This document shows, piece after piece, positions 1 through 64,000 of a stretch of 64,000 nucleotides of DNA. The notes under the pieces are model-generated. The model was not told the origin of the DNA, made no database searches, and worked only from the letters and a program-made list of their open reading frames with translations. Position numbers and translations under genes: made by a program. The stretch is taken from positions 62,001 to 126,000 of the forward strand of contig NZ_WLZY01000008.1 of the NCBI RefSeq assembly GCF_010122465.1. Reading direction: 5' to 3'. Within the stretch, counting starts at the first letter, position 1; the number at the start of each line of letters is the position of its first letter. Source of the stretch: Phytoactinopolyspora mesophila (lineage in GTDB: Bacteria > Actinomycetota > Actinomycetes > Jiangellales > Jiangellaceae).

Positions 1-2
1 TC

Positions 3-500
3 GCGCAGCTGTCTGCCATGTTCGACGGCCAAGCCGCGGCGGCCTCGGCACCGCTGAGCGACGACCACGTCGAAGCCATGCTCACCGCGCAACGCTCGAT
101 CGCCGTGCAGCATGGGGCAGATCCGGAACTCGCGGCCGCCGCCGCCCGCCGGGGGCTGGTCCTCCGCGACGGCGCGACCTTCGTCCGGCCGGGTCCCGAG
201 ACGGCCAACGCGCTACGCGACAGTGTCCAGACCGACAGCCTGCCGGTGTTCGCGGAGCTCACGATGCCGGTCTTGCTGGTGCTCGCCACCAACAGCGTGC
301 CGCAGGTACCAGCCGAGCTGGAACCGCTGATGACCGCCTTCCGCGCGGGCTTGCGCCGCGACGTCGATGTCCTGATTGCGGCGAACCCGTCCATCTCGAT
401 CCACGAGATGGACGCGAGCCACGCCATGCTGTCCGAGAAGCCCGCCGATGTCGCCGAGAGCATCACATCCTTCGTTGCCCGGGTCCTAGGAACTCGTTGA
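3..500 (+). CDS. alpha/beta hydrolase, C-terminal part (5' truncated by window edge)
   Basis: The frame is open to the window edge, so the N-terminal half with the nucleophile elbow lies outside. The visible 165 residues resemble the C-terminal half of an alpha/beta-hydrolase. There is a cap-like helical region, then the strand MPVLLVLATNS, which normally precedes the acid loop, and a late DASHAML segment whose His is the expected third member of the catalytic triad. The substrate cannot be inferred. The gene converges on the sigma-factor gene, with only 19 bp between the two stop codons. Family assignment rests on fold-level pattern only. Confidence 0.6.
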   Translation, partial: AQLSAMFDGQAAAASAPLSDDHVEAMLTAQRSIAVQHGADPELAAAAARRGLVLRDGATFVRPGPETANALRDSVQTDSLPVFAELTMPVLLVLATNSVPQVPAELEPLMTAFRAGLRRDVDVLIAANPSISIHEMDASHAMLSEKPADVAESITSFVARVLGTR

Positions 501-519
501 GGCCGCCAGTGGGAGCGCC

Positions 520-1749
520 CTAGATGTCCAGCTCGTCAGCGCGGTCGAGCAGCGCGCGGCGTTCGGGCTCGGAGTGGGCAAGCGCGGCGGCCTGCCTGAA
601 CAAGGTGGCTGCCCGGCCGGATTCGCCGGCATGGGCGGTGAGATCGGCCTCCGCGGCCACCGCGAGCGGGTGCTCGTCCAGCGCGCCCCCGGCGCGGGCG
701 GCTTGCAGGAGCGCCAGCCCGGCCGCAGGACCGTGCGCGTAACCATGCGCGACTGCACGGTTCAGCTCGATCACCGGTGACGGCTGGATCCGGGCGAGGT
801 CGTCGTACGATCGGGCGATCGTCGCCCAATCGGTGGTATCGGACGACGGCGCCACGGCATGGCAGGCAGCGATCCGGGCCTGCAGCGTGTACGGACCGCC
901 CTCCCGCTGTATCCCGGCGAGGATGTTGAGGCCTTCGGCGATGGCATCGTGGTCCCAGCGGCTGCGGTCCTGCTTGTCGAGCGTCGTCAGATTGCCGCCG
1001 GGGTCGCGCCGGGCGTCGCGCCGTGAGTGCTGGAAGAGAAACAGGGCCAGTAATCCGGAGACCTCGGATTGACCCGGCATCAGCCGCTCGAGCAACCTGG
1101 CCAGGCGGATTGCCTCGTCGGCGAACGCGGGCTCGCCGTCGGCGTCGTAGCCACGAGTGAACAGCAGGTACAGCACGGCCAGCACGCCGGGCAGGCGCTC
1201 GTCGAGCTCTGTGCCCTGGGGGACCCGATACGGGATCCCTGCCTGTGCGATCTTCGCCTTTGCCCTGGTCAGGCGGCGAGTCATGGTCGACTCAGTGACC
1301 AGCAGCGCGTGCGCGATGTCAGCGGTCGCCACACCACAGATCGTGCGCAGCGTCAGCGCCACCCGCGCTTCGAGCGTGAGCGCGGGGTGGCAGCAGGTGA
1401 AGATGAGCCTCAGGCGGTCGTCCACGACCTCTCCCCTGCCTGGATCGGGACTCGAAGCCACAAAGGTGACCGCGGCCAGCTCCTCCAGCTTGCGACGTTC
1501 CACGGACGCGCGCCGCAGCACGTCGACGGCGCGGTTACGGGCCACCGTCATCAACCAGCCACCGGGGTTACCCGGGACACCGTCCGCCGGCCATTTCTCG
1601 AGGGCGACGGTAAGTGCATCCTGGGCGCAGTCTTCGGCCAGCGTCCAGTCGCCGGTGACACGAATCAGCGCGGCGACGATCCTTGGGTAGTAATCCGTGC
1701 ACGCGGCCGCGACAGCCGCAGCCGTCGCGGCCGGGTGCGAATCGGACAC
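520..1749 (-). CDS. ECF sigma factor of the ECF42 type (sigma-70 regions 2 and 4 plus DUF6596-like C-terminal extension)
   Basis: This is a 409-residue group IV sigma factor. Region 2 (about residues 15-80) contains DWTLAEDCAQDALTVAL and the GWLMTVARNRAVDVLRR helix. Region 4 (about 125-180) contains ATADIAHALLVTESTMTRRL. The remaining 220 residues form a helical, TPR-like extension ending near LDRADELDI, twice the length of a minimal ECF. I chose the GTG at 1749 because the frame upstream runs back through the DGPF gene; it begins 4 nt after that gene's TGA, so the two are translationally linked. Such long ECFs paired with a DGPF/YCII protein instead of an anti-sigma factor are the ECF42 group. 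No anti-sigma gene is present. The extension is thought to regulate activity. Confidence 0.9.
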   Translation of the reverse strand: MSDSHPAATAAAVAAACTDYYPRIVAALIRVTGDWTLAEDCAQDALTVALEKWPADGVPGNPGGWLMTVARNRAVDVLRRASVERRKLEELAAVTFVASSPDPGRGEVVDDRLRLIFTCCHPALTLEARVALTLRTICGVATADIAHALLVTESTMTRRLTRAKAKIAQAGIPYRVPQGTELDERLPGVLAVLYLLFTRGYDADGEPAFADEAIRLARLLERLMPGQSEVSGLLALFLFQHSRRDARRDPGGNLTTLDKQDRSRWDHDAIAEGLNILAGIQREGGPYTLQARIAACHAVAPSSDTTDWATIARSYDDLARIQPSPVIELNRAVAHGYAHGPAAGLALLQAARAGGALDEHPLAVAAEADLTAHAGESGRAATLFRQAAALAHSEPERRALLDRADELDI

Positions 1750-1753
1750 TCGA

Positions 1754-2089
1754 TCAACCGTCCAGATCGCCGAACGGGCGCAATTCCAGCCGCCCCTCCC
1801 GCGCCATCGGGTGCGCGCGAGCGATCTCGATCGCCTCATCCAGGTCAGCACACTCGAGAACGTCGTAGCCGACGATCACCTCTTTGGTCTCCGTGAACGG
1901 CCCGTCGGAGACCAGCAGCTCCCCGTTTCGCACGCGGACTGTCGTGGCCGCCGACGTCGGCGCCAGCGCATCGCCGTCCAGTCGCCGCCCTCGCGCATCG
2001 TTGTCCGCGACCCACGCCTCGATGTCCGGCGGATTGGTCTTGTCGGTGTCCGGCTCGGTATCCGTGCACACGAACATCATGTACTTCAT
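1754..2089 (-). CDS. YCII / DGPF-domain protein, partner of the ECF42 sigma factor
   Basis: This is a 111-residue protein beginning MKYMMFVCTD, with the diagnostic LLVSDGPFTETKE segment (DGPF motif) near residue 60 and the C-terminal DLDEAIEIARAHP helix of the YCII fold. Family members are small dimeric alpha+beta barrels. Their biochemical role alongside ECF42 factors is not settled. The ATG at 2089 follows a GGGGAG Shine-Dalgarno; a longer open frame upstream lacks family similarity. It is the first gene of a two-gene operon with the sigma factor, which starts 4 nt after its stop. Confidence 0.9.
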   Translation of the reverse strand: MKYMMFVCTDTEPDTDKTNPPDIEAWVADNDARGRRLDGDALAPTSAATTVRVRNGELLVSDGPFTETKEVIVGYDVLECADLDEAIEIARAHPMAREGRLELRPFGDLDG

Positions 2090-2155
2090 CTCTCGCGCTC
2101 CCCTGCCTGGTGATGCCACCAGTGTGGCGGCATCGTGTTGTGATGTCACCAAGGT

Positions 2156-2182
2156 GACGAACGGGGAGCGCGAATCCGGACA
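2156..2182 (-). promoter_or_regulatory. candidate ECF42 autoregulated promoter
   Basis: Read on the minus strand, TGTCCG (2177-2182) and CGTC (2156-2159) are separated by 17 bp, about 65 bp upstream of the DGPF start. Recalled ECF42 target promoters have TGTCGA at -35 and CGWC at -10, so one -35 base deviates. A perfect GTCACC-AA-GGTGAC dyad lies between this site and the gene. The site is proposed by pattern alone. Confidence 0.35.
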
Positions 2183-2224
2183 ACCACGTGCAACCACATC
2201 TTCCCGCCCGCTCGGCGGATCAGA

Positions 2225-2833
2225 TCAAGCCCGCCGAGGACCGAACGTCGTATCGAGTTGAGCGTTGAGCGCTCTGACCGCCGCTTCGGCCGGCAGGCCA
2301 GTGCTCAGCAGGTGGACCGCCAGCCCCTCGGCCATGGCGAACAACGCGGTGGCGGTGTGCTCCGGGTCGATGCCGGGCGCTGCCGAACCAGCGGACTGGG
2401 CCGAGCGAATCTGCTCGGTGATGAACTCGCGTACATCGGCGTTGTTCTCGCCGAGGACTTCTGCGGCAGTGCGCTTGGTCGCGGCGTAGGACGTGAAGGC
2501 CAGGGCCACGCGCCCATCGGCTCGCCCGGCCTCGTCGACAGGCAACAGGGTTGTCAACACGGCTCCGACCAACTCACGGGCGGACGGGTCGTCGCCGAGC
2601 TTCCTGACCGCTTCGGTCATCCGCTCCTCGAACCGCGCGCTGGCTGACTTCATCGCGAAGTCCATCATCGCTTCCTTCGTCGGGAAGTAGTGCTGAACCA
2701 TCCCCGACGTCACGCCGGCTTCGGCCGCGACGTGCCGCAGGCTCACCGCTTCCAAGCCTTGGTCCGCCGCCACCCTCATCAGCGCCGCAGCGATCCGCTC
2801 GCGCCGCTCCTGATGATCAACCTTTTTCGGCAC
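2225..2833 (-). CDS. TetR/AcrR family transcriptional regulator (DrrAB-linked)
   Basis: This 202-residue protein has an N-terminal TetR DNA-binding domain. The helix-turn-helix lies at about residues 28-52 (VSLRHVAAEAGVTSGMVQHYFPTKEAM) and is followed by a helical ligand-binding domain. It is divergently transcribed from the DrrAB-type exporter, and the 88-bp gap holds two matching dyads. The expected role is ligand-released repression of the exporter and of itself. The N-terminal MPKKVDHQERRERI start fits the family length. The inducer is unknown. Confidence 0.88.
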   Translation of the reverse strand: MPKKVDHQERRERIAAALMRVAADQGLEAVSLRHVAAEAGVTSGMVQHYFPTKEAMMDFAMKSASARFEERMTEAVRKLGDDPSARELVGAVLTTLLPVDEAGRADGRVALAFTSYAATKRTAAEVLGENNADVREFITEQIRSAQSAGSAAPGIDPEHTATALFAMAEGLAVHLLSTGLPAEAAVRALNAQLDTTFGPRRA

Positions 2834-2847
2834 GTCTCCATGCTTTC

Positions 2848-2903
2848 ACATTGCGACTGCATTGACAACGCCTCGCGCGCCGAATACATTGCAACTGCAA
2901 TGT
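2848..2903. promoter_or_regulatory. pair of TetR operators between the regulator and the DrrAB exporter
   Basis: The downstream copy, ACATTGCAACTGCAATGT (2886-2903), is an 8+2+8 palindrome. An imperfect copy, ACATTGCGACTGCATTGA, lies at 2848-2865, 38 bp away centre to centre. Both sit in the divergent promoter gap of the TetR gene and the ABC ATPase gene. The second site lies just upstream of the ATPase ribosome-binding site, where a bound repressor would block transcription. Confidence 0.7.
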
Positions 2904-2921
2904 AAAGAGAAAGGGCATCAC

Positions 2922-3923
2922 ATGACTCAGGAGCAAGCAGCACCGGCCATCGAGGTCACCGATCTGGTCAAGCGATTCGGCGAGACAACGGCCGTCGACG
3001 GCATCGATCTGGGCGTCGCCCGCGGCGCTGTCCTGGGGCTGCTCGGCCCCAACGGCGCGGGCAAGACCACAGTGGTGAGAGTCCTCGCCACCCTGTTGCG
3101 CCACGATGCCGGCGTGGCCCGTGTCTGCGGGTACGACGTTGCGCGCGACGCCCACCGCGTCCGGCAGCTGATCGGGGTGACAGGTCAGTACGCATCGATC
3201 GACGAAGGGCTGACGGGCTTTCAGAACCTCACCATGGTCGGCCGGCTCCTCGGGCTGTCGAGGGCACAGGCGAAGAGCCGAGCGGCTGAGTTGATCGAGA
3301 ACGCGGGCCTGGATGAGGCCGCCGCAAAGCCCGCGAAGACCTATTCCGGTGGCATGCGCCGCCGACTCGACCTCGCCGCCAGCCTGGTCAACCGGCCCGC
3401 TGTCGTCTTCCTCGACGAGCCGACCACCGGACTCGACCCCGCCAGACGAGGCGACACCTGGGACATGGTGCGTGAGCTGGCCACCCACGGCTCAACCGTT
3501 CTACTCACCACGCAGTATCTGGAAGAAGCGGACCATCTCGCCGACGAGATCGTGGTCCTCGACTCCGGGAAGGTCGCCGCACGGGGCACCCCCGACACGC
3601 TCAAACGACGCCTTGGCCGCCAAACACTCGACGTACGCGTCTCCGACCCTGTCCAGCTCGACGAAGCGGCCACCCGCATCGCACAGATCGTCCGAGCCGA
3701 TCCGATCGTCGACGTCCAGACCAGTCACCTCAGCGCTGCCGTCACTGACAGCCCCGCGATGCCCGCGATCGTGCGGAGCCTCGACGAGGCAGGCATCGAG
3801 ATCAGCGAACTGGCACTGCGCCTGCCCAGCCTGGACGACGTCTTCCTGACCCTGACCGGCCACCGCGCCACCACCGACGACGCGACCCCGACCGTGGGCG
3901 TGAGCCAAGGAGACGCATCATGA
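2922..3923 (+). CDS. DrrA-type ABC transporter ATP-binding protein
   Basis: This is a 333-residue nucleotide-binding subunit. Walker A GPNGAGKTT is near residue 41, the signature YSGGMRRRLDLA near 140, Walker B VVFLDEPTTGLDP near 160, and the H-loop region TTQYLEEADHLAD near 193. A C-terminal extension is typical of the daunorubicin-resistance DrrA family, which powers export of drugs or lipids. I chose ATG 2922 because AGAAAGGG sits 6 nt upstream; an in-frame ATG at 2862 would lie inside the operator region. Its stop overlaps the permease start by ATGA. Confidence 0.9.
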   Translation: MTQEQAAPAIEVTDLVKRFGETTAVDGIDLGVARGAVLGLLGPNGAGKTTVVRVLATLLRHDAGVARVCGYDVARDAHRVRQLIGVTGQYASIDEGLTGFQNLTMVGRLLGLSRAQAKSRAAELIENAGLDEAAAKPAKTYSGGMRRRLDLAASLVNRPAVVFLDEPTTGLDPARRGDTWDMVRELATHGSTVLLTTQYLEEADHLADEIVVLDSGKVAARGTPDTLKRRLGRQTLDVRVSDPVQLDEAATRIAQIVRADPIVDVQTSHLSAAVTDSPAMPAIVRSLDEAGIEISELALRLPSLDDVFLTLTGHRATTDDATPTVGVSQGDAS

Positions 3924-4738
3924 CCAGCAGCACACTCATGCCCACCCACCCAGGCGCGACACCACAGAAGCACGCCACCCCGTCACAGGCGCTGACCCAG
4001 TGCACAACGCTGTCGTGGCGAGGAATCGTCAAGATCCCCCGTCATCCGATGGGTCTGGCCGACGTGATCATCGGGCCGGCCATCTTTCTCGTCCTGTTCG
4101 GCTACGTCTTCGGCGGCGCGATCGCCGGGGACACCGACGGTTACCTCCAGTACGTCTTCCCCGGCATCCTCGGGATGATGACCCTGTTCGCCACCATGGG
4201 CGTCGGTGTCGCGCTGAGCAGCGACCTGTCGACAGGCATCTTCGACCGTTTCCGCAGCCTGCCCATCGTCCGCATCGCACCCCTGATCGGAGCGATCGGC
4301 AGCGACATCGTCCGCCAGATCATCTCACTCACCGCGCTCGTGGGCTTCGGCCTCCTCCTCGGAGTCCGGTTCAACGCCAGCATCTGGTCAGTCCTCGCCG
4401 GCTGCGCTCTCGCGCTGGCTTTCGCCCTCGCCTTGTCCTGGGTATGGGTCCTGCTCGCACTCGCCGTCAAAGACACCCAAGCAGTTCAGGGGCTCGGAGC
4501 GATCATCATCCTTCCCCTGGCCTTCGCCAGCAACATCTTCGTTCAGCCCGAGACCATGCCCGACTGGATGCAGACCATCGCGACCTGGAACCCCGTCGGC
4601 CATCTCGTCGACGCCGTCCGAGGCCTCATGATGGGCGGACCAGTGGCCCAGCCGGTGATGTACACCGTGATCTGGATGGCCGCCTTCGTCGTGATCTTCA
4701 CCCCGCTGTCCCTGATCGCCTACAAGCGCCGCGCCTAG
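3920..4738 (+). CDS. ABC-2 type (DrrB family) transporter permease
   Basis: This 272-residue membrane protein has a hydrophilic N-terminus and about six hydrophobic segments. The first is near LADVIIGPAIFLVLFGYVFG and the last is VIWMAAFVVIFTPLSLIAYKRRA. A conserved loop, FRSLPI-APLIGAIGSD, lies between TM2 and TM3. It is translationally coupled to the ATPase by a 4-nt overlap, so the two form one exporter. Regulation is expected through the divergent TetR. The gene ends tail-to-tail with the oxidoreductase gene, the stops overlapping by 4 bp. Confidence 0.88.
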   Translation: MTSSTLMPTHPGATPQKHATPSQALTQCTTLSWRGIVKIPRHPMGLADVIIGPAIFLVLFGYVFGGAIAGDTDGYLQYVFPGILGMMTLFATMGVGVALSSDLSTGIFDRFRSLPIVRIAPLIGAIGSDIVRQIISLTALVGFGLLLGVRFNASIWSVLAGCALALAFALALSWVWVLLALAVKDTQAVQGLGAIIILPLAFASNIFVQPETMPDWMQTIATWNPVGHLVDAVRGLMMGGPVAQPVMYTVIWMAAFVVIFTPLSLIAYKRRA

Positions 4739-5682
4739 AGGCGCATGACGACGTTGCCGACCTTGCGACCGGAGTCGATCCGCGCGTGCGCCTCGGCAAC
4801 CTCGGAGAGGTCGTAGGCGTGGTCGATGACCACCTTCAGTTCTCCGGCGGCGGCGAGGCTCAGGAGAAACTCGATGTCTTCCACCCGTTCTGTGGCGGTT
4901 CCGGCGACAACGTTGCCGCGGGCTCGGACCATCTCCGGCAGGTCGGCCACGACCAGCGCCAGCAGGCCGGACTCGCTGAGCAGCCGCCGTCCTGATCGGA
5001 TCGACAGGTTCCCGACGGTGTCGAGGACGGCATCGAACCGGTCGTTGCATTGCGCCAGGTCTTCCGTCTCGTAGTCGATGACCCTGGCCACCCCCAGCTC
5101 CGCCACCAGTTCGGTGTTGGGCCCGCTCGTGACGCCAGTGACAACCGCGCCGAGGTGCCTCGCCAGTTGCACGGCATTGGTGCCGATGGCGCCGGAGGCC
5201 CCGTTGATGAGAACGGCGCTGCCGGATGCCACTTTCAGCTTGTCCCGGAGGAAGAAGAGTGCGGTGGTTCCACCGAACAGCAGGCCGGCGGCTTCCTCGT
5301 GGCTCACCTCGTCCGGCTTCCGCACCAGCTTCTTGGCCGGAATCGCCACGTGTTCGGCGTAAGCGCCCATCTTGAGCCCGGTCATGCCGCATACGGCATC
5401 GCCGGGCTGGAAGCCAGTGACACCCGGACCGACCGCCTGCACCACACCCGAGAAAGAGCTGCCGAGGACGCGCCTTCGCGGCCGGAAGACGCCGAACATC
5501 AGCCGTGCGAACGGCGCGAAGCCACGGGGAAACCGAGCACCGCGGATGCGCGCGTCAGCCGACGTGGCCGCGACCGCACACACCCGCACCAGCACCTGAC
5601 CGGCGCCCGGCTTCGGCAGTGGGGCATCGACGATACGGAGGACGTCCGGCGGGCCGTACCTGTCGATCACGGCGACCTTCAC
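4735..5682 (-). CDS. NAD(P)-dependent quinone-oxidoreductase-like MDR protein
   Basis: This is a 315-residue zinc-independent medium-chain dehydrogenase/reductase. The GroES-like N-terminal half is followed by the nucleotide-binding LINGASGAIGTNAVQLARHLGA (about residues 150-172), and the protein ends ARIDSGRKVGNVVMRL. The zinc-ligand cysteines of true alcohol dehydrogenases are absent. The GTG start at 5682 has GGAGG just upstream. It is divergent from a TetR gene, with a CTTAC-N4-GTAAG dyad directly before the start, so it is probably repressed by that TetR. Substrate is unknown; reactive quinones or enones are usual for the family. Confidence 0.85.
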   Translation of the reverse strand: MKVAVIDRYGPPDVLRIVDAPLPKPGAGQVLVRVCAVAATSADARIRGARFPRGFAPFARLMFGVFRPRRRVLGSSFSGVVQAVGPGVTGFQPGDAVCGMTGLKMGAYAEHVAIPAKKLVRKPDEVSHEEAAGLLFGGTTALFFLRDKLKVASGSAVLINGASGAIGTNAVQLARHLGAVVTGVTSGPNTELVAELGVARVIDYETEDLAQCNDRFDAVLDTVGNLSIRSGRRLLSESGLLALVVADLPEMVRARGNVVAGTATERVEDIEFLLSLAAAGELKVVIDHAYDLSEVAEAHARIDSGRKVGNVVMRL

Positions 5683-5690
5683 GACGCCTC

Positions 5691-5737
5691 CTTACACTCG
5701 TAAGTCTTGCCGGTACGATAGCCTTACTGCCGTAAGG
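5691..5737. promoter_or_regulatory. two TetR operator dyads, CTTAC-N4-GTAAG
   Basis: CTTACACTCGTAAG (5691-5704) and CCTTACTGCCGTAAGG (5722-5737) share half-sites and a 4-nt spacer, with centres 32 bp apart. A lone GTAAGG half follows at about 5750. They fill the gap between the divergent oxidoreductase and TetR genes and would overlap both promoters. Confidence 0.7.
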
Positions 5738-5761
5738 ATGCAAGCGCCCGTAAGGATCGCC

Positions 5762-6406
5762 ATGACAGAGCGCCCGTCGCTGTCCCGAGAGCTGATCGTC
5801 GAAGCGGCGGTCCGCGTTGCCGACCGCGGCGGAATGGCTCAGGTCAGCATGCGCAACGTCGGCAAGGAACTCGGTGTCGAGGCGATGTCGCTCTACCACC
5901 ACCTCGCCGGGAAAGATGACCTCCTCGACGGCTTGGCGGACTGGATATTCACTCAGATCGAGTTGCCCGATCCCACCCACCCATGGCGCTCAGCCATGAG
6001 CGCGCGAGCAGCCTCCGCCCGAAGCGCATTGTCCAAGCATTCTTGGGCGCTGGGTCTGATCGAGTCGCGTCGCTCGCCTGGACCGGCGTTGCTCAGGCAC
6101 CACGACACCGTGCTCGGCTGCCTGCGGCACAACGGCTTTTCCTTGCGGCTGGCCGCCCATGCCTTTTCTGCCATCGACGCCTACGTGTACGGATTCGTGC
6201 TGACCGAGGTGAATCTGCCGTTCGAGGGGACTGACGGGCTCGATGAGCTGGTCGGTGAAATCCACGGGTCGATTCCGGCGGGGGCGTACCCGCATCTGAC
6301 CGAACTCATGACCGACCACGTGCTGGGCCGCGAATACTCCTACGCCGACGAGTTCGAATTCGGGCTCACGCTCATCCTGGACGGCCTCGAAGAACAACTG
6401 GGATGA
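5762..6406 (+). CDS. TetR family regulator with TetR_C-type ligand domain
   Basis: This is a 214-residue protein. The helix-turn-helix at about residues 25-50 reads MAQVSMRNVGKELGVEAMSLYHHLAGKDDLLDGL; its ALYHH-like recognition helix is typical of the TetR/TetR_C subclass. The C-terminal domain is about 140 residues. I chose ATG 5762 because of the AAGGA 7 nt upstream; an ATG at 5738 would abut the operator. It is divergent from the quinone-oxidoreductase-like gene and probably controls that gene and itself. Confidence 0.86.
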   Translation: MTERPSLSRELIVEAAVRVADRGGMAQVSMRNVGKELGVEAMSLYHHLAGKDDLLDGLADWIFTQIELPDPTHPWRSAMSARAASARSALSKHSWALGLIESRRSPGPALLRHHDTVLGCLRHNGFSLRLAAHAFSAIDAYVYGFVLTEVNLPFEGTDGLDELVGEIHGSIPAGAYPHLTELMTDHVLGREYSYADEFEFGLTLILDGLEEQLG

Positions 6407-6590
6407 TGCGGCGGGCGCGAGGTCCCGCCCCGGCTGCGTCGCCGGCACGAACGTGAACGTTTTTGTCTGAATATCCGACTGGCCCCCGCGGACTTGCGAC
6501 GATTGCCGGCAATTTCCACCGCACTTCGAGCTATTGACCATTTCGACTCGCAACCCCGTTCGCACACCCGCAACGACAGGAGTGAGATCA
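6407..6590. other. upstream region of the PL26-like gene, no gene seen
   Basis: This 184-bp gap is somewhat AT-richer than its surroundings. It holds a perfect 12-bp palindrome, ATTGCCGGCAAT (6502-6513), about 80 bp before the start codon; this could be an operator, but short palindromes occur by chance. An AGGAG ribosome-binding site lies 9 nt before the ATG at 6591. No small coding frame with a convincing start is visible. Confidence 0.4.
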
Positions 6591-9314
6591 ATGGCAGATC
6601 TATCTCGTCGTACTTTCGTTCAGGGCATGGTTGGCGCAGGCGTCGTCGGCACCGCTGGCCCTACCGCCCCGGGACTCGCTGTTCCGTCGTCGGCCCAAGA
6701 GGGTGAAGTCCCAGAGGTCCGGTTGCGGTGGCTCGAGGAGGGGCCACCTTCGGTCGGCACCGGCAGCACCTGGGGCGTGCCGTGGCCGAAGGGCGCCATG
6801 GACGCGGACAAGCAGTTCGCGCTGCGGTCCTCCGACGGCGACGCGGTACCGGCCCAGTCCTGGCCGCTGGCGTATTGGCCGGACGGGTCGGTGAAGTGGA
6901 CGGCTCACGCACTTGCAGCCGACGCCCCCACCTCGGACGGATACGTGCTGAGTGTGGGTGAGCCGGCCGAACCGGAAAGCGCGGTCACGGTACAAGAGAA
7001 CCGTGGCCGGGTCGTCGTGGACACCGGCGTGATCAGCTGCAGGATCAACAAGAGCGGTTCCTTCGTGATCCACTCGATCAGTCGGGGGGATCAGGAGATC
7101 GCCCGGCACGTCGAGTTGGTCAACCTGCGCCAGCAGAAGATCGACGACGGCGACGAGGCCAAGACCCAGCGGCGCAAACTCGTCAGCAGGGTGAACGACG
7201 TCACCGTCGAGCAGTCCGGTCCGGTGCGAGCGGTGGTCCGCGTCGAGGGCGTTCACGCCGGCCAGGGACGTAACTGGCTGCCGTTCACGTTCCGGCTGTA
7301 CTTCTACGCCGGTGCCGAGCACGTGCGGATGATGCACACGTTCGTCTTCGACAGCGACGGCAACGACGAGTTCATCGCCGGTCTCGGGGTGCGGTTCAAG
7401 GTGCCGATGACGGACGAGTTGTACAACCGGCACGTCCGGTTCGTCGGCGAAGGCCACGGCATGCTCACCGAGGCGGTGCAGGGCATCACCGGGCTGCGGC
7501 GCGACCCGGGAGAGGAAGTCCGCGCCGCACAGGTTGCCGGCAAGCGCTTACCCGATCCGGCCACTTGGGACCAGCGGGTCACCTCGCGGCTGCACTGGAT
7601 TCCGGCCTGGGGCGACTACCGGCTGAGCCAGCTGTCATCAGAAGGATTCACGGTGGCGAAACGCACGGAGGGTGGGCACGGCTGGGTCGACGTCGACCAG
7701 GGCCGCCGCGCGTCGGGTCTCGGCTACGTCGGCGGTGTCAGCGGTGGCGTGGGATTCGGGCTGCGGGACTTCTGGCAGCGCCACCCCACCCAGTTGGACG
7801 TGCGCGACGCGCAGACCGATACTGCCGAGGTCACGGTGTGGATGTGGTCGCCCGACGCCCCGCCGATGGACACCCGCTTCTACCACGACGGCCTCGGCCA
7901 GGAAACCTATGAGCAACAACTCGACGCCCTGGAGATCACCTACGAGGACTACGAACCGGGTTTCGGCACGCCCTACGGGATCGCACGGACCAGCGAGCTG
8001 ATGCTCTGGGCGTTGGATGCCACTCCGGAGGCCGAGCGTCTGGGCGCGATGGCCGACGTCGTTCGCACCCCGCCGCAGATCGTCAACGAGGTCCAGCAAC
8101 TGATCGACGCGAAGGTGTTCGGTGGGCTGTTCACGCCGGTGGACCGATCCACCCCGACGAAGGCCACGATCGAGGACAGCCTCGACTTTCTGTTCGACTT
8201 CTACGTCACCCAGCGAGAGCAGCGCCACTGGTACGGCTTCTGGAACTACGGCGACATCATGCACAGCTTCGACGGCGACCGCGGAGTATGGCGGTACGAC
8301 GTCGGCGGGTACGCGTGGGACAACTCGGAGCTGTCACCCGATCTCTGGCTGTGGTACTCATATCTGCGCTCCGGGCGTGCCGATATCTTCCGGTTCGCCG
8401 AGGCGATGACCAGGCATACCGGCGAGGTCGACGTCTACCACCTCGGCGAGTGGGCCAGGCTGGGCACCCGGCACAACGTGCAGCACTGGGGCGACAGCGC
8501 CAAGCAGCTGCGGATCAGCACAGCTGTCTACCGGCGGATCTTCTACTACCTCACCGCCGACGAGCGCACCGGCGACCTGATGCACGAATTGGTCGACGCC
8601 GAAGAGACGTTCCTCGCTCTCGACCCGATCCGCAAGATCCGTGAGGAAGAGTACGAGCCCGACCCGAATGCGCTCGCTATCGGCCTGGGAACCGACTGGT
8701 CGGCCCTGGCGGCCAACTGGTTCACCGAGTGGGAACGACGTGGGCCGCGCGCCGACGAGGCCGAACGCAAGCTTCTCGGTACGATGCGCAGCATTGCAGC
8801 GATGCCGAATGGACTCGTCAACGGTGGCGCCCGCTACAACATGGACACCGGCGAGTTCTTGCCGGCCGAAGCAGGCGTCAGCGTGAGCTCCCTGGGGGCC
8901 ATGTTCGGCCTGGTAGAGATGTGCGCAGAGCTCATCGACGCCATCGACATGCCCGAGTTCGAGGGTGCCTGGCTCCCGTACTGCCGGTTCTACAACGCCA
9001 GCCGCGAAGAACAGGAAGCCGAATTCGGCCAGCGCTTCGGCGGCACCAACCTCCGGCAAGGCCACAGCCGCCTGGACGCTTACGCCTACCACCGGCTAGG
9101 CGACACCAAGTACGCCGAGCGGGCGTGGGACTACTTTCTCCAACCGCGCACCAACTGGGAATATCAGCACGACCGCGACTGGTCTGCCGAGCGCGACGAA
9201 ACCACGCTCAATCCCACCGACTCGGCACCGTGGGTGTCCACGAACACCACTGCACTCTACGGTCTGGCCGCCATCCAGAACCTTGCCCTGGCCGGCGACC
9301 GCTTGCCCGACTGA
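6591..9314 (+). CDS. Tat-exported exo-rhamnogalacturonan-lyase-like protein (PcRGLX / PL26 type)
   Basis: This is a 907-residue exported protein. A twin-arginine signal, SRRTFVQGMVGAGVVG, ends near an A-X-A-like site at about residue 35. The mature start (PEVRLRWLEEGPP, then GVPWPKGAM and WPDGSVKWTAHAL) matches the N-terminal beta domain of PcRGLX/YetA-like exo-rhamnogalacturonan lyases. A long middle and C-terminal barrel rich in Trp and Tyr follows (WYGFWNYGDIMHSFD, DVGGYAWDNSE). The family removes unsaturated galacturonosyl-rhamnose from pectic rhamnogalacturonan. I chose ATG 6591 rather than upstream in-frame codons because the Tat motif must be N-terminal and AGGAG precedes it. No pectin-related neighbours are present, so the substrate is inferred from family only. 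Confidence 0.75.
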   Translation: MADLSRRTFVQGMVGAGVVGTAGPTAPGLAVPSSAQEGEVPEVRLRWLEEGPPSVGTGSTWGVPWPKGAMDADKQFALRSSDGDAVPAQSWPLAYWPDGSVKWTAHALAADAPTSDGYVLSVGEPAEPESAVTVQENRGRVVVDTGVISCRINKSGSFVIHSISRGDQEIARHVELVNLRQQKIDDGDEAKTQRRKLVSRVNDVTVEQSGPVRAVVRVEGVHAGQGRNWLPFTFRLYFYAGAEHVRMMHTFVFDSDGNDEFIAGLGVRFKVPMTDELYNRHVRFVGEGHGMLTEAVQGITGLRRDPGEEVRAAQVAGKRLPDPATWDQRVTSRLHWIPAWGDYRLSQLSSEGFTVAKRTEGGHGWVDVDQGRRASGLGYVGGVSGGVGFGLRDFWQRHPTQLDVRDAQTDTAEVTVWMWSPDAPPMDTRFYHDGLGQETYEQQLDALEITYEDYEPGFGTPYGIARTSELMLWALDATPEAERLGAMADVVRTPPQIVNEVQQLIDAKVFGGLFTPVDRSTPTKATIEDSLDFLFDFYVTQREQRHWYGFWNYGDIMHSFDGDRGVWRYDVGGYAWDNSELSPDLWLWYSYLRSGRADIFRFAEAMTRHTGEVDVYHLGEWARLGTRHNVQHWGDSAKQLRISTAVYRRIFYYLTADERTGDLMHELVDAEETFLALDPIRKIREEEYEPDPNALAIGLGTDWSALAANWFTEWERRGPRADEAERKLLGTMRSIAAMPNGLVNGGARYNMDTGEFLPAEAGVSVSSLGAMFGLVEMCAELIDAIDMPEFEGAWLPYCRFYNASREEQEAEFGQRFGGTNLRQGHSRLDAYAYHRLGDTKYAERAWDYFLQPRTNWEYQHDRDWSAERDETTLNPTDSAPWVSTNTTALYGLAAIQNLALAGDRLPD

Positions 9315-9408
9315 CCGGCGTACCCCCACGAGGCCCCCACCACGTCCTCACCAGCGACCCGACAGGACACATCTGGCTCGAGCCTGCAAGCCATGTTTCG
9401 ATAGAGAC

Positions 9409-9867
9409 ATGACCAGCCACGAAGCTCTTCAGTATGTCGTCTCCGCCAGCCGTGACATCGCGGCTGGCGGAGCACGCATCTTCGACCTCATCGCGGATCC
9501 TGCACAGCAGCCCCGATGGGACGGCAACGACAACCTGGCCGACGCACCTGGCGGACAGCGGGTTCGTGCCGTCGGTGATGTGTTCACCATGACCCTCACG
9601 AGCGGCAGCGTGCGGGAGAATCACGTGGTGGAGTTCAAGGAGGGCCGCGTCATCGCGTGGAAACCATCCGAGCTCGGCCAGCCGCAGCCAGGGCACCTCT
9701 GGAGGTGGGAGCTGGAGCCTATCGACTCGTCGCGAACACGCGTGACCCACACCTACGACTGGAGCGGATTGACCGACGAGGGGCGGTTCGCTCGCGCCCG
9801 GGCCACCACTCCGGAAATGCTTCAGGAGTCAGTGGACCGGCTGGCCGCGCTGGCCGAACGGGACTGA
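9409..9867 (+). CDS. SRPBCC (START-like/polyketide-cyclase) family protein
   Basis: This 152-residue protein has the helix-grip pattern of the SRPBCC superfamily: SRDIAAGGARIFDLIADPAQQPRWDGNDNL at the start, a central beta-rich segment, WRWELEPIDSSRTRVTHTYDWSG, and a long C-terminal helix ending ESVDRLAALAERD. Members bind hydrophobic ligands in a deep cavity. The specific ligand is unknown. ATG 9409 fixes the usual family length; earlier in-frame ATG codons would add about 40 low-complexity residues. It is probably monocistronic. Confidence 0.8.
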   Translation: MTSHEALQYVVSASRDIAAGGARIFDLIADPAQQPRWDGNDNLADAPGGQRVRAVGDVFTMTLTSGSVRENHVVEFKEGRVIAWKPSELGQPQPGHLWRWELEPIDSSRTRVTHTYDWSGLTDEGRFARARATTPEMLQESVDRLAALAERD

Positions 9868-9910
9868 CCTGGGCTCCACCACGCGCCCTGTCCCTCTTCC
9901 GGAGAGTCAT

Positions 9911-9942
9911 CCGCCGAACCCCGCCCGTTCCGGGCGCGGCGG
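9911..9942. terminator. GC-rich hairpin between convergent genes
   Basis: CCGCCG and CGCCCG pair with CGGGCG and CGGCGG across a short TTC loop, between the stops of the SRPBCC gene and the VOC gene. There is no clear U-tract, so it is a weak or bidirectional terminator candidate. Confidence 0.4.
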
Positions 9943-9951
9943 TGTTCCACG

Positions 9952-10695
9952 TCACCGCGGGGTGAGGACACAGAACTCGTGGCCCCCGGGATCGCTCAGG
10001 ACCTCCCATGACGTGTCCCCCTGGCCGATGTCGGTGCGCTGGGCACCCAAACCGCTGAGGCGGGCCACCTCGCTGTCGAGATCGTCACCCGGATACGGCG
10101 CTAGATCGACGTGAATCCTGTCCTTGGCCTGCTTGCCTCCCGGCGCACTGACCAGTTCCAAGACGGTCGCCGCGCGATCGGGATGCCGAAGCCGCGCGTA
10201 GCCCGCGCCGCGATGGTCGATCCGCCATCCACTCGCGGCCTGCCAGAACGATGCGTCGGCAACGGGGTCGGTGCTGTCCAGGACCACGGCGGCGATCCGC
10301 TCCGCCCCGGCGTAGTCCACACGCGGCTCGAGCACACACAGTTCATTACCCTCCGGGTCGGCCAGCACCGTCCACGGCACGTCTCCCTGACCGATGTCTA
10401 TGTGGCGGGCGCCGAGATCGAGCAACCGCTCCACCGTCGTCGCCTGCTCCTCCGCCGACGACGACACCAGGTCGAGGTGCACCCGGTTCTTGACGGCCTT
10501 GGGCTCGTGAACCGGAACGAACACCAGTGGCACCGTCCCCGCGTCACCCCAGTGCCCAGCCTGATCCTCGATCTCGACCACGACCTCGTCCGGATCGGAG
10601 TACGTGACCGGCCACTGCAGCGCCGCAGCCCAGAACGCGGCCAGGGAATCGGGGTCTTGCGCGTCGACGACGACGGAGACGAGACGAGTGCTCAC
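9952..10695 (-). CDS. VOC family protein with two glyoxalase-like domains
   Basis: This 247-residue protein is made of two vicinal-oxygen-chelate domains that repeat each other. Residues 1-120 start STRLVSVVVDAQDPDSLAAFW and carry LDLVSSSAEEQATTVERLLDLGA and DPEGNELCVLEPR. Residues 125-247 carry AVVLDSTDPVADASFW, HVDLAPYPGDDLDSEVARLSGLGA and DPGGHEFCVLTPR. This is the glyoxalase-like-domain tandem common in actinomycetes, with no assigned reaction. The GTG at 10695 is chosen because it starts the first domain exactly; the frame further upstream lacks similarity. Confidence 0.83.
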   Translation of the reverse strand: MSTRLVSVVVDAQDPDSLAAFWAAALQWPVTYSDPDEVVVEIEDQAGHWGDAGTVPLVFVPVHEPKAVKNRVHLDLVSSSAEEQATTVERLLDLGARHIDIGQGDVPWTVLADPEGNELCVLEPRVDYAGAERIAAVVLDSTDPVADASFWQAASGWRIDHRGAGYARLRHPDRAATVLELVSAPGGKQAKDRIHVDLAPYPGDDLDSEVARLSGLGAQRTDIGQGDTSWEVLSDPGGHEFCVLTPR

Positions 10696-10806
10696 GGGCG
10701 CAAGCGTACAGATCTCGCAGGAGGGCGGCCGAGCCGAGACGACGGACAAGCTCCGCTTCCCCAGCCACCGTGAGAACGCTCTATCCCTGCGGGCCACGGG
10801 GCACGA

Positions 10807-11469
10807 TCAGCGATAGGCGAAATCCAGGAAAACTGCCGTCACCCAGAACCATCCCGGGATGATGACCGCTCTCTGGAAGAGCCCCACCTTCGGGGAGTCG
10901 TTCTCCCAGGCTGTGCCGAAAGTGCCGAACCCGATCATCAGACCGATGGCCATGAAGGCTGAGATGCTCTTCCAGGTCACACCTGGCATGACGAACGCGC
11001 CGATAGCTGCCGCTGCGGGCAGCGCGAGGAATACCACCATGCCTGCGTAGTCGTGCAGTTTGTGCCGGCTGGTGTGAGCTGCCGGATCGCCATCCGGAGT
11101 GCCTGGAGGGTAACCACGCATCGGGTCCATCGGGAAGACGCCGGAAGCCACGAGGCCGAGGCCGAAGACGGCCAGCATGGGCCCCAGGAGGTAGCTCTGT
11201 CCGGCAAAGGTCACCCCCAAAGCGCCGATCGTGATCGCGGCGCCACATACCAGGAAGTTCGACGTCTGAATCCATCCCCGGGGCCCCAAAGCCAATGCGC
11301 TCACCGGATGCCGGACAGGTGAATAGCCGGGCCGCGTCCATCCGTCAGCCAGAAACACGAGAACAAAGAGCGTCGAGCCGATTGCGCCCAACCAGTAGAT
11401 CAACGTGTTCCTCCTACGCGGCCGCCGCTGCGGATCCCAGCGTCCATATCGCCAACCACGGGATAGCAC
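10807..11469 (-). CDS. DUF998-like integral membrane protein
   Basis: This is a 220-residue protein with about six hydrophobic segments. The first is LIYWLGAIGSTLFVLVFLADG, followed by the diagnostic loop RPGYSPVRHPVSALALGPRGWIQ and later VFPMDPMRGYPPGTP, which match the DUF998 family of unknown function. The end is WFWVTAVFLDFAYR. The N-terminal RRPRRR stretch would place the N-terminus inside the membrane. The start is uncertain because a shorter form beginning near residue 22 is possible. Confidence 0.75.
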   Translation of the reverse strand: MLSRGWRYGRWDPQRRPRRRNTLIYWLGAIGSTLFVLVFLADGWTRPGYSPVRHPVSALALGPRGWIQTSNFLVCGAAITIGALGVTFAGQSYLLGPMLAVFGLGLVASGVFPMDPMRGYPPGTPDGDPAAHTSRHKLHDYAGMVVFLALPAAAAIGAFVMPGVTWKSISAFMAIGLMIGFGTFGTAWENDSPKVGLFQRAVIIPGWFWVTAVFLDFAYR

Positions 11470-11728
11470 CGGTCATGACGTTCGTCGTTCTTGAACATCA
11501 CTATTCCATCCCTGCCGGGCCGGCGAGGTGACATGTTCGGTTACCTGACACGTCCGCCGAATGTGTTAAGTTTTTCGCGAATATTTGACGTATCGCATCC
11601 TCTGCCCAAGAGAGCGCCGGATGCCCTGGAACCCCGAAGTCATGACCGGCGAAATGGACTACGAACGGCGCCCAAGCCGCGTGCACCCAACCAGCTCCAA
11701 TGCCCGAGTGGGCACCGGTGGCACACAA
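11470..11728. other. intergenic region between the DUF998-like gene and tRNA-Ala, no gene seen
   Basis: Together with the tRNA terminator this gap exceeds 300 bp. It contains a locally AT-rich patch (about 11565-11600, with runs of T and A unusual for this genome) and an imperfect dyad of ACATGTTCGG (about 11531) with CCGAATGTGT (about 11555). Open frames here are short and lack coding character. Confidence 0.4.
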
Positions 11729-11758
11729 CGAAAACGCGACCGCTTTCGCGATCGCGTT
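11729..11758 (-). terminator. intrinsic terminator of tRNA-Ala
   Basis: On the minus strand an 11-bp stem (11748-11758 with 11733-11743, one G-U pair) closes a GAAA tetraloop and is followed by TTTTCG. It lies about 30 nt beyond the tRNA 3' end. Confidence 0.75.
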
Positions 11759-11790
11759 GCCGAACCCGCCAGGGGTTTGAACTTCCTATC

Positions 11791-11866
11791 TGGTGGAGCT
11801 GAGGGGATTCGAACCCCTGGCCTCCTCCATGCCATGGAGGCGCGCTACCAACTGCGCCACAGCCCC
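11791..11866 (-). tRNA. tRNA-Ala (GGC anticodon)
   Basis: This 76-nt gene folds as a standard cloverleaf. The acceptor GGGGCTG pairs with the complementary segment before the discriminator base. The D arm has GGCGCAGTTGGTAGCGC. The anticodon stem CCTCC/GGAGG closes the loop ATGGCAT, giving anticodon GGC (Ala, codon GCC). The T arm contains GGTTCGAATCC, and CCA is encoded at the 3' end. A terminator hairpin follows. Confidence 0.97.
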
Positions 11867-11945
11867 TTGCAACAGCTCGGATAGCTTAACCGACAGCGGG
11901 CTTCAGCACATAATCGGCCCACCATCCGCGCTCTGACCAGCTGCT

Positions 11946-12581
11946 TTACCCTTCCTCGATGTACACCGGCGTGGGGAGGGTGCCGGCGTTGTGCTCCACC
12001 AGGATCCAGCCGTCGTCGCCCTCACGCAGCATGGACCACGAGCAGTTCGACAACCCACCGATGTTGGTGAACAGGTTCAACGGCATCCCGATCAGCGCGG
12101 CGATGCCCAGCCGCGCGGCACCACCATGCGAGGTCAGCACCGCGAGCCCGTCGTCGGGTAAGCGCTTCGCCGCGTCGGTGACCGCCACGACCATCCGGTC
12201 GGCGACCTCCTGGCGGGTCTCGCCGCCGCCCACCCGCAGGAGCGGATCTCCGGCCCGCCACGCCTTGTACTCGTCCGGCCAGCGCTCGGCGATCTGGGCC
12301 GCCGTGCACCCCTGCCATTCTCCGGCGTAGGTCTCCCGGAGCCGGACGTCGAACTCGATCTCCGTGCCCACCACGGCGGCCAGGATGGCTGTGGTGTCCC
12401 GCGTACGTTTCAGGTCCGAAGAGATGAGCAGCTGCGGCTCCAGCGAGGCAAGCCGCGCGGCCGCCTCACGGGCCTGTTGCCGCCCGACGTCATCGAGGTC
12501 CACATCGGTCTGGCCCTGGAAGCGCCCAGCGGCGTTCCATTCGGTCCGGCCGTGGCGCCACAGGACGATCCGCCGGCTCAC
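11946..12581 (-). CDS. histidine phosphatase family protein (phosphoglycerate-mutase-like)
   Basis: This 211-residue protein has the N-terminal catalytic RHGRTEWNAAGRFQGQTDVDLDDVGRQQA (RHG with the phosphohistidine), the SSDLKRTRDTA-like segment near residue 55, the acidic ETYAGEWQG near 85 and the second catalytic His in LTSHGGAAR near 150. It sits directly after rsfS with a GTGA overlap, the usual nadD-rsfS-phosphatase arrangement of actinobacteria; some homologues are gluco- or mannosyl-3-phosphoglycerate phosphatases. The precise substrate is not assigned. Confidence 0.9.
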   Translation of the reverse strand: MSRRIVLWRHGRTEWNAAGRFQGQTDVDLDDVGRQQAREAAARLASLEPQLLISSDLKRTRDTTAILAAVVGTEIEFDVRLRETYAGEWQGCTAAQIAERWPDEYKAWRAGDPLLRVGGGETRQEVADRMVVAVTDAAKRLPDDGLAVLTSHGGAARLGIAALIGMPLNLFTNIGGLSNCSWSMLREGDDGWILVEHNAGTLPTPVYIEEG

Positions 12582-12973
12582 TCCCCGGCTCCACTGCCCT
12601 GCCGTCCGATCCGGACACTCTCCGGCAACGCGATGGTGGGGCAGTCTTTCCAGAGCCGCTCCAGCGCGTAGTACACCCGCTCTTCGGCGTGCTGGACGTG
12701 CACGACGATGTCGACGTAGTCGATCAGGACCCAGCGTCCCTCGCTCTCGCCCTCTCGCCGCACGGGTTTGGCCTGGGACTCGCGCAACCGTTCCTCGATC
12801 GCGTCCACGATGGCCCGTACCTGGCGGTCGTTCGGGGCGGAACAGACGACGAAAATATCAGTGATGACCAGTTGTTCTGAGACATCGAAGGCAATGATGT
12901 CGTCGGCCAGCTTGTCGGCCGCCGCCTCGGCGGCCGCGATAGCGAGGTGTCGAGCACGATCGGTAGCGGGCAA
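12578..12973 (-). CDS. rsfS: ribosomal silencing factor RsfS (RsfA/DUF143 family)
   Basis: This 131-residue protein carries the family core: AAEAAADKLADDIIAFDVSEQLVITDIFVVCSAPNDRQVRAIVDAIEERLRE and GRWVLIDYVDIVVHVQHAEERVYYALERLW. RsfS binds ribosomal protein L14 and blocks subunit joining when nutrients are scarce. The start appears to be TTG at 12973, with GAAAGG 8 nt upstream. It lies between nadD and the phosphatase gene and overlaps the latter by 4 nt, indicating one operon. Confidence 0.95.
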   Translation of the reverse strand: MPATDRARHLAIAAAEAAADKLADDIIAFDVSEQLVITDIFVVCSAPNDRQVRAIVDAIEERLRESQAKPVRREGESEGRWVLIDYVDIVVHVQHAEERVYYALERLWKDCPTIALPESVRIGRQGSGAGE

Positions 12974-13009
12974 ATCGGAACCTTTCAGGGTGGTCCTTTA
13001 GTAAGGATG

Positions 13010-13606
13010 CTAGTCCTCGACGTACAGGTGGCGCTTGTTGATGTACTGGACGATACCGTCCGGCACCAGATACCAGATGGGTTCACCTGCGGCGACGCGC
13101 TGACGACATTCGCTCGACGAGATGGCCAGAGCCGGTATTTCAACCAACGTCACCTTACCTTCGGGAAGCCCGACGTCGGTGAGCGCGTGCCCTGGCCTGG
13201 TACAACCCACGAAGTGCGCCAGCTCGAACAGCTCTTCGGCGTTACGCCAGGACAAGATCTGCTCGAGCGCGTCGGCGCCGGTGATGAAGTAGAGCTCACA
13301 GTCCGGTCCATGAATACGCCAGAGGTCACGCAGGGTGTCCACGGTGTACGTGAGGCCACCACGATCGATGTCCACCCGGCTCACGGAGAACCTCGGATTG
13401 GACGCCGTGGCGATCACCGTCATCAGATACCGTTCTTCACCGGCGGTGACCTGCCGGTCCTCCTTCTGCCACGGCTGGCCGGTGGGAACGAAGACGACCT
13501 CGTCCAGACCGAACCGGTGCTGCACCTCGCTGGCCGCGACCAAGTGCCCGTGGTGAATCGGATCGAAGGTGCCACCCATGATGCCGATACGCCTGGGGGT
13601 TCTCAC
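13010..13606 (-). CDS. nadD: nicotinate-nucleotide adenylyltransferase NadD
   Basis: This 198-residue enzyme adenylylates nicotinate mononucleotide to deamido-NAD in NAD synthesis. The nucleotidyltransferase signature [16 protein letters not shown] is near residues 8-23, PTGQPWQK follows near 42, and the late [10 protein letters not shown] is the variant of the ISSTxIR motif that contacts ATP. It starts at GTG 13606 and is followed by rsfS after a 36-nt gap. Confidence 0.96.
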
Positions 13607-13701
13607 GAACGCTCACCACCGCGACCGTCGCGCGTGCGGCGCGTGCGTGACGAATCTGCGCACACCGAACGGCGACAGCGGAAAGGGCTCACAGCTTGAG
13701 C

Positions 13702-13848
13702 TCAGGCGTGGGGACGGCCCTTGCCGAAGACCAGGGTGACCGCCAGCAAGGCCAGGAGGATGACGAACGCACCGATCCCCCACCCCTCAGCCGGGAATCC
13801 GTCTCCGTTCGCGTGGGCCTCATCCGCCAGCAGTACGACCTTCTCCAT
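13702..13848 (-). CDS. small single-span membrane protein between proA and nadD
   Basis: This 48-residue frame starts at ATG 13848. A short acidic N-terminus (MEKVVLLADEAHANGDG) is followed by one strong hydrophobic helix (GIGAFVILLALLAVTLVFG, about residues 24-42) and a basic tail ending KGRPHA. Codon third positions are G/C-rich as in neighbouring genes. Gene order proA, small protein, nadD is colinear on the minus strand. No function is recognised. Its size keeps it below common gene-calling thresholds. Coding status is inferred from topology and codon use. Confidence 0.65.
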   Translation of the reverse strand: MEKVVLLADEAHANGDGFPAEGWGIGAFVILLALLAVTLVFGKGRPHA

Positions 13849-13895
13849 GGCCGACACTTTATCTCACCTGCTCCGGCTCGAAATCACGGCGGCGC

Positions 13896-15158
13896 TCATG
13901 AGCGCACGTGGCCGTCGCCGGTGACGACGTACGTAGTGGTGGTCAGCTCGCGTAAGCCCATCGGGCCGCGGGCGTGCAGCTTCTGCGTCGAGATGCCGAT
14001 CTCGGCGCCGAACCCGAACTGCTCGCCATCGGTGAAGCGGGTCGAGGCGTTGACCATCACGGCGGCAGAGTCAGTGGTGGCGGTGAATCTCTGCGCCGCC
14101 GAGAGGTCCTCGGTGACGATCGCCTCCGTGTGGCCGCTCCCCCAGCGGCGGATATGCGCGACGGCGTCATCGAGCGACGCCACGACGCGCGCGGCAAGGT
14201 CGAGCGAGAGGTACTCGGCGGACCAGTCTTCGTCGGTCGCCGCGACCACGGCGTCGTCGTATCCGCGTACCCGCTCGTCACCGTGGACGGTGACGCCCGC
14301 GTCGCGCAGGGCGGCCAGCGCGCCGGGCAGGAACGTGTCGGCGATGTCGGCGTGCACCAGCAATGTCTCCGCGGCGTTGCAGACGCTCGGCCGGTGTGTC
14401 TTCGCGTTGAGGAGGATCTCGAGCGCTTTGCTCAGGTCCGCCGTGGCGTCGACGTAGACATGGCAGTTCCCGACGCCGGTCTCGATGACAGGCACGGTGG
14501 ATTCTTCGACCACGCTGCGGATCAACCCCGCCCCACCGCGTGGGATCAGGACGTCGACCAGCCCTCGGGCGCGCATCAGGTGCTTGGCCGGCTCATGTCC
14601 CTCGCCCGGCACCAGCTGGACGGCGTCCGCCGGCACGTCGGTACCCGCCGTGGCGGCGCGCAGCACCTCCACGATGGCCGAGTTCGAGGCCACCGCGCTG
14701 GACGAGCCCCGCAACAGCACCGCGTTCCCGCTCTTCAGCGCCAGGCCCGCGGCGTCGGCTGTGACGTTGGGCCGGGCCTCGTAGATGATGCCGACGACGC
14801 CCATCGGAACCCGGCGCTGGCTCACTTGCAGCCCGTTGGGCAACGTGTATCCGCGCTCGATCTCACCCACCGGGTCCGGCAGCTCAGCCACCTGACGCAG
14901 CCCGTCGGCCATCGCCGCCACCCGGGTGTCGTCCAGCCGCAGCCGGTCGATGATGGCCTCGCTGGTGCCGTTCTCCCTGGCCCGGGAGACGTCACCGGCG
15001 TTGGCGGCGGTGATCTCCGGCGTGCGGGCCACCAGGGCGTCGGCCATCGCCTTGAGGGCGGAGTCCTTCTGGGCACGGGTCAAGACGGCAAGGTCGGCGG
15101 CGGCGGCACGAGCGCGCCGGGCCGCGTCGAGGACAGATGCCGCGGTCTCGTCGGTCAT
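13896..15158 (-). CDS. proA: gamma-glutamyl phosphate reductase ProA
   Basis: This 420-residue enzyme reduces gamma-glutamyl phosphate to glutamate semialdehyde, the second step of proline synthesis. Landmarks are the aldehyde-dehydrogenase-like [41 protein letters not shown] (about 110-150), [19 protein letters not shown], the catalytic-Cys segment [15 protein letters not shown] (about 270-285), and the terminal [15 protein letters not shown]. It is split from proB by about 7 kb of unrelated genes. ATG 15158 gives the standard length. Confidence 0.97.
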
Positions 15159-15215
15159 GCATCAGAGTCTACGAGGTCGCCGCGCTCCTCTACGCCGCCA
15201 TACCTGTCCCCACTC

Positions 15216-15237
15216 CCGGTGATCGTGAGTGGGGGTT
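15216..15237 (+). repeat. solitary unit of the GGTGATCGTSAG repeat family (R1)
   Basis: The sequence CCGGTGATCGTGAGTGGG matches the outer core of the 92-127 bp palindromic elements at 29.3, 36.0, 55.3, 60.0 and 63.3 kb, but no inverted partner is present. A short CCCACTC/GAGTGGG pairing surrounds it. It lies in the gap between the divergent proA and MFS genes. Confidence 0.6.
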
Positions 15238-15292
15238 GCGTCGTCGTCGCACGAACGCGGCTGCGAAGCTGAGGCGCCAGAGGAGGGCATAG

Positions 15293-16993
15293 GTGAGCGA
15301 CGGCCGGCACGACACGACAGGCACCGGGTGGCGACGCGATGCGCCCCGACGGGCCGAACCTGCCCGGGACGACAAGCCCTCCCAGCAGCAGCCAGGGCTG
15401 CGACAATCCTGGCTCGCTCTGACCGCGCTGTCCTTCGGGTTCTTCATGCTCCTGCTGGACACCACCATCGTGAACATCGCGATCCCGGCGATTCTCGACA
15501 AGCTCCAGACCAGCCTCGAGAACATCATCTGGGTCAACAGCGTCTACCTCCTGACGTTCGCTGTCCCGCTGCTGGTCACGGGCCGTCTGGGCGACAGGTA
15601 CGGTCCCAAGCGGGTCTTCGTCGCCGGGCTGGTGATCTTCACGGTGTCGTCCCTCGCGTGTGGGATGGCCACCGCTGTCGAGCCCTTGATCATCGGGCGA
15701 GCGATCCAGGGGCTCGGCGCGGCGGCGATGATGCCGCAGACCATGGCGTTCGTCTATCACCTCTTTCCGCCCGGGCGCCGGGGCGCGGCCATGGGTGTCT
15801 GGGGCGCGACGGCGGGGGTGGCAACCGTCAGCGGACCACTGCTGGGTGGCGTGCTGGTCGACAGCCTCGGCTGGCAGTGGATCTTCTACGTCAACGTGCC
15901 GATCGGGGTCGCCGGTCTAGCCATGGTGCTGCGTTTCGTGCCCGACTGGCAGCCCGGCCACAGCCGGCGGTTCGACCTGCCCGGCATCGGACTGTTCACG
16001 CTGGGCCTGGCCGCGCTGATCTTCGGCCTCCAGGAAGGCGAGCGCTACGACTGGAGCACCGTCGCCGGTCCGGTGACGGTCTGGTGGCTGATCGGCGGCG
16101 GGCTGGCGCTGCTCGCGCTCTTTGTGATCTGGCAGCGCCGCAGTCGCCGCGAACCGCTGCTGGACCTGCAACTGTTCACCTTCCGGAGTTTCTCGCAGTC
16201 GATCCTGGCGAACGCCACGCTCGGCTTCGCGCTGATCGGCACCGTCTTGCCACTCATGCTCTACTTGCAGACCGTCCGTGGCTATTCGCCGCTGATGGCC
16301 GGGGTGATCTCCGCACCCATGCCGCTGGCTTCTGGCGTGACCTCCGCATTCGTGGGCCGGATAGCCGAACGATTCGACGGACGCAAGCTGGGCGGTGCCG
16401 GTTTCCTCGGCTACGCGTGCGGACTGGCGATGCTCGCGTGGACGATCCGCACCGACGTCGAGCCTCTGCTGCTCGCCCCGGCGCTGGTCCTGGCCGGGGT
16501 CGGAATGGGCGCGATCTTCGCTCCGCTCGCGACGCTCGGCACGCTGAGTCTGCCGCCGCATCTCGTGGGCGGTGGGTCGGGACTGTTCAACACCCTCCGG
16601 CAAGTGGGCGCGGTGATCGGCAGCGCGTCCATCGGCGTTCTCCTGCAAGCCCGTCTGAGCATCGAGCTGACCAGGCAAGCGGAGGTCCAGGCGAGCACCC
16701 TGCCTCCGGAGTTTCAGCAGCAATTCGTCGACCGGATCACCGCCGGCGCCCGCCATGTCGGAGAGGTCCCCGTAGACGCCGACGATGCGTTCGACCTCCC
16801 GGCCGATACGTCACCAGAGCTGGCAGAGCAGTTCCGCGAGGCGGCCGAAGCAGTGTTTGTGCACGGTTTCACCTCGGCGGCCAGGGCGTCGATCCTGTTG
16901 CCGGCCATCGTGTTGCTGCTGGGGGCGCTCGCCTGCCTGTTGATGCCGAATCCCCGCGGCCCGTCCTTGCGTCCTGCGAAGCGAGCGTCCTGA
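15293..16993 (+). CDS. MFS drug efflux transporter, DHA2 (EmrB/QacA) family, 14 TM
   Basis: This 566-residue proton-coupled exporter has a hydrophilic N-tail, then FMLLLDTTIVNIAIPAI in TM1 (DHA2 motif D1), GRLGDRYGPKR in the loop after TM2 (motif A), GAAAMMPQTMAF, and GVWGATAGVATVSGPLLGGVLVD (motif C of antiporters). A long extramembrane segment near residues 440-520 precedes the last helix. GTG 15293 has AGGAGGG upstream. The final codons (PSLRPAKRAS) come from the first arm and interior of a 48-bp palindromic repeat that also contains the stop. No adjacent regulator is present; substrate unknown. Confidence 0.92.
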   Translation: MSDGRHDTTGTGWRRDAPRRAEPARDDKPSQQQPGLRQSWLALTALSFGFFMLLLDTTIVNIAIPAILDKLQTSLENIIWVNSVYLLTFAVPLLVTGRLGDRYGPKRVFVAGLVIFTVSSLACGMATAVEPLIIGRAIQGLGAAAMMPQTMAFVYHLFPPGRRGAAMGVWGATAGVATVSGPLLGGVLVDSLGWQWIFYVNVPIGVAGLAMVLRFVPDWQPGHSRRFDLPGIGLFTLGLAALIFGLQEGERYDWSTVAGPVTVWWLIGGGLALLALFVIWQRRSRREPLLDLQLFTFRSFSQSILANATLGFALIGTVLPLMLYLQTVRGYSPLMAGVISAPMPLASGVTSAFVGRIAERFDGRKLGGAGFLGYACGLAMLAWTIRTDVEPLLLAPALVLAGVGMGAIFAPLATLGTLSLPPHLVGGGSGLFNTLRQVGAVIGSASIGVLLQARLSIELTRQAEVQASTLPPEFQQQFVDRITAGARHVGEVPVDADDAFDLPADTSPELAEQFREAAEAVFVHGFTSAARASILLPAIVLLLGALACLLMPNPRGPSLRPAKRAS

Positions 16994-17014
16994 GACTCAC
17001 CTTGCAGGACGCAA
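16967..17014. repeat. 48-bp palindromic repeat, family R2 copy 1
   Basis: TTGCGTCCTGC (16967-16977) and its exact complement GCAGGACGCAA (17004-17014) flank a 26-bp centre containing GCGAGCG. The same 48-bp layout occurs at 46422-46469. It covers the last codons and stop of the MFS gene and ends 4 bp before the stop of the convergent F420 enzyme gene, so it may act as a shared terminator. Confidence 0.7.
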
Positions 17015-17018
17015 CAGC

Positions 17019-17855
17019 TCAGCCGATCTCCTGCAACCGCGGCAACAACGACGCCGCCTGTTCGGCCTGCGCCTCGGCGCTGCCGCCGTTGGTGATCAGG
17101 ATGACGTCGTCGACGCCGACGAGGGCGTACTTCTCCACCCGCGGCAATACGTCGTCGGGCTGATCCGACAGCCGGAGCTGCACGGTGCGGCGGATGTCCG
17201 CCGGGTCCCGCCCGACGTCGTCGCAATGCCGGTCCAGCACCTCGGACAGCTCGGCCACCTCCGCCGGTGTGCCGCCCGGGGTGTTCCAGGCATCGGCATA
17301 CTGAGCGACGATCCGCAGCGTGCGTTTGCGTCCGCGGCCACCGATCCAGACCGGCGGATACGGCTGCTGGACCGGCTTGGGCTCGGCGATCGCTTCGGCA
17401 AGCTGATAGTGCTGGCCCTCGAACGTGGTCCGCGGCTGGGTCCACAGCGACCGGATCAGCTCGCACGCCTCCTCGAGGCGATCCAGGCGCTCGCCGACGG
17501 TGCCGAACTCCAGACCGAGCATCGTGTGCTCGTTCTCCGCCCACGCACCGCCGATGCCGAATTCGAGGCGGCCACCCGAGAGATGATCGACCGTCACCGC
17601 CATCTTGGCCAGCACACCCGGATGACGGTAGGTGTTGCCGCTGACCATGCAGCCGATCCGGGTGCGGGTCGTGGCCTGGGCCATCGCTCCCAGCAGCGCC
17701 CAGGCGTCGAAGATGTCCAGGGTGGGGTCGTCGCCGAGGGAGGCGAAGTGGTCCATGTTCCAGCAGTGGTCGAACCCGGCCTCGTCGGCGATCCGCCAGA
17801 CCGCCCGGTACTCGTCGATGCTCGCGTTCTGGCTGAGTTTGAGTCCATATCGCAT
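17019..17855 (-). CDS. LLM class F420-dependent oxidoreductase
   Basis: This is a 278-residue bacterial-luciferase-like TIM barrel. MRYGLKLSQNASIDEYRAVWRIADEAGFDHCWNMDHF opens the barrel; TRTRIGCMVSGNTYRHPGVLAKMAVTVDHLSGGRLEFGIGGAW carries the cofactor-contacting region; PVWIGGRGRKRTLRIVAQYADAWN follows. Family members transfer hydride from coenzyme F420H2 or FMNH2; the substrate is unassigned. It is one of three such enzymes here (also 30.2 and 53.9 kb) that are not close paralogues by eye. ATG 17855 is the family start. Confidence 0.87.
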   Translation of the reverse strand: MRYGLKLSQNASIDEYRAVWRIADEAGFDHCWNMDHFASLGDDPTLDIFDAWALLGAMAQATTRTRIGCMVSGNTYRHPGVLAKMAVTVDHLSGGRLEFGIGGAWAENEHTMLGLEFGTVGERLDRLEEACELIRSLWTQPRTTFEGQHYQLAEAIAEPKPVQQPYPPVWIGGRGRKRTLRIVAQYADAWNTPGGTPAEVAELSEVLDRHCDDVGRDPADIRRTVQLRLSDQPDDVLPRVEKYALVGVDDVILITNGGSAEAQAEQAASLLPRLQEIG

Positions 17856-17896
17856 AGCTCAGTGTCGCAAAGGCGCCCGTGCCGCGCGCGATCAGC

Positions 17897-18304
17897 TCAG
17901 CAAAGCCGACGCGGGTCGAACGGCTCGATGCGCTCCACCGCCACCCGCAGAGCCACGGCGACCTTGTCCACGTCGATATCGCTGTTGGCGACCGCGACGG
18001 CAATGCTGAGCATGGCTTCGGTGTCGACATTGCCGACGTCTGTGCCGTTCATTCGAAGGAGGTTGAGAGCGAGGACCGTGGCGGTGCGCTTGTTCGCCTC
18101 CATGAAGGGGTGGTTGCGGATCACCGAATGCACCAGGGCGGCGGCCTTACTCCACAGGTCGGGATACGCGTCCTGCCCGAATGCCGAGGCTTGTGGCCGG
18201 CCTAGCGCGGAAGCAAGCAGGCCGACGTCCCGCACGGCAAGACCCGTGAATCTCCGATTGATCGCCAACGCTTCGCCGAGCGTGGGAAATCGTGTACCGG
18301 TCAC
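17897..18304 (-). CDS. Doc-type (Fic-fold) toxin, partner of the Phd-like antitoxin
   Basis: This 135-residue protein has the Fic/Doc active-site motif HPFMEANKRTA (about residues 63-73; the canonical form is HxFx[D/E][G/A]NKR). The preceding helix DLWSKAAALVHSVIRN is typical of death-on-curing toxins. Doc phosphorylates elongation factor Tu and stops translation until neutralised by Phd. The GTG start overlaps the antitoxin stop by 4 nt, giving the classical phd-doc layout. All motif residues needed for kinase-type activity appear present. Confidence 0.87.
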   Translation of the reverse strand: MTGTRFPTLGEALAINRRFTGLAVRDVGLLASALGRPQASAFGQDAYPDLWSKAAALVHSVIRNHPFMEANKRTATVLALNLLRMNGTDVGNVDTEAMLSIAVAVANSDIDVDKVAVALRVAVERIEPFDPRRLC

Positions 18305-18546
18305 AGCTCTGCCATGCGGTCGAACATGTCGCGATAGCGGTCGATGATCCAGTCAGCGCTCTGCATGAACGCTTCGTTGACGTCTGCTTGAGACTGCTCG
18401 GGCATGATCTTCGCTATGCGCCGGCCGCGCTTGGTCAGGTGGATCACCCGGCCACTTTCCGCCGCTTCAGCGAGCTCGCCCAGGATTTTTCTCGCCTCGG
18501 TCACCGAGATCTCGTCGGGAACCTCGTGCAGCGGCTCAGCAGTCAT
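18301..18546 (-). CDS. Phd/YefM-family antitoxin
   Basis: This 81-residue antitoxin has an N-terminal Phd DNA-binding fold (ISVTEARKILGELAEAAESGRVIHLTKRGRRIAKIMP). Its C-terminal helix (VNEAFMQSADWIIDRYRDMFDRMAEL) is the segment that normally covers the toxin active site. It lies directly upstream of one Doc gene and 27 bp downstream of another. The AT-rich TATAAAAT just upstream (minus strand, 18571-18578), overlapping the previous gene's stop, could be its own -10 box. Phd proteins usually repress their own operon. Confidence 0.85.
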   Translation of the reverse strand: MTAEPLHEVPDEISVTEARKILGELAEAAESGRVIHLTKRGRRIAKIMPEQSQADVNEAFMQSADWIIDRYRDMFDRMAEL

Positions 18547-18573
18547 ATCTGAAGTGTACAGAACGTCGCTATT

Positions 18574-18960
18574 TTATACAGTTCTAATGAGTGGCTTCAG
18601 CGCCCGTGCGATGTCGGGAACGTCGTCATAGTCACCGCGCGCCACCGCCATCGTGACGTCGAACGCCTCGTCGTTAGTAGCGATCACCTCAGCGCCGTTG
18701 AGCTCGCACAGCACCGCCGCGGCGAGCCATGCCAGTCGCTTGTTGCCGTCCACGAGCGGATGGAATCGAGCGACCGAGTGGAACGTCGCGGCCGCTTTGT
18801 CGATCAGGCCGGGGTACATCTCAGTACCGAACATCGACGACGACGGCCGCTCCGCGGCCGAGGCAAGCAGGCTCCTGTCGCGGATCAACGGCGGCGCACC
18901 GGTGGCCAGCTCGGCGACCCGGACCAGCTGATCGGCGGTGAAGTATCGGAAGGTGGTCAC
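18574..18960 (-). CDS. second Doc/Fic-fold toxin-like protein
   Basis: This 128-residue protein carries HPLVDGNKRLAWLAAAVLCELNG (about residues 68-90), the Fic/Doc core with Leu in place of the usual Phe after His-Pro. It also has FTADQLVRVAELATG at the N-terminus and FHSVARF before the motif, as in death-on-curing proteins. It differs substantially from the Doc at 17897. It has no antitoxin of its own upstream; its GTG start overlaps the sulfotransferase stop by 4 nt. It may be neutralised by the Phd encoded next, or be a surplus toxin kept by that antitoxin. Confidence 0.8.
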   Translation of the reverse strand: MTTFRYFTADQLVRVAELATGAPPLIRDRSLLASAAERPSSSMFGTEMYPGLIDKAAATFHSVARFHPLVDGNKRLAWLAAAVLCELNGAEVIATNDEAFDVTMAVARGDYDDVPDIARALKPLIRTV

Positions 18961-19934
18961 GCCGTGCCCAGTCTGTTCAGAGCGTCGGTGTACCGCTCGG
19001 CGAGGCGGGCGCCGATCTGCTCCACCTCCGCGTCCGTGGCGTGGGTCTCGCGGTGCAGCCAGGCCAGCAGGTCCGGCGGTGCCAGTTCCGCGGTCCGCTC
19101 GCGGTAGCGCGCCATCTCGTCGTCGGACAGCATGTCGCGGCCGGAGCCGGACCGGCCGTTCCGGAAGAACGCCGCCTTGCTCTTCATGACCCCGGCGGGG
19201 TCCGGGGCCACCCGGTCCGCGTTGGCGCGCATCTGTTCGAACGACGCCGCCCGCACCAGCTCCGGCCAGAGCTCCTCGGGGACGGTGATGTCCAAGGTGG
19301 CGGCGAGACGGCGCATCTCGGCGTCGAGGTCGGCCGAGAGATCGTCATAATGCACGAGTACGACGTTGGGCTCATGCCTGCGTGCCCAGGCGTCGGACAG
19401 ATGCAGCATGACACCCGGCAGTGAATCCAGCTGCTGACGCGGGTCGTCGTCGCTGCCGACCCACTCGAGGACCCACTCCCGGAGCGCGGGCCGCTCACGC
19501 CGCGCGGGCGCGGGTTCGTCCGGGCTGATCAGCTCCCGCATCCGCTCGCGGTCGAGGTTCTCGCTGTGGTGATACAGCGAGACGGCCATGTCCAGCGGAT
19601 GTCTCGCCACCACGATGTAGGTCGCGCGTCCGTCGAGCGGAAGCCCGTCCAGTGGAGTATGGGTCTTGATGAACCGCCGGTGGTCCTGGGCGGCAAGCCG
19701 CTCGTAGACCTCGTCGCGAGGAACGACGAGCCAGTCCAGCCATGGCGACAACGCCGGCAACGGCGCCGGCAGCTCTGGTGTCTGCAACACCAGCAACGCG
19801 CAGATCATCTGCATCCACGTGGTACCGCTCTTGGACCGGGTGCTGATGACGATGTCACCGTCGCGGAACGAGAAACCCAGCCACCGGGCGCTGTCGTCGT
19901 CGTAGGACCGATACCGGATGGGAGCGTCAGGCAT
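18957..19934 (-). CDS. sulfotransferase domain protein (PAPS-dependent)
   Basis: This 325-residue enzyme has the 5'-phosphosulfate-binding loop ISTRSKSGTTWMQMICALL (about residues 30-48) and the 3'-phosphate-binding VVARHPLDMAVSLYHH (about 106-122), in the order found in cytosolic sulfotransferases. VVLVHYDDLSADLDAEMRRLAATLDI (about 195-220) and a late FFRNGRSGSGRDML (RxGxxGDW-like) complete the fold. Members move sulfate from PAPS to hydroxyl or amino groups of small molecules. The acceptor is unknown, and no PAPS-synthesis genes lie nearby. Its stop overlaps the second Doc start. Confidence 0.85.
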   Translation of the reverse strand: MPDAPIRYRSYDDDSARWLGFSFRDGDIVISTRSKSGTTWMQMICALLVLQTPELPAPLPALSPWLDWLVVPRDEVYERLAAQDHRRFIKTHTPLDGLPLDGRATYIVVARHPLDMAVSLYHHSENLDRERMRELISPDEPAPARRERPALREWVLEWVGSDDDPRQQLDSLPGVMLHLSDAWARRHEPNVVLVHYDDLSADLDAEMRRLAATLDITVPEELWPELVRAASFEQMRANADRVAPDPAGVMKSKAAFFRNGRSGSGRDMLSDDEMARYRERTAELAPPDLLAWLHRETHATDAEVEQIGARLAERYTDALNRLGTA

Positions 19935-19960
19935 CGGGCGATTCTAGTGCCCCGCACGAG

Positions 19961-21982
19961 TCACGGGCGCAGCCCCGGTGCGGCCGTGAGGAAGACGTCA
20001 AGGACGCCGTCACCCATCTTGACGACACCCTCCGGGCGGGTCTTGCCCGGCACCGTCTCGACCTCTCCAGCGGCCTCGATCAGCTCCGCCGCGTCGGCGA
20101 ACCGTTGGTTTGCCGCGTCCTCATCGCCATCGACCCTGGCTTGCAACCCGTCCAGCGTGGCGAGCAGCGCTGCACTCCAGAGCGCCAGCGATTCCATCCA
20201 CGGGCCGATGTCCTCGTGGAAGATCGGGTCCGCCACGCCGGCGGCGATCAGCTCCGGGGCGCCAGCCAGCAGTTCGGCGTAGGGGCGAAGCTCGTCGAGC
20301 GCCGCCTGGTGTTCGCCGGCGGCCCAGGATGCGTCGAACCGCTCGAGTCGCCGGTCCAGCTCCGGCGCCACCGGCAGCCACGCGTCGCCCCAGAACGTCG
20401 GCGCCAAGTGCTGCAGGTCGAAGAAGGCCAGCAGCGCCTGCGTCGTCCGGGTGTCGTCCCCTGACAGGTAGTCCGCGGCCGCCTCCCAGGTGCGGTACGG
20501 CTCGTAGCCGACGTCGTTCCAGCTGAAGTCCGCGCCGCCGAACAGGGCAACCTTGCTGGCCGAGGCTTGGTTCATCGGATTCAGCAAGATCCCGGACACC
20601 TGTGTGTGCAGGCCCGCCTCGCGCTTGGAGTACGGCCCCATCAGCAGCCGGCCCGTCGTCCACCAGTAGTCGTTGACGGGGTAGTTGTCCCAGATGAAGA
20701 CCGGCCGCCCCCAGACCTCCGCGGCCTCCGCCGCCTCATCGACACTGATACTCGGCGGCACCACGTCGGTGCCGGTCCACATCACCTCGACGCTCTCGTC
20801 CAGCTGTTCGCGGATGATCCGCTTGTAGGGCGTCTCGGCGACGTTGTCGTACTCGGTCGGGACGAACTGCATCGGATGGGTGCCCTCGCGCCCGTCGATG
20901 AAATCACGCTTGACCACGTTGAGCAGGTCCACCTGGGCCTGTCCGGCCGCGCCGGGCGACGGCTCGCCGTAGGCGTCCTCGTCACCCGGGCAGTTCCACT
21001 CGTCGTAGGTGATGTCGTCTAGTGCGATGGAGAAGCTCCGCGCCCCTAGGTCGTACATGGCCTGCAGCTTGTCGAGCAACGCGTCCAGGTCGCCCGGATC
21101 GCTGTAACAGATCGACACACCCGGCGACATCGCGAAGGTGAACCGGACGTGATGGTCGATCGCCTGCTGGACCAGCTCACCCAGCTGAGCCTCGAGGTCT
21201 GCCGGGTACGGCTCGCGCCACTGGTCCCGGTGGTAGGGGTCGTCCTTCGGCGCATAGACGTATGTGTTCGCCTTGACGTCGCCGTAGAAGGCCAGCTGAT
21301 CCAGGCGTTCCTCGTGGCTCCATGGCTGGCCGTAGAAGCCTTCGATGGATCCGCGCAGTTGCATCAGCGGGAAATCGGTGATGGAGACGGCGGCAAGTGC
21401 CCGGCCGGCCACCAGCTGGCGTAGCGTTTGAGCCGCATAGTAGATGCCGTCCGGGTCCGCGCCGCCGATCGCGACGACACCGCCGTCCCGCGCGGCTTTC
21501 GATGCCAGGGCGTATCCCTCGGCCGGCAGGTCGGCCGGCACCTCGCCGCCGGCGGCGCGCAACGCGTCGTCCACGGCGGGATGGCCGACGGTGCCCGCGA
21601 TGACGGTCAGCTGTCCTGGCCGCCGCCGGACGTCGTCGATGTCGACGACGTCGACGCGGCCGGCACCGGCCTCCTCCAGAACGGACCCGACCAGTTCCCG
21701 TGCCGGGTCGCTGACCTCGGCGGTGACACCGAGCTGGATCCGGCCCCGGACGGTGAGAGCCGGGCCGTTGCCCACCATGTGCTGCGGCGTGGGAACGACG
21801 CGCGGCAGTTCCCCTTCGGCCAGGCCACCGGAGGCGGGTGCGGGCGCCGGGGGATCCGCGGATGTGCTCATGGATGTACCTGTGGGCAAGACATCGGAGG
21901 ACGAGGCCACGCCGCCTCCGCCGATGACCACGGACATACTCGCTACAACGACACTTGTCACCCAGGCGCGAAAGCTGATCAT
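19961..21982 (-). CDS. secreted GH84 beta-N-acetylglucosaminidase-like protein
   Basis: This 673-residue protein has an N-terminal signal peptide (residues 1 to about 27) and a Ser/Pro/Ala-rich linker. A GH20b-like alpha/beta domain follows (VVPTPQHMVG to ITDFPLMQLRGSIEGFYG, about 60-215). The GH84 barrel then begins GSIEGFYGQPWSHEERLDQLAFYGDVKANTYVYAPKDDPYHR. The paired aspartates of ARSFSIALDDI match the GH84 catalytic Asp-Asp, and DNYPVNDYW is also conserved. A helical C-terminal domain completes it. GH84 enzymes use substrate-assisted catalysis on GlcNAc or hyaluronan. It may generate GlcNAc-containing sugars for the NagZ operon at 46.7 kb, which is inference. Confidence 0.85.
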   Translation of the reverse strand: MISFRAWVTSVVVASMSVVIGGGGVASSSDVLPTGTSMSTSADPPAPAPASGGLAEGELPRVVPTPQHMVGNGPALTVRGRIQLGVTAEVSDPARELVGSVLEEAGAGRVDVVDIDDVRRRPGQLTVIAGTVGHPAVDDALRAAGGEVPADLPAEGYALASKAARDGGVVAIGGADPDGIYYAAQTLRQLVAGRALAAVSITDFPLMQLRGSIEGFYGQPWSHEERLDQLAFYGDVKANTYVYAPKDDPYHRDQWREPYPADLEAQLGELVQQAIDHHVRFTFAMSPGVSICYSDPGDLDALLDKLQAMYDLGARSFSIALDDITYDEWNCPGDEDAYGEPSPGAAGQAQVDLLNVVKRDFIDGREGTHPMQFVPTEYDNVAETPYKRIIREQLDESVEVMWTGTDVVPPSISVDEAAEAAEVWGRPVFIWDNYPVNDYWWTTGRLLMGPYSKREAGLHTQVSGILLNPMNQASASKVALFGGADFSWNDVGYEPYRTWEAAADYLSGDDTRTTQALLAFFDLQHLAPTFWGDAWLPVAPELDRRLERFDASWAAGEHQAALDELRPYAELLAGAPELIAAGVADPIFHEDIGPWMESLALWSAALLATLDGLQARVDGDEDAANQRFADAAELIEAAGEVETVPGKTRPEGVVKMGDGVLDVFLTAAPGLRP

Positions 21983-22113
21983 GACGCAGAGTCTATTGAT
22001 CGGATCTATCTCCGGGAAGTCCCCTCACCTGACCGCCAGCACGAAGCCGATCAAGTACACAACGACGACCTGCGGAAACCCAACCGCGGGAACCCGCGAA
22101 GAGATTCTTGACG

Positions 22114-23232
22114 CTACCGGTGGTGCAGGACGACCAGATCGTCGCGGTGCACAACCTCACGCTCGTACTCCGCACCGAGCTCGCGGGCCAGCTCACGGGT
22201 GGAGCGGCCCAGCAGCGCCGGCAGCTCGGCGGCGTCGTAGTTGACGAGCCCTCGGGCAACCACGCGCTCACCTTCGTCCACCATGTCCACCGGGTCGCCC
22301 GCCGTGAACGTGCCGTCCACGCTGATAATGCCAGCTGGGAGCAGTGACTTGCGCCGCTCCACCACCGCCCGTACCGCGCCGGGATCGAGATGCAGCCGCC
22401 CCGCGGCGTCGGCGACGTGTTCCAGCCACAACAATCGCGTGGACCTCCGCCGGGCCCGGGAATGGAACCAGGTGCCGACATCCTCGCCGCGCAGCGCCTC
22501 GGCCGCCTCGCCGGCCGAGGTCAAAACCACCTCGATACCTGAGCCGGTGGCGATCGCCGCCGCCTCGACCTTGGTCTGCATCCCGCCACTGCCCAGCCCT
22601 GAGCGCCCGGTACCGCCGATCTTGAACGCGTCGAGTTCGGCCGGATCATTGACCTCCGGAACGCGTGTGGTCTCGGGGCGGCGCGGGTCGCCGTCGTACA
22701 GCCCGTCGACATCGGAGAGGAGCACCAGCGCATCAGCGTGCACCAATTGCGCCACCAAAGCGGCCAGGCGGTCGTTGTCGCCGAACCGGATCTCCTGCGT
22801 GGCTACGGTGTCGTTCTCGTTCACCACCGGGACCACATCCAGGCTCAGCAACTTGTGCAGCGTCCGGTACGCGTTGCGGTAATGCGAGCGGCGGGTGACG
22901 TCGTCGACGGTGAGCAGCACCTGCCCGACCTTCAGGCCGTGCGAGGCGAACGCCGTGCTGTAGTGCGCCACGAGCAGGCCCTGCCCGACGCTGGCCGCGG
23001 CCTGCTGACGAGCCAGATCGCGAGGGCGTGTCGGCATGTTCAGCGGGGCGAGCCCGGCTGCGATCGCCCCCGATGAGACCAGGACCACCTCCCGGCCGGC
23101 AGCTCGTACCCGGGCCAGCGCGTCGACCAGCGCTACCAGACGAGATCCGTCCAGCCCGCCGCTCGGCGTTGTCAGCGACGACGAGCCGACCTTGACGACG
23201 ACCCGGCCGGCCTTGGCGATCACCTCGCGCAT
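22114..23232 (-). CDS. proB: glutamate 5-kinase ProB with C-terminal PUA domain
   Basis: This 372-residue enzyme phosphorylates glutamate, the first and feedback-inhibited step of proline synthesis. The amino-acid-kinase domain runs from AGRVVVKVGSSSLTTPSGGLDGSRLVALVDAL to about residue 260, with VVPVVNENDTVATQEIRFGDNDRLAALVAQLVHADALVLLSDVDGLYDGDP in the active site and GTGRSGLGSGGMQTKVEAA. A PUA domain (about 280-362) follows, starting near GRLHLDPGAVRAV. It begins 2 nt after the obgE stop and is cotranscribed with it. Confidence 0.97.
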   Translation of the reverse strand: MREVIAKAGRVVVKVGSSSLTTPSGGLDGSRLVALVDALARVRAAGREVVLVSSGAIAAGLAPLNMPTRPRDLARQQAAASVGQGLLVAHYSTAFASHGLKVGQVLLTVDDVTRRSHYRNAYRTLHKLLSLDVVPVVNENDTVATQEIRFGDNDRLAALVAQLVHADALVLLSDVDGLYDGDPRRPETTRVPEVNDPAELDAFKIGGTGRSGLGSGGMQTKVEAAAIATGSGIEVVLTSAGEAAEALRGEDVGTWFHSRARRRSTRLLWLEHVADAAGRLHLDPGAVRAVVERRKSLLPAGIISVDGTFTAGDPVDMVDEGERVVARGLVNYDAAELPALLGRSTRELARELGAEYEREVVHRDDLVVLHHR

Positions 23233-23234
23233 CG

Positions 23235-24599
23235 CTACCGCTCCAGCCGGCGATCGGTGCCGCGCGGTCCGAGCCGCTCAGCACCGGCGTGCACCGAGGG
23301 CTCCCAATCGAAGACTACGGCGTCCTCGCCGCCGATGACGACCTCGTCGCCGGCCTCGGCGCCGGCCTTGACCAATTCCTCCTCAACGCCCAGGCGGGCC
23401 AGCCGGTCGGCCAGATAGCCGACGGCTTCGTCGTTGGTGAAATCGGTCTGCCGGACCCAACGCTCCGGCTTCGCGCCACGCACCCGGTAGAACTCGCCGT
23501 CGTGGCTGTGCTCTTTGGTGATGGTGAAACCGTCGTCGTCCACCGGGGTGGGCCGCAACACGATCCTGGTGGGCTCAACCTCCGGGGCGGCCGCACGCGC
23601 GGCGCTGACGACGCGGGCCATCTCGAAGGTGAGCTGACGTAGACCGTCCCGCGCGACCGCCGAGACACTGAACGCCGGCCAGCCGCGGGCTTCCACGTCG
23701 GCCCGGACGAACTCAGCGAGCTCACGAGCCTCCGGAACGTCGATCTTGTTGAGGATCACCAGCCGCGGCCGGTCGGAGAGCCCGCCATAGCGCTCCAGCT
23801 CCGCCTCGATCACGTCGATGTCAGTCATCGGATCACGACCTGGCTCGAGGGTGGCGCAATCCACCACATGGGCCAGCGCGGCGCACCGCTCGACGTGCCG
23901 CAGGAACGTGTGCCCAAGGCCACGGCCTTCGCTGGCGCCTTCGATCAGACCGGGCACATCGGCGACGGTGAAGCGCACCTCGCCGGCCTCGACCACGCCG
24001 AGATTGGGCACCAGCGTGGTGAACGGATAGTCCGCGATCTTGGGGCGAGCCGAGGAAATGGCCGCGATCAGACTGGACTTTCCCGCGCTGGGGAAGCCGA
24101 CCAGACCGATGTCGGCGATGCTCTTCAGTTCGAGGACGACGTCGAGCGCTTCGCCGGGCTCCCCCAGCAGCGCGAACCCAGGTGCCTTGCGACGAGTGCT
24201 GGCCAGCGCGGCGTTGCCGAGGCCGCCGCGTCCGCCGCGAGCCGCGACGAGCTTGGTTCCGGCACCGACCAGGTCGGCCAGTACCTCGCCGTCACGGGTG
24301 GCCACAACTGTGCCGTCAGGCACTTTGAGCAGGATGTCGGCCCCGTCGGCTCCGTTGCGATGGCTGCCTTCACCTGGGGTTCCATTGCCCGCGCGCCGGT
24401 GTGGAGAGCGGTGATAGTCGAGCAGCGTGGTGGTGTTGGGATCGACGACCAGAATGACGTCTCCTCCGCGGCCACCGTTGCCGCCGTCGGGTCCACCGAG
24501 CGGCTTGAACTTCTCCCGGTGCACGGACGCACAGCCGTGACCACCGTTACCGGCGGTCAGGTGCAGTACTACGCGATCGACGAACGACGGTATCGCCAC
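23235..24599 (-). CDS. obgE: GTPase Obg (CgtA)
   Basis: This 454-residue ribosome-associated GTPase has the glycine-rich Obg fold at residues 1-160 ([36 protein letters not shown]). The G domain (160-340) has G1 [11 protein letters not shown]3 [10 protein letters not shown] and G4 NKID. A C-terminal OCT domain (about 355-430) carries [31 protein letters not shown]. It functions in 50S assembly and stress response. The GTG at 24599 is preceded by GGAGGG. It follows rplU-rpmA, as in most bacteria, after a strong terminator. Confidence 0.97.
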
Positions 24600-24762
24600 G
24601 TTCCATCCCTCCTTCCACTTCTCCCCGGCCGACCCGTTCGATGATCAGCTGAGTCTTCGGCCCACGTCTTGCAACCAGTACCGGGACCGCATTGTTTCCG
24701 TTGACCCGCGTTTCACGCCGTTCCGGCTTCCGCGCGACGGACGGCCGGTGGGTGAAACGACG

Positions 24763-24798
24763 AAAAAGCGGGCCGGTCGTTGTGACCGGCCCGCTTTC
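24763..24798 (-). terminator. intrinsic terminator of rplU-rpmA
   Basis: A perfect 14-bp stem (24784-24797 with 24765-24778) has a 5-nt loop and, on the minus strand, a run of five T residues after the stem. It lies 38 bp beyond the rpmA stop. The rest of the 235-bp gap up to obgE shows no gene. Confidence 0.88.
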
Positions 24799-24834
24799 GC
24801 CACTATGTGAGGACTCTCGCGTCGAAGCGGGGGG

Positions 24835-25092
24835 TCACTCCCCCGCCGGGACGATGTTGACAACTTTGCGGCCACGCTTGCGGCCGAATTCGACGGAGCC
24901 CGCGGACGTGGCGAACAAAGTGTCGTCCTTGCCGCGTCCGACGTTCTCACCTGGGTGGAAGTGGGTACCACGCTGCCGGACGATGATCTCGCCGGCATTG
25001 ACCACCTGGCCGCCGAACCGCTTCACGCCGAGCCGCTGTGCATTGGAGTCGCGCCCGTTCTTGCTGGACGAGGCGCCTTTCTTGTGAGCCAT
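24835..25092 (-). CDS. rpmA: 50S ribosomal protein L27
   Basis: This 85-residue protein begins [48 protein letters not shown], the canonical L27 N-terminus that reaches the peptidyl-transferase centre. The mature-type MAHKKG start shows no Firmicute-style cleaved extension. It is 6 nt downstream of rplU and is terminated by the hairpin at 24763. Confidence 0.98.
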
Positions 25093-25098
25093 CGTGTC

Positions 25099-25410
25099 CT
25101 ACTTCGTCTCGATGCCGGTCACTTTGACCTGCGTGTACTTCTGCCGGTGCCCTTGGCGCCGACGGTACCCGGTCTTGTTCTTGTAGCGAAGGATGTGGAT
25201 CTTCGGACCCTTGACCTCGTCGACCACCTCAGCAGTCACCGAGACCTTCGCGAGCTTCGTGGCGTCGCTGGTCACGGTCTCGCCGTCAACCACGAGAACG
25301 GCGGGCAGGGTGACGGTCGAGCCGACCTCGCTGTGGAGCCGGTCGACGTCGATGACGTCACCGACGGAAACCTTCTTCTGGTTGCCGCCGCTACGGACGA
25401 TCGCGTACAC
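25099..25410 (-). CDS. rplU: 50S ribosomal protein L21
   Basis: This 103-residue protein starts [25 protein letters not shown] and ends [23 protein letters not shown], the L21 signature. The GTG at 25410 is used, with GAGAGTGAG upstream; the longer open frame to 25470 runs into the leader. It is the first gene of the rplU-rpmA unit, with a sigma-70-type promoter about 110 bp upstream, leaving a leader that could fold. Confidence 0.97.
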
Positions 25411-25521
25411 CGCGGACTCACTCTCTACTATCGGGCCTGATGGGCTCGCTCGGCTTGGGCACGCGCACACCGCTTCGAAAAGCGGGCACGCGGGTTCGGG
25501 CGCGAGTAGCGCCGACGTCTA

Positions 25522-25551
25522 AGAATAGGGACTGGAGGCCCTTGGGGTCAA
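25522..25551 (-). promoter_or_regulatory. housekeeping promoter of rplU-rpmA
   Basis: On the minus strand TTGACC (25546-25551) and TATTCT (25522-25527) are separated by 18 bp. A start site near 25515 would give a leader of about 105 nt. That leader includes a CGCTT/AAGCG hairpin (about 25471-25485). No known ribosomal leader motif is recognised. This accounts for the gap between rplU and the fucose operator. Confidence 0.65.
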
Positions 25552-25661
25552 CCTGACACCTCCCCGGCGACGCTCGGGCACGTCGATCCCACCACCCCGG
25601 CCCGGGCTCCTACCACTCACCACACCGTCGGCACCACCCAGTCGGCGCGAGGTCACGTCGC

Positions 25662-25717
25662 TGGACAACCCCGCGGCCGGTGGGCTATACATCGGATGAC
25701 TAGGAAACATCCGATGT
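25662..25717 (+). promoter_or_regulatory. promoter and tandem operators of the L-fucose operon
   Basis: TGGACA (25662-25667) and TATACA (25686-25691), 18 bp apart, form a promoter. Two 11-bp near-palindromes of consensus ACATCSGATGT follow: ACATCGGATGA (25689-25699, overlapping the -10) and ACATCCGATGT (25707-25717), 18 bp centre to centre; together they also make a 13-bp inverted repeat. The layout fits repression by the GntR protein at 29.4 kb. Confidence 0.7.
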
Positions 25718-25751
25718 ATATGTTCGATGGCATGGACGTGGAGGACCTGTA

Positions 25752-27068
25752 GTGGCTGATGCCGAGCGCAGAATCACCGCCCTGGAGACCTGGGATATCC
25801 GGTTCCCCACCTCGCGTGAACTGGACGGTTCCGACGCGATGAATCCGGATCCGGACTACTCGGCAGCCTACGTCGCCCTCAAGACCGATCTCCCCGGAAC
25901 GGCCGAGGGACACGGATTCGCCTTCACGATCGGCCGTGGCAACGACGTCCAACGAGCCGCGATCGAAGCGCTGCGGCCGTTCGTCGTTGGACTCCCCCTC
26001 GAGGACACCCTTGCCGACCTCGGAGGATTCTGGCGGGAGCTGGTCTATGACTCCCAGCTGAGGTGGCTAGGCCCGGAGAAGGGCGTCATGCATATGGCGA
26101 TCTCCGCGGTGGTGAACGCGATGTGGGATCTCAAGGCGAAGCTGGAGGGCAAGCCCTTGTGGAAGCTGCTCGCTGACCTCACCCCCGAGCAGATCGTCGA
26201 CTTGGTGGACTTCCGATATTTGACCGACGCGCTCACCCCGGCAGAGGCATTGGAGATCCTCCGCCGGGCCGAGCCGGGCAAGGCCGAGCGCGAATCGCTG
26301 CTGGTGGCTGACGGTTATCCCGCTTACACCACGTCACCGGGCTGGCTCGGCTATGACGACGCGAAACTGGTCCGGCTGTGCAAGGAAGCAATGGCCGACG
26401 GCTTCCAGCAGATCAAACTGAAGGTCGGTTCGGATCTCGACGAAGACCTGCGACGGCTGCGGCTGGCCCGGGAGACGTGCGGGCCGGACATCCGGATAGC
26501 CGTGGACGCCAACCAGCGCTGGGATGTCGATGAAGCGATCACCTGGATCAACGCACTCGCTCCGTATGACCCCTGGTGGATAGAGGAGCCCACGAGTCCG
26601 GACGACGTGCTCGGCCATGCCGCGATCGCCCGTGGAGTCGAACCGATCCGGGTCGCCACCGGTGAGCACGTTCAGAACCGGGTTGTCTTCAAGCAGCTCC
26701 TGCAAGCCGAGGCGATCTCGTTCCTGCAGATCGACGCCGCGAGGGTCGCCGGGGTCAACGAGAACATCGCGATACTCCTGCTGGCCGCGAAGTTCGGTGT
26801 GCCCGTGTGCCCGCACGCCGGCGGCGTCGGCCTTTGTGAGCTGGTCCAGCACCTTTCCATGTTCGATTTTCTCGCCGTGAGCGGATCGCTGGAGCGGCGC
26901 AGCATCGAGTACATCGACCACCTGCACGAGCACTTCGTCGATCCGGTGGTGGTCCGGGACGGCCGCTACGTCGCCCCGTCGTCCCCCGGCTTCGGCGCCA
27001 CGATCAAGCCCGCCTCTCTCGAGAAATACGCTTACCCCGACGGTCCGGTGTGGTCGTCCGCCCCATAA
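25752..27068 (+). CDS. L-fuconate dehydratase (enolase superfamily)
   Basis: This 438-residue enzyme dehydrates L-fuconate to 2-keto-3-deoxy-L-fuconate. The N-terminus [28 protein letters not shown] is characteristic of L-fuconate dehydratases, including the human ENOSF1 type. The barrel carries the KxK base in [10 protein letters not shown] (about residue 220), metal ligands in [16 protein letters not shown] and TGEH, and the His/Asp partner region in [13 protein letters not shown]. The GTG at 25752 follows GGAGG. It is the first gene of a four-gene operon with mutarotase, dehydrogenase and lactonase. Confidence 0.92.
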
Positions 27069-27089
27069 GGGCGCGAGGAAGGAGCAACA

Positions 27090-27401
27090 ATGCAGCAGGT
27101 GGCCTTGCACACCCGGCTCAAACCTGGCAAGGAAACCGAGTACGACGAATCACATGCCGTGATCCCCGACGAGCTCGACGCCGCGCTGCGCGAGGCCGGT
27201 GTCCACACGTGGCGCATCTGGCGCAGCGGACGGGATCTGTTCCACCTCGTCGAGGTCGACGACTACCAGGCGATGCGGAACGCGCTGCGTGACCACCCGG
27301 CGAACATCCAGTGGCAGGCGAGGATGGCCGAGCTGCTGGAGGTCCAGGACAGCTATGCCGGCGACGACCACGGCCTGAGCCTCGTGTGGGAGCTTCCATG
27401 A
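27090..27401 (+). CDS. L-fucose/L-rhamnose mutarotase (RhaM/FucU-like)
   Basis: This 103-residue small alpha+beta barrel begins MQQVALHTRLKPGKETEYDESHAVIPDELDAALREAGVHTWRIWRSGRDLFHLVEVDDY. The conserved His, Tyr and WxIWR residues match RhaM-type mutarotases, which interconvert sugar anomers. The operon context makes L-fucose the likely sugar. It lies 21 nt after the dehydratase gene, and its stop overlaps the next start by 4 nt. Confidence 0.88.
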   Translation: MQQVALHTRLKPGKETEYDESHAVIPDELDAALREAGVHTWRIWRSGRDLFHLVEVDDYQAMRNALRDHPANIQWQARMAELLEVQDSYAGDDHGLSLVWELP

Positions 27402-28435
27402 TCACCCGCCGGCGAGCGGGGCGGACCGCGGCTGAACTCACGACCCTGTCGCTCGGCGGCGCCCCAATCGGCAATCTCTACCGCGCGGTCGACGACGATG
27501 ACGCGGCAGCGGCCATCGACGAGGCATGGCGCAGCGGCATTCGCTATTTCGACACCGCGCCCCACTACGGCCTCGGCCTCTCCGAACGCCGCGTCGGCGC
27601 GGCCCTTCGGCAGCGGCCGCGAGACCAGTACGTGGTATCCACCAAGGTCGGCCGGCTACTAGAACCCGTCCCGGCAGGCTCCGGCGCGCGCGACGATGAG
27701 GGTTTCGACGTCGCGGCGACACACCGGCGGATCTGGGACTTCAGCCGCGACGGCGTCCTCCGGTCCGTCGAGCACAGTCTCGAGCGACTCGGGCTCGACC
27801 GGATCGACGTGCTGTTCCTGCACGACCCCGACGACCACTGGCAACAGGCGATCGACGAGGCATGTCCGGCGCTGACCCAGCTTCGGGACGAAGGAGTGGT
27901 GACGGCCATCGGCGCCGGCATGAACCAGTCCGAGATGCTGTCCCGCTTCGTGCGCCACGCTGACATGGACCTGATCATGCTGGCCGGGCGGTACACGTTG
28001 CTCGAGCAAGGCGCGCTGGATGAGTTCCTGCCACTGTGTGAACAGCGCGGCGTCAGCGTGGTCGCGGCGGCGGTTTTCAACTCCGGGCTACTGGCCAAGC
28101 CACACCCCGAGCCGGGAGCGATGTACAACTACGGCGAGGCTCCGGCCACGCTGCTCCGCCGTGCGCAACACATCGGCCGGATCTGCGAACGGCACGGCAC
28201 CACACTGCCGGCGGCAGCTATGCGGTTCCCGCTGGCGCATCCGGCGGTGGCCACGGTGAACGTGGGCTCCCGCGACGCCGAACAGGTGCGGCGCAACGTT
28301 CAGCTGTTCCAGGCGCCGATTCCCTCGCAGCTGTGGTCCGAACTCCAAGACGAGGGTCTGCTGCGGGCCGACGCCCCGGTACCGGGTGCCGAAGACGAAC
28401 GGACCCCACCCACTCCCGGCCCGGCTGAGAGCTGA
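27398..28435 (+). CDS. aldo/keto reductase, probable L-fucose dehydrogenase
   Basis: This is a 345-residue AKR. The catalytic tetrad is visible as Asp and Tyr in YFDTAPHYGLGLSERRVGAAL (about residues 48-68), Lys in VVSTKVGRLLEP (about 80) and His in VLFLHDPDDHW (about 145). The family is close to bacterial D-threo-aldose 1-dehydrogenase, which oxidises L-fucose to the lactone with NAD(P). The position between mutarotase and lactonase supports this. The start ATG overlaps the upstream stop (ATGA). This is an AKR instead of the short-chain dehydrogenase used in the Xanthomonas pathway. Confidence 0.85.
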   Translation: MITRRRAGRTAAELTTLSLGGAPIGNLYRAVDDDDAAAAIDEAWRSGIRYFDTAPHYGLGLSERRVGAALRQRPRDQYVVSTKVGRLLEPVPAGSGARDDEGFDVAATHRRIWDFSRDGVLRSVEHSLERLGLDRIDVLFLHDPDDHWQQAIDEACPALTQLRDEGVVTAIGAGMNQSEMLSRFVRHADMDLIMLAGRYTLLEQGALDEFLPLCEQRGVSVVAAAVFNSGLLAKPHPEPGAMYNYGEAPATLLRRAQHIGRICERHGTTLPAAAMRFPLAHPAVATVNVGSRDAEQVRRNVQLFQAPIPSQLWSELQDEGLLRADAPVPGAEDERTPPTPGPAES

Positions 28436-28439
28436 TCAC

Positions 28440-29285
28440 ATGAGCGGAATCACCGACACCCATCACCACCTGTGGGACCCGGCCCGCCGGAACTACCCCT
28501 GGATGACCGGCCCGGCCGCTTCACTTCGGCGCCCCTACGGCCTCGACGAGCTGCGCTCCGTGACGTCGCCCGCGGGTGTCGCGCGCACCATTGTGGTCCA
28601 AGCCGCCCATGACGAGGACGAGACCGAAGAGCTCCTCGCCACGGCCGCCAGTTCCGAGGGCTTGATCGCGGGTGTGGTCGGATGGGTGGATCTGACGGCG
28701 CCCGATCTCGCGGAGCGGCTAGCGCGGCTGCGCTCGCTGCCCGGCGGTGAATTGCTGGCCGGAATTCGCCATCAGGTACACGACGAGACCGACCCCGAGT
28801 GGCTGACCAGGCCCGACGTGCTGCGTGGACTGTCGATGCTGGCCACCGCTGGTTTGGTGTACGACCTGCTGATCCGCCCACGGGAGCTGCCGGCCGCCCG
28901 GCGGGCGGTGCAAGAGGTGGACACGCTGGCGTTCGTCGTCGATCACGGCGCGAAACCCGCGATCGCCGAGGGTGTGCTGGAACCGTGGTCGGCGGAGATC
29001 GGCGAGCTGGCCCGGCTGCCGAACGTGTCATGCAAGGTGTCCGGTCTGGTCACGGAGGCTGACTGGGCGAACTGGACTCTCACCGATCTGCGCCCGTACA
29101 CCGACCGGCTGGTGGACGTGTTCGGAGCCGACCGGCTCATGTTCGGCTCGGACTGGCCGGTCTGCACACTCGCCGCGTCATACTCGGACGTCCTCCAGGC
29201 CACCCGCGAGTGCCTGGCCGAGCTCACCCCGGGCGAATCGGACGCCGTGTTCACCGGCAACGCCGCCCGGATCTACGGTCTCTGA
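28440..29285 (+). CDS. amidohydrolase family L-fuconolactonase
   Basis: This 281-residue COG3618-type hydrolase has the N-terminal metal site TDTHHHLWDPARRNYPWM. The central VGWVDLTAPDLAERL and GGELLAGIRHQVHDETDPEWL lie in the barrel, VVDHGAKPAI follows, and the C-terminal MFGSDWPVCTLAASY carries the late catalytic Asp. It opens L-fucono-1,5-lactone to L-fuconate. ATG 28440 is 4 nt after the dehydrogenase stop; an earlier in-frame codon lies inside that gene. It is the last gene of the operon and is followed at once by a palindromic element. Confidence 0.88.
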   Translation: MSGITDTHHHLWDPARRNYPWMTGPAASLRRPYGLDELRSVTSPAGVARTIVVQAAHDEDETEELLATAASSEGLIAGVVGWVDLTAPDLAERLARLRSLPGGELLAGIRHQVHDETDPEWLTRPDVLRGLSMLATAGLVYDLLIRPRELPAARRAVQEVDTLAFVVDHGAKPAIAEGVLEPWSAEIGELARLPNVSCKVSGLVTEADWANWTLTDLRPYTDRLVDVFGADRLMFGSDWPVCTLAASYSDVLQATRECLAELTPGESDAVFTGNAARIYGL

Positions 29286-29412
29286 CCCGTGATCGTGAGC
29301 GGATCCGCGCTATTCACCCCCGTGATCGTGAGCGGTTCACCGTCGCTATAGCAGCGTCATTGCGCTCACGATCACCGCGCGGCGGGGCAGAATTCTGCTC
29401 ACGATCACGGGG
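29286..29412. repeat. R1 palindromic element, nested four-unit copy
   Basis: Four units of the GTGATCGTGAG core occur in order forward, forward, reverse, reverse. The outer pair (29286-29300 with 29397-29411) matches over 15 bp and the inner pair (29322-29334 with 29363-29375) over 13 bp. It starts on the base after the lactonase stop and ends 33 bp before the stop of the convergent GntR gene. At 127 bp it is one unit longer than the other copies. Confidence 0.8.
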
Positions 29413-29444
29413 AAGGCGCCGGGGGATAAGGTGCCGCCGGTGCA

Positions 29445-30116
29445 CTAGAGCGCGTGCCGGAGCCAGTGTTCGACGCCGGACACGTGCACCGTCATCCACG
29501 ACCTGGCCAGCTCCGGCTGCCGGTTGGCCAGCGCGTCGTAGACGGCGCGATGCTCCTCCCAGGTGCGTTGCCAGGCGTCGCCCTCGGTCAGCCCCCGCCA
29601 TACCCGGGCCCGCTGGGTCGGCGCGGACAGGCTGTCGACCAGCGAGCTCAGGACCAGGTTGCCGGAGGCCTCGGCCACCACCCGGTGGAACTCCAGATCA
29701 TTGGCGATGAGGTGGTCCACCGGTGGGTTGGCACCGATCTCGTCGAGCAATTTCTGCAGCTTCCGTAGTTCGTCGTCGCTGATCCGGACGGCCGCCATCG
29801 CCGCCGCGGCAGGCTCCATGATCCGCCGCACCTCGAAGAACTGCAGCACGGAGTCGTCGCCGTGCAGATCGATGACGAAGTTCATGGCCTCCAGCAGAAG
29901 AGACGACTCCAGGCTGGTCACATAGGTGCCGTCGCCCTGCCGGACGTCGAGGATGTTGATCAGCGACAGCGCTCGCACGGCTTCGCGCAGGGAGTTCCTG
30001 GCCAGGCCCAGGCGGGCCGCTAGATCGGCTTCCCGAGGCAACCGGTCGCCCGGGCGGAGTTCGCCACTGACGATCATCTCTTTGATCTTGAGAATCGCCT
30101 CGTCCGTGACGGCCAT
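29445..30116 (-). CDS. GntR family (FadR/FCD) regulator, probable repressor of L-fucose genes
   Basis: This 223-residue regulator has an N-terminal winged helix (ILKIKEMIVSGELRPGDRLPREADLAARLGLARNSLREAVRALSLINILDVRQGDGTYV). The all-helical FCD domain (about 80-215) has the metal-binding pattern Asp in NDLEFHRVVAEAS and His in the later EEHRAVYDAL and HVSGVEHWL. FCD regulators commonly sense sugar acids. It lies convergent to the fucose operon, and similar 11-bp motifs occur before that operon, before this gene and before the sugar ABC genes. Confidence 0.87.
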   Translation of the reverse strand: MAVTDEAILKIKEMIVSGELRPGDRLPREADLAARLGLARNSLREAVRALSLINILDVRQGDGTYVTSLESSLLLEAMNFVIDLHGDDSVLQFFEVRRIMEPAAAAMAAVRISDDELRKLQKLLDEIGANPPVDHLIANDLEFHRVVAEASGNLVLSSLVDSLSAPTQRARVWRGLTEGDAWQRTWEEHRAVYDALANRQPELARSWMTVHVSGVEHWLRHAL

Positions 30117-30134
30117 CGCGCCTGCCTTCCCCAG

Positions 30135-30183
30135 AGATCGGACGTATTCTCGGCCTCAGTATGCCACCAGGGTCGTCCGATGA
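30135..30183 (-). promoter_or_regulatory. candidate autoregulatory sites of the GntR regulator
   Basis: AGATCGGACGT (30135-30145) matches the fucose operator consensus ACATCSGATGT at 9 of 11 positions. TCGTCCGATGA (30173-30183) matches at 8 of 11. They lie just upstream of the GntR start, centres 38 bp apart. Weaker than the sites at 25.7 kb. Confidence 0.4.
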
Positions 30184-30229
30184 CTCTTCCGGAACAAACC
30201 TCCGGCCGTGTCGGCCGACGTCGGGCACC

Positions 30230-31189
30230 TCAGGTGCCGGCCAGGCACTCCACCACCGGTGCGAAACGTTCGATGATCGCATCCGGCACGATGTAATAAG
30301 AGAACCCGAACTGCTCCCGCCGGGCACGCATCACCTCCGCGATGCGCTCCACAGGTCCGAGGAACGCCGCCGGCATGTCGAGCACCTGGTCGGCCGGCAA
30401 CCGCGCCCAGTCCCGGCCGCTCGTGTATCGCGCGACCGCCGCGCGCACATCGTCGTCGATCACCGGTGAGATCACCATCGACAACTCGACGTCACCCATC
30501 CGGGGCCCAGCTCCTTCCCGGATCCATTCGATCTTCTGCTTCATCGCCTCCGGCGTACGTTCGGAGAGAGCGTCGGAGATGGCGCCCTCGGGCAGCGCCT
30601 TGGGTAACACCCCGACGATGTCGGCTTCCCTTCCGGCCAGCCGCAACATGCGCTTGCTACCCGCACCGACCTGGATAGGTGGATGCGGACGCTGCGACGC
30701 GGCCGGGAAGGTGCTCAGCGACCTGATCGAGTAATGCTCGCCATCGAAGGTCACCTTCTCACCGGCCAGGAGACCTTTGAGGATCACGAGCGACTCCTCG
30801 AGCCGGTCCACCCTCAAACGGGCCAAGTCGAACGGCATTCCCGCGCTTTCGTACTCGTCGCGCAGCCAGCCTGCCCCCAGGCCCATCTCGAAGCGACCGC
30901 CCGAGAGCACGTCGAGAGTCGCGGCCTCTTTGGCGAGCATCACCGGGTGGCGATAGTCGTTGGCCAGTACGACAGTGCCGACGCGCAGAGTGGTGGTGGA
31001 CCCGGCTACGGCCGCCAGCGCGACCAGGGGGGCCAGCTGATCGCCGAACGGCTCCCGCACGAAGTGATCACGCAGCAGGAACGTACTGTAGCCGAGCCGT
31101 TCGGCCTGCCGAGCCGTATGCGCAAGTGATTCAGGCGAGCGAACCTGCTCGCCGAGAACACCGAAGCGGAAGGGGAATGTCGTGGTCAT
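30230..31189 (-). CDS. LLM class F420-dependent oxidoreductase (TIGR03621-like)
   Basis: This is a 319-residue luciferase-like TIM barrel. FRFGVLGEQVRSPESLAHTARQAERLGYSTFLLRDHF opens the fold; TTLRVGTVVLANDYRHPVMLAKEAATLDVLSGGRFEMGLGAGWLRDEYESAGMPFD and PPIQVGAGSKRMLRLAGREADIVGVLP are conserved in mycobacterial and actinobacterial F420 enzymes. No substrate can be given. Its close position to the fucose regulator looks incidental. Confidence 0.86.
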   Translation of the reverse strand: MTTTFPFRFGVLGEQVRSPESLAHTARQAERLGYSTFLLRDHFVREPFGDQLAPLVALAAVAGSTTTLRVGTVVLANDYRHPVMLAKEAATLDVLSGGRFEMGLGAGWLRDEYESAGMPFDLARLRVDRLEESLVILKGLLAGEKVTFDGEHYSIRSLSTFPAASQRPHPPIQVGAGSKRMLRLAGREADIVGVLPKALPEGAISDALSERTPEAMKQKIEWIREGAGPRMGDVELSMVISPVIDDDVRAAVARYTSGRDWARLPADQVLDMPAAFLGPVERIAEVMRARREQFGFSYYIVPDAIIERFAPVVECLAGT

Positions 31190-31297
31190 GACGCGACGCT
31201 AACGCTGCACGGCATGGCAAAACCGGCGGATTCCGGACGCGGCGTCCTCGCCCGCTCATGATCATGAACACTGCTGGACCTCTGTGGTCAAGTCTTC

Positions 31298-32044
31298 ATG
31301 ACCATGGGATTGAATGGGGGCATGAAGCATGCCGGCATCCTGGCGCACAGCGCCGAAGGCGCAGCCCTGTGTTTCCGTACGTTCTGCCAGCATGGCTTCG
31401 ACGAACTCGGTGAACACCAGCATCCCGACGTGACGCTCGATTGCATCGCCATGGCGCGGAGCATGCCGGCCTGGGACTCCGGCGACCACCAGAGCATTCG
31501 AACCACCCTCGCGACCTCGGTCAGCCGCCTGGCAGCGGCCGGAGCCGACTTCTTCGCCTGTCCGGACAACACCGCTCATCTGGCCCTCGAAGCATCGGGC
31601 CCGGAGCTCGCGCTACCCGGCCTGCATATCTCTCGTGTGGTGGCCGAGCAAGCCGCCCAGCAGGGTTTTACCCGCGTCGGGGTGCTCGGCACGTCGTACA
31701 CGATGGAGGGACCCATCTACCCCCGGGAACTCGCCGCGTGCGGCATCGAAGCCGAGATCCCCAACCCGGACGAGCGTCGGATGATCAATACGATTATCTT
31801 CGACCAGCTGGTCAACGGTGTCTTCACCGACGCCTCGCGGCAGGACTACCTGCGCGTGATCGACCGCCTCCGCGGCGTCGGCTGTGACGCCGTCGCCCTG
31901 GTGTGTACCGAGATCCCATTGCTCGTCACCCCAGAGGTGTCCCCGTTGCCCACCCTGGATTCGACCCGGTTGCTCGCACGGGCGGCGTTCGAGGTCGCCG
32001 CCGGACGCCGCCCGCTGCCATCGTGGCGTGGCGGTCGAGCCTAG
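31298..32044 (+). CDS. aspartate/glutamate racemase family protein
   Basis: This 248-residue cofactor-independent racemase-fold protein has both catalytic cysteines in context: FFACPDNTAHLAL (about residue 90) and AVALVCTEIPLLV (about 205). The segment FTRVGVLGTSYTMEGPIYPREL begins the second pseudosymmetric domain. It could racemise aspartate, glutamate or a related compound. The start is unsure: ATG 31298 gives MTMGLNGGMKHAGIL, while ATG 31322 gives MKHAGIL; neither has a well-spaced ribosome-binding site. No neighbour clarifies its role. Confidence 0.83.
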   Translation: MTMGLNGGMKHAGILAHSAEGAALCFRTFCQHGFDELGEHQHPDVTLDCIAMARSMPAWDSGDHQSIRTTLATSVSRLAAAGADFFACPDNTAHLALEASGPELALPGLHISRVVAEQAAQQGFTRVGVLGTSYTMEGPIYPRELAACGIEAEIPNPDERRMINTIIFDQLVNGVFTDASRQDYLRVIDRLRGVGCDAVALVCTEIPLLVTPEVSPLPTLDSTRLLARAAFEVAAGRRPLPSWRGGRA

Positions 32045-32239
32045 GGACCACAGCGGCATTGGCATAACAGCCGCATCAAGACCTCATAACGGTCCTTACG
32101 TCCGACCTATCGCCGACTTCGGCCAACATCGCACAAACCCACCCTTGACGTCGGCGTCTGCCTTGGCGCGGCGAGAATCGCCGACCACCTGCCCCACCTG
32201 CGGGCAGACCAGCCAGAGAAGTTGATCGAGGGCAGGGCA
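32045..32239. other. upstream part of a 308-bp gap before the sugar ABC operon, no gene seen
   Basis: There is only a short CTGCCC/GGGCAG hairpin (about 32190-32208) and no convincing frame. The regulatory signals of the sugar ABC operon follow at 32240-32283. Confidence 0.4.
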
Positions 32240-32283
32240 TTGACATCGGAGTTAACACAGTTACCATCGAATTCATCCGATCT
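32240..32283 (+). promoter_or_regulatory. promoter with fucose-type operator motifs before the sugar ABC operon
   Basis: TTGACA (32240-32245) and TACCAT (32262-32267) are 16 bp apart. ACATCGGAGTT (32243-32253) overlaps the -35, and TCATCCGATCT (32273-32283) lies downstream of the -10. Compared with ACATCSGATGT they match at 9 of 11 positions each. This would place the transporter under the same GntR as the fucose operon. Confidence 0.45.
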
Positions 32284-32352
32284 CTCGCCGTAGCTGTATC
32301 ACCTACTCTTCGGCGCTGTCTCACCTCCGCACCACCTGACATCTGGAGGACC

Positions 32353-33873
32353 GTGAACCACCGGCTACTCGAACTCGAGGGAATCAGCAAGAGCTTCCCG
32401 GGCGTGCAAGCCCTCTCCGATGTCCGTCTAGAACTGGCCGCCGGTGAGGTCCACGCGCTCGTCGGCGAGAACGGCGCCGGCAAGTCCAGCCTGATGAAGG
32501 TGCTGACCGGCATCTACCAGAAGGACGCGGGCACGATCCGTCTCGACGGGCAGCCAGTGAACATCGACAATCCCCTCGCCGCTCAGGCCCTCGGCATCAG
32601 CATCATCCACCAGGAGCTTTCGCTGATGCCGGACCTCAGTATCGCGGAGAACATCTTCATCACCCGGGAAAAGCGTCGAGGTCTCGGCTTCTTCGTCGAC
32701 GACCGCGACCTCAACCGGCGCGCCCGTGAGCTGTTCGATCACCTCGGCATCTCTCTCGATCCCCGGACCAAGGCCGGCAACCTCCTGGTCGCCCAACAGC
32801 AGGTGGTCGAGATCGCCAAGGCGTTGTCGTTCGACGCCCGCGTGCTGGTCATGGACGAGCCGACGGCAGCACTCACCGAGTCCGAAACCGAGATCTTGTT
32901 CCGGTTGATCCGCGACCTGCGCAGCCGCGGAACCGGCATCATCTACATTTCCCACCGGCTGGAAGAGCTCAAGATCATCTCCGACCGGATCACCGTCATG
33001 CGCGACGGCGAGTACGTCGACACCGTGCTGACAGAGACCGTGGAACTGCCACAGATCATCTCGATGATGGTCGGACGGCAGATCAAGGGTGAGTCGCGCC
33101 CGGTTGACATTCCGGCGCCCGGCCCGACGGTATTGGAAGTCGCTGGTCTTTCGACGAAGCCCTTGCTCCGGGACGTCAGTTTCGAGCTGCGCCAGGGCGA
33201 GATCCTCGGCTTCGCCGGGCTGATGGGCGCCGGGCGCACCGAAGTGGCCCGGGCCGTCTGCGGTGCGGACAAGATCGACAGCGGCGACATCTTCTTACAC
33301 GGCCAGCCAGTCAAGATCAAGAGCCCGGCCGACGCCGCACGGCTGCGAATCGGCTACCTGTCCGAGGACCGCAAGCGATTCGGCCTGATGCTCGACCAAG
33401 ACGTCAACTTCAACATTTCGATCTCGTCGCTAGGGAATCACGCCAACCCTCTCGGTTTCATCCGTGACGACCAAGCACGTCAGACGTCTCGGTCGTACGT
33501 CGAGTCGATGCGGATCAAAACCCCGTCGATCCAGCAACGCACCAAGAACCTCTCCGGAGGCAACCAGCAGAAGGTGGTCATCGCCAAATGGCTGGCCAAG
33601 GACTGCGACGTGCTGATCTTCGACGAACCCACCCGTGGCATCGACGTCGGCGCCAAGGAAGAGATCTACGAACTGCTCAACGCGCTGGCCGCACAGGGCA
33701 AGTCCATCATCATGATCTCCTCCGAGCTGCCGGAAGTGCTGCGTTTGTCACACCGGATCGTCGTGATGTGTGAAGGGCGCGTTACCGGGATTCTCGACAA
33801 CGCCGACGCCGACCAGGAAGTCCTCATGGACTACGCCACCCGCTCCGGAGCGCATGGAGGAATCGCTGCATGA
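32353..33873 (+). CDS. sugar ABC transporter ATP-binding protein (RbsA type, two NBDs)
   Basis: This 506-residue tandem ATPase has an intact first domain: Walker A GENGAGKSS (about 39-47), VAQQQVVEIAKALS as the signature region, and Walker B VLVMDEPTAAL. In the second domain Walker A is degenerate (GLMGAGRTE), with signature LSGGNQQKVVIAKWL and Walker B VLIFDEPTRGID. Such proteins drive uptake of ribose, xylose, fucose or rhamnose-type monosaccharides. The GTG at 32353 follows GGAGG. The next gene starts by ATGA overlap. Operator similarity makes L-fucose the leading candidate substrate. Confidence 0.93.
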   Translation: MNHRLLELEGISKSFPGVQALSDVRLELAAGEVHALVGENGAGKSSLMKVLTGIYQKDAGTIRLDGQPVNIDNPLAAQALGISIIHQELSLMPDLSIAENIFITREKRRGLGFFVDDRDLNRRARELFDHLGISLDPRTKAGNLLVAQQQVVEIAKALSFDARVLVMDEPTAALTESETEILFRLIRDLRSRGTGIIYISHRLEELKIISDRITVMRDGEYVDTVLTETVELPQIISMMVGRQIKGESRPVDIPAPGPTVLEVAGLSTKPLLRDVSFELRQGEILGFAGLMGAGRTEVARAVCGADKIDSGDIFLHGQPVKIKSPADAARLRIGYLSEDRKRFGLMLDQDVNFNISISSLGNHANPLGFIRDDQARQTSRSYVESMRIKTPSIQQRTKNLSGGNQQKVVIAKWLAKDCDVLIFDEPTRGIDVGAKEEIYELLNALAAQGKSIIMISSELPEVLRLSHRIVVMCEGRVTGILDNADADQEVLMDYATRSGAHGGIAA

Positions 33874-34901
33874 ACGAGGTCAAGACCGCCGACCAGCCGA
33901 CGGATGACTCCGCCGTGCCGGCGAGCACCCCCGCCGGCCGCACGGCTCGCGGCATCGTGCGCCAGCAACTGCAGCAGATCCTGGCCTTCGCCAGCCTGAT
34001 CGTGCTGGTCGCCTTCTTCGCGCTGGCCAACGACAACTTCCTCACCTGGTCCAACGTCACCGGCATTCTGGTGTCGACGGCCGTCATCGGGATCCTCGCG
34101 CTCGGGACCACCTACGTCATCATCACCGGCGGCATCGAACTGTCGCTGGGCACCGGGATGACGCTGGCGGCGGTCATGACCGGCGTCTTCCTGGTCAACC
34201 TCGGCTGGCCGCTGTACCTGGGCGTGCTGGGCGGCGTGCTGACCGGTGCGCTGATCGGGCTGGTCAACGGCTTCAACATCGCGTTCCTGAAGATCCCTCC
34301 GTTCATCGCGACGTTGGCGATGATGATGATCGCCCAGGGACTGGCGTTGGTCATCTCGGGCACGGCACCCATCTACTTCACCGACGTCTCCGGGTTCACC
34401 GGCATCTCCCAGGGCTCGGCCATACCCGGCGTCGACATCCCCAACGCGGTCCTGATCCTGTTCTCCGCGACGATCGTGGCCGCCCTGATACTCGGCAAGT
34501 CGATTCTCGGCCGTTTCACCTTCGCCATCGGCAGCAACGAGGAAGCCGCCGTGCTCTCCGGCATCAACGTCCGGAAATGGAAGATCATCATCTACACGCT
34601 CTCCGGTGCCTTCATGGGAATCGCCGGAGTGGTTCTCGCGGCCCGGCTGAACTCCGCGCAGCCTGCGATCGGCGTCGGTTACGAACTGCAGGCTATCGCC
34701 GCCGTCGTCATCGGTGGCACATCGTTGCAAGGCGGCAAGGGCAGCATCGTCGGCACGCTGATCGGAGCACTGATCGTCGGCACCGTCACCAACGGGCTGC
34801 GCATCATGTCCATTCCCCAGGAATGGCAGACCGTCATCATCGGCCTGGTCATCCTCCTCGCTGTCTATACCGACATCCTTCGCCGCGGCAAACAGGGATA
34901 G
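33870..34901 (+). CDS. sugar ABC transporter permease (RbsC type)
   Basis: This 343-residue permease has about eight to ten hydrophobic segments. The BPD_transp_2 pattern is visible: LALGTTYVIITGGIELSLGTGMTLAAVM (about 70-97), LVNGFNIAFLKIPPFIATLAMMMIAQG, FTFAIGSNEEAAVLSGINVRKWKIIIYTLSGAFMGIAGVVLAARL, and GGTSLQGGKGSIVGTLIGALIVGTVTNGL. Translation is coupled to the ATPase by a 4-nt overlap. It is the membrane channel of the monosaccharide importer. Confidence 0.93.
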   Translation: MNEVKTADQPTDDSAVPASTPAGRTARGIVRQQLQQILAFASLIVLVAFFALANDNFLTWSNVTGILVSTAVIGILALGTTYVIITGGIELSLGTGMTLAAVMTGVFLVNLGWPLYLGVLGGVLTGALIGLVNGFNIAFLKIPPFIATLAMMMIAQGLALVISGTAPIYFTDVSGFTGISQGSAIPGVDIPNAVLILFSATIVAALILGKSILGRFTFAIGSNEEAAVLSGINVRKWKIIIYTLSGAFMGIAGVVLAARLNSAQPAIGVGYELQAIAAVVIGGTSLQGGKGSIVGTLIGALIVGTVTNGLRIMSIPQEWQTVIIGLVILLAVYTDILRRGKQG

Positions 34902-34962
34902 CCCTCGCCTCTACTAGTCGCCCCCATCCCCATCAGCTCTTCACACCGATTCGGAGATCATC

Positions 34963-35958
34963 ATGAGAAGACGCATCACCGGCGTAGCCGGGCTCGTCGC
35001 CGCCGCTTTCGTCCTCGCCGCGTGCGGCTCGGACGACACTGGCACCACTGACGGCGCCGATGGCGAGGCCCCACCCGGCGACAGCGACCGGACCTACGTC
35101 GCCTTGGTGTCCAAGGGTTTCCAGCACCAGTTCTGGCAGTCCGTCCGCGACGGTGCCCAGCAGGCCGCCGACGAGTTCGACGTCGACATCACCTTCGAGG
35201 GCCCGGACTCCGAGTCGGAGGTCGCGCAGCAGATCGACATGCTCCAGACCGCAATCGACCGTAGCCCCGACGCGCTCGGGTTCGCCGCCCTGGACAGCCA
35301 GGCGGCCGCACCGCTGATGGATCAGGCGGCATCCAGCGACATCCCGGTGATCGCCTTCGACTCCGGAGTGGACAGCGAGGTACCGCTGGCCACCGCCGCC
35401 ACCGACAACCGGGCGGCGGCCGCGCTGGCGGCCGAGAACATGGTCGAGCTCATCGGCGGGTCCGGGCAGATCGCGATGGTGGTACACGACCAGACGAGCG
35501 TCACCGGAACCGAACGCCGCGACGGCTTCGTCGAGTACATCGAGCAGAACGCACCCGACGTCGAGATCGTCGACATCCAGTACGGCGGCGGCGACCACCT
35601 CGAATCCACCAACGTGGCCACCGCCATCATCCAGGGCAACCCGGACCTGGACGGCATCTACGGCTCCAACGAAGGTTCGGCCATCGGGGTCGTCAATGCC
35701 GTGAAGGAGCTCGGCATCGCCGGTGACCTGGTCATCGTCGGCTTCGACTCCGGTCAGGCGCAGATGGATGCCATCCGCGACGGGGTGATGGCCGGTGCCA
35801 TCACGCAGAACCCCGTCGGCATCGGATACGAGACGGTGAAGGCCGCCGTCGAGGCGCTGGAAGGCGACGAGCTGCCGGAAACCATCGACACCGGCTTCTT
35901 CTGGTACGACGAGTCGAACATCGACGACGACGAGATCCAGGCCGTCCTCTACGAGTGA
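34963..35958 (+). CDS. sugar ABC transporter substrate-binding lipoprotein (RbsB/periplasmic-binding type I)
   Basis: This 331-residue lipoprotein has an N-terminal signal with lipobox LAAC (Cys about 23) and an acidic linker. The type I binding fold begins YVALVSKGFQHQFWQSVRDGAQQAADEFDVDITF. Hinge and ligand segments include VIAFDSGVD, LDGIYGSNEGSAIGVVNAVKELG and VIVGFDSGQAQMDAIRDGVMAGAITQNPVGIGY. It is the third gene of the importer operon. A palindromic element starts 8 bp after its stop. Confidence 0.93.
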   Translation: MRRRITGVAGLVAAAFVLAACGSDDTGTTDGADGEAPPGDSDRTYVALVSKGFQHQFWQSVRDGAQQAADEFDVDITFEGPDSESEVAQQIDMLQTAIDRSPDALGFAALDSQAAAPLMDQAASSDIPVIAFDSGVDSEVPLATAATDNRAAAALAAENMVELIGGSGQIAMVVHDQTSVTGTERRDGFVEYIEQNAPDVEIVDIQYGGGDHLESTNVATAIIQGNPDLDGIYGSNEGSAIGVVNAVKELGIAGDLVIVGFDSGQAQMDAIRDGVMAGAITQNPVGIGYETVKAAVEALEGDELPETIDTGFFWYDESNIDDDEIQAVLYE

Positions 35959-35965
35959 CCCCACC

Positions 35966-36057
35966 CCGGTGATCGTCAGTACGCTGTGGTCGCGATCTGA
36001 TGATCGTCAGTGGGTTGTGGTTGCTGCTTAGCAGCCACAACCCACTGACGATCACCG
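35966..36057. repeat. R1 palindromic element, 92 bp
   Basis: There are two forward units (TGATCG cores at 35970 and 36001, 31 bp apart) and one reverse unit. The second forward arm (36001-36020) pairs perfectly with 36035-36054 over 20 bp, and CTGC/GCAG extends the loop stem. It sits between two convergent genes, and its reverse core supplies the stop codon of the DUF2344 gene. Confidence 0.85.
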
Positions 36058-36816
36058 ACGTTGGGGTGGGTTTGACAACGTCAGGGGGATGAGCTCGCGG
36101 CGCTGTTCGTCCCAGGTCCCCTGAGCCAGGCGCCGCGCGCGGGGCGGTGACGGGGGTGTGAAACCGGCCGCCACCCGCAGGCCAGCGAGGACCTCCTCCG
36201 GACGGACCGTCGGCGTTTGGTGTTCGATGACGCAGCGAATGGCCGGCTCGGATGTGTCGTGGCTCTCGTCGGCTTCGGCGAAGAGTACTGCTCCGCGGGC
36301 GTCTATCTTGCGGTTGCCCTTCTTGGTGAGACGTTCGACTTCGACGGACTCAGCGCCCAGGAAGGTGGCCAGCGCCGATCGGATCTCGTCGGGTGCCGCA
36401 CCGGGACAGGCGATTTCCCATAGTGATGCCCGCAGGCGGTCAGCGAGCGAGCCGGGCTCCGCGGGATCGACTTCGCCGACCTCGATGATGTCGAGGCCGG
36501 GCGGCAGTGCCTCGTCGAGGGATAGGCGGATCTGATCCGGATCGCGCCGATCCGTGAGAGAGATCTCGAGATACTCCGCCTCGCTTGCGGCGCCGGTGGG
36601 TGCGGCGCCGGCAAACGAGATCTTCGGATGTGGCGTGAACCCGTAGGAGAAGGCCATAGGCACCTGGGCGCGGCGCAGGGCACGTTCGAACGCACGCTGG
36701 AAGTCACGATGGCTGGTGAACCGGAGACGGCCGCGTTTGGCGAACCGAACACGCATCTTCTGCACCGCGGGTTGCTGGTCGCGCTCCGGCGCCGCCCGAT
36801 GGGACTGTGGACTCAC
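36052..36816 (-). CDS. TIGR03936 family (DUF2344) radical-SAM-associated protein
   Basis: This 254-residue protein has the family core MRVRFAKRGRLRFTSHRDFQRAFERALRRAQVPMAFSYGFTPHPKISFAGAAPTGAASEAEYLEISL (about residues 21-88). It is usually encoded next to, or fused with, a radical-SAM protein and just before ribonuclease E/G and rplU. Here neither partner is visible: rplU lies 10.6 kb away. The function is undefined. The stop codon TGA is formed by the GGTGATCG end of the adjacent R1 element, so the C-terminus may have been reset by the insertion. Confidence 0.87.
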   Translation of the reverse strand: MSPQSHRAAPERDQQPAVQKMRVRFAKRGRLRFTSHRDFQRAFERALRRAQVPMAFSYGFTPHPKISFAGAAPTGAASEAEYLEISLTDRRDPDQIRLSLDEALPPGLDIIEVGEVDPAEPGSLADRLRASLWEIACPGAAPDEIRSALATFLGAESVEVERLTKKGNRKIDARGAVLFAEADESHDTSEPAIRCVIEHQTPTVRPEEVLAGLRVAAGFTPPSPPRARRLAQGTWDEQRRELIPLTLSNPPQRR

Positions 36817-36873
36817 CTGGCTAGCCTATCCAGGCTGGCCGGCGTGCTCGCTCTGCCGGCTCCGCCCTCCCGA

Positions 36874-36935
36874 GTTGATCATGGGCGAATACACCTTTGG
36901 CGAGGCCGTAAATCAGGTATCTACCCATGATCAAC
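36874..36935. repeat. 62-bp inverted repeat with GTTGATCATGGG arms
   Basis: GTTGATCATGGG (36874-36885) is matched exactly by its complement at 36924-36935; the next few bases of each arm (ending ATAC and ACCT-like) still resemble each other. It lies between the DUF2344 start and the MFS stop, both on the minus strand. It has no T-tract and is unrelated in sequence to R1 or R2. Confidence 0.55.
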
Positions 36936-36959
36936 AACGGGAGTGGTAGATCGTTTCCG

Positions 36960-38471
36960 CTAATGGACCATGACCGGCGCGGCCTCTTCGGCCGATCCGT
37001 CGCCATCGGACACACGCGCCGTGCGCTGGTCGGCATTGACGAACGTATAAGCGATGACCGCCGACGCCACCAGGATCGCCACTGCCCACCAGATGGCCGA
37101 CGTATAACCGTGCACCATGGCCTGAAGCTGGACCTGCTCCACAGACACCGCGCTGCCGACGTTCGTCGCCAGGTAGGTGGTGGTCGCGCTGGCGGCGATC
37201 GTGTTCAGCAACGCAATCCCGATGGCCCCACCGACCTGCTGCGAGGTGTTGATCATCGCCGAGGCGATACCGGAGTCGCGCGGCTCGACGCCGTACGTCG
37301 CCAGGCTCATGGCCGGCATGAACGTCGTTCCCAAGCCCAGCCCGAGCAGGATCTGTGCCGGCAGGATCAGCCCGACGTACGAACTGCCGGGTTCGAGTTG
37401 GGTGAGCATCAGCATGCCCACGGCCGCGATCGCCAGTCCCGGACCCATCAAGTAACGGGCCGGAATCCGGGTCATCAGCCTGGCGCCGACCTGTGTCGAC
37501 CCGGTGATCATGCCAGCCACCATTGGCAGGAACGCCAGGCCAGTGCGCACCGGGCTGTAGCCTTCGACGATCTGCAGGTAATACGTCAGGAACAGGAACA
37601 GGCCGAACATCGAGACGATCGCCAGCCCCAGCGACAAGTAGACACCGCCCCGGTTGCGATCCAGCACCACACGCAACGGAAGCAGCGGGGCCTTGACCCT
37701 CCGCTCGACCATGACGAACACCCCGAGCAGCAAGACGGTCGCCACGAACATGCCTATGGTGACCGCGTCGGTCCAGCCGTCGGTCTCAGCTCGGGTGAAG
37801 CCGTAGACAAGCGCCACCAGTCCGAGTGTGCCGAGCAACGCACCGGGAATATCGAGCGCAGAGGGATTCCGACTGTCTTTGGGCTCCTTGATCTGCGCGA
37901 ATCCGCCCAGGAACGCCACAGCGGCGATCGGGATGTTGACGTAGAACACCCAACGCCAGTCCAGGTATTCGGTGAGGAAGCCGCCCAGAATCAGGCCAAC
38001 CGCGGCTCCTCCACCAGCGATGGCGCCGAAGATACCGAAGGCCTTCGCCCGCTCCCTGCCGTCGGTGAACGTCACCGCAAGCAACGACAACGCGGCGGGC
38101 GCCAGCAAAGCACCGAAGACTCCCTGCAGGGCCCGGGAGGCGAACATCATCGCCTCGTTGACGGCCGCGCCGCCGATCGCCGACGCGAGAGCGAAACCGA
38201 CCAGGCCGGTAAGGAATGTGTTCTTGCGGCCCCAGAGGTCGGCGATCCGGCCCCCCAGGAGCAGCAACCCGCCGAATGCCAGCGCATACGCGGTGATGAC
38301 CCACTGCCGGTTGGCGTCTGAGATACCGAGGTCGGCCTGGGCCGAGGGCAACGCGATGTTCACGATCGTGGCATCGAGCACCACCATCAACTGGGCGATC
38401 GAGATGAAGGCCAGGGCTTTCCAGCGCCTTGAGTCACGCTGTTGCGTGGCCTCCTGGATTGTTTCGGACAT
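36960..38471 (-). CDS. MFS drug efflux transporter, DHA2 family, 14 TM
   Basis: This 503-residue exporter has TM1 IAQLMVVLDATIVNIALPSAQADLGIS, motif A GGRIADLWGRKNTF, RALQGVFGALLAPAALSLL and motif C GAIAGGGAAVGLILGGFLTEYLDWRWVFYVNIPI. Later helices include IPARYLMGPGLAIAAVGMLML. It lies 117 bp downstream of a TetR gene on the same strand, so the two form a regulator-pump unit controlled from the operators at 39.27 kb. Substrate is unknown; quinolone- or methylenomycin-type claims for this family are not testable here. Confidence 0.92.
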   Translation of the reverse strand: MSETIQEATQQRDSRRWKALAFISIAQLMVVLDATIVNIALPSAQADLGISDANRQWVITAYALAFGGLLLLGGRIADLWGRKNTFLTGLVGFALASAIGGAAVNEAMMFASRALQGVFGALLAPAALSLLAVTFTDGRERAKAFGIFGAIAGGGAAVGLILGGFLTEYLDWRWVFYVNIPIAAVAFLGGFAQIKEPKDSRNPSALDIPGALLGTLGLVALVYGFTRAETDGWTDAVTIGMFVATVLLLGVFVMVERRVKAPLLPLRVVLDRNRGGVYLSLGLAIVSMFGLFLFLTYYLQIVEGYSPVRTGLAFLPMVAGMITGSTQVGARLMTRIPARYLMGPGLAIAAVGMLMLTQLEPGSSYVGLILPAQILLGLGLGTTFMPAMSLATYGVEPRDSGIASAMINTSQQVGGAIGIALLNTIAASATTTYLATNVGSAVSVEQVQLQAMVHGYTSAIWWAVAILVASAVIAYTFVNADQRTARVSDGDGSAEEAAPVMVH

Positions 38472-38588
38472 GCGAGGTTCACCAATCGACTCGTAGTGAG
38501 CAGGAAGAGGCGTGAGAAGGGAAGGAGTGCGGCAGCGCGCAATTCAGTGGCGCGGCGTGAGAAAACTATGAGCGAGGCTGGTTCTCTT

Positions 38589-39233
38589 TCAGGTGCTACG
38601 ACGCTCCAGGTCTTCCAGGGTGACTGATTCCCCGGGCAGCGTTGACCGGGCTGGACTGCGTAGGCCGTCGATGAACAGCTGCAGGTGCCTGCGGGCGAAC
38701 CGCTCGAAGTGTGTGCACTCCGAACCCGGCATCGGCCGGCTCAGCTGGGTGATCGCGACCATGAGATCGCCGATGGTGACATCGGGGCGCAATTGGCCGG
38801 CGTCGCGGGCGCGGCTCATCAGGGCCTCGATGGCTTGCAAGAGACGTTCCCGGGCCGCCACCACTGGTGGAGCGTTCCTGTCGAAGTCTTCGCTGGTCAG
38901 CGAGCAAACAGAGCCCACGTGCTCGTCAGCTGCGGTGTGGATGAAACCGCTGAGCACGTCGAACGGGTCGGCCGGGTCGGCCAGCGCCGCCTCCGCTGCG
39001 TCCGTGATCCGCTCCATCGAGTACAGCACCACTTGACGGAACAGTTCGCGGCGGTCTGCGAAGTGCCGGTAGACGGTGGCGTTCCCGACGCCCGCGCGCT
39101 GAGCGATGGTGTCCAGCGGGGCATCCGGGCCGGCCTCGAGGAGCACGTGCCGTGCAGCGGCCATGATCCGTTCCCGGTTACGGGATGCGTCGGCGCGCAG
39201 CCGGTGCTGAAGAGCTCCCACTGTGGCGTTCAT
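38589..39233 (-). CDS. TetR family regulator of the adjacent MFS pump
   Basis: This is a 214-residue regulator with DNA-binding domain RNRERIMAAARHVLLEAGPDAPLDTIAQRAGVGNATVYRHFADRRELFRQVVLYSM (about residues 17-70), followed by a SbtR-like helical C-terminal domain. I chose ATG 39233 because of the GAGGAGG upstream, not the codon at 39260. Two identical-type dyads lie directly upstream. It is cotranscribed with the DHA2 pump downstream. Confidence 0.88.
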   Translation of the reverse strand: MNATVGALQHRLRADASRNRERIMAAARHVLLEAGPDAPLDTIAQRAGVGNATVYRHFADRRELFRQVVLYSMERITDAAEAALADPADPFDVLSGFIHTAADEHVGSVCSLTSEDFDRNAPPVVAARERLLQAIEALMSRARDAGQLRPDVTIGDLMVAITQLSRPMPGSECTHFERFARRHLQLFIDGLRSPARSTLPGESVTLEDLERRST

Positions 39234-39266
39234 GCCGCCTCCTCTCGTCGACGCGAGCACCGTAAC

Positions 39267-39324
39267 CGGGGACTGACTCCCCGTATTAGCTCGAACATCG
39301 GGTTAAACGGGGAATGAATCCCCG
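39267..39324 (-). promoter_or_regulatory. two TetR operators, CGGGGA-N5-TCCCCG
   Basis: Both 17-bp dyads are perfect in the 6-bp arms: 39267-39283 with spacer CTGAC and 39308-39324 with spacer ATGAA, 41 bp apart centre to centre. They lie 34-91 bp upstream of the TetR start, in the promoter of the TetR-MFS unit. Confidence 0.75.
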
Positions 39325-39382
39325 GAAATTCCGCCAACGAATGTGACCTGGGTCATATTTGCTGCCAAGTGTCGGCCGGGCT

Positions 39383-40807
39383 TCACCAGACGGGTGGCCG
39401 CCGGTCCCGCCACGGCCGAGCCGTCTCGAGCTGTGCCGCCAGCGATAACAACGTCTCCTCATCGCCGAGCCGCCCGCCCAGCATGACGCCGATCGGTAGC
39501 GTCACGCCGTCGACCACGCTCCAATGCAGCGGCAGGCTCACCGCAGGCCAACCGGTCAGGTTCCACACACTGGTCCAGGGCGTGTAGGCCACTTGAGCGG
39601 CGAAATCGGCGACGGGATCGTCGTCGTCGCGCAACGACCCGACCATCGCGGGTGGCCGCGCCAGCGTCGGCGTCACGATCACGTCGTATGCGGCCCAGGT
39701 GGCTGCCGCTTCGCGCGTCGCCTGCTGAACATGACCCACCGCCTGGGCGTACTCCACGCCCAGAACCGAGCGTCCCTGCTCACGCAGCCATCGGGTCAAC
39801 GGCACCAGCAGCTCTTCCGAGCCCGGCGGGACCGGAGCCATCAGGGCCATCACCGACCACAGTGCCTCGAACGACGCCCATCGCTCCGGCGGGAATGGCA
39901 CGGGAGCCCGCTCCACATGATGGCCGAGCTCGTGCAGGAGCGTGGCGGTCGCCTCGGCAGCTTCGATACACGCCGGATCTACAGTGACGTTCGCGTCGAT
40001 GACCGGCGTGGTCAGGATCCCCACGCGAAGCCGGCCCGGCTCCCGCTCGCACGCGTCGAGAAAGGTGGTGCGCGGGCCAGGGAGGACGAACAGGTCGCCG
40101 GGCCAGTGGTGGGCAAGGATGTCCAGCATCACCGCCGTGTCGCGCACATCCCGGGTGAGCGCGCCGTTCACCGCCAGGCCCGGACCGTCCACCTGGTACG
40201 GGCCTGGGCTCACCCGGCCCCGGGACGGTTTCAGCCCGACCAGCCCGCACGCGCTGGCCGGAATACGAATCGAGCCGCCGCCGTCGCTGCCGTGCGCGAC
40301 GGGGACGATTCCGGCGGCCACCGCCGCCGCGGCTCCCCCGCTGGATCCACCGGCCGATCGCCGCGTATCCCACGGTGTGCGGGCCGGCGCCATGATGTCC
40401 GGCTCGGTATAGGCCGGCAGGCCGAACTCAGGCGTGTTCGTCTTGCCGATCATCAGTGTTCCCGCGTCGCGAAGGAGCATGACCACGCCGTCGTCCACGG
40501 GCGCCACCTCTTCACCCATTGCCGCGCTGCCCCACCGGATCGGAACGCCGGCCACTGGATTGAGGTCTTTGACGGGACATGGCACGCCGAGCAACGGCGT
40601 GTCCACACGCTGGTCCGCCAATGCTTGCTCGGCGGCGACGGCCTGCTGGCGTGCGAACTCGGGGGTGAGTGTGACGAACGCCCCCACCTGCGGACCGAGC
40701 CGTTCAGCCCGCTCCAGCGTGACATCCAGAACCTCTGTAGGCGACGTTTGACCAGCGCGGATGGCAGCGGCCAGCTCAAGCGCGGTCAGTTCGTGAATCT
40801 CGGGCAC
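39383..40807 (-). CDS. amidase (amidase-signature family)
   Basis: This 474-residue hydrolase has the catalytic Lys in PCPVKDLNPVAGVP (about residue 80) and the glycine/serine-rich signature RRSAGGSSGGAAAAVAAGIVPVAHGSDGGGSIRIPASACGLVGLKPSRGRVSPG (about 148-200), with the cis-Ser and nucleophile Ser in the expected spots. The N-terminus LTALELAAAIRAGQTSPTEVLDVTLERAE is standard. It probably hydrolyses an amide or nitrile-derived amide; the substrate is unknown. The GTG start is divergent from the aromatic leader region, 71 bp away. Confidence 0.9.
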   Translation of the reverse strand: MPEIHELTALELAAAIRAGQTSPTEVLDVTLERAERLGPQVGAFVTLTPEFARQQAVAAEQALADQRVDTPLLGVPCPVKDLNPVAGVPIRWGSAAMGEEVAPVDDGVVMLLRDAGTLMIGKTNTPEFGLPAYTEPDIMAPARTPWDTRRSAGGSSGGAAAAVAAGIVPVAHGSDGGGSIRIPASACGLVGLKPSRGRVSPGPYQVDGPGLAVNGALTRDVRDTAVMLDILAHHWPGDLFVLPGPRTTFLDACEREPGRLRVGILTTPVIDANVTVDPACIEAAEATATLLHELGHHVERAPVPFPPERWASFEALWSVMALMAPVPPGSEELLVPLTRWLREQGRSVLGVEYAQAVGHVQQATREAAATWAAYDVIVTPTLARPPAMVGSLRDDDDPVADFAAQVAYTPWTSVWNLTGWPAVSLPLHWSVVDGVTLPIGVMLGGRLGDEETLLSLAAQLETARPWRDRRPPVW

Positions 40808-40841
40808 GTCCCGACCCTATGCGCTGGCTCCGACACGCTGA

Positions 40842-40871
40842 TTGGAGATCAGCCGAAACGCAGGCTACAGT
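40842..40871 (+). promoter_or_regulatory. promoter of the DAHP synthase leader
   Basis: TTGGAG (40842-40847) and TACAGT (40866-40871) are 18 bp apart. The predicted start is at or within 1 nt of the GTG at 40879, so the leader peptide could be translated from a leaderless transcript. Confidence 0.55.
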
Positions 40872-40878
40872 TGCGTTC

Positions 40879-40947
40879 GTGGCTGAGGTCCGTTGGTATA
40901 CGCGCTTTACGCAGGCTCCGGGTGGAGCCGCGGACAGCGCACCCTGA
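40879..40947 (+). CDS. aromatic amino-acid leader peptide (Trp-Tyr-Phe)
   Basis: This 22-codon frame runs from GTG to TGA and encodes M-A-E-V-R-W-Y-T-R-F-T then a Gln/Pro/Gly/Ala-rich tail. Trp (codon 6), Tyr (7) and Phe (10) sit together, one for each end product of the pathway begun by the enzyme encoded 131 bp downstream. It precedes a strong terminator hairpin. This is the layout of ribosome-mediated attenuation, where stalling at scarce aromatic codons prevents termination. The peptide is far too short for routine gene calling. Confidence 0.78.
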   Translation: MAEVRWYTRFTQAPGGAADSAP

Positions 40948-40999
40948 CCAACCGCCCCACCCGGAGCCAGCACAGGCAGAGACCTCGGTCTCTGCCTTT
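40914..40999 (+). promoter_or_regulatory. transcription attenuator of the DAHP synthase gene
   Basis: The terminator is an 11-bp perfect stem (40974-40984 with 40987-40997) with a minimal loop and a short T run. Upstream, GGCTCCGGGT (40914-40923) can pair either with GGAGCC just after it (40924-40929) or, over 10 bp, with ACCCGGAGCC (40959-40968). That gives alternative structures next to the terminator. The first strand lies inside the leader peptide just after its aromatic codons, where a stalled ribosome would mask it. Confidence 0.72.
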
Positions 41000-41077
41000 C
41001 GTCGTTAGAGACGGGCCGGCCCGGGTTTGACTTCGCGGGCCTCCTGTCCCCCGATCAGGATTGGAAACTCCCGCGAC

Positions 41078-42163
41078 ATGTCTGAAACCCATCCGCTCCC
41101 GCAGCCGTCGCCCACCGGTGATCTCCGCATCACGGGGCTGCAGCCGCTGCTACCGCCCCGTGAACTCCTCGCCGAACTCCCACTCGGCGACCACCATGCC
41201 GACCTGGTGCGACGGACCCGGGCCGAGGTCCGCGAGATCATCTCCGGCCAGGACGACCGCCTGCTGGTCGTGGTCGGCCCGTGCTCGGTGCACGACCCCG
41301 AGGCAGCCCTCGACTACGCCCGCCGGCTGGCACCCGTGGCCCAGCATCTCGACGACGATCTCCGCATCGTCATGCGGGTGTACTTCGAGAAGCCCCGCAC
41401 CACTGTGGGCTGGAAGGGGTTGATCAACGATCCCGGGCTGGACGGCACCTTCGACGTTCAGCGCGGCCTGCGACTCGCCCGCACTCTGCTGTTCGACGTG
41501 CTCGATGCCGGGCTTCCGGTCGGATGCGAGTTCCTCGAGCCGATCAGCCCGCAATACATCGCCGACACCGTCTCGTGGGGAGCTATCGGGGCCCGCACTC
41601 CGGAGAGCCAGGTGCATCGCCAGCTCGCCTCCGGGCTCTCGATGCCGGTCGGATTCAAGAACGCCACCAGCGGCGACGTCCAAGCCGCGATCGACGGCTG
41701 CATCACCGCGGCCAGCAGCCACGTCTTCTTCGGCATCGACGACGCCGGGACGGCCGCCGCGGTCTCCACCGCCGGCAACCCGGATTGCCACGTGATCCTG
41801 CGTGGCGGGCAAGGCGGCCCCAACTACGGTCCCACCGACGTCCGCGACGCGCTGGCCCTGCTCCACAAGGCGGAACTGCCGGAACGGCTGGTCCTCGACG
41901 CGAGCCACGGCAACAGCGGCAAGGACCACCTGCGCCAGGCCGTCGTCACCGCGGAGATCGCCGAGCAGATCGCCACCGGCCAGACCGGCATCGCGGGGAT
42001 CATGCTCGAGAGCTTCCTCGTGGCCGGTCGCCAGGATCTCGGCTCTGAGCCGTTGACCTACGGCCAGAGCATCACCGACTCGTGTATGGACTGGACCACC
42101 ACGCAAGGGCTGCTCACAGATCTGGCCGCAGCGGTCCGGACGCGGCGCGCAACCTCAGCCTGA
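41078..42163 (+). CDS. 3-deoxy-7-phosphoheptulonate synthase, class I (AroFGH type)
   Basis: This 361-residue enzyme condenses erythrose 4-phosphate and phosphoenolpyruvate, the first shikimate step. Class I signatures are VVVGPCSVHDPEAALDYARRL (about 72-92), MRVYFEKPRTTVGWKGLINDPGLDGTFD, GCEFLEPISPQYIADTVSWGAIGARTPESQVHRQLASGLSMPVGFKNATSGD, DASHGNSGKD and MLESFL. Many actinomycetes rely on the unrelated class II enzyme. ATG 41078 gives the usual N-terminus. Control by an aromatic leader/attenuator is visible upstream. Confidence 0.95.
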   Translation: MSETHPLPQPSPTGDLRITGLQPLLPPRELLAELPLGDHHADLVRRTRAEVREIISGQDDRLLVVVGPCSVHDPEAALDYARRLAPVAQHLDDDLRIVMRVYFEKPRTTVGWKGLINDPGLDGTFDVQRGLRLARTLLFDVLDAGLPVGCEFLEPISPQYIADTVSWGAIGARTPESQVHRQLASGLSMPVGFKNATSGDVQAAIDGCITAASSHVFFGIDDAGTAAAVSTAGNPDCHVILRGGQGGPNYGPTDVRDALALLHKAELPERLVLDASHGNSGKDHLRQAVVTAEIAEQIATGQTGIAGIMLESFLVAGRQDLGSEPLTYGQSITDSCMDWTTTQGLLTDLAAAVRTRRATSA

Positions 42164-42258
42164 CCCGGTATGCCCTGATCGGCCACGGGCCGAGGACTAC
42201 CATGGTGCTGTCTCGAACTACCGCCCGAGGCCGCCCAACTTTCGCCGGAGGCTGCCAC

Positions 42259-43713
42259 ATGTCGATCGACCCCGAGCAGCCGATCCCGTTGTACTTCCAG
42301 CTCAAAACGCTGTTGCTGCAGGCGATGATCCGGGGCGACTACGGTCCCGGAGATCGCCTGCCCACCGAGCACGAGCTGTGTGAGCGCTACGGGCTGAGCC
42401 GTACGCCGGTCGGCCGGGCGCTGTCCGAACTCGCCGAAGAAGGCGTCATACTGCGGCACCGCCGGCGTGGCACGTTCGTCAATCCGCACTGGGCACCGCG
42501 GCGCGGCACCGAGCTGCGCATCGTGGTGCCGGCCGAGGGGCCCTGGGAGGGCCTCATCCACAAAACGGCCCCGGACGATCTGGCCATCAGCGTCGTCGCG
42601 GTGCCGCGCTCGGATCTCTACCACACGTTGACGCACGCGGTCGCTGAAGGACAGGCGCCTGACCTCGCCGTGCTGGACTCGGTGTGGATGCCGGAGTTCG
42701 CCGCGTCCGGGTTCCTGCATCCACTCGAAGACCTCGACGAGACCTGGATCCGTGCGGAGTTCGAGACCGACTTCCTGCCCCCGCTGATCACCGCCAACCG
42801 TTACCAGGGCGGCACATACGCGGTCTCGCTCAGCGCTGACGTGGCCGGGCTGTGGTACCGGCGCAACGAACTGCAGCGGCTGGACCTCGAGCCGCCGGAA
42901 ACCTGGGCGGATCTGAGCGCCGTGGGACACGCGCTGCTCGGGGACGGCATTACCCATCCGCTGGCGCTGCCAGGAGGCTCCAAGGGAGCGGAGACCACCA
43001 CGTACTGCCTGCTCGCCTTCCTCGCTTCCAATGGTGTCGAGGTCCTCGGCCCCGGCGCGGTCACGCTGGGCCAGCCCCGTACCGTTCAGGCACTCACGTT
43101 CCTCCGCCAGCTCGTAGAGGAGGAGTTGCTCCCGGCCGAGGCCGTCGGCTACGAGTGGAATCGTCCGATCCGGCTGTTGGCACGCGGCCAGGCCGGCATC
43201 AGCTTCGGCGGCAGCTACGAGGCCCGGGCGCTGGCCGAGAAGATGGACGTCGAACTGGGTGAGCTCGCCGATCACGTCGGATTCATCCCGATCCCACGCG
43301 GCCCCGAGGGTGGCGCACCGGCCAGCCTCGCAGGCACTATGGTGTGCGGCATCTTCCGGCAAGCGGCTCATCCGCTACTCGCCTGGCGGCTGCTCCGCCA
43401 CCTGACGGCCCCAGAGCCACTGGCCGCTATCGGCACGGCCACCGGCCGGATCCCACCCAGGCGCTCGGCGATCGAACTCATCGACGACGACCCATTGCTG
43501 GACACCGCCGTGGGTGTACTCGAGAAGGCCGTCATCCGCCCCCGCACACCTGTCTACCCACGGGTGACGGCACAGCTGCAGAGCATGCTGGAAGCCAGCC
43601 TGCTCGGCCAGCTGTCCCCTGCTCAAGCTGCGAGCCGCGCGGCGGAACTCATCTCGGCGATCACCGGGCTGCCCCTGTCCGACACCCTGGTCGACGCGTC
43701 GCATTCGGGGTAA
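42259..43713 (+). CDS. GntR winged helix fused to a family-1 extracellular solute-binding domain
   Basis: This 484-residue fusion has a GntR-type DNA-binding domain at residues 1-75 (IPLYFQLKTLLLQAMIRGDYGPGDRLPTEHELCERYGLSRTPVGRALSELAEEGVILRHRRRGTFVN). From about 85 to the end it is a maltose-binding-like SBP fold (AEGQAPDLAVLDSVWMPEFAASGFLHPLEDL, YAVSLSADVAGLWYRRNEL, GLPLSDTLVDAS at the end). There is no signal peptide, so it should be a cytoplasmic, sugar-sensing regulator. GGAGG precedes ATG 42259. It stands alone; the nearest transporter is 3 kb downstream. The ligand is unknown. Confidence 0.85.
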   Translation: MSIDPEQPIPLYFQLKTLLLQAMIRGDYGPGDRLPTEHELCERYGLSRTPVGRALSELAEEGVILRHRRRGTFVNPHWAPRRGTELRIVVPAEGPWEGLIHKTAPDDLAISVVAVPRSDLYHTLTHAVAEGQAPDLAVLDSVWMPEFAASGFLHPLEDLDETWIRAEFETDFLPPLITANRYQGGTYAVSLSADVAGLWYRRNELQRLDLEPPETWADLSAVGHALLGDGITHPLALPGGSKGAETTTYCLLAFLASNGVEVLGPGAVTLGQPRTVQALTFLRQLVEEELLPAEAVGYEWNRPIRLLARGQAGISFGGSYEARALAEKMDVELGELADHVGFIPIPRGPEGGAPASLAGTMVCGIFRQAAHPLLAWRLLRHLTAPEPLAAIGTATGRIPPRRSAIELIDDDPLLDTAVGVLEKAVIRPRTPVYPRVTAQLQSMLEASLLGQLSPAQAASRAAELISAITGLPLSDTLVDASHSG

Positions 43714-43733
43714 TCCGCCCCGCCCGGTGGTGC

Positions 43734-44666
43734 TCAGTGGGTCGTGAGGACGACCTTCCCCCTGACGTGCCCGCGCTCCACCTCTCGGTGTGCGGCTACG
43801 GCATCCGTCAACGGGAAAGCAGCGTGAATGTGGACCCGCAGCCGTCCCTGTTCGTAGAGATCGACCAGCTTGCCCAGCCGTTCGGCGGATCTCTGCGTGC
43901 CCAGGACGCGGACTTCCATCTGCTCAGCGAGCTCTTGCCCGGCTATGGTCCCGGCGCGGCCCGGATCGGTGACGAGATCCGCCGACGCGCGCATCGCCTC
44001 CTCGGTCCCCACAGCATCGAGCGCGGCGTCGACACCCGCCGGGGCGGCCTCGCGCACCCGGGCGACGAGTCCTGGGCCGTACTCCACGGGAACGGCTCCC
44101 AGCTCACGCAGGTAGCCGTGGTTACGAGGACTGGCCGTCCCGATCACGCTCGCACCCCACGCCCGAGCGATCTGAACCGCCGCGGTACCCACCCCTCCGG
44201 CGGCCGCATGAATGAGCACGGTCTCGCCCGCACTCACATGCAGGGCCTCGAGCGACGTATGGGCCGTCTGGCCGGAGGCGCCGAGCGCACCTGCCTCTTC
44301 CCAGGACATTGCCGACGGCTTACGCACCAGGGCCGCAACGCGGGCAACCGCGTGGTCCGCGTGGGCGGCTCCAACTGCCCAGCCGATGACCTCGTCGCCC
44401 ACCGCGAACTCCGTGACGTCGTCACCGAGTTCTTCGACCACACCGGCGAACTCCGAGCCGCCACCCTGCGGGAACCTTGCCGGAGCCCAGTCGGCGGTGT
44501 CCCCTCGGCGGAGCTTCACATCGAACGGCTGAACACCGGCCGCCCGCACCCGGACCCGCACCTGGCCTGGCCCCGGCCGCGCAAGCTCGACGTCGACGAT
44601 GTCGAGCACCGCTGCTTCACCGTACCTGTCGAACGTCACCGCACGGCTTCGCACCCGTTCGCTCAT
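43734..44666 (-). CDS. NADP-dependent MDR oxidoreductase (quinone-reductase-like)
   Basis: This 310-residue medium-chain dehydrogenase lacks zinc-ligand motifs. SRAVTFDRYGEAAVLDIVDVELARPGPGQVRVRVRAAGVQPFDVKLRRG begins the GroES-like half; VLIHAAAGGVGTAAVQIARAWGASVIGTASPRNHGYL (about 148-184) is the NADP fold; HREVERGHVRGKVVLTTH ends it. I prefer ATG 44666, with GGAGG 11 nt upstream, over GTG 44678. It is a distinct relative of the enzyme at 4.7 kb and is divergent from the MpaB-like gene. Confidence 0.85.
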   Translation of the reverse strand: MSERVRSRAVTFDRYGEAAVLDIVDVELARPGPGQVRVRVRAAGVQPFDVKLRRGDTADWAPARFPQGGGSEFAGVVEELGDDVTEFAVGDEVIGWAVGAAHADHAVARVAALVRKPSAMSWEEAGALGASGQTAHTSLEALHVSAGETVLIHAAAGGVGTAAVQIARAWGASVIGTASPRNHGYLRELGAVPVEYGPGLVARVREAAPAGVDAALDAVGTEEAMRASADLVTDPGRAGTIAGQELAEQMEVRVLGTQRSAERLGKLVDLYEQGRLRVHIHAAFPLTDAVAAHREVERGHVRGKVVLTTH

Positions 44667-44740
44667 TGCCGACGCCACCTCCGGCTGCCCCGCCCACCAG
44701 CACGCTCGCGACGACGGCGGACGGAGGCGGGCATGTCATC

Positions 44741-45604
44741 ATGATTGGTATGGATCATTCCGAGGCCGACCTCGGACTGTTCGGTCCGGACAGTATCAGC
44801 TGGCGGGTCCACCGCGAGCCGGTCCTCTGGGTGGCCGGCGTACGCGCCCTCTACCTTCAAGCGTTGCATCCACGGGCGGTGCAGGGCGTCGTTCAGAACA
44901 CCGATTACCGGCAGGGCAACTGGGCACGGTTCATGCGCACGGCGGAATACGTCGCCACCGTCGTCTTCGGAACCACACATGACGCTCAACGGGCAGGCGC
45001 CCGGGTCCGCAAGCTGCATGACCGGCTGCGCGCTACCGACCCCGCCACCGGCGAGGAGTACCGCATCGACGAACCTGAACTGCTGCGCTGGGTTCACGTA
45101 TGCGAGGTCGACTCGTTCGTCACCACCGCCCGACGGGCCGGGGTCCGGCTCAGCGATGACGACGTCGACCGCTACTACGGCGAACAGGTGCGGGCGGGCG
45201 AGCTGATCGGGCTCGACCCCGCGACGATCCCGGACTCGGCGGAGGCCGTCGCCGAGTACTTCCAGAACATCCGGCCCGAACTCGCGCTGACCCCCGCCGC
45301 CCGCGACGTCGCCCGGTTCCTGGCGCTGCCACCGATGCCGCGGAGGTACGGATGGACCGTCGGCCGGCCTGCCTGGCTGATGGTGGCCGGGTCGGCGTTC
45401 ACGCTACTACCCCGCTGGGCCCGTCGGCTCTACCGGATGCCGGGTGTTCCGGTCACTGATGTCGCCGCGACGGTGAACGTACGCTGGCTTCGGACCCTCG
45501 CCCGTCTGCTGCCGGTCGCGGAAGGCCCTATTTACCGCGACGCGATGCGACGAGTCGAGCAGGCAGCGGCTGCGCCGGACGGCCGGCCGAGCCGGTCTCA
45601 GTGA
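44741..45604 (+). CDS. oxygenase MpaB / DUF2236 family protein
   Basis: This 287-residue protein has the family motif region LGLFGPDSISWRVHREPVLWVAGVRALYLQALHPRAVQGVVQNTDY (about 10-55), with the conserved histidine of latex-clearing/MpaB-type b-heme oxygenases. The second part, PELLRWVHVCEVDSFVTTARRAG (about 112-134), contains another conserved His, and a basic helical C-terminus follows. Members include rubber oxygenase Lcp and MpaB; most actinobacterial copies have no known substrate. The start is either ATG 44741 or ATG 44750. Its TGA lies inside a palindrome shared with the next gene. Confidence 0.85.
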   Translation: MIGMDHSEADLGLFGPDSISWRVHREPVLWVAGVRALYLQALHPRAVQGVVQNTDYRQGNWARFMRTAEYVATVVFGTTHDAQRAGARVRKLHDRLRATDPATGEEYRIDEPELLRWVHVCEVDSFVTTARRAGVRLSDDDVDRYYGEQVRAGELIGLDPATIPDSAEAVAEYFQNIRPELALTPAARDVARFLALPPMPRRYGWTVGRPAWLMVAGSAFTLLPRWARRLYRMPGVPVTDVAATVNVRWLRTLARLLPVAEGPIYRDAMRRVEQAAAAPDGRPSRSQ

Positions 45605-45628
45605 CGCCACGAGACCGCGTGGCGTCAC
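45601..45628. terminator. bidirectional palindrome holding both stop codons
   Basis: GTGACGCCACG (45601-45611) is exactly complementary to 45618-45628 across a 6-nt loop. The MpaB-like gene stop (45602-45604) and the stop of the opposing small gene (45625-45627) occupy symmetrical positions within the arms. Confidence 0.75.
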
Positions 45629-45885
45629 CGATTCTTGGGGGTATCCTCTTGCTCGGGCTCGTCGATCCACACCAGGTCGGTCGTGCCGCTGTGCCCGTGG
45701 ACCTGGATGACTTGCTCTGGTGAGTCGTAGACCGTAACCGACGATATGTCGCTGCAGCACCATGCCAATGTGGTGCGCCCCGTTGGATACACCGTGCCGT
45801 ATGCGACGAGGCCGACCCCGGACACACCGGTGGCATCCTCGTGACGCTGCAATGCGAACCGCCGGGGCAAGCGGTGTGAGGTCAT
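45625..45885 (-). CDS. small conserved-type actinobacterial protein, function unknown
   Basis: This 86-residue protein reads HRLPRRFALQRHEDATGVSGVGLVAYGTVYPTGRTTLAWCCSDISSVTVYDSPEQVIQVHGHSGTTDLVWIDEPEQED. The pattern of an FxLxRHxDxTGVSGxGxVAxG opening, a beta-rich core and IHGHxGxT-VWxD resembles short proteins often found in actinobacteria and their phages, with no known role. The ATG at 45885 follows GGAG and overlaps the stop of the small gene before it (ATGA), so the two are translated together. Confidence 0.7.
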   Translation of the reverse strand: MTSHRLPRRFALQRHEDATGVSGVGLVAYGTVYPTGRTTLAWCCSDISSVTVYDSPEQVIQVHGHSGTTDLVWIDEPEQEDTPKNR

Positions 45886-46055
45886 TCGACCCACTCCGAC
45901 GCGAGTGAGTCGGCGGTCCAGGCTGGGTCATCCATGTGGGTGCCTCCAGGACCGATCTGGACGATGCGGTTCCCATCACGCTCGATTGGCCGCACCAGCC
46001 AGCTGTGGTTTTGTGCGTTCCAGGTCAACACGTACTCCGTGTCCCGGCGCAACAT
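45882..46055 (-). CDS. small hypothetical protein, upstream partner of the 86-residue protein
   Basis: This 57-residue frame begins MLRRDTEYVLTWNAQNHSWLVRPIERDG and ends DSLASEWVE, overlapping the next start by ATGA. A GAAGGA ribosome-binding site lies 7 nt before ATG 46055. The composition is a mixed, soluble small domain with no family recognised. Coupling to the next gene and a good ribosome-binding site argue it is real. It is below common length cut-offs. Confidence 0.6.
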   Translation of the reverse strand: MLRRDTEYVLTWNAQNHSWLVRPIERDGNRIVQIGPGGTHMDDPAWTADSLASEWVE

Positions 46056-46113
46056 GGCCGTCCTTCCCCGTCGTGGCCGGTCTCAGCGGCCACGCACCGA
46101 TTCCACTGGTCCC

Positions 46114-46365
46114 ATGCATATCCGGTATCACCCGCCGTCGGCTCTCGCCTGGGTGCGATGCCCGGGCGACCCGGCGCAATGGGATTCCGCCGACTCGATC
46201 ATCTACCTGAACCGTCGCTTCCGCAACGCGTACGAGATGTACGTCACGCGTTTGACCAGGCTAGATGCCGAGAACGGGGTTGCTCAGCCCAAAACTTTGT
46301 CCGTTCGGCCTCAGGGCGATCAACCGAACGGACGACAATCCGCACATCGCGCGCCAGTCGGATGA
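46114..46365 (+). CDS. doubtful hypothetical protein
   Basis: This is an 83-residue frame. The first half (HIRYHPPSALAWVRCPGDPAQWDSADSIIYLNRRFRNAYEMYVTRLTRLD) has G/C-rich third positions like real genes; the second half does not. There is no good ribosome-binding site and no recognised family. It could be a short gene, a degraded remnant, or chance. Confidence 0.25.
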   Translation: MHIRYHPPSALAWVRCPGDPAQWDSADSIIYLNRRFRNAYEMYVTRLTRLDAENGVAQPKTLSVRPQGDQPNGRQSAHRAPVG

Positions 46366-46421
46366 TCTTGGACGAAATGGATCACTGCAGAGATGCTGCC
46401 GGCAGCTCAGGACTGACCCGC

Positions 46422-46469
46422 TTGCGTCCTGCAGGGCGAGCGCCCAAGGCCTCGTCTTGCAGGACGCTA
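46422..46469. repeat. 48-bp palindromic repeat, family R2 copy 2
   Basis: TTGCGTCCTGC starts it and GCAGGACGCTA ends it; the exact arms are GCGTCCTGCA (46424-46433) and TGCAGGACGC (46458-46467). Length, both ends and the internal GCGAGCG match the copy at 16967-17014, while the centre differs. Here it stands free in a 300-bp intergenic gap upstream of the DasR-type promoter. Apart from these features the gap shows nothing else. Confidence 0.7.
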
Positions 46470-46563
46470 GCGCAGAGTCCGGGGCACCGCAGCCACGCTG
46501 CCGACCTTGCTGCGACAGCATTGCTGCTTGGTAACAGTTTCGACAATGCGCCCGGATGGTCCC

Positions 46564-46617
46564 TTGACCGAGAATAATTTTCTCGCTAGTTTCCGGTGAA
46601 TATTGGTCTACACCATT
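46564..46617 (+). promoter_or_regulatory. promoter with DasR/NagR-type operator (dre-like) for the ABC/NagZ operon
   Basis: TTGACC (46564-46569) and TAGTTT (46587-46592) are separated by 17 bp. ATTGGTCTACACCATT (46602-46617) begins about 10 bp after the -10, at the likely start site. Its TGGTCTACACCA core matches the dre operators of DasR, the GlcNAc-responsive GntR/HutC regulator of Streptomyces. The position predicts repression released by amino-sugar phosphates. Confidence 0.75.
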
Positions 46618-46663
46618 TTTTCGTGCCCCTTACCGGCCACACAGCTATCCCGGGAGCAGCACC

Positions 46664-48529
46664 ATGAAGGTTACGCGAATCACTGCCACCCTGGCGGCGT
46701 TCGCCCTTGCCCTCACCGCATGCGGCGGCGACGACGGCGACGACGCGCCGGGCGCTGACGACAACGGCAACGGCGCCGCCGAAGAAGGCGACGAACCGGA
46801 GGTTCAGCGCGGCGGGGCTTACACCACCATCATCACCGGCTTGCACGCCACGGCACCGCCCAACCCCTACAACCCCGACGGGAACTCGTTCGCCGGCTAC
46901 AACTCGGTGCGGCTGGCGTGGGTCAAGAACCACCCGACCAGCCCCACCGAGTTCTACCCGGGCCTGGCCTCGGAGTGGGAGGTGACCGACGACAACCTCG
47001 AGCTCACCGTCACTCTGCACCCGGACGCCACCTGGTCCGACGGCACCCCGGTGACCGCCGACGACGTGGTCGTCTCCTCGAACATCGCCTACACCAGGGG
47101 TTCCGGTGCCTTCATTCTCGACCCGGGGGCGGCTGGCGCCGCATCTGACATCGAGGTGATCGACGACAAGACGGTCCAGTTCACTCAAGACCCGGAAAAT
47201 CCGACCCGGGAGTTCGTCAACGGCATCATGAACATGATCATCGTGCCGGCGCACATCTACGGTGATTTGCTGCCGGACGACTTCGACGAACTACTCCAAG
47301 CCGCCCGCGGTGAGGACGACGCCGCCGACGACGCCCGCGAGGCGATCAGTGAGGCCGGCGAGGACGTCGTCTCGTTCGCACCCGAGGAAGACATCTCGGC
47401 CGGGCCGTACGTGCTGGAACGGATCAACCCCAGCGAGGCGCTGCTCGTCCGCAACGAACACTTCCACAACGATCACCTCGTCGCTCCTGACCAGGTCATC
47501 GCCCGCAACTACGACGGCAACGAGCAGGTCTGGGACTACCTCCAGGCCGGCGAGCTCGACTCGTCGCATTTCGTCGCGGTCCCCGAGGACGTCGTCCAGC
47601 AGATCGAGGCGCGCCCGGGCAACGAGGCCAGCAGGACGTACTCGCCGGTCGTGGCCGGCTTGGCGTTCAACCAGACGTACGAGCCGTTCGACGACATCAA
47701 CGTGCGCCGCGCCCTCGCCTACATCATCGACCGCGAGCAGATGGTCGCCGTCAGCACACCCGACGGCGGGACCGCGGCCACCACGACCTCCGGCATTCAC
47801 CAGGAAGTGGTCGGTGAGTGGATCGGCGACACCGTCGGTGATCTCGACCCGTACGCCGTCGACCTCGACCGAGCGGCCGAGGAGCTCGAAGCTGCCGGCC
47901 TGTCCGAGGAGAACGGCCGGTGGGTGCTCCCCGACGGAGACCCGTTCTCGGTGCCGATCCAGGTGCCCGGTGGCTTCTCCGACTGGATCGCCGCCGGTGA
48001 GAACATCGCCACCCAGCTGAACGAATTCGGCATCGACTCCGAGATCCGGACCTCGCCGGACTTCACCGTCTACCAGGAGGAGATGACCAACGGCGAGTAC
48101 CCGGTCGGGTTCTGGCTGATCGGTCTCGGCCCGTCCCCGTACAACATCTACCAGCGGCTCTACGGCTCGTCGAACGGCTGGGAGGTGCTGGCCGGGCGGC
48201 TCAGCTACAACGAGCCGGGTGAAAGCGGCAACTGGAAGGGTGGCCCGGAGACCTACGATGTCGAGGGCCACGGCGAGGTGAACCCTGGTGAGCTGGCGCA
48301 CGAGCTGCGCACCGCGGACGAGGAGCGCACCCACGAGATCATGACGATCCTGGCGCAGACCACCAACGAGCACCTGCCGGTGATCCAGATGTGGGACTAC
48401 GTCAACACCCAGTTCTCCAACACCGACCGGTTCATCACCGACCCGCCGGACGACGCCCGCCGCGTCACCGGGGTGACCAGCCTGGCCGGTATCTGGATCC
48501 AGCAGGGCTGGGTCACCGCGGTCAACTGA
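46664..48529 (+). CDS. ABC transporter family-5 substrate-binding lipoprotein
   Basis: This 621-residue lipoprotein has the signal and lipobox ALTACGG (Cys about 22), an Asp/Glu/Gly-rich linker, and a peptide/oligosaccharide-binding (DppA/OppA, SBP_bac_5) fold. Recognisable parts are LASEWEVTDDNLELTVTLHPDATWSDGTPVTADDVV (about 103-140), AFNQTYEPFDDINVRRALAYIIDREQMV and a tryptophan-rich C-terminal region. Family-5 proteins take peptides, nickel, or beta-linked oligosaccharides. A NagZ-like enzyme and a dre-like site in the same operon favour a GlcNAc-containing ligand such as chito-oligosaccharide or muropeptide. Confidence 0.9.
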   Translation: MKVTRITATLAAFALALTACGGDDGDDAPGADDNGNGAAEEGDEPEVQRGGAYTTIITGLHATAPPNPYNPDGNSFAGYNSVRLAWVKNHPTSPTEFYPGLASEWEVTDDNLELTVTLHPDATWSDGTPVTADDVVVSSNIAYTRGSGAFILDPGAAGAASDIEVIDDKTVQFTQDPENPTREFVNGIMNMIIVPAHIYGDLLPDDFDELLQAARGEDDAADDAREAISEAGEDVVSFAPEEDISAGPYVLERINPSEALLVRNEHFHNDHLVAPDQVIARNYDGNEQVWDYLQAGELDSSHFVAVPEDVVQQIEARPGNEASRTYSPVVAGLAFNQTYEPFDDINVRRALAYIIDREQMVAVSTPDGGTAATTTSGIHQEVVGEWIGDTVGDLDPYAVDLDRAAEELEAAGLSEENGRWVLPDGDPFSVPIQVPGGFSDWIAAGENIATQLNEFGIDSEIRTSPDFTVYQEEMTNGEYPVGFWLIGLGPSPYNIYQRLYGSSNGWEVLAGRLSYNEPGESGNWKGGPETYDVEGHGEVNPGELAHELRTADEERTHEIMTILAQTTNEHLPVIQMWDYVNTQFSNTDRFITDPPDDARRVTGVTSLAGIWIQQGWVTAVN

Positions 48530-48558
48530 TCATTCGACGAAGACGGATACCAGTCACT

Positions 48559-49563
48559 GTGAAGGGAATGACACGACGGCTCGCGGGCCAATTGGTCCGC
48601 GGGCTCGTCATGGTCTGGGTGGTGCTGACGTTCACCTTCGTGATCATCAGCATCATGCCCGGCGACCCCGTCGGCGCCGCATACGAGAACCTCATCCAAC
48701 AGGGGTACTCTCCCGACCAAGCCGCGGCAGAGACCGCGATGATGCACCGGTTCCAGCCGACCGGCAACATCGCCGAGCAATACCTCGAGTACATGGGCTC
48801 GCTGGCGAGGTTCGACCTCGGGCAGTCGATGTACACGCGGGTGGATGTCGGCGACATGCTGCTCGATGCCGCCAAATGGACGGTCATCCCGGTGCTGCTC
48901 GGGACCATCCTCAGCTTCGGCCTGGGTGTGTTCATCGGCGTCTACGCCGCCATCAAGCGCTCCAGCAAGCTCGGCGACGCGCTGACGATGTCCGGCTCGC
49001 TGCTGCGCGGGATTCCGGACTTCGTGGTCGGACTGATCCTGGCGGCGATCTTCGCCACTCTCTGGCCCGTCCTGCCCCGTTCAGGGGCGGTGGACATCCT
49101 CTACGAGCCAGGGTTCAACCTGGACTACATCCTCTCGCTGGGATACCACGCCATCCTCCCCGTGGCCACGTACACGATCTCGGCCTACGGCGGGTTCATC
49201 CTCGCGATGAAATCCAGCGTGGTGACTGTACTCGGCGACGATTTCATCCTCGCGGCAGAACTGCGAGGCATGAAACGGTCGATCATCTTCCGCTATATCG
49301 CGCGTAACGCGATCCTGCCGCTGTTCACCGTCTTCGCATTGTCGGTCGCCGCGGTGTTCAGCGGGGCCATCTTCATCGAGCGGATCTTCAACTACCCGGG
49401 CCTCGGGATGTTGCTGATCAACAGCATCGGCCGGCGGGACATCACCGTCATGGCCGGCGCGTTGCTGCTCATCACCATCGCGGTGATCATCGCCAACATC
49501 ATCGCCGACATGTTCTACAGCGTGATCGATCCACGTATTCGGAGAGCGGGTGAGCGGGTATGA
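48559..49563 (+). CDS. ABC transporter permease (DppB type)
   Basis: This is a 334-residue permease. TM1 is LVRGLVMVWVVLTFTFVIISIMPGDPVGAAYENL. A periplasmic region follows, then several helices with the EAA-loop ILAAELRGMKRSIIFRYIARNAILPLFTVFALSVAAVFSGAIFIERIFNYPGLGMLLINSI. It is the first membrane subunit of the operon. I use GTG 48559; an ATG at 48568 is possible. The next gene starts within its stop (ATGA). Confidence 0.9.
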   Translation: MKGMTRRLAGQLVRGLVMVWVVLTFTFVIISIMPGDPVGAAYENLIQQGYSPDQAAAETAMMHRFQPTGNIAEQYLEYMGSLARFDLGQSMYTRVDVGDMLLDAAKWTVIPVLLGTILSFGLGVFIGVYAAIKRSSKLGDALTMSGSLLRGIPDFVVGLILAAIFATLWPVLPRSGAVDILYEPGFNLDYILSLGYHAILPVATYTISAYGGFILAMKSSVVTVLGDDFILAAELRGMKRSIIFRYIARNAILPLFTVFALSVAAVFSGAIFIERIFNYPGLGMLLINSIGRRDITVMAGALLLITIAVIIANIIADMFYSVIDPRIRRAGERV

Positions 49564-50465
49564 CCTCCCCCGGCATGGTGGACGTCACCACCAAGGGCCC
49601 GTCGATGCGCCGCAACTTCTGGCGTGGTGTGTGGCGGGTGATGCTGCGCAAGCCCAGCCGGCTCTTCGGAGTCGCGCTGCTGGGGTTGTTCATCTTCATG
49701 GCCACTCTCGGGCCGGTGCTGTACGGGCGACCGCTGCCGCGCGACCCGGACAACTTCTTCGCACCACCGAGTCTCCAGCACCCGTTCGGCACCGACTTCC
49801 AGGGCTTCGACGTGCTGGCGCTGGTGGTGATCGGCTCCCGGTATGTGCTCCTGACCGCGCTGATCACGGCGATCGTGACCATCGTGCTCGGCGCCTCGAT
49901 CGGGTTGTTCGCCGGTTACCGGCGCGGCCGCCTGGACGCGGTGCTGATGCGGATCACCGACATCAACCTCACCATCCCCGGCATTCCGATCCTGCTGGTG
50001 CTCTCGACTGTGTGGCAGTTCGCCTCCCCGTGGGAGATGGGGCTTGTCCTGGGCCTGCTCGGCTGGGGCGCCCTGGCCCGGGCGGTACGCTCGCAGACCC
50101 TGTCGCTGCGCGAGCGCGGCTTCATCGAGGCGGCGCGTGGCCTCGGGCTGTCCACCCCGCACATCGTCGTACGCGAGCTACTCCCGCCGATCGCGCCCTA
50201 CATCGCGATGAACCTGCTGATGAGCATGATCCTCGCGGTCTGGGCTCAGGTCGGGTTGTTCTTCCTCGGCGTCATGCCGGTGATCGGGGAGAACTGGGGT
50301 GTGATGCTGAACCGGGCGGTCTTCGACTTCGGTGCGATGACCACGGCCTCGAGGTTGCCGTACATGCTGGCGCCCCTACTCGCGTTGCTCCTGCTCACGG
50401 TCGCCATCGTGCTGGTCGTGGACGCGATGGACGAGATCTTCAATCCGCGGCTACGGGAGGAATGA
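49560..50465 (+). CDS. ABC transporter permease (DppC type)
   Basis: This is a 301-residue permease. The N-terminal helix is RLFGVALLGLFIFMATLGPVLYGRPLPRDPDNFFAPPSLQHPFGTDFQGFDVLA, the conserved DppC entry. The transport domain has IGLFAGYRRGRLDAVLMRITDINLTIPGIPILLVLS and the EAA loop SLRERGFIEAARGLGLSTPHIVVRELLPPIAPYIAMNLL. It couples with the DppB-type subunit. The following ATPase starts 3 nt after its stop. Confidence 0.9.
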   Translation: MTSPGMVDVTTKGPSMRRNFWRGVWRVMLRKPSRLFGVALLGLFIFMATLGPVLYGRPLPRDPDNFFAPPSLQHPFGTDFQGFDVLALVVIGSRYVLLTALITAIVTIVLGASIGLFAGYRRGRLDAVLMRITDINLTIPGIPILLVLSTVWQFASPWEMGLVLGLLGWGALARAVRSQTLSLRERGFIEAARGLGLSTPHIVVRELLPPIAPYIAMNLLMSMILAVWAQVGLFFLGVMPVIGENWGVMLNRAVFDFGAMTTASRLPYMLAPLLALLLLTVAIVLVVDAMDEIFNPRLREE

Positions 50466-50468
50466 CCG

Positions 50469-51626
50469 GTGCCACTCGCCACCCGTCCAACTACTCACGA
50501 CGCGCCCGGCGCGGCCGGTGCCACCGCTGTGCGTATCCGCGGCCTGACCGTCGTCTACAAGACACCCGCCGGTGAACTGCCGGCGGTGCGCGACATCGAT
50601 ATGGACCTCGCGCCGGGAACCATCACCGGCCTCGTCGGTGAATCCGGATCCGGGAAATCCACCCTCGCGCTTTCCCTGCTCAATGCCGTCCAGCCCCCCG
50701 GGCGGATCAGCGCCGGCCAGATAGAGATCGACGGGATCGGCGACGTCGTCAAGCTGCGCGGGGACAAACTCCGGCAGGTGCGCGGCGGCCAGATCGGCTA
50801 CGTCTTCCAAGCCGCCCAGAACTCGCTCAACCCGCTCAAGACGATCGGCAAGCAACTCCTCGACCTCGGCCGCTCACACGATGTGGACAACCTGCGCGCA
50901 TTGGTCGCCGAGGCCAAGGAGCTGCTCGGCCGGATGGGGCTCGACGGTGCCCGGGTCCTCGACTCGTACCAGCACGAGCTCTCCGGTGGTATGCGCCAGC
51001 GCGTCGGCATCATGTTCGCGCTGGTCTTGAACGCTCATCTCGTGGTCCTCGACGAGCCCACAACTGCCCTTGACGTCATCACTCAGGCGAACATCCTCGA
51101 GATCGTCCGCGACATCCATGCCGAACGTAACCTCACCACCTTGGTCATCACCCACGACATCGGCGTGGTCGCCGAGGTAGCCGACCGGCTCGCTGTCATG
51201 TACGGCGGCCAGCTGGTCGAGCAGGGCCCGGTCCGCGACGTCCTCGGCGAACCACAGCACCCCTACACCCGTGGCCTCATCCAGGCGATTCCACGGCTCA
51301 CCGGAGACATCTCCGAGGCTCACGCGCTGCCGGGCCGACCACCGAACCTCTCGACGATCCCCACCGAGGGCTGTGTCTTCCGGGAGCGGTGCCCGCTGCG
51401 CATGGACATCTGTGAGACCGTCGAGCCGCCGCTGGTGAGCGGTTCCGGCCGGCTCGTCGCCTGCCACGCTGTTGCGGACACCCCCGCCAAAGGCACGAAG
51501 GCGACAACAGGCGTCTCGGGGGGATTGACGTCGTCCAGGGTTCGGTCGGGCATCGGCGAGGAACGAGCCGCGGGCGGGGACGACGTCAATCCCCCGGAGA
51601 CGCCAACGGAAGAGGAGCAGTCGTGA
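50469..51626 (+). CDS. oligopeptide-type ABC ATPase (DppD/OppD), 3' end extended by a palindromic element
   Basis: This is a 385-residue ATPase with Walker A GESGSGKST (about 58-66), signature HELSGGMRQRVGIMFAL, Walker B LVVLDEPTTALDV and the OppD/F C-terminal domain with cysteines in GCVFRERCPLRMDIC and ACHAVAD. The regular fold ends near residue 340. The last 40 residues (GVSGGLTSSRVRSGIGEERAAGGDDVNPPE...) are low-complexity and encoded mostly by a 95-bp inverted repeat at 51510-51604, read in frame. The gene ends by GTGA overlap with the next ATPase. Confidence 0.9.
   Translation: MPLATRPTTHDAPGAAGATAVRIRGLTVVYKTPAGELPAVRDIDMDLAPGTITGLVGESGSGKSTLALSLLNAVQPPGRISAGQIEIDGIGDVVKLRGDKLRQVRGGQIGYVFQAAQNSLNPLKTIGKQLLDLGRSHDVDNLRALVAEAKELLGRMGLDGARVLDSYQHELSGGMRQRVGIMFALVLNAHLVVLDEPTTALDVITQANILEIVRDIHAERNLTTLVITHDIGVVAEVADRLAVMYGGQLVEQGPVRDVLGEPQHPYTRGLIQAIPRLTGDISEAHALPGRPPNLSTIPTEGCVFRERCPLRMDICETVEPPLVSGSGRLVACHAVADTPAKGTKATTGVSGGLTSSRVRSGIGEERAAGGDDVNPPETPTEEEQS
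51510..51604. repeat. 95-bp palindromic element inside the DppD-type gene
   Basis: The 27-bp terminal arms (51510-51536 and 51578-51604) are complementary at 26 of 27 positions and begin GGCGTCTC and end GAGACGCC. The 41-bp centre is not symmetric. It encodes about 31 of the last 40 residues of the ATPase without breaking the frame. No second copy is in the window. No clear target duplication is visible at its ends. Confidence 0.75.
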
Positions 51627-52663
51627 TCAGCGGCCAGGGCATTGTCAAGACGTTCCGGCAGCGCGGAGACGTCCTCGGCAAGCGCGAGGTGAAAGCGCTG
51701 CGCGGCGTCGACTTCACCATCCCCCGCGGTGGGGCGATTTCGTTCATCGGCGAGTCCGGTTGCGGAAAGACCACGCTCGGGCGGATCATCGCCGGCCTGG
51801 AGACACACGACGACGGCGACATCGTCATCAATGACGTCGCGATGTCGTCGCTGCGCCCGAAGGCGCAGCAACCGTACTTCCGCAAGGTGCAGCTCATCCA
51901 CCAGGACCCCTATTCAGCGCTCAACCCGACCCGGACCATCCATCAGGCGCTGCACGATCCGCTCAAACTGCGAGCCAAACAGATCGGCGAGTCGAGCTCC
52001 TGGATCTACCGGCGGGCCGAAGAGCTCCTGACCCTGGTGGACCTGGATCCGAGCTACGTCCTGCCGCGCTACCCACATCAGCTGTCCGGCGGGATGCGGC
52101 AGCGCGTCGTGATCGCCCGGGCTCTGACCGTGGACCCCGAGGTGCTGGTGGCCGACGAGGCGGTGTCCATGATCGACGTCTCGTTGCGGCTCGGGATTCT
52201 CGACCTCCTCCGCGACCTCCGGGAACGGCTGGGGGTCAGCCTCCTGTACATCACCCACGACGTCGCCACGGCGCGCTACATCGGCGCCGACGGTGAGATG
52301 TACGTGATCTACCGTGGCCAGATCATCGAACGCGGTCCCACCGACACCGTCATCTCCGGGCCGGTTCATCCGTACACCCAGTCGCTTCTGTCGGCGATTC
52401 CGGTCCTGTACGGCATGGAGCAGCCCGGACCGGAACAGGTCAAACCGGTCGCCGCCGTGGATACCGACGCCGACGCCGCACTGGGTGCCGACACCGGTTG
52501 CCTGTTCGCGAGCCGCTGCCCGTTCCAGACCGAACGGTGTGTCAGCGAGTGGCCGGAACTCGGGTCGGCCGTACCTGAATACCAAGATCCGGATGGCCGG
52601 CTCCACGCGTGCTTCCACCCTCTGCCGCGGCAGGTCGCGGCCACCTCTGTGCAAAAGGGATGA
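51623..52663 (+). CDS. oligopeptide-type ABC ATPase (DppF/OppF)
   Basis: This is a 346-residue ATPase with Walker A GESGCGKTTLGRIIAGLE (about 48-65), the Q-loop LIHQDPYSALNPTRTI, signature QLSGGMRQRVVIARAL, Walker B VLVADEAVSMIDVSLR (Glu-Ala in place of Glu-Pro) and the C-terminal cysteine cluster GCLFASRCPFQTERC and ACFHPL. It pairs with the DppD-type subunit. The GTG start overlaps the preceding stop by 4 nt. Confidence 0.9.
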   Translation: MISGQGIVKTFRQRGDVLGKREVKALRGVDFTIPRGGAISFIGESGCGKTTLGRIIAGLETHDDGDIVINDVAMSSLRPKAQQPYFRKVQLIHQDPYSALNPTRTIHQALHDPLKLRAKQIGESSSWIYRRAEELLTLVDLDPSYVLPRYPHQLSGGMRQRVVIARALTVDPEVLVADEAVSMIDVSLRLGILDLLRDLRERLGVSLLYITHDVATARYIGADGEMYVIYRGQIIERGPTDTVISGPVHPYTQSLLSAIPVLYGMEQPGPEQVKPVAAVDTDADAALGADTGCLFASRCPFQTERCVSEWPELGSAVPEYQDPDGRLHACFHPLPRQVAATSVQKG

Positions 52664-52683
52664 CCCATGGAAACGTAGGGCAA

Positions 52684-53850
52684 ATGAACAACGTCTCGAG
52701 CATGACGCTGGAAGAGAAGATCGCCCAACTATTCGTTCTCCGCGTGCACGGAGCTACGGCGGACACCGCCGAGCCGGAGTCAGTCGAACGCAACCGGGCG
52801 GCCTACGGCGTCAGCAATGCCGCCGAGCTCATAGCCACGTACCAGCCCGGCGGCATCATCTACTTTCGAGACAGCGGCAACGTCCACAATCCGGTCCAGA
52901 TCGCGAAACTGTCGAACGACATCCAGCAGGCGGCGCTCGACCGGCCCAGCAATCAGATTCCGCTGCTGATCGCCACCGACCAGGAAGGCGGCAGGGTGGC
53001 CCGAATGTCGCCCCCTGCCACCTGGTTCCCCTCCGCACATACGGTCGCTTCGGCGGGGGCTGATTCCGCCCGTCGCGTCGCGGCCATCATGGGCCGCGAA
53101 CTGCGCGCCATGGGAATCCGGCAAAACTACGCTCCGGTAGCCGACGTCAACGTCAACCCCGAGAACCCCGTGATCGGGGAGCGCTCCTTCGCATCCGATC
53201 CGGACACGGCTGCCGTCCTTGTGCGTAGCCAGGTCCACGGCTTCCAGGACAGCGGCGTGATTCCCACCGTCAAGCATTTCCCCGGCCACGGCGACACATC
53301 GGTCGACACCCACACCGGTCAAGCCGTGATCACCCACAGCCGTGAACGGTGGGAGCAGCTCGATCTGCCGCCTTTCAAGGCCGCCCTGGAGGCCGGGGTC
53401 GACGTCGTGATGACGGGACATCTGATCTTCCCCGAACTCGACCCCGCCCGCTCCATCGCCACGACGTCGTATCCGATCGTGACCGGGCTTCTCCGGCACG
53501 AACTGGGCTTCGACGGCGTCGTCGTCACTGACGGTCTGGGGATGTCCGCCGCCCGGATGGCACACGACATCACCGAGGCGCCACTGCGAGCGCTGCAGGC
53601 CGGCGTCGACCAGTTGCTCACTCCGGCCGACGACTCCTTCCCGGTGGCCATCAAGACGATCCGGCGTGCCGTCGAGGACGGCGAACTCAGCGCCGAGCGC
53701 ATCGATGAGTCCGTCGAACGCATCATGCGACTGAAGCGCAAGGCCGGACTGTTCGACGACCCGATGGTCAGCACGGACCGGGCAGCGCATGTCATCGGCT
53801 CCCGCGAACACCAGGAAGCGGCCCGGCGGCTGATCGGCACAGTCACCTGA
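52684..53850 (+). CDS. GH3 beta-N-acetylhexosaminidase (NagZ-like), cytoplasmic
   Basis: This 388-residue hydrolase has NagZ-type landmarks: PGGIIYFRDSGNV, LLIATDQEGGRVARM, NYAPVADVNVNPENPVIGERSFASDP, the catalytic loop KHFPGHGDTSVDTHTGQAV (about 197-215) with the Asp-His dyad special to GH3 hexosaminidases, and the nucleophile Asp in GVVVTDGLGMSAARM (about 281). It has no signal peptide, so it would act on imported GlcNAc-containing sugars or recycled muropeptides. I chose ATG 52684, preceded by AGGG; ATG 52660 overlapping the upstream stop is an alternative. It is the last gene of the ABC operon. Confidence 0.88.
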   Translation: MNNVSSMTLEEKIAQLFVLRVHGATADTAEPESVERNRAAYGVSNAAELIATYQPGGIIYFRDSGNVHNPVQIAKLSNDIQQAALDRPSNQIPLLIATDQEGGRVARMSPPATWFPSAHTVASAGADSARRVAAIMGRELRAMGIRQNYAPVADVNVNPENPVIGERSFASDPDTAAVLVRSQVHGFQDSGVIPTVKHFPGHGDTSVDTHTGQAVITHSRERWEQLDLPPFKAALEAGVDVVMTGHLIFPELDPARSIATTSYPIVTGLLRHELGFDGVVVTDGLGMSAARMAHDITEAPLRALQAGVDQLLTPADDSFPVAIKTIRRAVEDGELSAERIDESVERIMRLKRKAGLFDDPMVSTDRAAHVIGSREHQEAARRLIGTVT

Positions 53851-53942
53851 CCAGGCGCTCGCCGCTTCCCTTGATCCGAACCTTAGTTGAGGTCCTAGTG
53901 TTGGGGACAACGGACTGGACACAGCAACGAAAGGCCCCGATC

Positions 53943-54812
53943 ATGACTCAGAAGAGCCTGTTTGGCGTCGCACTCGCGCACACCCAGCGGCGGTTCGCCG
54001 AAACCATCGAGACCGCTCAGCTTGCCGACGAACTGGGGGCCGACCTGGTGACGTTGGCCGATCACCCGTACGTTCCGAACGAACTCGAAACGTGGACCAT
54101 GCTCGCCACGCTGGCAGCGCACACCGAGCGGGTCACGTTGGCGTCCAACGTGGTCAGCCTCCAGTTGCGGGCCCCGGCTATGCTCGCCAAGGCTGCGGCC
54201 ACACTGCAGTTCACCAGCGGAGGACGTTTCGTACTGGGATTGGGCTCCGGTGACTCCGGCGGCAGCGCGACGTTCGGCGGGCCGAGCTGGACGCCCGGGG
54301 AATCCGTCCGTGCGCTCGAAGAGGGAGTCGGCCTGATCCGGCGACTCTGGCAGCCCGGCGCCGGCGTCGACCACACCGGCGAATTCTTCACCCTTTCCGG
54401 CACGCAGGTCAGCCCGAAGCCGGACCCCCAGGTGCCGATCTGGATCGGCTCGTTCGGCCCGAAAATGCTGGCCGTCACCGGCCGCCACGCCGACGCCTGG
54501 CTGCCCACCAACGCCTATCTCAACCTCGACGACGTGCCCGGGATGCAACGCCGGATCGACGACGCAGCGGTGGCCGCCGGCCGCGACCCCGCGCAGATCC
54601 GCCGCGTGTTCAACATCTTCGGACAGATCACCAAGGATGGGGAGCCCGAGAACGGGCGACGACTGACCGGCCCGGTCGACTACTTTGTCGAGACCCTGCG
54701 CGACTACCGTGACCGTCTCGGCTTCGATTCGTTCGTCTTCTGGCCGAGCGCGGACCGGCCGGAGCAGACCCGCCTATTCCTCGAGGAGGTCCGCCCCGAA
54801 CTCCGGCCGTAA
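53943..54812 (+). CDS. LLM class F420-dependent oxidoreductase
   Basis: This is a 289-residue luciferase-like barrel. KSLFGVALAHTQRRFAETIETAQLADELGADLVTLADHPYVPNELETWTMLATLAAHTERVTLASNVVSLQLRAPAMLAKAAATLQFTSGGRFVLGLGSGDSG covers the first half, and PQVPIWIGSFGPKMLAVTGRHADAWLPTNAYL the second. No substrate is assigned. I chose ATG 53943 because of the AAAGG upstream; the longer frame covers the promoter region. Confidence 0.86.
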   Translation: MTQKSLFGVALAHTQRRFAETIETAQLADELGADLVTLADHPYVPNELETWTMLATLAAHTERVTLASNVVSLQLRAPAMLAKAAATLQFTSGGRFVLGLGSGDSGGSATFGGPSWTPGESVRALEEGVGLIRRLWQPGAGVDHTGEFFTLSGTQVSPKPDPQVPIWIGSFGPKMLAVTGRHADAWLPTNAYLNLDDVPGMQRRIDDAAVAAGRDPAQIRRVFNIFGQITKDGEPENGRRLTGPVDYFVETLRDYRDRLGFDSFVFWPSADRPEQTRLFLEEVRPELRP

Positions 54813-54823
54813 GGTCACCATCT

Positions 54824-55282
54824 CTACTCGACGGTGACCGTGACCTCCATGTCCGGCCGGTGACCTGGCACGGCACAGTAGAAGGTGTACTCGCCCGGCT
54901 CGAGAGTGACCGTACCGACATCCGACTCGCCTCCGGCCGCGGCGACGACCACGATGTCGTCGAGCTCTTCGATGGCGATGTCGTGGAGCATCTCACCGAC
55001 GTTCTCGAACTCGATCTCGATGGTCCCTGCCGGCAGAGTCTCGGGGATACCTTCGAAGTACAGGTCACCGGCCTCGACGGTGATGGTCTCGACGATCTCG
55101 CCCTCGTCGGGTTCATCGGGATCGTCACCAGGATCCGGATCAGCGTCCTCGTCCGGGTCGGCGTCGTCCGGCTCGTCGACCTGTTCGGCGGGACCGTCGG
55201 TCACGGGGTCATCGTCGTCGCCGCCGCATCCGGCCAGGCCGATGGCGGCGACGGCAGTCAAAGCAATCAAGGATCGGCGCAT
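54824..55282 (-). CDS. cupredoxin-domain lipoprotein with an acidic linker
   Basis: This 152-residue protein has a signal peptide with lipobox GLAGC (Cys about 19) and a 40-residue Asp/Glu/Pro-rich spacer (about 22-62). A plastocyanin-like domain (about 63-152) follows. Type-1 copper ligands are all visible: His in GEMLHDIAIEE, then Cys, His and a nearby Met in YTFYCAVPGHRPDMEV. It should be an outer-surface blue copper electron carrier. It is convergent with the F420 enzyme gene and stands alone. Confidence 0.85.
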   Translation of the reverse strand: MRRSLIALTAVAAIGLAGCGGDDDDPVTDGPAEQVDEPDDADPDEDADPDPGDDPDEPDEGEIVETITVEAGDLYFEGIPETLPAGTIEIEFENVGEMLHDIAIEELDDIVVVAAAGGESDVGTVTLEPGEYTFYCAVPGHRPDMEVTVTVE

Positions 55283-55313
55283 AACAGAACACCCTATGAC
55301 GACGGCCCCCTGT

Positions 55314-55406
55314 CGGGTGATCGTGAGCGGATTTTTGCTGCTGTGAGGGTGATCGTCAGCGCATTGTCGTGGTGGACGGCAGCAAAAATCCGCTCACGAT
55401 CACCCG
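55314..55406. repeat. R1 palindromic element, 93 bp
   Basis: The outer arms (55314-55341 and 55379-55406) are perfectly complementary over 28 bp. A second forward core (TGATCG at 55350) lies in the loop, 32 bp after the first. It lies between two minus-strand genes, upstream of the cupredoxin gene and 14 bp downstream of the DUF-like gene stop. Confidence 0.85.
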
Positions 55407-55420
55407 ACCAGGAGGGACAG

Positions 55421-55837
55421 TTATTCGTCGGGGGGGAGGTCACGCTCGCTCGCCAGGTCGGCGCGCAATGCCGCCGTGGCGCTCAGCACGCGTTCGTGTT
55501 CGGCCGTGAAGGGCTGGTATTCGGCCGGAACGTCTCCACGCCCATACAGCGGGCGTACCTCGGCGGCGAGGTCATGTAAGGCCGCGCGGTCGAACCCCTC
55601 ATGGGCCAGGCGGCTTGCTTCGTTGGCCGCGAACCTGAGGTCCTCGACCCGGCCGCGCCATCCCGGGTTGGTCATCCGGGACTCGACCTCCGCCATCGCA
55701 CGTGCCAGTGTGCGCAACGCGTCTTCGAGTTCGTCGAGCTGAGCTCGTCGCGCATCGGTATCCAGCGGAATCACCGGCGGCGTGTCCACACCCTCGTCGC
55801 GGCTGAACAGTTCCTTGACTCGGTCGATCAATCCCAT
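55421..55837 (-). CDS. hypothetical helical protein
   Basis: This is a 138-residue, largely helical, acidic protein: MGLIDRVKELFSRDEGVDTPP at the start, a long helix DARRAQLDELEDALRTLARAMAEVESRM (about 27-54), GWRGRVEDLRFAANEASRLAHEGFDRAALHDLAAEVRPLYGRG, and a final helix EHERVLSATAALRADLASERDLPP. A coiled-coil-like two-helix arrangement is likely. No signal peptide or catalytic motif is seen, and no family is recognised. Good codon bias supports it as a real gene. Confidence 0.75.
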   Translation of the reverse strand: MGLIDRVKELFSRDEGVDTPPVIPLDTDARRAQLDELEDALRTLARAMAEVESRMTNPGWRGRVEDLRFAANEASRLAHEGFDRAALHDLAAEVRPLYGRGDVPAEYQPFTAEHERVLSATAALRADLASERDLPPDE

Positions 55838-56024
55838 TGGCTACGGACCTCCTCCTCCGTACCCTAGCCGCCTTCCACACCGACGACGACGCGGCTTCAC
55901 CGGGCGCCCCGGCCGGCATCGCTCACTGAATTCCCGGTCCTGACATATCGTCCGAACGGCTGACCCTTATCCTGAACGAATAGAGGAGAGACATTTCCCG
56001 AATCAACCGCGTCAGGAGCGCCCC

Positions 56025-56672
56025 ATGACAGTGCGCATCGACCACGCGACTACATCCGGGACGTTCAGTCTCGACGGGAGAACACTAGAAGTTGACAACA
56101 ATGTCTGGGTCATCGGTGACAACACCGAGTGTGTGGTGATCGACGCGGCGCATGACGCCAACGCGATTCTCGGCGTGGTCGGTTCACGCACCGTGACCGC
56201 GATCCTGCTCACCCATGGCCATGACGACCACTTGAGTGCCGTTGGCTCCCTCTGGGACGAAACAGGCGCCACCATCCACCTGCACCCCGGCGACCGCACG
56301 CTATGGGACCGTGTCTACCCGGACGTCGGTCCGGATGCCGATCTCATCGACGGCCAGGAGATCGTCGTCGCCGGCATCAGGGTCCGCACCATTCACACGC
56401 CCGGGCATTCCCGCGGGTCAGTCTGCTTTTATGCTCCGGAGCTCACCGCCGTGTTCTCCGGCGACACACTTCTGCATGATGGTCCAGGCGCCACCGGAGG
56501 GTCGTTCAGTGACTTCGGCGCCATCATCGGGTCAATCGAGAGGCGACTTCTGACCTTGCCCCCCGAGACGGCCGTGCACGCCGGGCATGGGGAGACCACC
56601 ACCATAGGCGCCGCCGCAAGTAACCTGCGGGCCGCGGCCAGCGGCTACCGGCCGATCCAGCCGGCCCGGTAG
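56025..56672 (+). CDS. MBL-fold metallo-hydrolase
   Basis: This 215-residue protein has the metallo-beta-lactamase fold with zinc ligands in LLTHGHDDHLSAVG (about 65-78, HxHxDH), His in IHTPGHSRGSVCFYAPE (about 127), Asp in AVFSGDTLLHDGPGATGG (about 148) and His in VHAGHGETTTIG (about 190). It resembles glyoxalase II-like hydrolases that actinobacteria encode with mycothiol-dependent dehydrogenases, though no such gene is adjacent. GGAG precedes ATG 56025. Its end overlaps the 3' end of the convergent LuxR gene by 28 bp. Confidence 0.87.
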   Translation: MTVRIDHATTSGTFSLDGRTLEVDNNVWVIGDNTECVVIDAAHDANAILGVVGSRTVTAILLTHGHDDHLSAVGSLWDETGATIHLHPGDRTLWDRVYPDVGPDADLIDGQEIVVAGIRVRTIHTPGHSRGSVCFYAPELTAVFSGDTLLHDGPGATGGSFSDFGAIIGSIERRLLTLPPETAVHAGHGETTTIGAAASNLRAAASGYRPIQPAR

Positions 56673-59539
56673 GCGACGGCAGCGGCCTCGCCGCGGGTCG
56701 AAACTCCCAGCTTGGCAAGGATGTTCGAGACGTGCACGCTGGCCGTCTTGGCGCTGATGAACAACGCCTCACCGATTTCGCGGTTGCTGCGCCCGGCCGC
56801 GATCAGGTCTAGGACCTCGCGCTCACGCGCCGTCAACCCGGCCGGCCCTCCGGCTGCTTCCCCCGCGGCACTTTCCGGCGTCATTGTGAGCCGCTCACTG
56901 CGGGTCAGGTCATCGATCTGCTGTACGACGTGGCCGGCCCCGAGCTGACGAGCCCCGTCGAGGGCATGGCTCAGCGCTTCGACAGCGCCGTGTCGCTCTC
57001 CGGAACCAAGCAGGGCCCATCCGAGGCGGTACTGCGCATACGGCACGAGGTAGACCGGGCCTTCGGCCGCGCTGAGCGCTTCGATCGCATGCCTCCACGC
57101 GGCTACGTCGGGTCCAGCCAACTCGGCCTCGGTGAGGACCTGCCACACATTGCCTGGCCAGGATGCCGATATCTGCGCAGTTCCCGTGCGTATCCACTGC
57201 ATGTCCGCAGCCGTCGACTCCGCTGTCACCGCGCCGGTTCGGATCAGAGCAGCCAGTGCACGTGCGGCGGTAAAGAACAGCGGAAGCTCGTGTCCCGGAA
57301 CCGGCACATGGTTGGCATCTCGAAGCTCGGTGACCACCATGTCCCAAGCCTTGGCGAACTGATGCCGAGCCAGTGCGAGCTCAGCGGTGACCCGGAGGTG
57401 GTCCATCTGCAGCTGCGGAAACAGCACCCGCCGCGAAGCACGGTCGTTTGCCTCGGCCAGGACACGCTCGCCGGTGTCGTAGTCGCCACGCCACAGCGCA
57501 TGCCACGCGTTGAACAGGAGTAGCTGAATGTAGTGCTGTCCGGGCGGGTGGTGGGCAAGGCCCTGGTGGACGAGCTGCTCGGCGCTCTCCCACTCACCGA
57601 GTTCGAACAGTGGCTCGACGGCATTGCCCACCAGCATGGACCCGAAGGTGCGCTTGCGGCCGATGGCTTCGGCGCGCTCCTGGCCCTTCTTGGCCGTCTG
57701 TACAGCCTCGCGGAAACGGCCCGCGTGGCCCAGAACGTGCGACAAGTTGATGTAGTAACGCAGGAGCGTCATCGGCTCGTCGTCGATCAGTTCGCGGGCC
57801 CGCTCGAACTCCGCCAGCGCTTCCTCCGTGCGTCCCTGATCGGCCCAGGCCGTTCCGCGGGTGATGCGGGCGGCGGCGATCAGCTGCCGCACACCGGCCG
57901 CGTTCGCTGCCTCTTCGGCTTCGTCGGCGGCCCGCAGCGCCTCATCCAGACGCCATTCCAGCATCAAGATACCGGCCAGCCATCCCAGGACCTCCGCACG
58001 TTCCGCCGATGGCGGCTCCGCCGGAATGAGTTCACACGCGCGGACCAGCGTCGCCACGGGGTCGGCGCGGCCGCTTCTGCCTTTCATCTTCCCGAGCTGA
58101 CTGAGTAAGACACCAACCCGCCTCGGCTCGGCTGCCTCGTCCACGTGGTCCAGCGCAGCCTCCAGCAACGCGATAGCTCGTTCGCGTTCGCCGGCCGCGT
58201 ATGCCTCTTCCGCGGCTCTGGCCAGCAGGTCTCCGCGCCCGCCTCCCGAGACCTCGGCGGGATCGGCTACCCGGTCCCACAACTCCAGCGCACGTTCGAG
58301 CATCACCTGCGCGGTGGCATGTGCATAACTGCCGACAAGCTCCGCCGCCGCGTTCAAGCACCAGCGGAAGGCCCGCTCGACATCGTGCGCGAAATACCAG
58401 TGATGGGCGATGGCGGTAGCCGCCTGACCGTCCGAAGCCAAATGCGGCTGTTTCTCCAGCGTCCGCGCGTAGGCGGCGTGAACACGGGCGTTCTCGCCCG
58501 GCAGCATGTCGCCGTGCAGGGCCTCGTGCAGCAATGCGTGCCGGAACCGGTAACCGTCTCCGTCGACGACGATCACCCCCATGGACACGGCTTCGCGCAG
58601 CGCCGAATCCAGCACCGCGACGTCGTAACCCGCCACGGGCTCGAGTACCGCGTGGTCGACCCGATGCCCACCGAGCGCCATCACCCGCAGGAGCCGCTGT
58701 GTCTGCTCGGACAAGGGCGCGATCCGGACCATGAGCAGCTCACGTAACGACTCGGGCAGCGCCACAGGCCCGGCATCATCGGCTGCGTGAGCCAGCTCCT
58801 CGACGTAGAAGGGCACTCCTTCGGTGCGCTCGAAGACCCGCTCCGCCTGGTCAGGCGCGATCTCGCGGTCGAGCACCGCTGACAGCTGGGCCGCTACCTC
58901 GTCACGGCCCAACCGGGCGAGATCCACCCGGCCGACCCGGCGGATGCGCTCCAGATCGGCCAGCAAGGCCCGGACCGGGTGCCCGCGGCCGAGCTCGTCG
59001 TCACGACAGGTCAGCAGCAACATCACCGGAGCGGCGATCAGGCTGCGGATCATGAACCGGAGAAGATCCCGGGTGGGGCCGTCGGCCCACTGCAGGTCCT
59101 CGATCACGACGACGAGCGCGTCCTCGGCCGCCACCCGCTCGAGCAACGACGTGACGACCTCGTAGAGCCGGCCTCTTCCCGCTGTGCCGTCTCCCGCATT
59201 GTGGCCGAGCTCCGGCAATAGCGCACGCAGCGCCTGCCCGCCCGGCCCCGCGAGTTCGACCAGGCGTTCCGGGCCGAACTCGGGCATCAGCGCACGCAGG
59301 ATCCCCACGATGGGCGCGAACGCCAGCTCTTCTCCGTCCATGTCGACGGACTGGCCCCGAAGTACCCGCGCGCCGGCGGCCCCCACTTCGAGGGCGAACT
59401 CCTCAACCAGGCGCGTTTTGCCGATCCCTGCTTCACCAGCGATCAGCACCGCCGCCGGCTCACCCGCCTGGACACTCTTGAACACCTCACGCAGGTCTTC
59501 CAGCTCACGCTCGCGCCCGATCAATGCCGGACTTCCCAT
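56645..59539 (-). CDS. LAL-type (large ATP-binding) LuxR family regulator
   Basis: This is a 964-residue regulator. The AAA-like ATPase part begins LIGRERELEDLREVFKSVQAGEPAAVLIAGEAGIGKTRLVEEFA (Walker A near residue 33) with Walker B VVVIEDLQWADGPTRDLLRF. A long TPR-like helical middle (about 350-880) follows. The C-terminal LuxR helix-turn-helix is LTAREREVLDLIAAGRSNREIGEALFISAKTASVHVSNILAKLGVSTRGEA. LAL proteins respond to small ligands and often activate catabolic or secondary-metabolite genes. ATG 59539 begins the conserved ATPase; the longer frame upstream overlaps another small gene and is not supported. The target is unknown. Confidence 0.9.
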   Translation of the reverse strand: MGSPALIGRERELEDLREVFKSVQAGEPAAVLIAGEAGIGKTRLVEEFALEVGAAGARVLRGQSVDMDGEELAFAPIVGILRALMPEFGPERLVELAGPGGQALRALLPELGHNAGDGTAGRGRLYEVVTSLLERVAAEDALVVVIEDLQWADGPTRDLLRFMIRSLIAAPVMLLLTCRDDELGRGHPVRALLADLERIRRVGRVDLARLGRDEVAAQLSAVLDREIAPDQAERVFERTEGVPFYVEELAHAADDAGPVALPESLRELLMVRIAPLSEQTQRLLRVMALGGHRVDHAVLEPVAGYDVAVLDSALREAVSMGVIVVDGDGYRFRHALLHEALHGDMLPGENARVHAAYARTLEKQPHLASDGQAATAIAHHWYFAHDVERAFRWCLNAAAELVGSYAHATAQVMLERALELWDRVADPAEVSGGGRGDLLARAAEEAYAAGERERAIALLEAALDHVDEAAEPRRVGVLLSQLGKMKGRSGRADPVATLVRACELIPAEPPSAERAEVLGWLAGILMLEWRLDEALRAADEAEEAANAAGVRQLIAAARITRGTAWADQGRTEEALAEFERARELIDDEPMTLLRYYINLSHVLGHAGRFREAVQTAKKGQERAEAIGRKRTFGSMLVGNAVEPLFELGEWESAEQLVHQGLAHHPPGQHYIQLLLFNAWHALWRGDYDTGERVLAEANDRASRRVLFPQLQMDHLRVTAELALARHQFAKAWDMVVTELRDANHVPVPGHELPLFFTAARALAALIRTGAVTAESTAADMQWIRTGTAQISASWPGNVWQVLTEAELAGPDVAAWRHAIEALSAAEGPVYLVPYAQYRLGWALLGSGERHGAVEALSHALDGARQLGAGHVVQQIDDLTRSERLTMTPESAAGEAAGGPAGLTAREREVLDLIAAGRSNREIGEALFISAKTASVHVSNILAKLGVSTRGEAAAVAYRAGWIGR

Positions 59540-59604
59540 GTTCAGGACCACACCCCCATCGTGCCACCCGGCGCCGACAGATAAGCCCACGCGAGCAGCG
59601 TGGC

Positions 59605-59823
59605 TCAGACTCCGATGCCCGGCCTCGAGCACAGGGCGCCCGCGACACCCTCTGAAGCGACGCCCCGCCGAGGCAGGGCAGGCTTCGCGGCTGCATAGCG
59701 CCCGCCCCGCCTCCGGATCCGCCACCGGCGCTTGACCAGACGGTGTTCCTCCGCGTCCTTGCGCAGGCTCCTGGACCGGTCTTCGTAGATCGCCCGTGCG
59801 GCGTCCTCGTTGTAGATATACAT
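59605..59823 (-). CDS. small basic protein (MYIYNED...), upstream of the LAL gene
   Basis: This is a 72-residue frame starting at ATG 59823 with GGGAGA 8 nt upstream. The acidic helix YNEDAARAIYEDRSRSLRKDAEEHR is followed by a strongly basic stretch LVKRRWRIRRRGGR. Short proteins of this layout are common in actinomycetes and have no known role; nucleic-acid contact is possible from charge alone. A 5' hairpin and a dyad lie upstream. It is on the same strand as the LAL gene, 65 bp before its start. Confidence 0.55.
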   Translation of the reverse strand: MYIYNEDAARAIYEDRSRSLRKDAEEHRLVKRRWRIRRRGGRYAAAKPALPRRGVASEGVAGALCSRPGIGV

Positions 59824-59882
59824 CTGCTGTTCTCCCGCCGACTCTTCTGCTGTTGATATCGAGAGTCGCGGTAAGAACCCCC

Positions 59883-59966
59883 GGGGCGCATGGGGAGTGC
59901 GCCCCATCTTTGGTGTGGGCGCCTACCTTAGACACCCCCAACACCACCTGAGGCCCCGTCTAAGGT
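59883..59966 (-). promoter_or_regulatory. hairpin and dyad upstream of the small basic protein gene
   Basis: GGGGCGCA/TGCGCCCC (59883-59890 with 59898-59905) can form a leader hairpin. ACCTTAGAC (59925-59933) and its complement (59958-59966) form a 42-bp spaced dyad that could be an operator. The rest of the 350-bp gap up to the ABC ATPase gene is filled by an R1 element, with no further gene seen. Confidence 0.4.
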
Positions 59967-59989
59967 CCTTACTACCGAGGGCTACGCCC

Positions 59990-60084
59990 ATCGGTGATCG
60001 TGAGCGGTTTCTGGTTGTTCCCGCACCACGAAACCCCAGGTGAGCGTCATCTCCAACAACCAGAAACCGCTCACGATCACCGAT
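59990..60084. repeat. R1 palindromic element, 95 bp
   Basis: The arms 59990-60019 and 60055-60084 are perfectly complementary over 30 bp. The outer core is GGTGATCGTGAGCGGTTT; the inner part of the arms is unlike the other copies. The loop holds GGTGAGCGTCAT (about 60039), perhaps a decayed forward unit. It lies between divergent genes. Confidence 0.85.
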
Positions 60085-60175
60085 TAAGGGGAACGCCGTG
60101 TCCACCGACTGGTGGACCCGAGGTTCAGCCTGCCGATGCTGCCGGCAGAACCCCCACCGGCGGCACGCTGGAGGC

Positions 60176-61063
60176 ATGGTTACGACGAATCCGGCCGTGA
60201 CGGTGCGCGGGCTCAGCAAGGGTTACAGCGGCACCCGTGCCGTCGACGGCATCGATCTGGACATCGAGCAGGGCGAGGTCTTCGCGCTGCTGGGGCCGAA
60301 CGGTGCGGGCAAGACGACCACCGTCGAGATCCTCGAGGGATACCGAAAGCGCGACGCCGGCGAGGTCACGGTCCTCGGGCAGGATCCCGGGCGCCCGGGC
60401 CAGGACTGGCGTTCCCGGATCGGCATCGTGTTGCAGAACACCGGTGGCCACGACGACCTCACGGTGCACGAGGTCGTCCACCACTTCTCCGGCTACTACC
60501 CGAATGCCCGGGAGCCCGAGGACGTCATCGCCGCGGTCGGCCTGGACGACAAACACAAGACCCGGGTGCGGCATCTCTCCGGTGGACAGCGACGGCGCCT
60601 CGACGTGGCGCTCGGTATCCTCGGCCGGCCCGAACTGCTCTTCCTCGACGAGCCGACCACCGGTTTCGACCCGGAAGCCCGGCGCGAGTTCTGGGGGCTG
60701 GTCTCCTCCCTCGCCGACGACGGCACCACAATCCTGTTGACCACCCACTATCTCGACGAGGCCGAGCACCTCGCCGGCCGGGTCGGGATCATCGCCGGCG
60801 GACGGATCGTCGCGCTGGACACCCCGGCCGAACTCGGGGGACGGGCAGATGAGCAAGCGACCGTTCGCTGGATGACACCCGACGGCCCGCGTGAAGAAGC
60901 CTCAGCTGAACCGACCCAGCTGATCACCGAGCTCAGCAGCCGCTTCGGCGGCGAAGTCCCCGGGCTGACGGTGTCGCGCCCGACGCTGGAAGACGTCTAT
61001 CTCCGGCTGATCGGCGAATCCGCCGACGCGTCCCGGCCCTCCGAGAACCTGGAGCACGCATGA
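60176..61063 (+). CDS. ABC exporter ATP-binding protein (DrrA/CcmA type)
   Basis: This is a 295-residue ATPase with Walker A LLGPNGAGKTTTVEILEGYRKRDAG (about 36-60), Q-loop VLQNTGGHDDLTVHEVVHHF, signature HLSGGQRRRLDVALGIL, Walker B LLFLDEPTTGFDPEARREFW and TTHYLDEAEHLAGRVGII. It is the first gene of an ABC-permease-kinase-regulator cluster. The GGAGG lies very close to ATG 60176, so the exact start is uncertain. The stop overlaps the permease start by 4 nt. Confidence 0.9.
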   Translation: MVTTNPAVTVRGLSKGYSGTRAVDGIDLDIEQGEVFALLGPNGAGKTTTVEILEGYRKRDAGEVTVLGQDPGRPGQDWRSRIGIVLQNTGGHDDLTVHEVVHHFSGYYPNAREPEDVIAAVGLDDKHKTRVRHLSGGQRRRLDVALGILGRPELLFLDEPTTGFDPEARREFWGLVSSLADDGTTILLTTHYLDEAEHLAGRVGIIAGGRIVALDTPAELGGRADEQATVRWMTPDGPREEASAEPTQLITELSSRFGGEVPGLTVSRPTLEDVYLRLIGESADASRPSENLEHA

Positions 61064-61923
61064 CCACCCAGACATCCACAAGATCCACGGAACGATCCGC
61101 GGCCGCCGCGCGGCCGTCCGCGGTCCGGATCGGGCTGTCGCGCACCGTGCTGGAGCTGAAGGTCTTCTTCCGCGAGAGCGCGGCCGTGTTCTTCACGTTC
61201 CTGCTGCCCATCGTGCTACTCGGTGTGTTCGCTCTGGTCTTCGGTGGCGACGACCAGCTCTTCGACGAAGAAACCGCCGGGGTCGACTTCGCCACCTACT
61301 TCACTCCGGGCATGGCCGCCGCCGGAATCTTCCTGGTGAGCTTCCAGACCCTGGCCGTCGGCATCGCGGCCGAGCGCGACGATCGCACACTCAAACGGCT
61401 TCGTGGTACGCCGATGCCGCCGATGGCCTACTTCCTCGGCAAGATCGGCATGGTCCTCGTCACCGCAGCGCTGCAAATGGTGCTACTCCTAGCCGTCGCC
61501 GTCATTGCCTTCGGCGCGGAACTGCCGACGGACGCGTCGAAATGGCTGACCTTTGCCTGGGTGTTCCTGCTCGGCACCGCTTCGGGCACGGTCCTGGGTA
61601 TCGCCTACTCGTCGGTGCCGAAATCCGCCAAGAGCGCCGAGGCGCTCGTCGTCGGTCCGACCCTGCTTCTGCTGTTCATCTCCGGCGTGTTCTTCGTCTT
61701 CAGCGATCTCCCGGAGTGGCTGCAGACGATCGCGTCGGTCTTCCCGGTGAAGTGGATGGCTCAGGGTATGCGATCGGCTTTGTTGCCCGACGAGTTCGAA
61801 GCTGTGGAAGTATCGGGGTCGTGGGAGCACGGCACGATCATCCTGATCCTGAGCGCGTGGATCGTCTTCGGACTGATCTTCGCAGCGCGGACGTTCCGGT
61901 GGAAGCGCCGGGACGACGGGTGA
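61060..61923 (+). CDS. ABC-2 type exporter permease
   Basis: This 287-residue membrane protein has a cytoplasmic N-tail, then TM1 ESAAVFFTFLLPIVLLGVFALVFGG, an extracytoplasmic acidic loop and five further helices, including GMVLVTAALQMVLLLAVAVIAFG and ALVVGPTLLLLFISGVFFVFSDLPEWLQTIASVFPVKWMAQGMRSALLP. It is translationally coupled both upstream (ATGA) and downstream (GTGA). It probably exports a drug, lantibiotic or lipid sensed by the kinase. Confidence 0.9.
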   Translation: MTTQTSTRSTERSAAAARPSAVRIGLSRTVLELKVFFRESAAVFFTFLLPIVLLGVFALVFGGDDQLFDEETAGVDFATYFTPGMAAAGIFLVSFQTLAVGIAAERDDRTLKRLRGTPMPPMAYFLGKIGMVLVTAALQMVLLLAVAVIAFGAELPTDASKWLTFAWVFLLGTASGTVLGIAYSSVPKSAKSAEALVVGPTLLLLFISGVFFVFSDLPEWLQTIASVFPVKWMAQGMRSALLPDEFEAVEVSGSWEHGTIILILSAWIVFGLIFAARTFRWKRRDDG

Positions 61924-63239
61924 GCGACGACGGCAGCCGCCGCTCCTTCTTCGCGGCGGCTGCCGACATCGCCACTCGAAGCGACAACACCCGGCCGGCC
62001 GGCAACGGGCCTGCACCGGGCAGCAGTATGGCCAAACTGGACGACTGGTGGGACCGGATCATCCCCATCTGGCACGTTCTGTATCTCGGCCTGCTGGTGC
62101 TCGGCGCTGTGTCGACCCTGTTCGTCGGTGGTGGTGTCGAAACGCGGCTCATCACTGTCGGGCTGTTGGCGGTGATGGGCGCGACCTACGCCGCCTTCGC
62201 CCGCAGACTGTTCGAACGCCCGGGTGGACTGCCCGCATTCACGTATCTCACGATCACCTGGCTGTGCTTGTATGCCATCTACATCGTGACCTCGGGCGAT
62301 ACCAGCGTGTTCTTCGTGCTGTTCGCACTGTTCCCCCAGATCTGGGCCTTCTTGAGTCCCCGTGCCGCAACCGTCACCTCTGTCGTGGTGATCCTCGGCC
62401 TCGCTCTGACGCAAGTGCATGTCGCCGGCTGGGGCTGGGAGTCGGCCGTGCGCCACGCGCCAGAGGCGATCATGCAGACCGGACTGGTCATGCTGGTGGG
62501 AATCCTCATGGTGGGGGTGGCCAACCAGGCCGAGCGGCGCGCCGAGCTGATCGACGAGCTCGAATCGACCCGTTCCGAGCTCGCCGAGACCGAGCGGGTC
62601 CGCGGAGTCCTCGCCGAACGTGAGCGGCTCGCCCATGAGATCCACGACACGCTTGCCCAGGGATTCATCAGCATTCTGACCCTCTCGCAGGCGATCGAAG
62701 CGTCGCTCGAGCGTGACGCGGGCCAGGTCCGCGATCGCCTGGCGCTGCTGGAACGGACTGCCCGCGAGAACCTGGCCGAGACCCGCGCTCTGGTCGACGC
62801 ACTGGCTCCGGTCGATCTGCAGGGCAGGTCGCTGGCCCAGGCGCTGACGACGGTGGCCAGGCGGTTCAGCACCGAAACCGGCGTGCGGGCCGACGCCGAC
62901 GTAGCGCCCGGCATGGTCACGCTGCCGGTCTTCGCCGAGATCGTGTTGCTCCGCACCGCCCAGGAAGCGCTGTCGAACATCCGCAAACATGCCGGCGCGT
63001 CTCAGGTACGGATCAGTTTGTCGGTTGTCGACGACGGCCTCGGGATGGCCACGATGACGGTCGCCGACGATGGCGTCGGGTTCGACACCACCCAGGATTC
63101 CGGCGGCTTCGGGCTCCGGGGCATGCGAACCCGTGCCCAACAGGCAGGTGGCGGCTTCGAGGTCTCCAGCACACCTGGCGGAGGCACAACGGTCCGCGTG
63201 CACGTCCCGATGAACCCCGGCGGCCCCACCCCCCGGTGA
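61920..63239 (+). CDS. sensor histidine kinase (HisKA_3, NarL-partner type)
   Basis: This 439-residue kinase has about five to six TM helices (residues 45-195, starting IIPIWHVLYLGLLVLGAVSTLFVGGG) and no extracytoplasmic domain. A coiled linker (about 200-235) and the HisKA_3 motif RERLAHEIHDTLAQGFISILTLSQAIE (phospho-His about residue 239) follow. The ATPase domain has EIVLLRTAQEALSNIRKHAGAS, VADDGVGFDTTQDSGGFGLRGMRTRAQQAGG and PGGGTTVRVHVP. The short membrane sensor suits kinases that listen to their ABC exporter. The GTG overlaps the permease stop. Its TGA lies in the end of an R1 element. Confidence 0.92.
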   Translation: MSDDGSRRSFFAAAADIATRSDNTRPAGNGPAPGSSMAKLDDWWDRIIPIWHVLYLGLLVLGAVSTLFVGGGVETRLITVGLLAVMGATYAAFARRLFERPGGLPAFTYLTITWLCLYAIYIVTSGDTSVFFVLFALFPQIWAFLSPRAATVTSVVVILGLALTQVHVAGWGWESAVRHAPEAIMQTGLVMLVGILMVGVANQAERRAELIDELESTRSELAETERVRGVLAERERLAHEIHDTLAQGFISILTLSQAIEASLERDAGQVRDRLALLERTARENLAETRALVDALAPVDLQGRSLAQALTTVARRFSTETGVRADADVAPGMVTLPVFAEIVLLRTAQEALSNIRKHAGASQVRISLSVVDDGLGMATMTVADDGVGFDTTQDSGGFGLRGMRTRAQQAGGGFEVSSTPGGGTTVRVHVPMNPGGPTPR

Positions 63240-63326
63240 TCGTCAGTGGGTTATGGCTGTTTTCCGGTGATCGTCAGTGGGTTGTGGTCGTGGTCTAGCA
63301 ACCACAACCCACTGACGATCACCGGA
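63233..63326. repeat. R1 palindromic element, 94 bp, between kinase and regulator genes
   Basis: There are two forward units (TGATCG at 63237 and 63268, 31 bp apart) and one reverse unit. The second arm (63263-63288) pairs perfectly with 63301-63326 over 26 bp around a 12-nt loop. The first unit overlaps the last codons of the kinase and provides its TGA. Confidence 0.85.
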
Positions 63327-63382
63327 CAAGGGGCGGTGGTGACGCGCTCGGACGGCGGGCGCAGCCGGTAGCGTGGACTTTC

Positions 63383-64000
63383 GTGACGACGCTAAGGCTG
63401 CTCCTGGTCGACGACCATCCGGTGGTGCGCACCGGCCTGGCCGGGATGCTCAGCGCCGAGGAAGACTTCGACCTGGTCGGCGAGGCCGGCGACGGCGAGG
63501 AAGCGGTCGCGCTGGTGAGAAAGCTCAAGCCAGATGTCGTCCTGATGGATCTGCGGTTGCCTCGCCTCGACGGCGCGGACGCCACCGCACGCATTCTCGC
63601 CGATTTCCCCAGCATCCGGGTGCTGGTTCTCACGACATACGACACCGACTCCGACATCGTCCGCGCGGTCGAGGCCGGCGCCACCGGCTACCTGCTCAAA
63701 GACACTCCCCGAGCCCAGCTCGCCGAGGCCATCCGAGCCACCGCCAAGGGAGAGACGGTACTCGCGCCGCCGGTGGCCGCACGCCTGGTCAACCGGATGC
63801 GCACACCGGTGGAACCAACGCTCACCCCACGTGAGTCGGAGGTGCTTGCCGCCGTGTCGCGAGGGCTTTCCAACGCGGAGGTGGGGCGCTCCCTGCACAT
63901 CGGCGAGGCGACCGTGAAGACCCATCTGATCCGGATCTTCGGCAAGCTCGGTGTCGATGACCGAACCGCCGCCGTCACCAAGGCCTACAGCCTCGGCATC
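63383..64000 (+). CDS. NarL/FixJ family response regulator (3' end cut by window edge)
   Basis: The first 206 residues are visible, and the frame is open at the edge. The receiver domain has LLLVDDHPVVRTGLAGML, the phospho-acceptor Asp in VVLMDLRLPRLDG (about residue 55), Thr in VLVLTTYDTDSDI and Lys in GYLLKDTPRAQLAEAI. The LuxR helix-turn-helix is LTPRESEVLAAVSRGLSNAEVGRSLHIGEATVKTHLIRIFGKLGV. It is the partner of the kinase 144 bp upstream and probably controls the exporter. The start is GTG 63383 without a strong ribosome-binding site. Confidence 0.92.
   Translation, partial: MTTLRLLLVDDHPVVRTGLAGMLSAEEDFDLVGEAGDGEEAVALVRKLKPDVVLMDLRLPRLDGADATARILADFPSIRVLVLTTYDTDSDIVRAVEAGATGYLLKDTPRAQLAEAIRATAKGETVLAPPVAARLVNRMRTPVEPTLTPRESEVLAAVSRGLSNAEVGRSLHIGEATVKTHLIRIFGKLGVDDRTAAVTKAYSLGI

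Follow-up and report, generated by a model that had tools for sequence, protein, structure and literature searches.

The window analysed here, a stretch of 64,000 nucleotides (G000:C8:62001-126000), carries several copies of R1, a dispersed family of intergenic hairpins found throughout the 6.5-Mb genome of a Phytoactinopolyspora, in which the arms differ from copy to copy and covary within copies. Our tentative interpretation is that R1 represents an old, diversified, non-coding and non-autonomous family of REPIN/MITE-like hairpins, whose pairing would be maintained at the DNA level.

R1 in the Window and in the Genome

Re-reading the window bore out the coordinates, lengths and arms that a previous sequence-only reading had reported for five palindromes and a half copy, and DNA folding agreed for all five palindromes (5/5 z-scores between -6.6 and -11.1, no shuffle equalling them). 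These R1 features are listed below, along with one hairpin of a second family, R3.

29286-29412 (no strand assigned): R1 with four heads (29288 +, 29321 +, 29362 -, 29395 -) and imperfect arms
35966-36058 (+): R1 with three heads (35968 +, 35999 +, 36042 -), of which the left one has drifted
55314-55406 (+): R1 of the GAGC arm class, with a degenerate inner head at 55348
59990-60084 (no strand assigned): R1 with two heads, perfect arms of 30 bp and divergent genes on either side
63233-63326 (+): R1 with three heads
15218-15246 (+): R1 half copy, i.e., one head and a partial arm, without a partner
51510-51604 (no strand assigned): R3 hairpin, separate from R1, with a conserved loop and copy-specific, covarying arms

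The single unit that had been placed at 15216 is indeed present, albeit only as a half copy of R1. In the copy at 35966-36058, the left head shows two mismatches and it is the inner head that is the best partner of the right arm.

That R1 is a dispersed family, as first suggested from the window, was confirmed at the scale of the whole genome, where the exact core GTGATCGTSAGYG has 220 matches (vs. 0 for the reversed control). Within the window, the core pattern occurs 41 times when 3 mismatches at most are tolerated, vs. 15.6 expected and a maximum of 27 over 100 shuffles. The covariance model search of the genome and its relatives proposed by the sequence-only reading was carried out with a model built on 48 copies: it returned 149 strand matches across this genome, corresponding to about 105 separate places at least (a lower bound given that 150 candidates were scored), and its matches among 80 genomes were confined to the same bacterial family (Jiangellaceae). 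No named family had been recognised beforehand, and Rfam indeed yielded only a tRNA in the window, R1 being without a match to any Rfam family; likewise, no matching actinobacterial repeat was found in the literature. A plasmid collection searched with one R1 copy and one copy of the related X family gave no match, while viral contigs had nothing with the R1 architecture, only two single chance-like matches devoid of a palindrome.

Anatomy of R1 and Families with the Same Tip

In the 1.65 Mb of own sequence that were sampled (containing 172 of the 220 core matches and 133 core clusters), the heads stand at fixed offsets. Outer heads are 73-75 positions apart in 97 of the 133 clusters, and 63 of these 97 copies have a third head located 31-33 positions from one end, on either side; moreover, 12 clusters contain four heads (at ~0, 33, 74 and 105-107) and 7 are simple hairpins with heads ~42 apart. 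Measured from tip to tip, the modules are ~54, 87 and 120 bp long. The aligned ends read CGGTGATC and are kept in nearly all copies; the tip itself is TGATCR, and neither a GTAG nor a CGTC tag is found at the ends. As a side observation, the head spacings amount approximately to whole helical turns.

Hairpin families of their own featuring a TGATCR tip were identified in the Jiangellaceae genomes G001, G003, G004, G005, G009, G010 and G014, with arms such as ATGATCATTGGCTTTTGACTACCGAA (G003), ATGATCATGTGAAGTAGGTTTTCTCGTGC (G001) and ATGATCATGTAAACCATGTTTTCTCGTGC (G004). The families of the sister species share with R1 only this tip and the sizes (those of ~54, 87 and 120 bp are seen again in G003), their arms being different. 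For example, the G001-type arm has 169 matches in G001, paired at a fixed spacing (65 apart), and 12 in G002, with none in the genome under study. The latter nonetheless contains a sister arm, ATGATCATGTTTGGTGGGTTT, as well as four or more additional families with a TGATC tip. Among its other palindromes (score ≥18), 46 out of 104, including a few R1 variants, have TGATC near the outer end, vs. 5% of random 28-mers. The fixed head spacing, the families that share the tip, whether in this genome or in its sisters, and the preference for gene 3' ends (see below) are new here, all three being absent from the earlier reading.

Arm Pairing and Its Possible Origins

The sequence-only reading had proposed both that the arms covary and that each copy is exactly paired. 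Covariation is well supported: at arm positions 13-22, 832 of the 970 pairs agree within copies, vs. 695 ± 11 when partners are permuted (5000 permutations, maximum 737), and at positions 8-12 the 97 copies show 459 agreements vs. 382 ± 7. Similarly, the covariation score of the outer stem reaches 0.233, compared to 0.114 ± 0.008 with shuffled partners and at most 0.076 with slid partners. Because the excess remains inside the CAGT arm class alone (62 copies; 642 agreements vs. 588 ± 9 permuted) and inside the GAGC class alone (17 copies; 167 vs. 129 ± 6), covariation is more than a two-subfamily effect. Within a copy, the arm class is nearly always matched, arms of unlike class being limited to a few of the 97. 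Exact pairing, for its part, is not general: over arm positions 1-22, 38 of the 97 sampled copies are perfect (with 23 distinct perfect arm sequences over 22 bp) and 67 have no more than two mismatches, the copy at 29.3 kb in the window being itself imperfect.

Loops of two-head copies are related across the R1 family, in either orientation, and the closest loop pairs are of unlike arm class in 8 of 16 cases, where 53% would be expected if arms and loops were unlinked. This independence suggests that the loop was kept while the two arms were swapped or rewritten jointly, as illustrated by L018:6929 and L023:9450, which have a common loop and different arm pairs. In addition, a 120-bp copy (L122:6857) consists of a CAGT hairpin nested in GAGC outer arms, which indicates that modules are exchanged or nested. 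Judged by their sequence divergence, full R1 copies are old, the median identity between nearest neighbours being 84%. Since even the most similar full copies are only 93% identical, recent movement is not in evidence, a point against the mobile-hairpin explanation given below.

Pairing was also observed in the unconserved flanks, where 448 of the 970 pairs at positions -12 to -3 match, vs. 388 ± 13 permuted. Nine of the 97 copies have at least six further contiguous flank pairs (<0.5 expected), and a looser test allowing offsets retrieved 12 copies at a score ≥8, vs. 4.5; examples of flank palindromes include L035:6162, L006:9894, L023:10853 and L124:10374. This signal, which was weak with 48 copies and is clear with 97, may reflect either insertion into the centre of pre-existing palindromes or arm copying running past the tip. 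Finally, R3, a family unrelated to R1, displays the same covariation in a stronger form: its 22 copies have a conserved loop of 40-70 nt and arms that differ between copies, pairing involving 17.6 of 18 arm positions when the two arms come from one copy vs. 9.7 when they come from different copies. It is mainly because two unrelated families behave alike that we take a general copying of arms at the DNA level seriously.

According to the REPIN/MITE-like interpretation that we tentatively favour, an enzyme acting in trans would copy R1 hairpins to new sites, its substrate being the folded or cruciform hairpin with its TGATC tip. Arm pairing would then persist since the hairpin is the transposition substrate, and template switching during replication, by copying one arm onto the other, may help it to do so. 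It seems somewhat unlikely that in this bacterial family a DNA process, borne by the host or by the element, actively rewrites one arm from the other in such a way that several unrelated families (R1, the other TGATC-tip families and R3) diversify yet stay paired, with palindromes growing outward into the adjacent DNA.

We also regard as unlikely that arm pairing is mainly mutational, i.e., due to template switching (quasipalindrome correction) sometimes continuing past the tip into the flank, the initial spread of the family being a separate matter. Such a mechanism, in which one arm is copied from the other to produce multi-base compensatory changes, has been described for RNA genes (PMC8794818), whereas here we deal with a dispersed repeat family. 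It would be in line with pairing that runs into the unconserved flank, with arm classes that change in concert as loops stay, with R3 arms that are unique to each copy, and with the lack of a G-U preference among mismatches detailed in the next section. However, the flank palindromes may stem from insertion into the centre of existing ones, perfect arms represent only 39% of the copies, and both the dispersal of R1 and its conserved heads are left unexplained.

Between selection for a hairpin and a copying mechanism that regenerates arms, the two possibilities considered in the sequence-only reading, both still stand, but three results (paired class switching, flank palindromy and the missing G-U preference) lean to a DNA-level process. 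The numerous R1 copies, whose arms show every state between perfect and broken, and the presence of several independent families side by side in this genome make the respective parts of selection and template switching in compensatory change testable, which is a long-standing question on the evolution of paired stems.

Gene Context, Orthologous Sites and a Possible Role in RNA

None of the 97 copies lies inside a gene and the majority closely follow a stop codon, the context being derived from a purpose-made codon-usage gene caller for which stops are reliable and starts approximate. Neighbouring genes are convergent for 37 copies, tandem for 49 and divergent for 11, compared to 145, 568 and 218, respectively, in gaps of at least 40 bp, so that the convergent share is 38% for R1 vs. 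16% for gaps. The median distance is 23 bp to the neighbouring stop and 162 bp to the start and, in 20 cases, the TGA of the tip is itself the stop codon of the neighbouring gene, which is relevant to annotation. Two such cases belong to the window: the minus-strand ORF 36052-36765 owes its stop to the tip of the copy at 35966-36058, while ORF 61920-63239 terminates at the TGA of the left tip of the copy at 63233-63326. The copy at 29286-29412 immediately follows, on the 3' side, the stop of ORF 28440-29285 (the genes being convergent), and the stop of ORF 55421-55837 (-) is followed, 15 bp downstream, by the copy at 55314-55406. If R1 is a mobile hairpin, this 3'-end preference would correspond to what selection tolerates.

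At face value, the same preference for 3' ends and convergent genes would also suit an element acting at the RNA level, the hairpin of which ends or protects transcripts and has its fold kept by selection, an explanation that we nevertheless consider distinctly unlikely. First, when tandem copies are examined in transcript orientation, one-sided transitions include 30 of the G-U type vs. 37 of the A-C type; this absence of a G-U preference is unlike what RNA-level selection would predict. Second, no U-tract was observed 3' of the hairpin, where the right arm is followed by G-rich sequence, and no R1 copy is among the terminator-like calls in the 46000-64000 part of the window. The missing G-U preference and the missing U-tract thus argue against a role as an RNA element or a terminator, as do the 11 of 97 copies lying between divergent genes and the lack of an Rfam match.

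Orthologous sites provide evidence on both sides. In G001 and G002, an orthologous copy of the X family, which is related to R1, differs at 1 of ~42 arm bases, whereas its loop is only ~69% identical; arms nearly unchanged next to such a loop look like functional constraint, which supports the RNA-level element and counts against the mobile-hairpin explanation of R1. In 3 cases, an orthologous site was further found to be occupied by hairpins of different families, another point for an RNA element. The orthologous intergenic site of the relative was without a hairpin in 15 of 18 comparisons, which supports the mobile-hairpin explanation. Mutual replacement of hairpins at orthologous sites is not claimed, as co-occupancy (3/18 vs. 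2/75, p = 0.048 in a biased set) has p = 0.37 in the unbiased set, a value that goes against the RNA-level explanation. Hairpin-free orthologous sites do exist, but the intergenic DNA is too diverged for an alignment at the base level, and no target-site duplication is readable.

Search for a Mobiliser

The link to a RAYT or Y1-HUH transposase, raised as a check in the sequence-only reading, did not materialise: Y1/RAYT (PF01797) has 0 matches in the own genome, its four congeners and the other scanned genomes of the same family, even though control genomes gave matches. Hence, the putative mobiliser of R1 is not a recognisable Y1/RAYT transposase. Other transposases are scarce in the own genome (4 DDE_Tnp_1, 1 IS110-type and 7 rve). 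In the 1.65 Mb of own sequence, with its 172 of 220 core matches, no transposase is framed by R1 heads and no autonomous R1 element was found, which counts against the mobile-hairpin explanation. R1 copies are not the ends of any insertion sequence found in this sample either, a possibility that the sequence-only reading had raised against itself. Apparent long-range pairs of R1 heads were rejected as neighbouring or half copies, the pair at L039:5155-6897 spanning ordinary genes. By contrast with this sample, G001 contains one pair of X-family tips 1,255 bp apart (C1:517930/519185), i.e., the size of an insertion sequence, of which the interval has no DDE_Tnp_1, IS110-type or rve match.

It is improbable that R1 is a classical MITE, in which the heads would be the terminal inverted repeats of a DDE transposon that was lost or went unrecognised. 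The inverted heads, the non-coding and intergenic nature of the copies, their high number and the insertion-sequence size of the G001 pair would all be expected, but neither fixed head spacing nor covarying internal arms are needed for the linear recognition of terminal repeats; to this must be added the lack of head pairs at such a distance around a transposase in the 1.65 Mb of own sequence and the lack of a DDE_Tnp_1, IS110-type or rve match in the G001 interval. As for a strict REP/REPIN mobilised by a RAYT, the layout is alike (inverted conserved ends, variable spacer, compensatory changes and extragenic location; PMC3116915), but with no Y1_Tnp in the genome or four congeners and the GTAG/CGTC tag missing, it is highly improbable and contradicted by these results, barring a very divergent HUH enzyme. 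We classify R1 as a REPIN/MITE-like variant rather than as a REP because RAYT and the GTAG/CGTC tag, which define RAYT-REPs, were both looked for and not found. REPIN-like repeats have so far been tied to RAYT, and a covarying family like R1, without a detectable RAYT, calls for another mobiliser.

Comparison with Known Repeats

BIMEs of E. coli are made of units in alternating orientation and occur mostly in 3' intergenic regions. R1 resembles them in both respects, but its units are not palindromes themselves, its arms are longer and its spacings are fixed. MITEs such as ERIC and Correia elements are palindromic and intergenic, ~100-130 bp in size, and their parent transposase is often missing. 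R1 is similar in size, equally palindromic and intergenic, and has no parent transposase seen in the 1.65 Mb sampled, yet its arms are free to vary among copies and no target duplication can be read.

The REP-like organisation suggested in the sequence-only reading is apparent in the inverted conserved ends, hairpin spacer, compensatory changes, high copy number and extragenic location of R1. Its likeness is greatest in detail to REPINs, which are REP doublets forming a hairpin in Pseudomonas fluorescens SBW25 (PMC3116915): both have two conserved inverted ends around a spacer that is free in sequence yet complementary, with compensatory changes, and both are extragenic, in ~100 copies, with several co-existing sequence groups (PMC3116915). 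R1 differs in that its genome is without RAYT and its tip is TGATCR instead of GTAG/CGTC, in its modules of 54/87/120 bp and strongly diverged copies, and in having relatives with other arms across a bacterial family. Finally, CGTC-tagged REPs are high-copy palindromes without a dedicated transposase (PMC3733652), as is R1, but they measure 20-40 bp and carry CGTC (PMC3733652), whereas R1 copies measure 54-127 bp and carry TGATCR.

The R3 hairpin family

R3, a hairpin family separate from R1, is found in about 22–32 copies in the sampled loci of the P. mesophila genome, one of them in the window:

51510-51604, R3 hairpin

The loop (40–70 nt) is conserved (GGTCGGGCATCGGCGAGCGAGG...GAGTCCGCGGGCGG) and flanked by arms of 20–30 bp, whose sequence varies from copy to copy with complementarity kept inside each copy. 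An ORF (50529-51626) holds the window copy in frame, close to its 3′ end; at the same site, the congener genome G004 has a decayed R3 copy, and the congener G003 lacks one there.

X family and other TGATC-tip hairpins

The X family, related to R1, comprises hairpins of 84 bp with the sequence CTA[AG]ATGATCATGTTTGGTGGGTTTYCTCGTGC in P. mesophila (locus:position within the sampled locus, here and below):

L039:5155, L016:3029, L152:10135, L146:17701 and others, X-family hairpins

The eight bases following TGATCATGT vary by species (TTGGTGGG, GAAGTAGG, AAACCATG), and these species-specific bases have their match on the opposite arm. An inverted pair of X-family tips is present in G001, a related genome of the same family (C1:517930-519201); its spacing, 1,255 bp, is the size of an insertion sequence.

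Further families in P. mesophila share the TGATC tip, namely ATGATCATGAACACT (51 bp), TTGATCATGGGCAGATG (60 bp), TGATCATTGGC (52–54 bp) and TGATCATTGTCC (54 bp). Long inverted repeats whose ends are of the GCATCTGATCG type and whose interior measures 60–550 bp are possibly larger members of this tip superfamily:

L023:3609, L033:10724, L124:2592, L133:6032 and others, families sharing the TGATC tip
L045:306-644, L158:10747-11350, L068:9415-9532 (G003), long inverted repeats

Additional inverted repeats

Two other elements were recorded:

window 16967-17014, window 46419-46472, L038:7389-7440, inverted repeat GCGTTGCGTCCTGCAG...
L028:13383, L032:15663, L034:6712, L118:14303, hairpins with ACTTCAATACCGCCAGGT arms

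The former is dispersed and occurs at many sites in congeners, on both strands. The latter are 68–76 bp long, and the G003 counterpart of their arm is CTTCGCTACCGCCAGATGG, both arms being altered.

R1 and the assembly

One R1 copy (L018:11928-12093) is interrupted by an assembly gap (N) with adjoining C-runs, which suggests that hairpins cause breaks in the P. mesophila assembly.

Follow-up and report, generated by a model that had tools for sequence, protein, structure and literature searches.

The class I DAHP synthase gene of Phytoactinopolyspora mesophila is preceded by a short translatable leader with clustered Trp, Tyr and Phe codons, followed by two hairpins; the frame, codons, promoter element, hairpins and spacings are conserved at related loci. 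This element is very likely a regulatory leader of the DAHP synthase gene, and it probably works as a ribosome-mediated, leaderless attenuator of the kind described as AroR. We see about even odds that P. mesophila responds to each of the three amino acids. Throughout, the window is the whole stretch of DNA analyzed (64,000 nucleotides), and coordinates refer to it.

The controlled gene (41078 through 42163, forward strand) encodes a class I enzyme of the aroFGH type, as the original prediction had proposed (Pfam PF00793, E = 2.6e-88; NCBIfam TIGR00034, E = 1.5e-149). In the host genome this is the only class I DAHP synthase, accompanied by a single class II enzyme, and no Trp/Tyr/Phe leader was seen upstream of the class II gene (C2). 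Elsewhere in the genome (C15), a short frame (MYASTHGSWWRAD; L191) lies just 5' of a 666-residue chorismate-binding gene with a TANNNT motif 8 nt before its ATG; it is a probable Trp leader of a second anthranilate-synthase-like gene. The gene that follows the DAHP synthase (42259 through 43710, forward strand) encodes a fusion of a GntR DNA-binding domain (PF00392) with a sugar-type solute-binding domain (PF01547), apparently a binding protein converted into a regulator.

The leader peptide MAEVRWYTRFTQAPGGAADSAP is encoded on the forward strand at 40879 through 40947, has orthologs in relatives, and comprises 22 codons between a GTG start and a TGA stop (GTG GCT GAG GTC CGT TGG TAT ACG CGC TTT ACG CAG GCT CCG GGT GGA ... 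TGA). Rereading the sequence confirmed Trp, Tyr and Phe at codons 6, 7 and 10; the corresponding TGG (40894), TAT (40897) and TTT (40906) together span 40894 through 40908. Only three short frames on both strands of the 64 kb bring W, Y and F together inside a span of five codons; of these, the frame at 40879 alone is accompanied by a long hairpin. A −10 element, TACAGT (40866 through 40871), lies 7 nt before the GTG, so that the transcription start is expected at or beside the start codon. In all 80 actinobacterial leaders collected here a TANNNT motif ends 6 to 8 nt ahead of a start codon (3.9 expected from shuffles), and leader translation is therefore probably leaderless throughout. The leaderless start suspected earlier is thus probable, and the promoter has turned out better than was guessed. 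Scans of the locus with sigma-70 and terminator consensuses found neither promoter nor terminator, their criteria being too stringent for a GC-rich, leaderless element of this sort; the terminator scan, for example, required five T in eight positions.

Folding and alignment define the RNA elements around the frame. Within it lies R (GGCTCCGGGTGG; 40914 through 40925), identified by folding and by family and multifamily alignments, which pairs over 12 bp with S (CCACCCGGAGCC; 40957 through 40968), located after the leader stop and supported by folding and by compensatory changes across families; we call the R:S helix hairpin A. The Trp and Tyr codons lie 20 and 17 nt upstream of R. Hairpin B (40974 through 40997), found by folding and alignment, is terminator-like: its 10-bp stem (40974 through 40983 with 40988 through 40997; AGGCAGAGAC-CTCG-GTCTCTGCCT) closes a CTCG loop and has TTCGTCGTT directly 3'. 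It is a conserved hairpin with a TTTCGTC tail and a short U tract, unmatched by the scan needing five T in eight. Beyond it are a small hairpin, M (CGTC..GACG; 41000 through 41013), and a second sequence complementary to S, R' (CGGCCCGGGTT; 41017 through 41027), which was assigned by the S-R' pairing test described below. The folding energy of the leader stretch lies 4.6 SD below that of dinucleotide shuffles. RNAalifold, applied to 33 aligned loci, returns both A and B, supported by compensatory changes, plus M after B. A and B stand side by side in the minimum-energy fold; neither excludes the other. The pairing originally proposed is hence real and longer than the 10 bp assigned to it, but it is not an alternative to the terminator, whose hairpin is present with a stem of 10 rather than 11 bp. 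Rfam models searched against the window and 14 loci gave no relevant leader, riboswitch or T-box match.

Conservation was assessed in 20 orthologous family loci including the window, of which one is masked by N, leaving 19 readable. All 19 have the leader peptide, R, S and B, with hardly any variation in the promoter element (TATAGT/TACAGT), in the block GGCTCCGGGTGGAGCC, in CCACCCGGAGCC or in the terminator. The motif RWYxRF is kept within the genus (three of three readable relatives) and in one sister genus, so the loss of frame or aromatic codons that would have spoken against the leader is not seen in close relatives. In most sister genera, Arg replaces Trp (14 of the 19 readable loci; most read RRYxYF and two RRSxYF), and Trp sensing is therefore not general in the family.

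The leader extends well beyond this family. A class-level sample of 395 genomes contained class I genes in 86, with full-length matches in 84. Outside the family, an aromatic leader precedes 34 of 34 genes in groups f3, f4, f36, f37, f45, f46 and f47 and in genus g43 of f26; two genes of another f26 genus (g110) have a weak aromatic leader (RFYG). Named genomes with such a leader include Streptomyces sp. 150FB, Catellatospora, Glycomyces, Mycobacterium, Gordonia, Rhodococcus, Nocardia, Amycolatopsis, Pseudonocardia, Micromonospora and Kribbella. The 28 sampled class I genes that lack one belong nearly all to family f17 (L021, L111, L112, L114, L118, L121 through L124 and others), where several genes are preceded by a short frame ending EFWEEDLPGL, perhaps the tail of another gene. 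W, Y and F occur together in 68 of the 80 actinobacterial leaders (in three of these, Trp occurs solely downstream of the aromatic cluster, inside the reading of R), Y and F only in 11, and W and Y only in one. Judged by codon content, Actinobacteria usually have the composite Trp/Tyr/Phe reading, although it was lost in sister genera of the window's family. At the 14 family loci with Arg for Trp, the control by three amino acids envisaged in the original prediction is reduced to Tyr and Phe. Dense aromatic leaders were also seen before proteobacterial and Anaerolineae DAHP synthase genes (L064, L069, L082, L088, L092, L093 and L102), for example FYFWYYGFPMPLAEEG in Xanthomonas and SYFWYFSYDSSLAAGG in Bradyrhizobium.

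Codon choice and spacing carry further signs of function. The rare codons TAT and TTT, kept in the window's leader, are used almost exclusively in the 80 leaders (TAT 94, TAC 8; TTT 80, TTC 15), as opposed to 49 adjacent DAHP synthase genes (TAT 1, TAC 255; TTT 1, TTC 351); the leader counts come from related loci, so P values overstate independence, but the contrast is still extreme. This near-exclusive use suggests selection for slow decoding. The last aromatic codon starts exactly 8 nt before R in 28 of the 33 aligned loci, and the first lies mostly 17 to 20 nt from R; S is never more than 7 nt from B (0 to 7 nt), while the distances from R to the stop (7 to 31 nt) and from the stop to S (5 to 23 nt) vary widely across the same loci. 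A separation of ∼8 nt places a helix at the ribosomal mRNA entry, and frameshift spacers measure 5 to 9 nt. A ribosome positioned at any of the aromatic codons would thus leave A intact.

These features suggest the following sequence of events. Transcription would start at the GTG, with a ribosome following the polymerase. When Trp-, Tyr- or Phe-tRNA is short, the ribosome would wait at codon 6, 7 or 10; as all three codons lie upstream of R, hairpin A could form during the wait. With ample tRNAs the ribosome would traverse R and keep A open until it leaves, and RNA polymerase would stop at B. Translation of the leader, termination at B and its relief by A are all predicted from sequence. Since A and B have no bases in common, the route from one to the other is most likely steric: A, sitting 0 to 7 nt from the foot of B, may hinder the lowest pairs of B from closing in the RNA polymerase exit channel. 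We put this step forward tentatively, as one possibility that falls short of even odds. Counting against the scheme as a whole are the short U tract, the missing B of Nocardia/Pseudonocardia-type leaders and the Trp-free aromatic clusters at 14 family loci.

The original prediction assumed a textbook trp-type attenuator instead, with mutually exclusive antiterminator and terminator. The order of parts fits such a design, and proteobacterial DAHP synthase leaders do show it, having the order R-S-R' and a classical terminator (an S:R' hairpin with a T run) opposed to R:S. To evaluate it, transcripts of the window and its relatives were folded up to the U tract with a ribosome placed at each codon. 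In almost all lineages folded, B forms with a probability of ∼1 wherever the ribosome is placed, and in the one exception the value is 0.76 and unvarying; no upstream pairing that competes with B was found in any lineage folded with B, the Corynebacterium glutamicum fold included. An antiterminator sharing bases with B was also considered and rejected, since extending R:S into the foot of B requires bases that lie beneath the stalled ribosome. The switch by base-pair exclusion is therefore absent from these folds, and the textbook explanation, which fails for want of a competing pairing, is quite improbable. The element that does alternate in folding is S, which pairs either with R or with R' on the 3' side of the terminator; such a second partner for S occurs in many lineages. 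Across 42 groups, S pairs better with its own R' (mean −17.3 kcal/mol) than with a swapped one (−14.6 kcal/mol; P = 4e-6), given that the groups are only roughly independent and S is misplaced in a few; the window's S-R' pairing taken by itself is only suggestive, 8.5% of shuffles being equally good. R' cannot act on B because it is transcribed later. One alternative is that the pairing of S with R or R' sets the openness of the DAHP synthase ribosome-binding site. The retained S-R' complementarity is in keeping with such translational control, as are the Nocardia/Pseudonocardia-type leaders, in which R, S, R' and an S:R' hairpin are present but B and the U tract are not. Predicted openness of the site, however, shifts in no consistent direction (mean 0.42 with S hidden vs. 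0.45 with S free; 6 loci change one way, 13 the other and 58 little), so control of the site via S:R' was rejected on these data and a translational switch seems unlikely, if somewhat less so than the textbook design.

A more serious contender concerns what the attenuator senses rather than how it switches. It may effectively respond to Phe only, or to Phe and Tyr, with the Trp codon inherited or serving for tuning and giving no useful Trp response; we give this reading a substantial chance, though well under one-half. According to a review (PMC11802643), the homologous attenuator of C. glutamicum aroF, with its F-Y-F leader, does not respond to Tyr availability, a caution that not every aromatic codon need be read out. 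The Arg that stands in for Trp in the sister genera points the same way, as does the Phe that lies closest to R in almost every lineage. Against it, W is kept in most of the 80 leaders and in many families, adjoining Y or F and sometimes doubled (WYWRF). The Trp codons of E. coli trpL, moreover, lie at a distance from the antiterminator arm similar to that of the window's W and Y codons from R. Finally, B could be a constitutive terminator beside a chance frame or an unrelated small protein. The gene upstream of the leader is an amidase gene on the opposite strand (39383 through 40807), so a left-to-right terminator would have no upstream gene to end, and the frame, codons, promoter element and spacings recur before DAHP synthase in many families; this explanation is scarcely credible. 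Our preferred reading remains an AroR-type attenuator operated by the translating ribosome.

If correct, this reading would mean cumulative feedback by all three end products, exerted on the transcript where carbon enters the shikimate pathway; many aromatic-derived antibiotics come from these lineages. AroR would go from a single-species finding to a widespread form of control. How such an attenuator can work when no fold, that of C. glutamicum included, offers a competitor to the terminator is a testable question. The broadest version, an ancient actinobacteria-wide leaderless attenuator that reads the charging of three tRNAs through one peptide and acts sterically, without base-pair exclusion, while R' adds a further switch, is speculative and on balance we doubt that it holds in full.

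The window's leader shares its coding logic with the E. coli trpL and pheL attenuators, which differ in reporting one amino acid each and in having an antiterminator that shares bases with the terminator. Closer in taxonomy are the trp, ilv and leu leaders of Actinobacteria (Seliverstov et al. 2005, PMC1262725; for S. lividans, PMC8079986), likewise short, often leaderless and equipped with codons for the product amino acid and terminator hairpins, but serving other genes and other amino acids; the 2005 survey describes structures upstream of ileS and of the Trp, Cys and Leu/Ilv genes, and reports no conserved ones at the genes that make the remaining amino acids. Attenuators built on upstream frames have been predicted before Acholeplasma aroF (uORFC-13-1; PMC8632094) and, with Phe/Tyr codons, before shikimate genes (PMC6429828); these differ in taxon, in reading Phe or Phe/Tyr with Trp unmentioned, and in the structures described. 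The nearest relative is AroR, the Phe-Tyr-Phe attenuator of C. glutamicum aroF (Neshat et al. 2014), as summarized in PMC11802643, PMC11525245 and PMC4046766; according to the first of these, aroF transcription rises under Phe limitation. The papers found do not report how far AroR extends to other actinobacteria. We located the C. glutamicum genome via an aroF start within a primer printed in PMC7356990 and read its leader from the genome (L187): MFAARFYFMSGSGASPRQLAISCAT, with R CGGCTCCGG, S CCGGAGTCG and a terminator abutting S. Both leaders place an aromatic-codon cluster in a short frame directly 5' of a class I DAHP synthase gene, with an R:S hairpin that begins 8 nt downstream of the first base of the last aromatic codon and a terminator hairpin at once after it. 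AroR differs in lacking Trp, in its longer U tract and in the reported ineffectiveness of Tyr. Having the same layout, the window element belongs to this known kind, to which it adds Trp. Attenuation of a DAHP synthase gene is thus not new, and the Trp/Tyr/Phe form is an extended variant of AroR.
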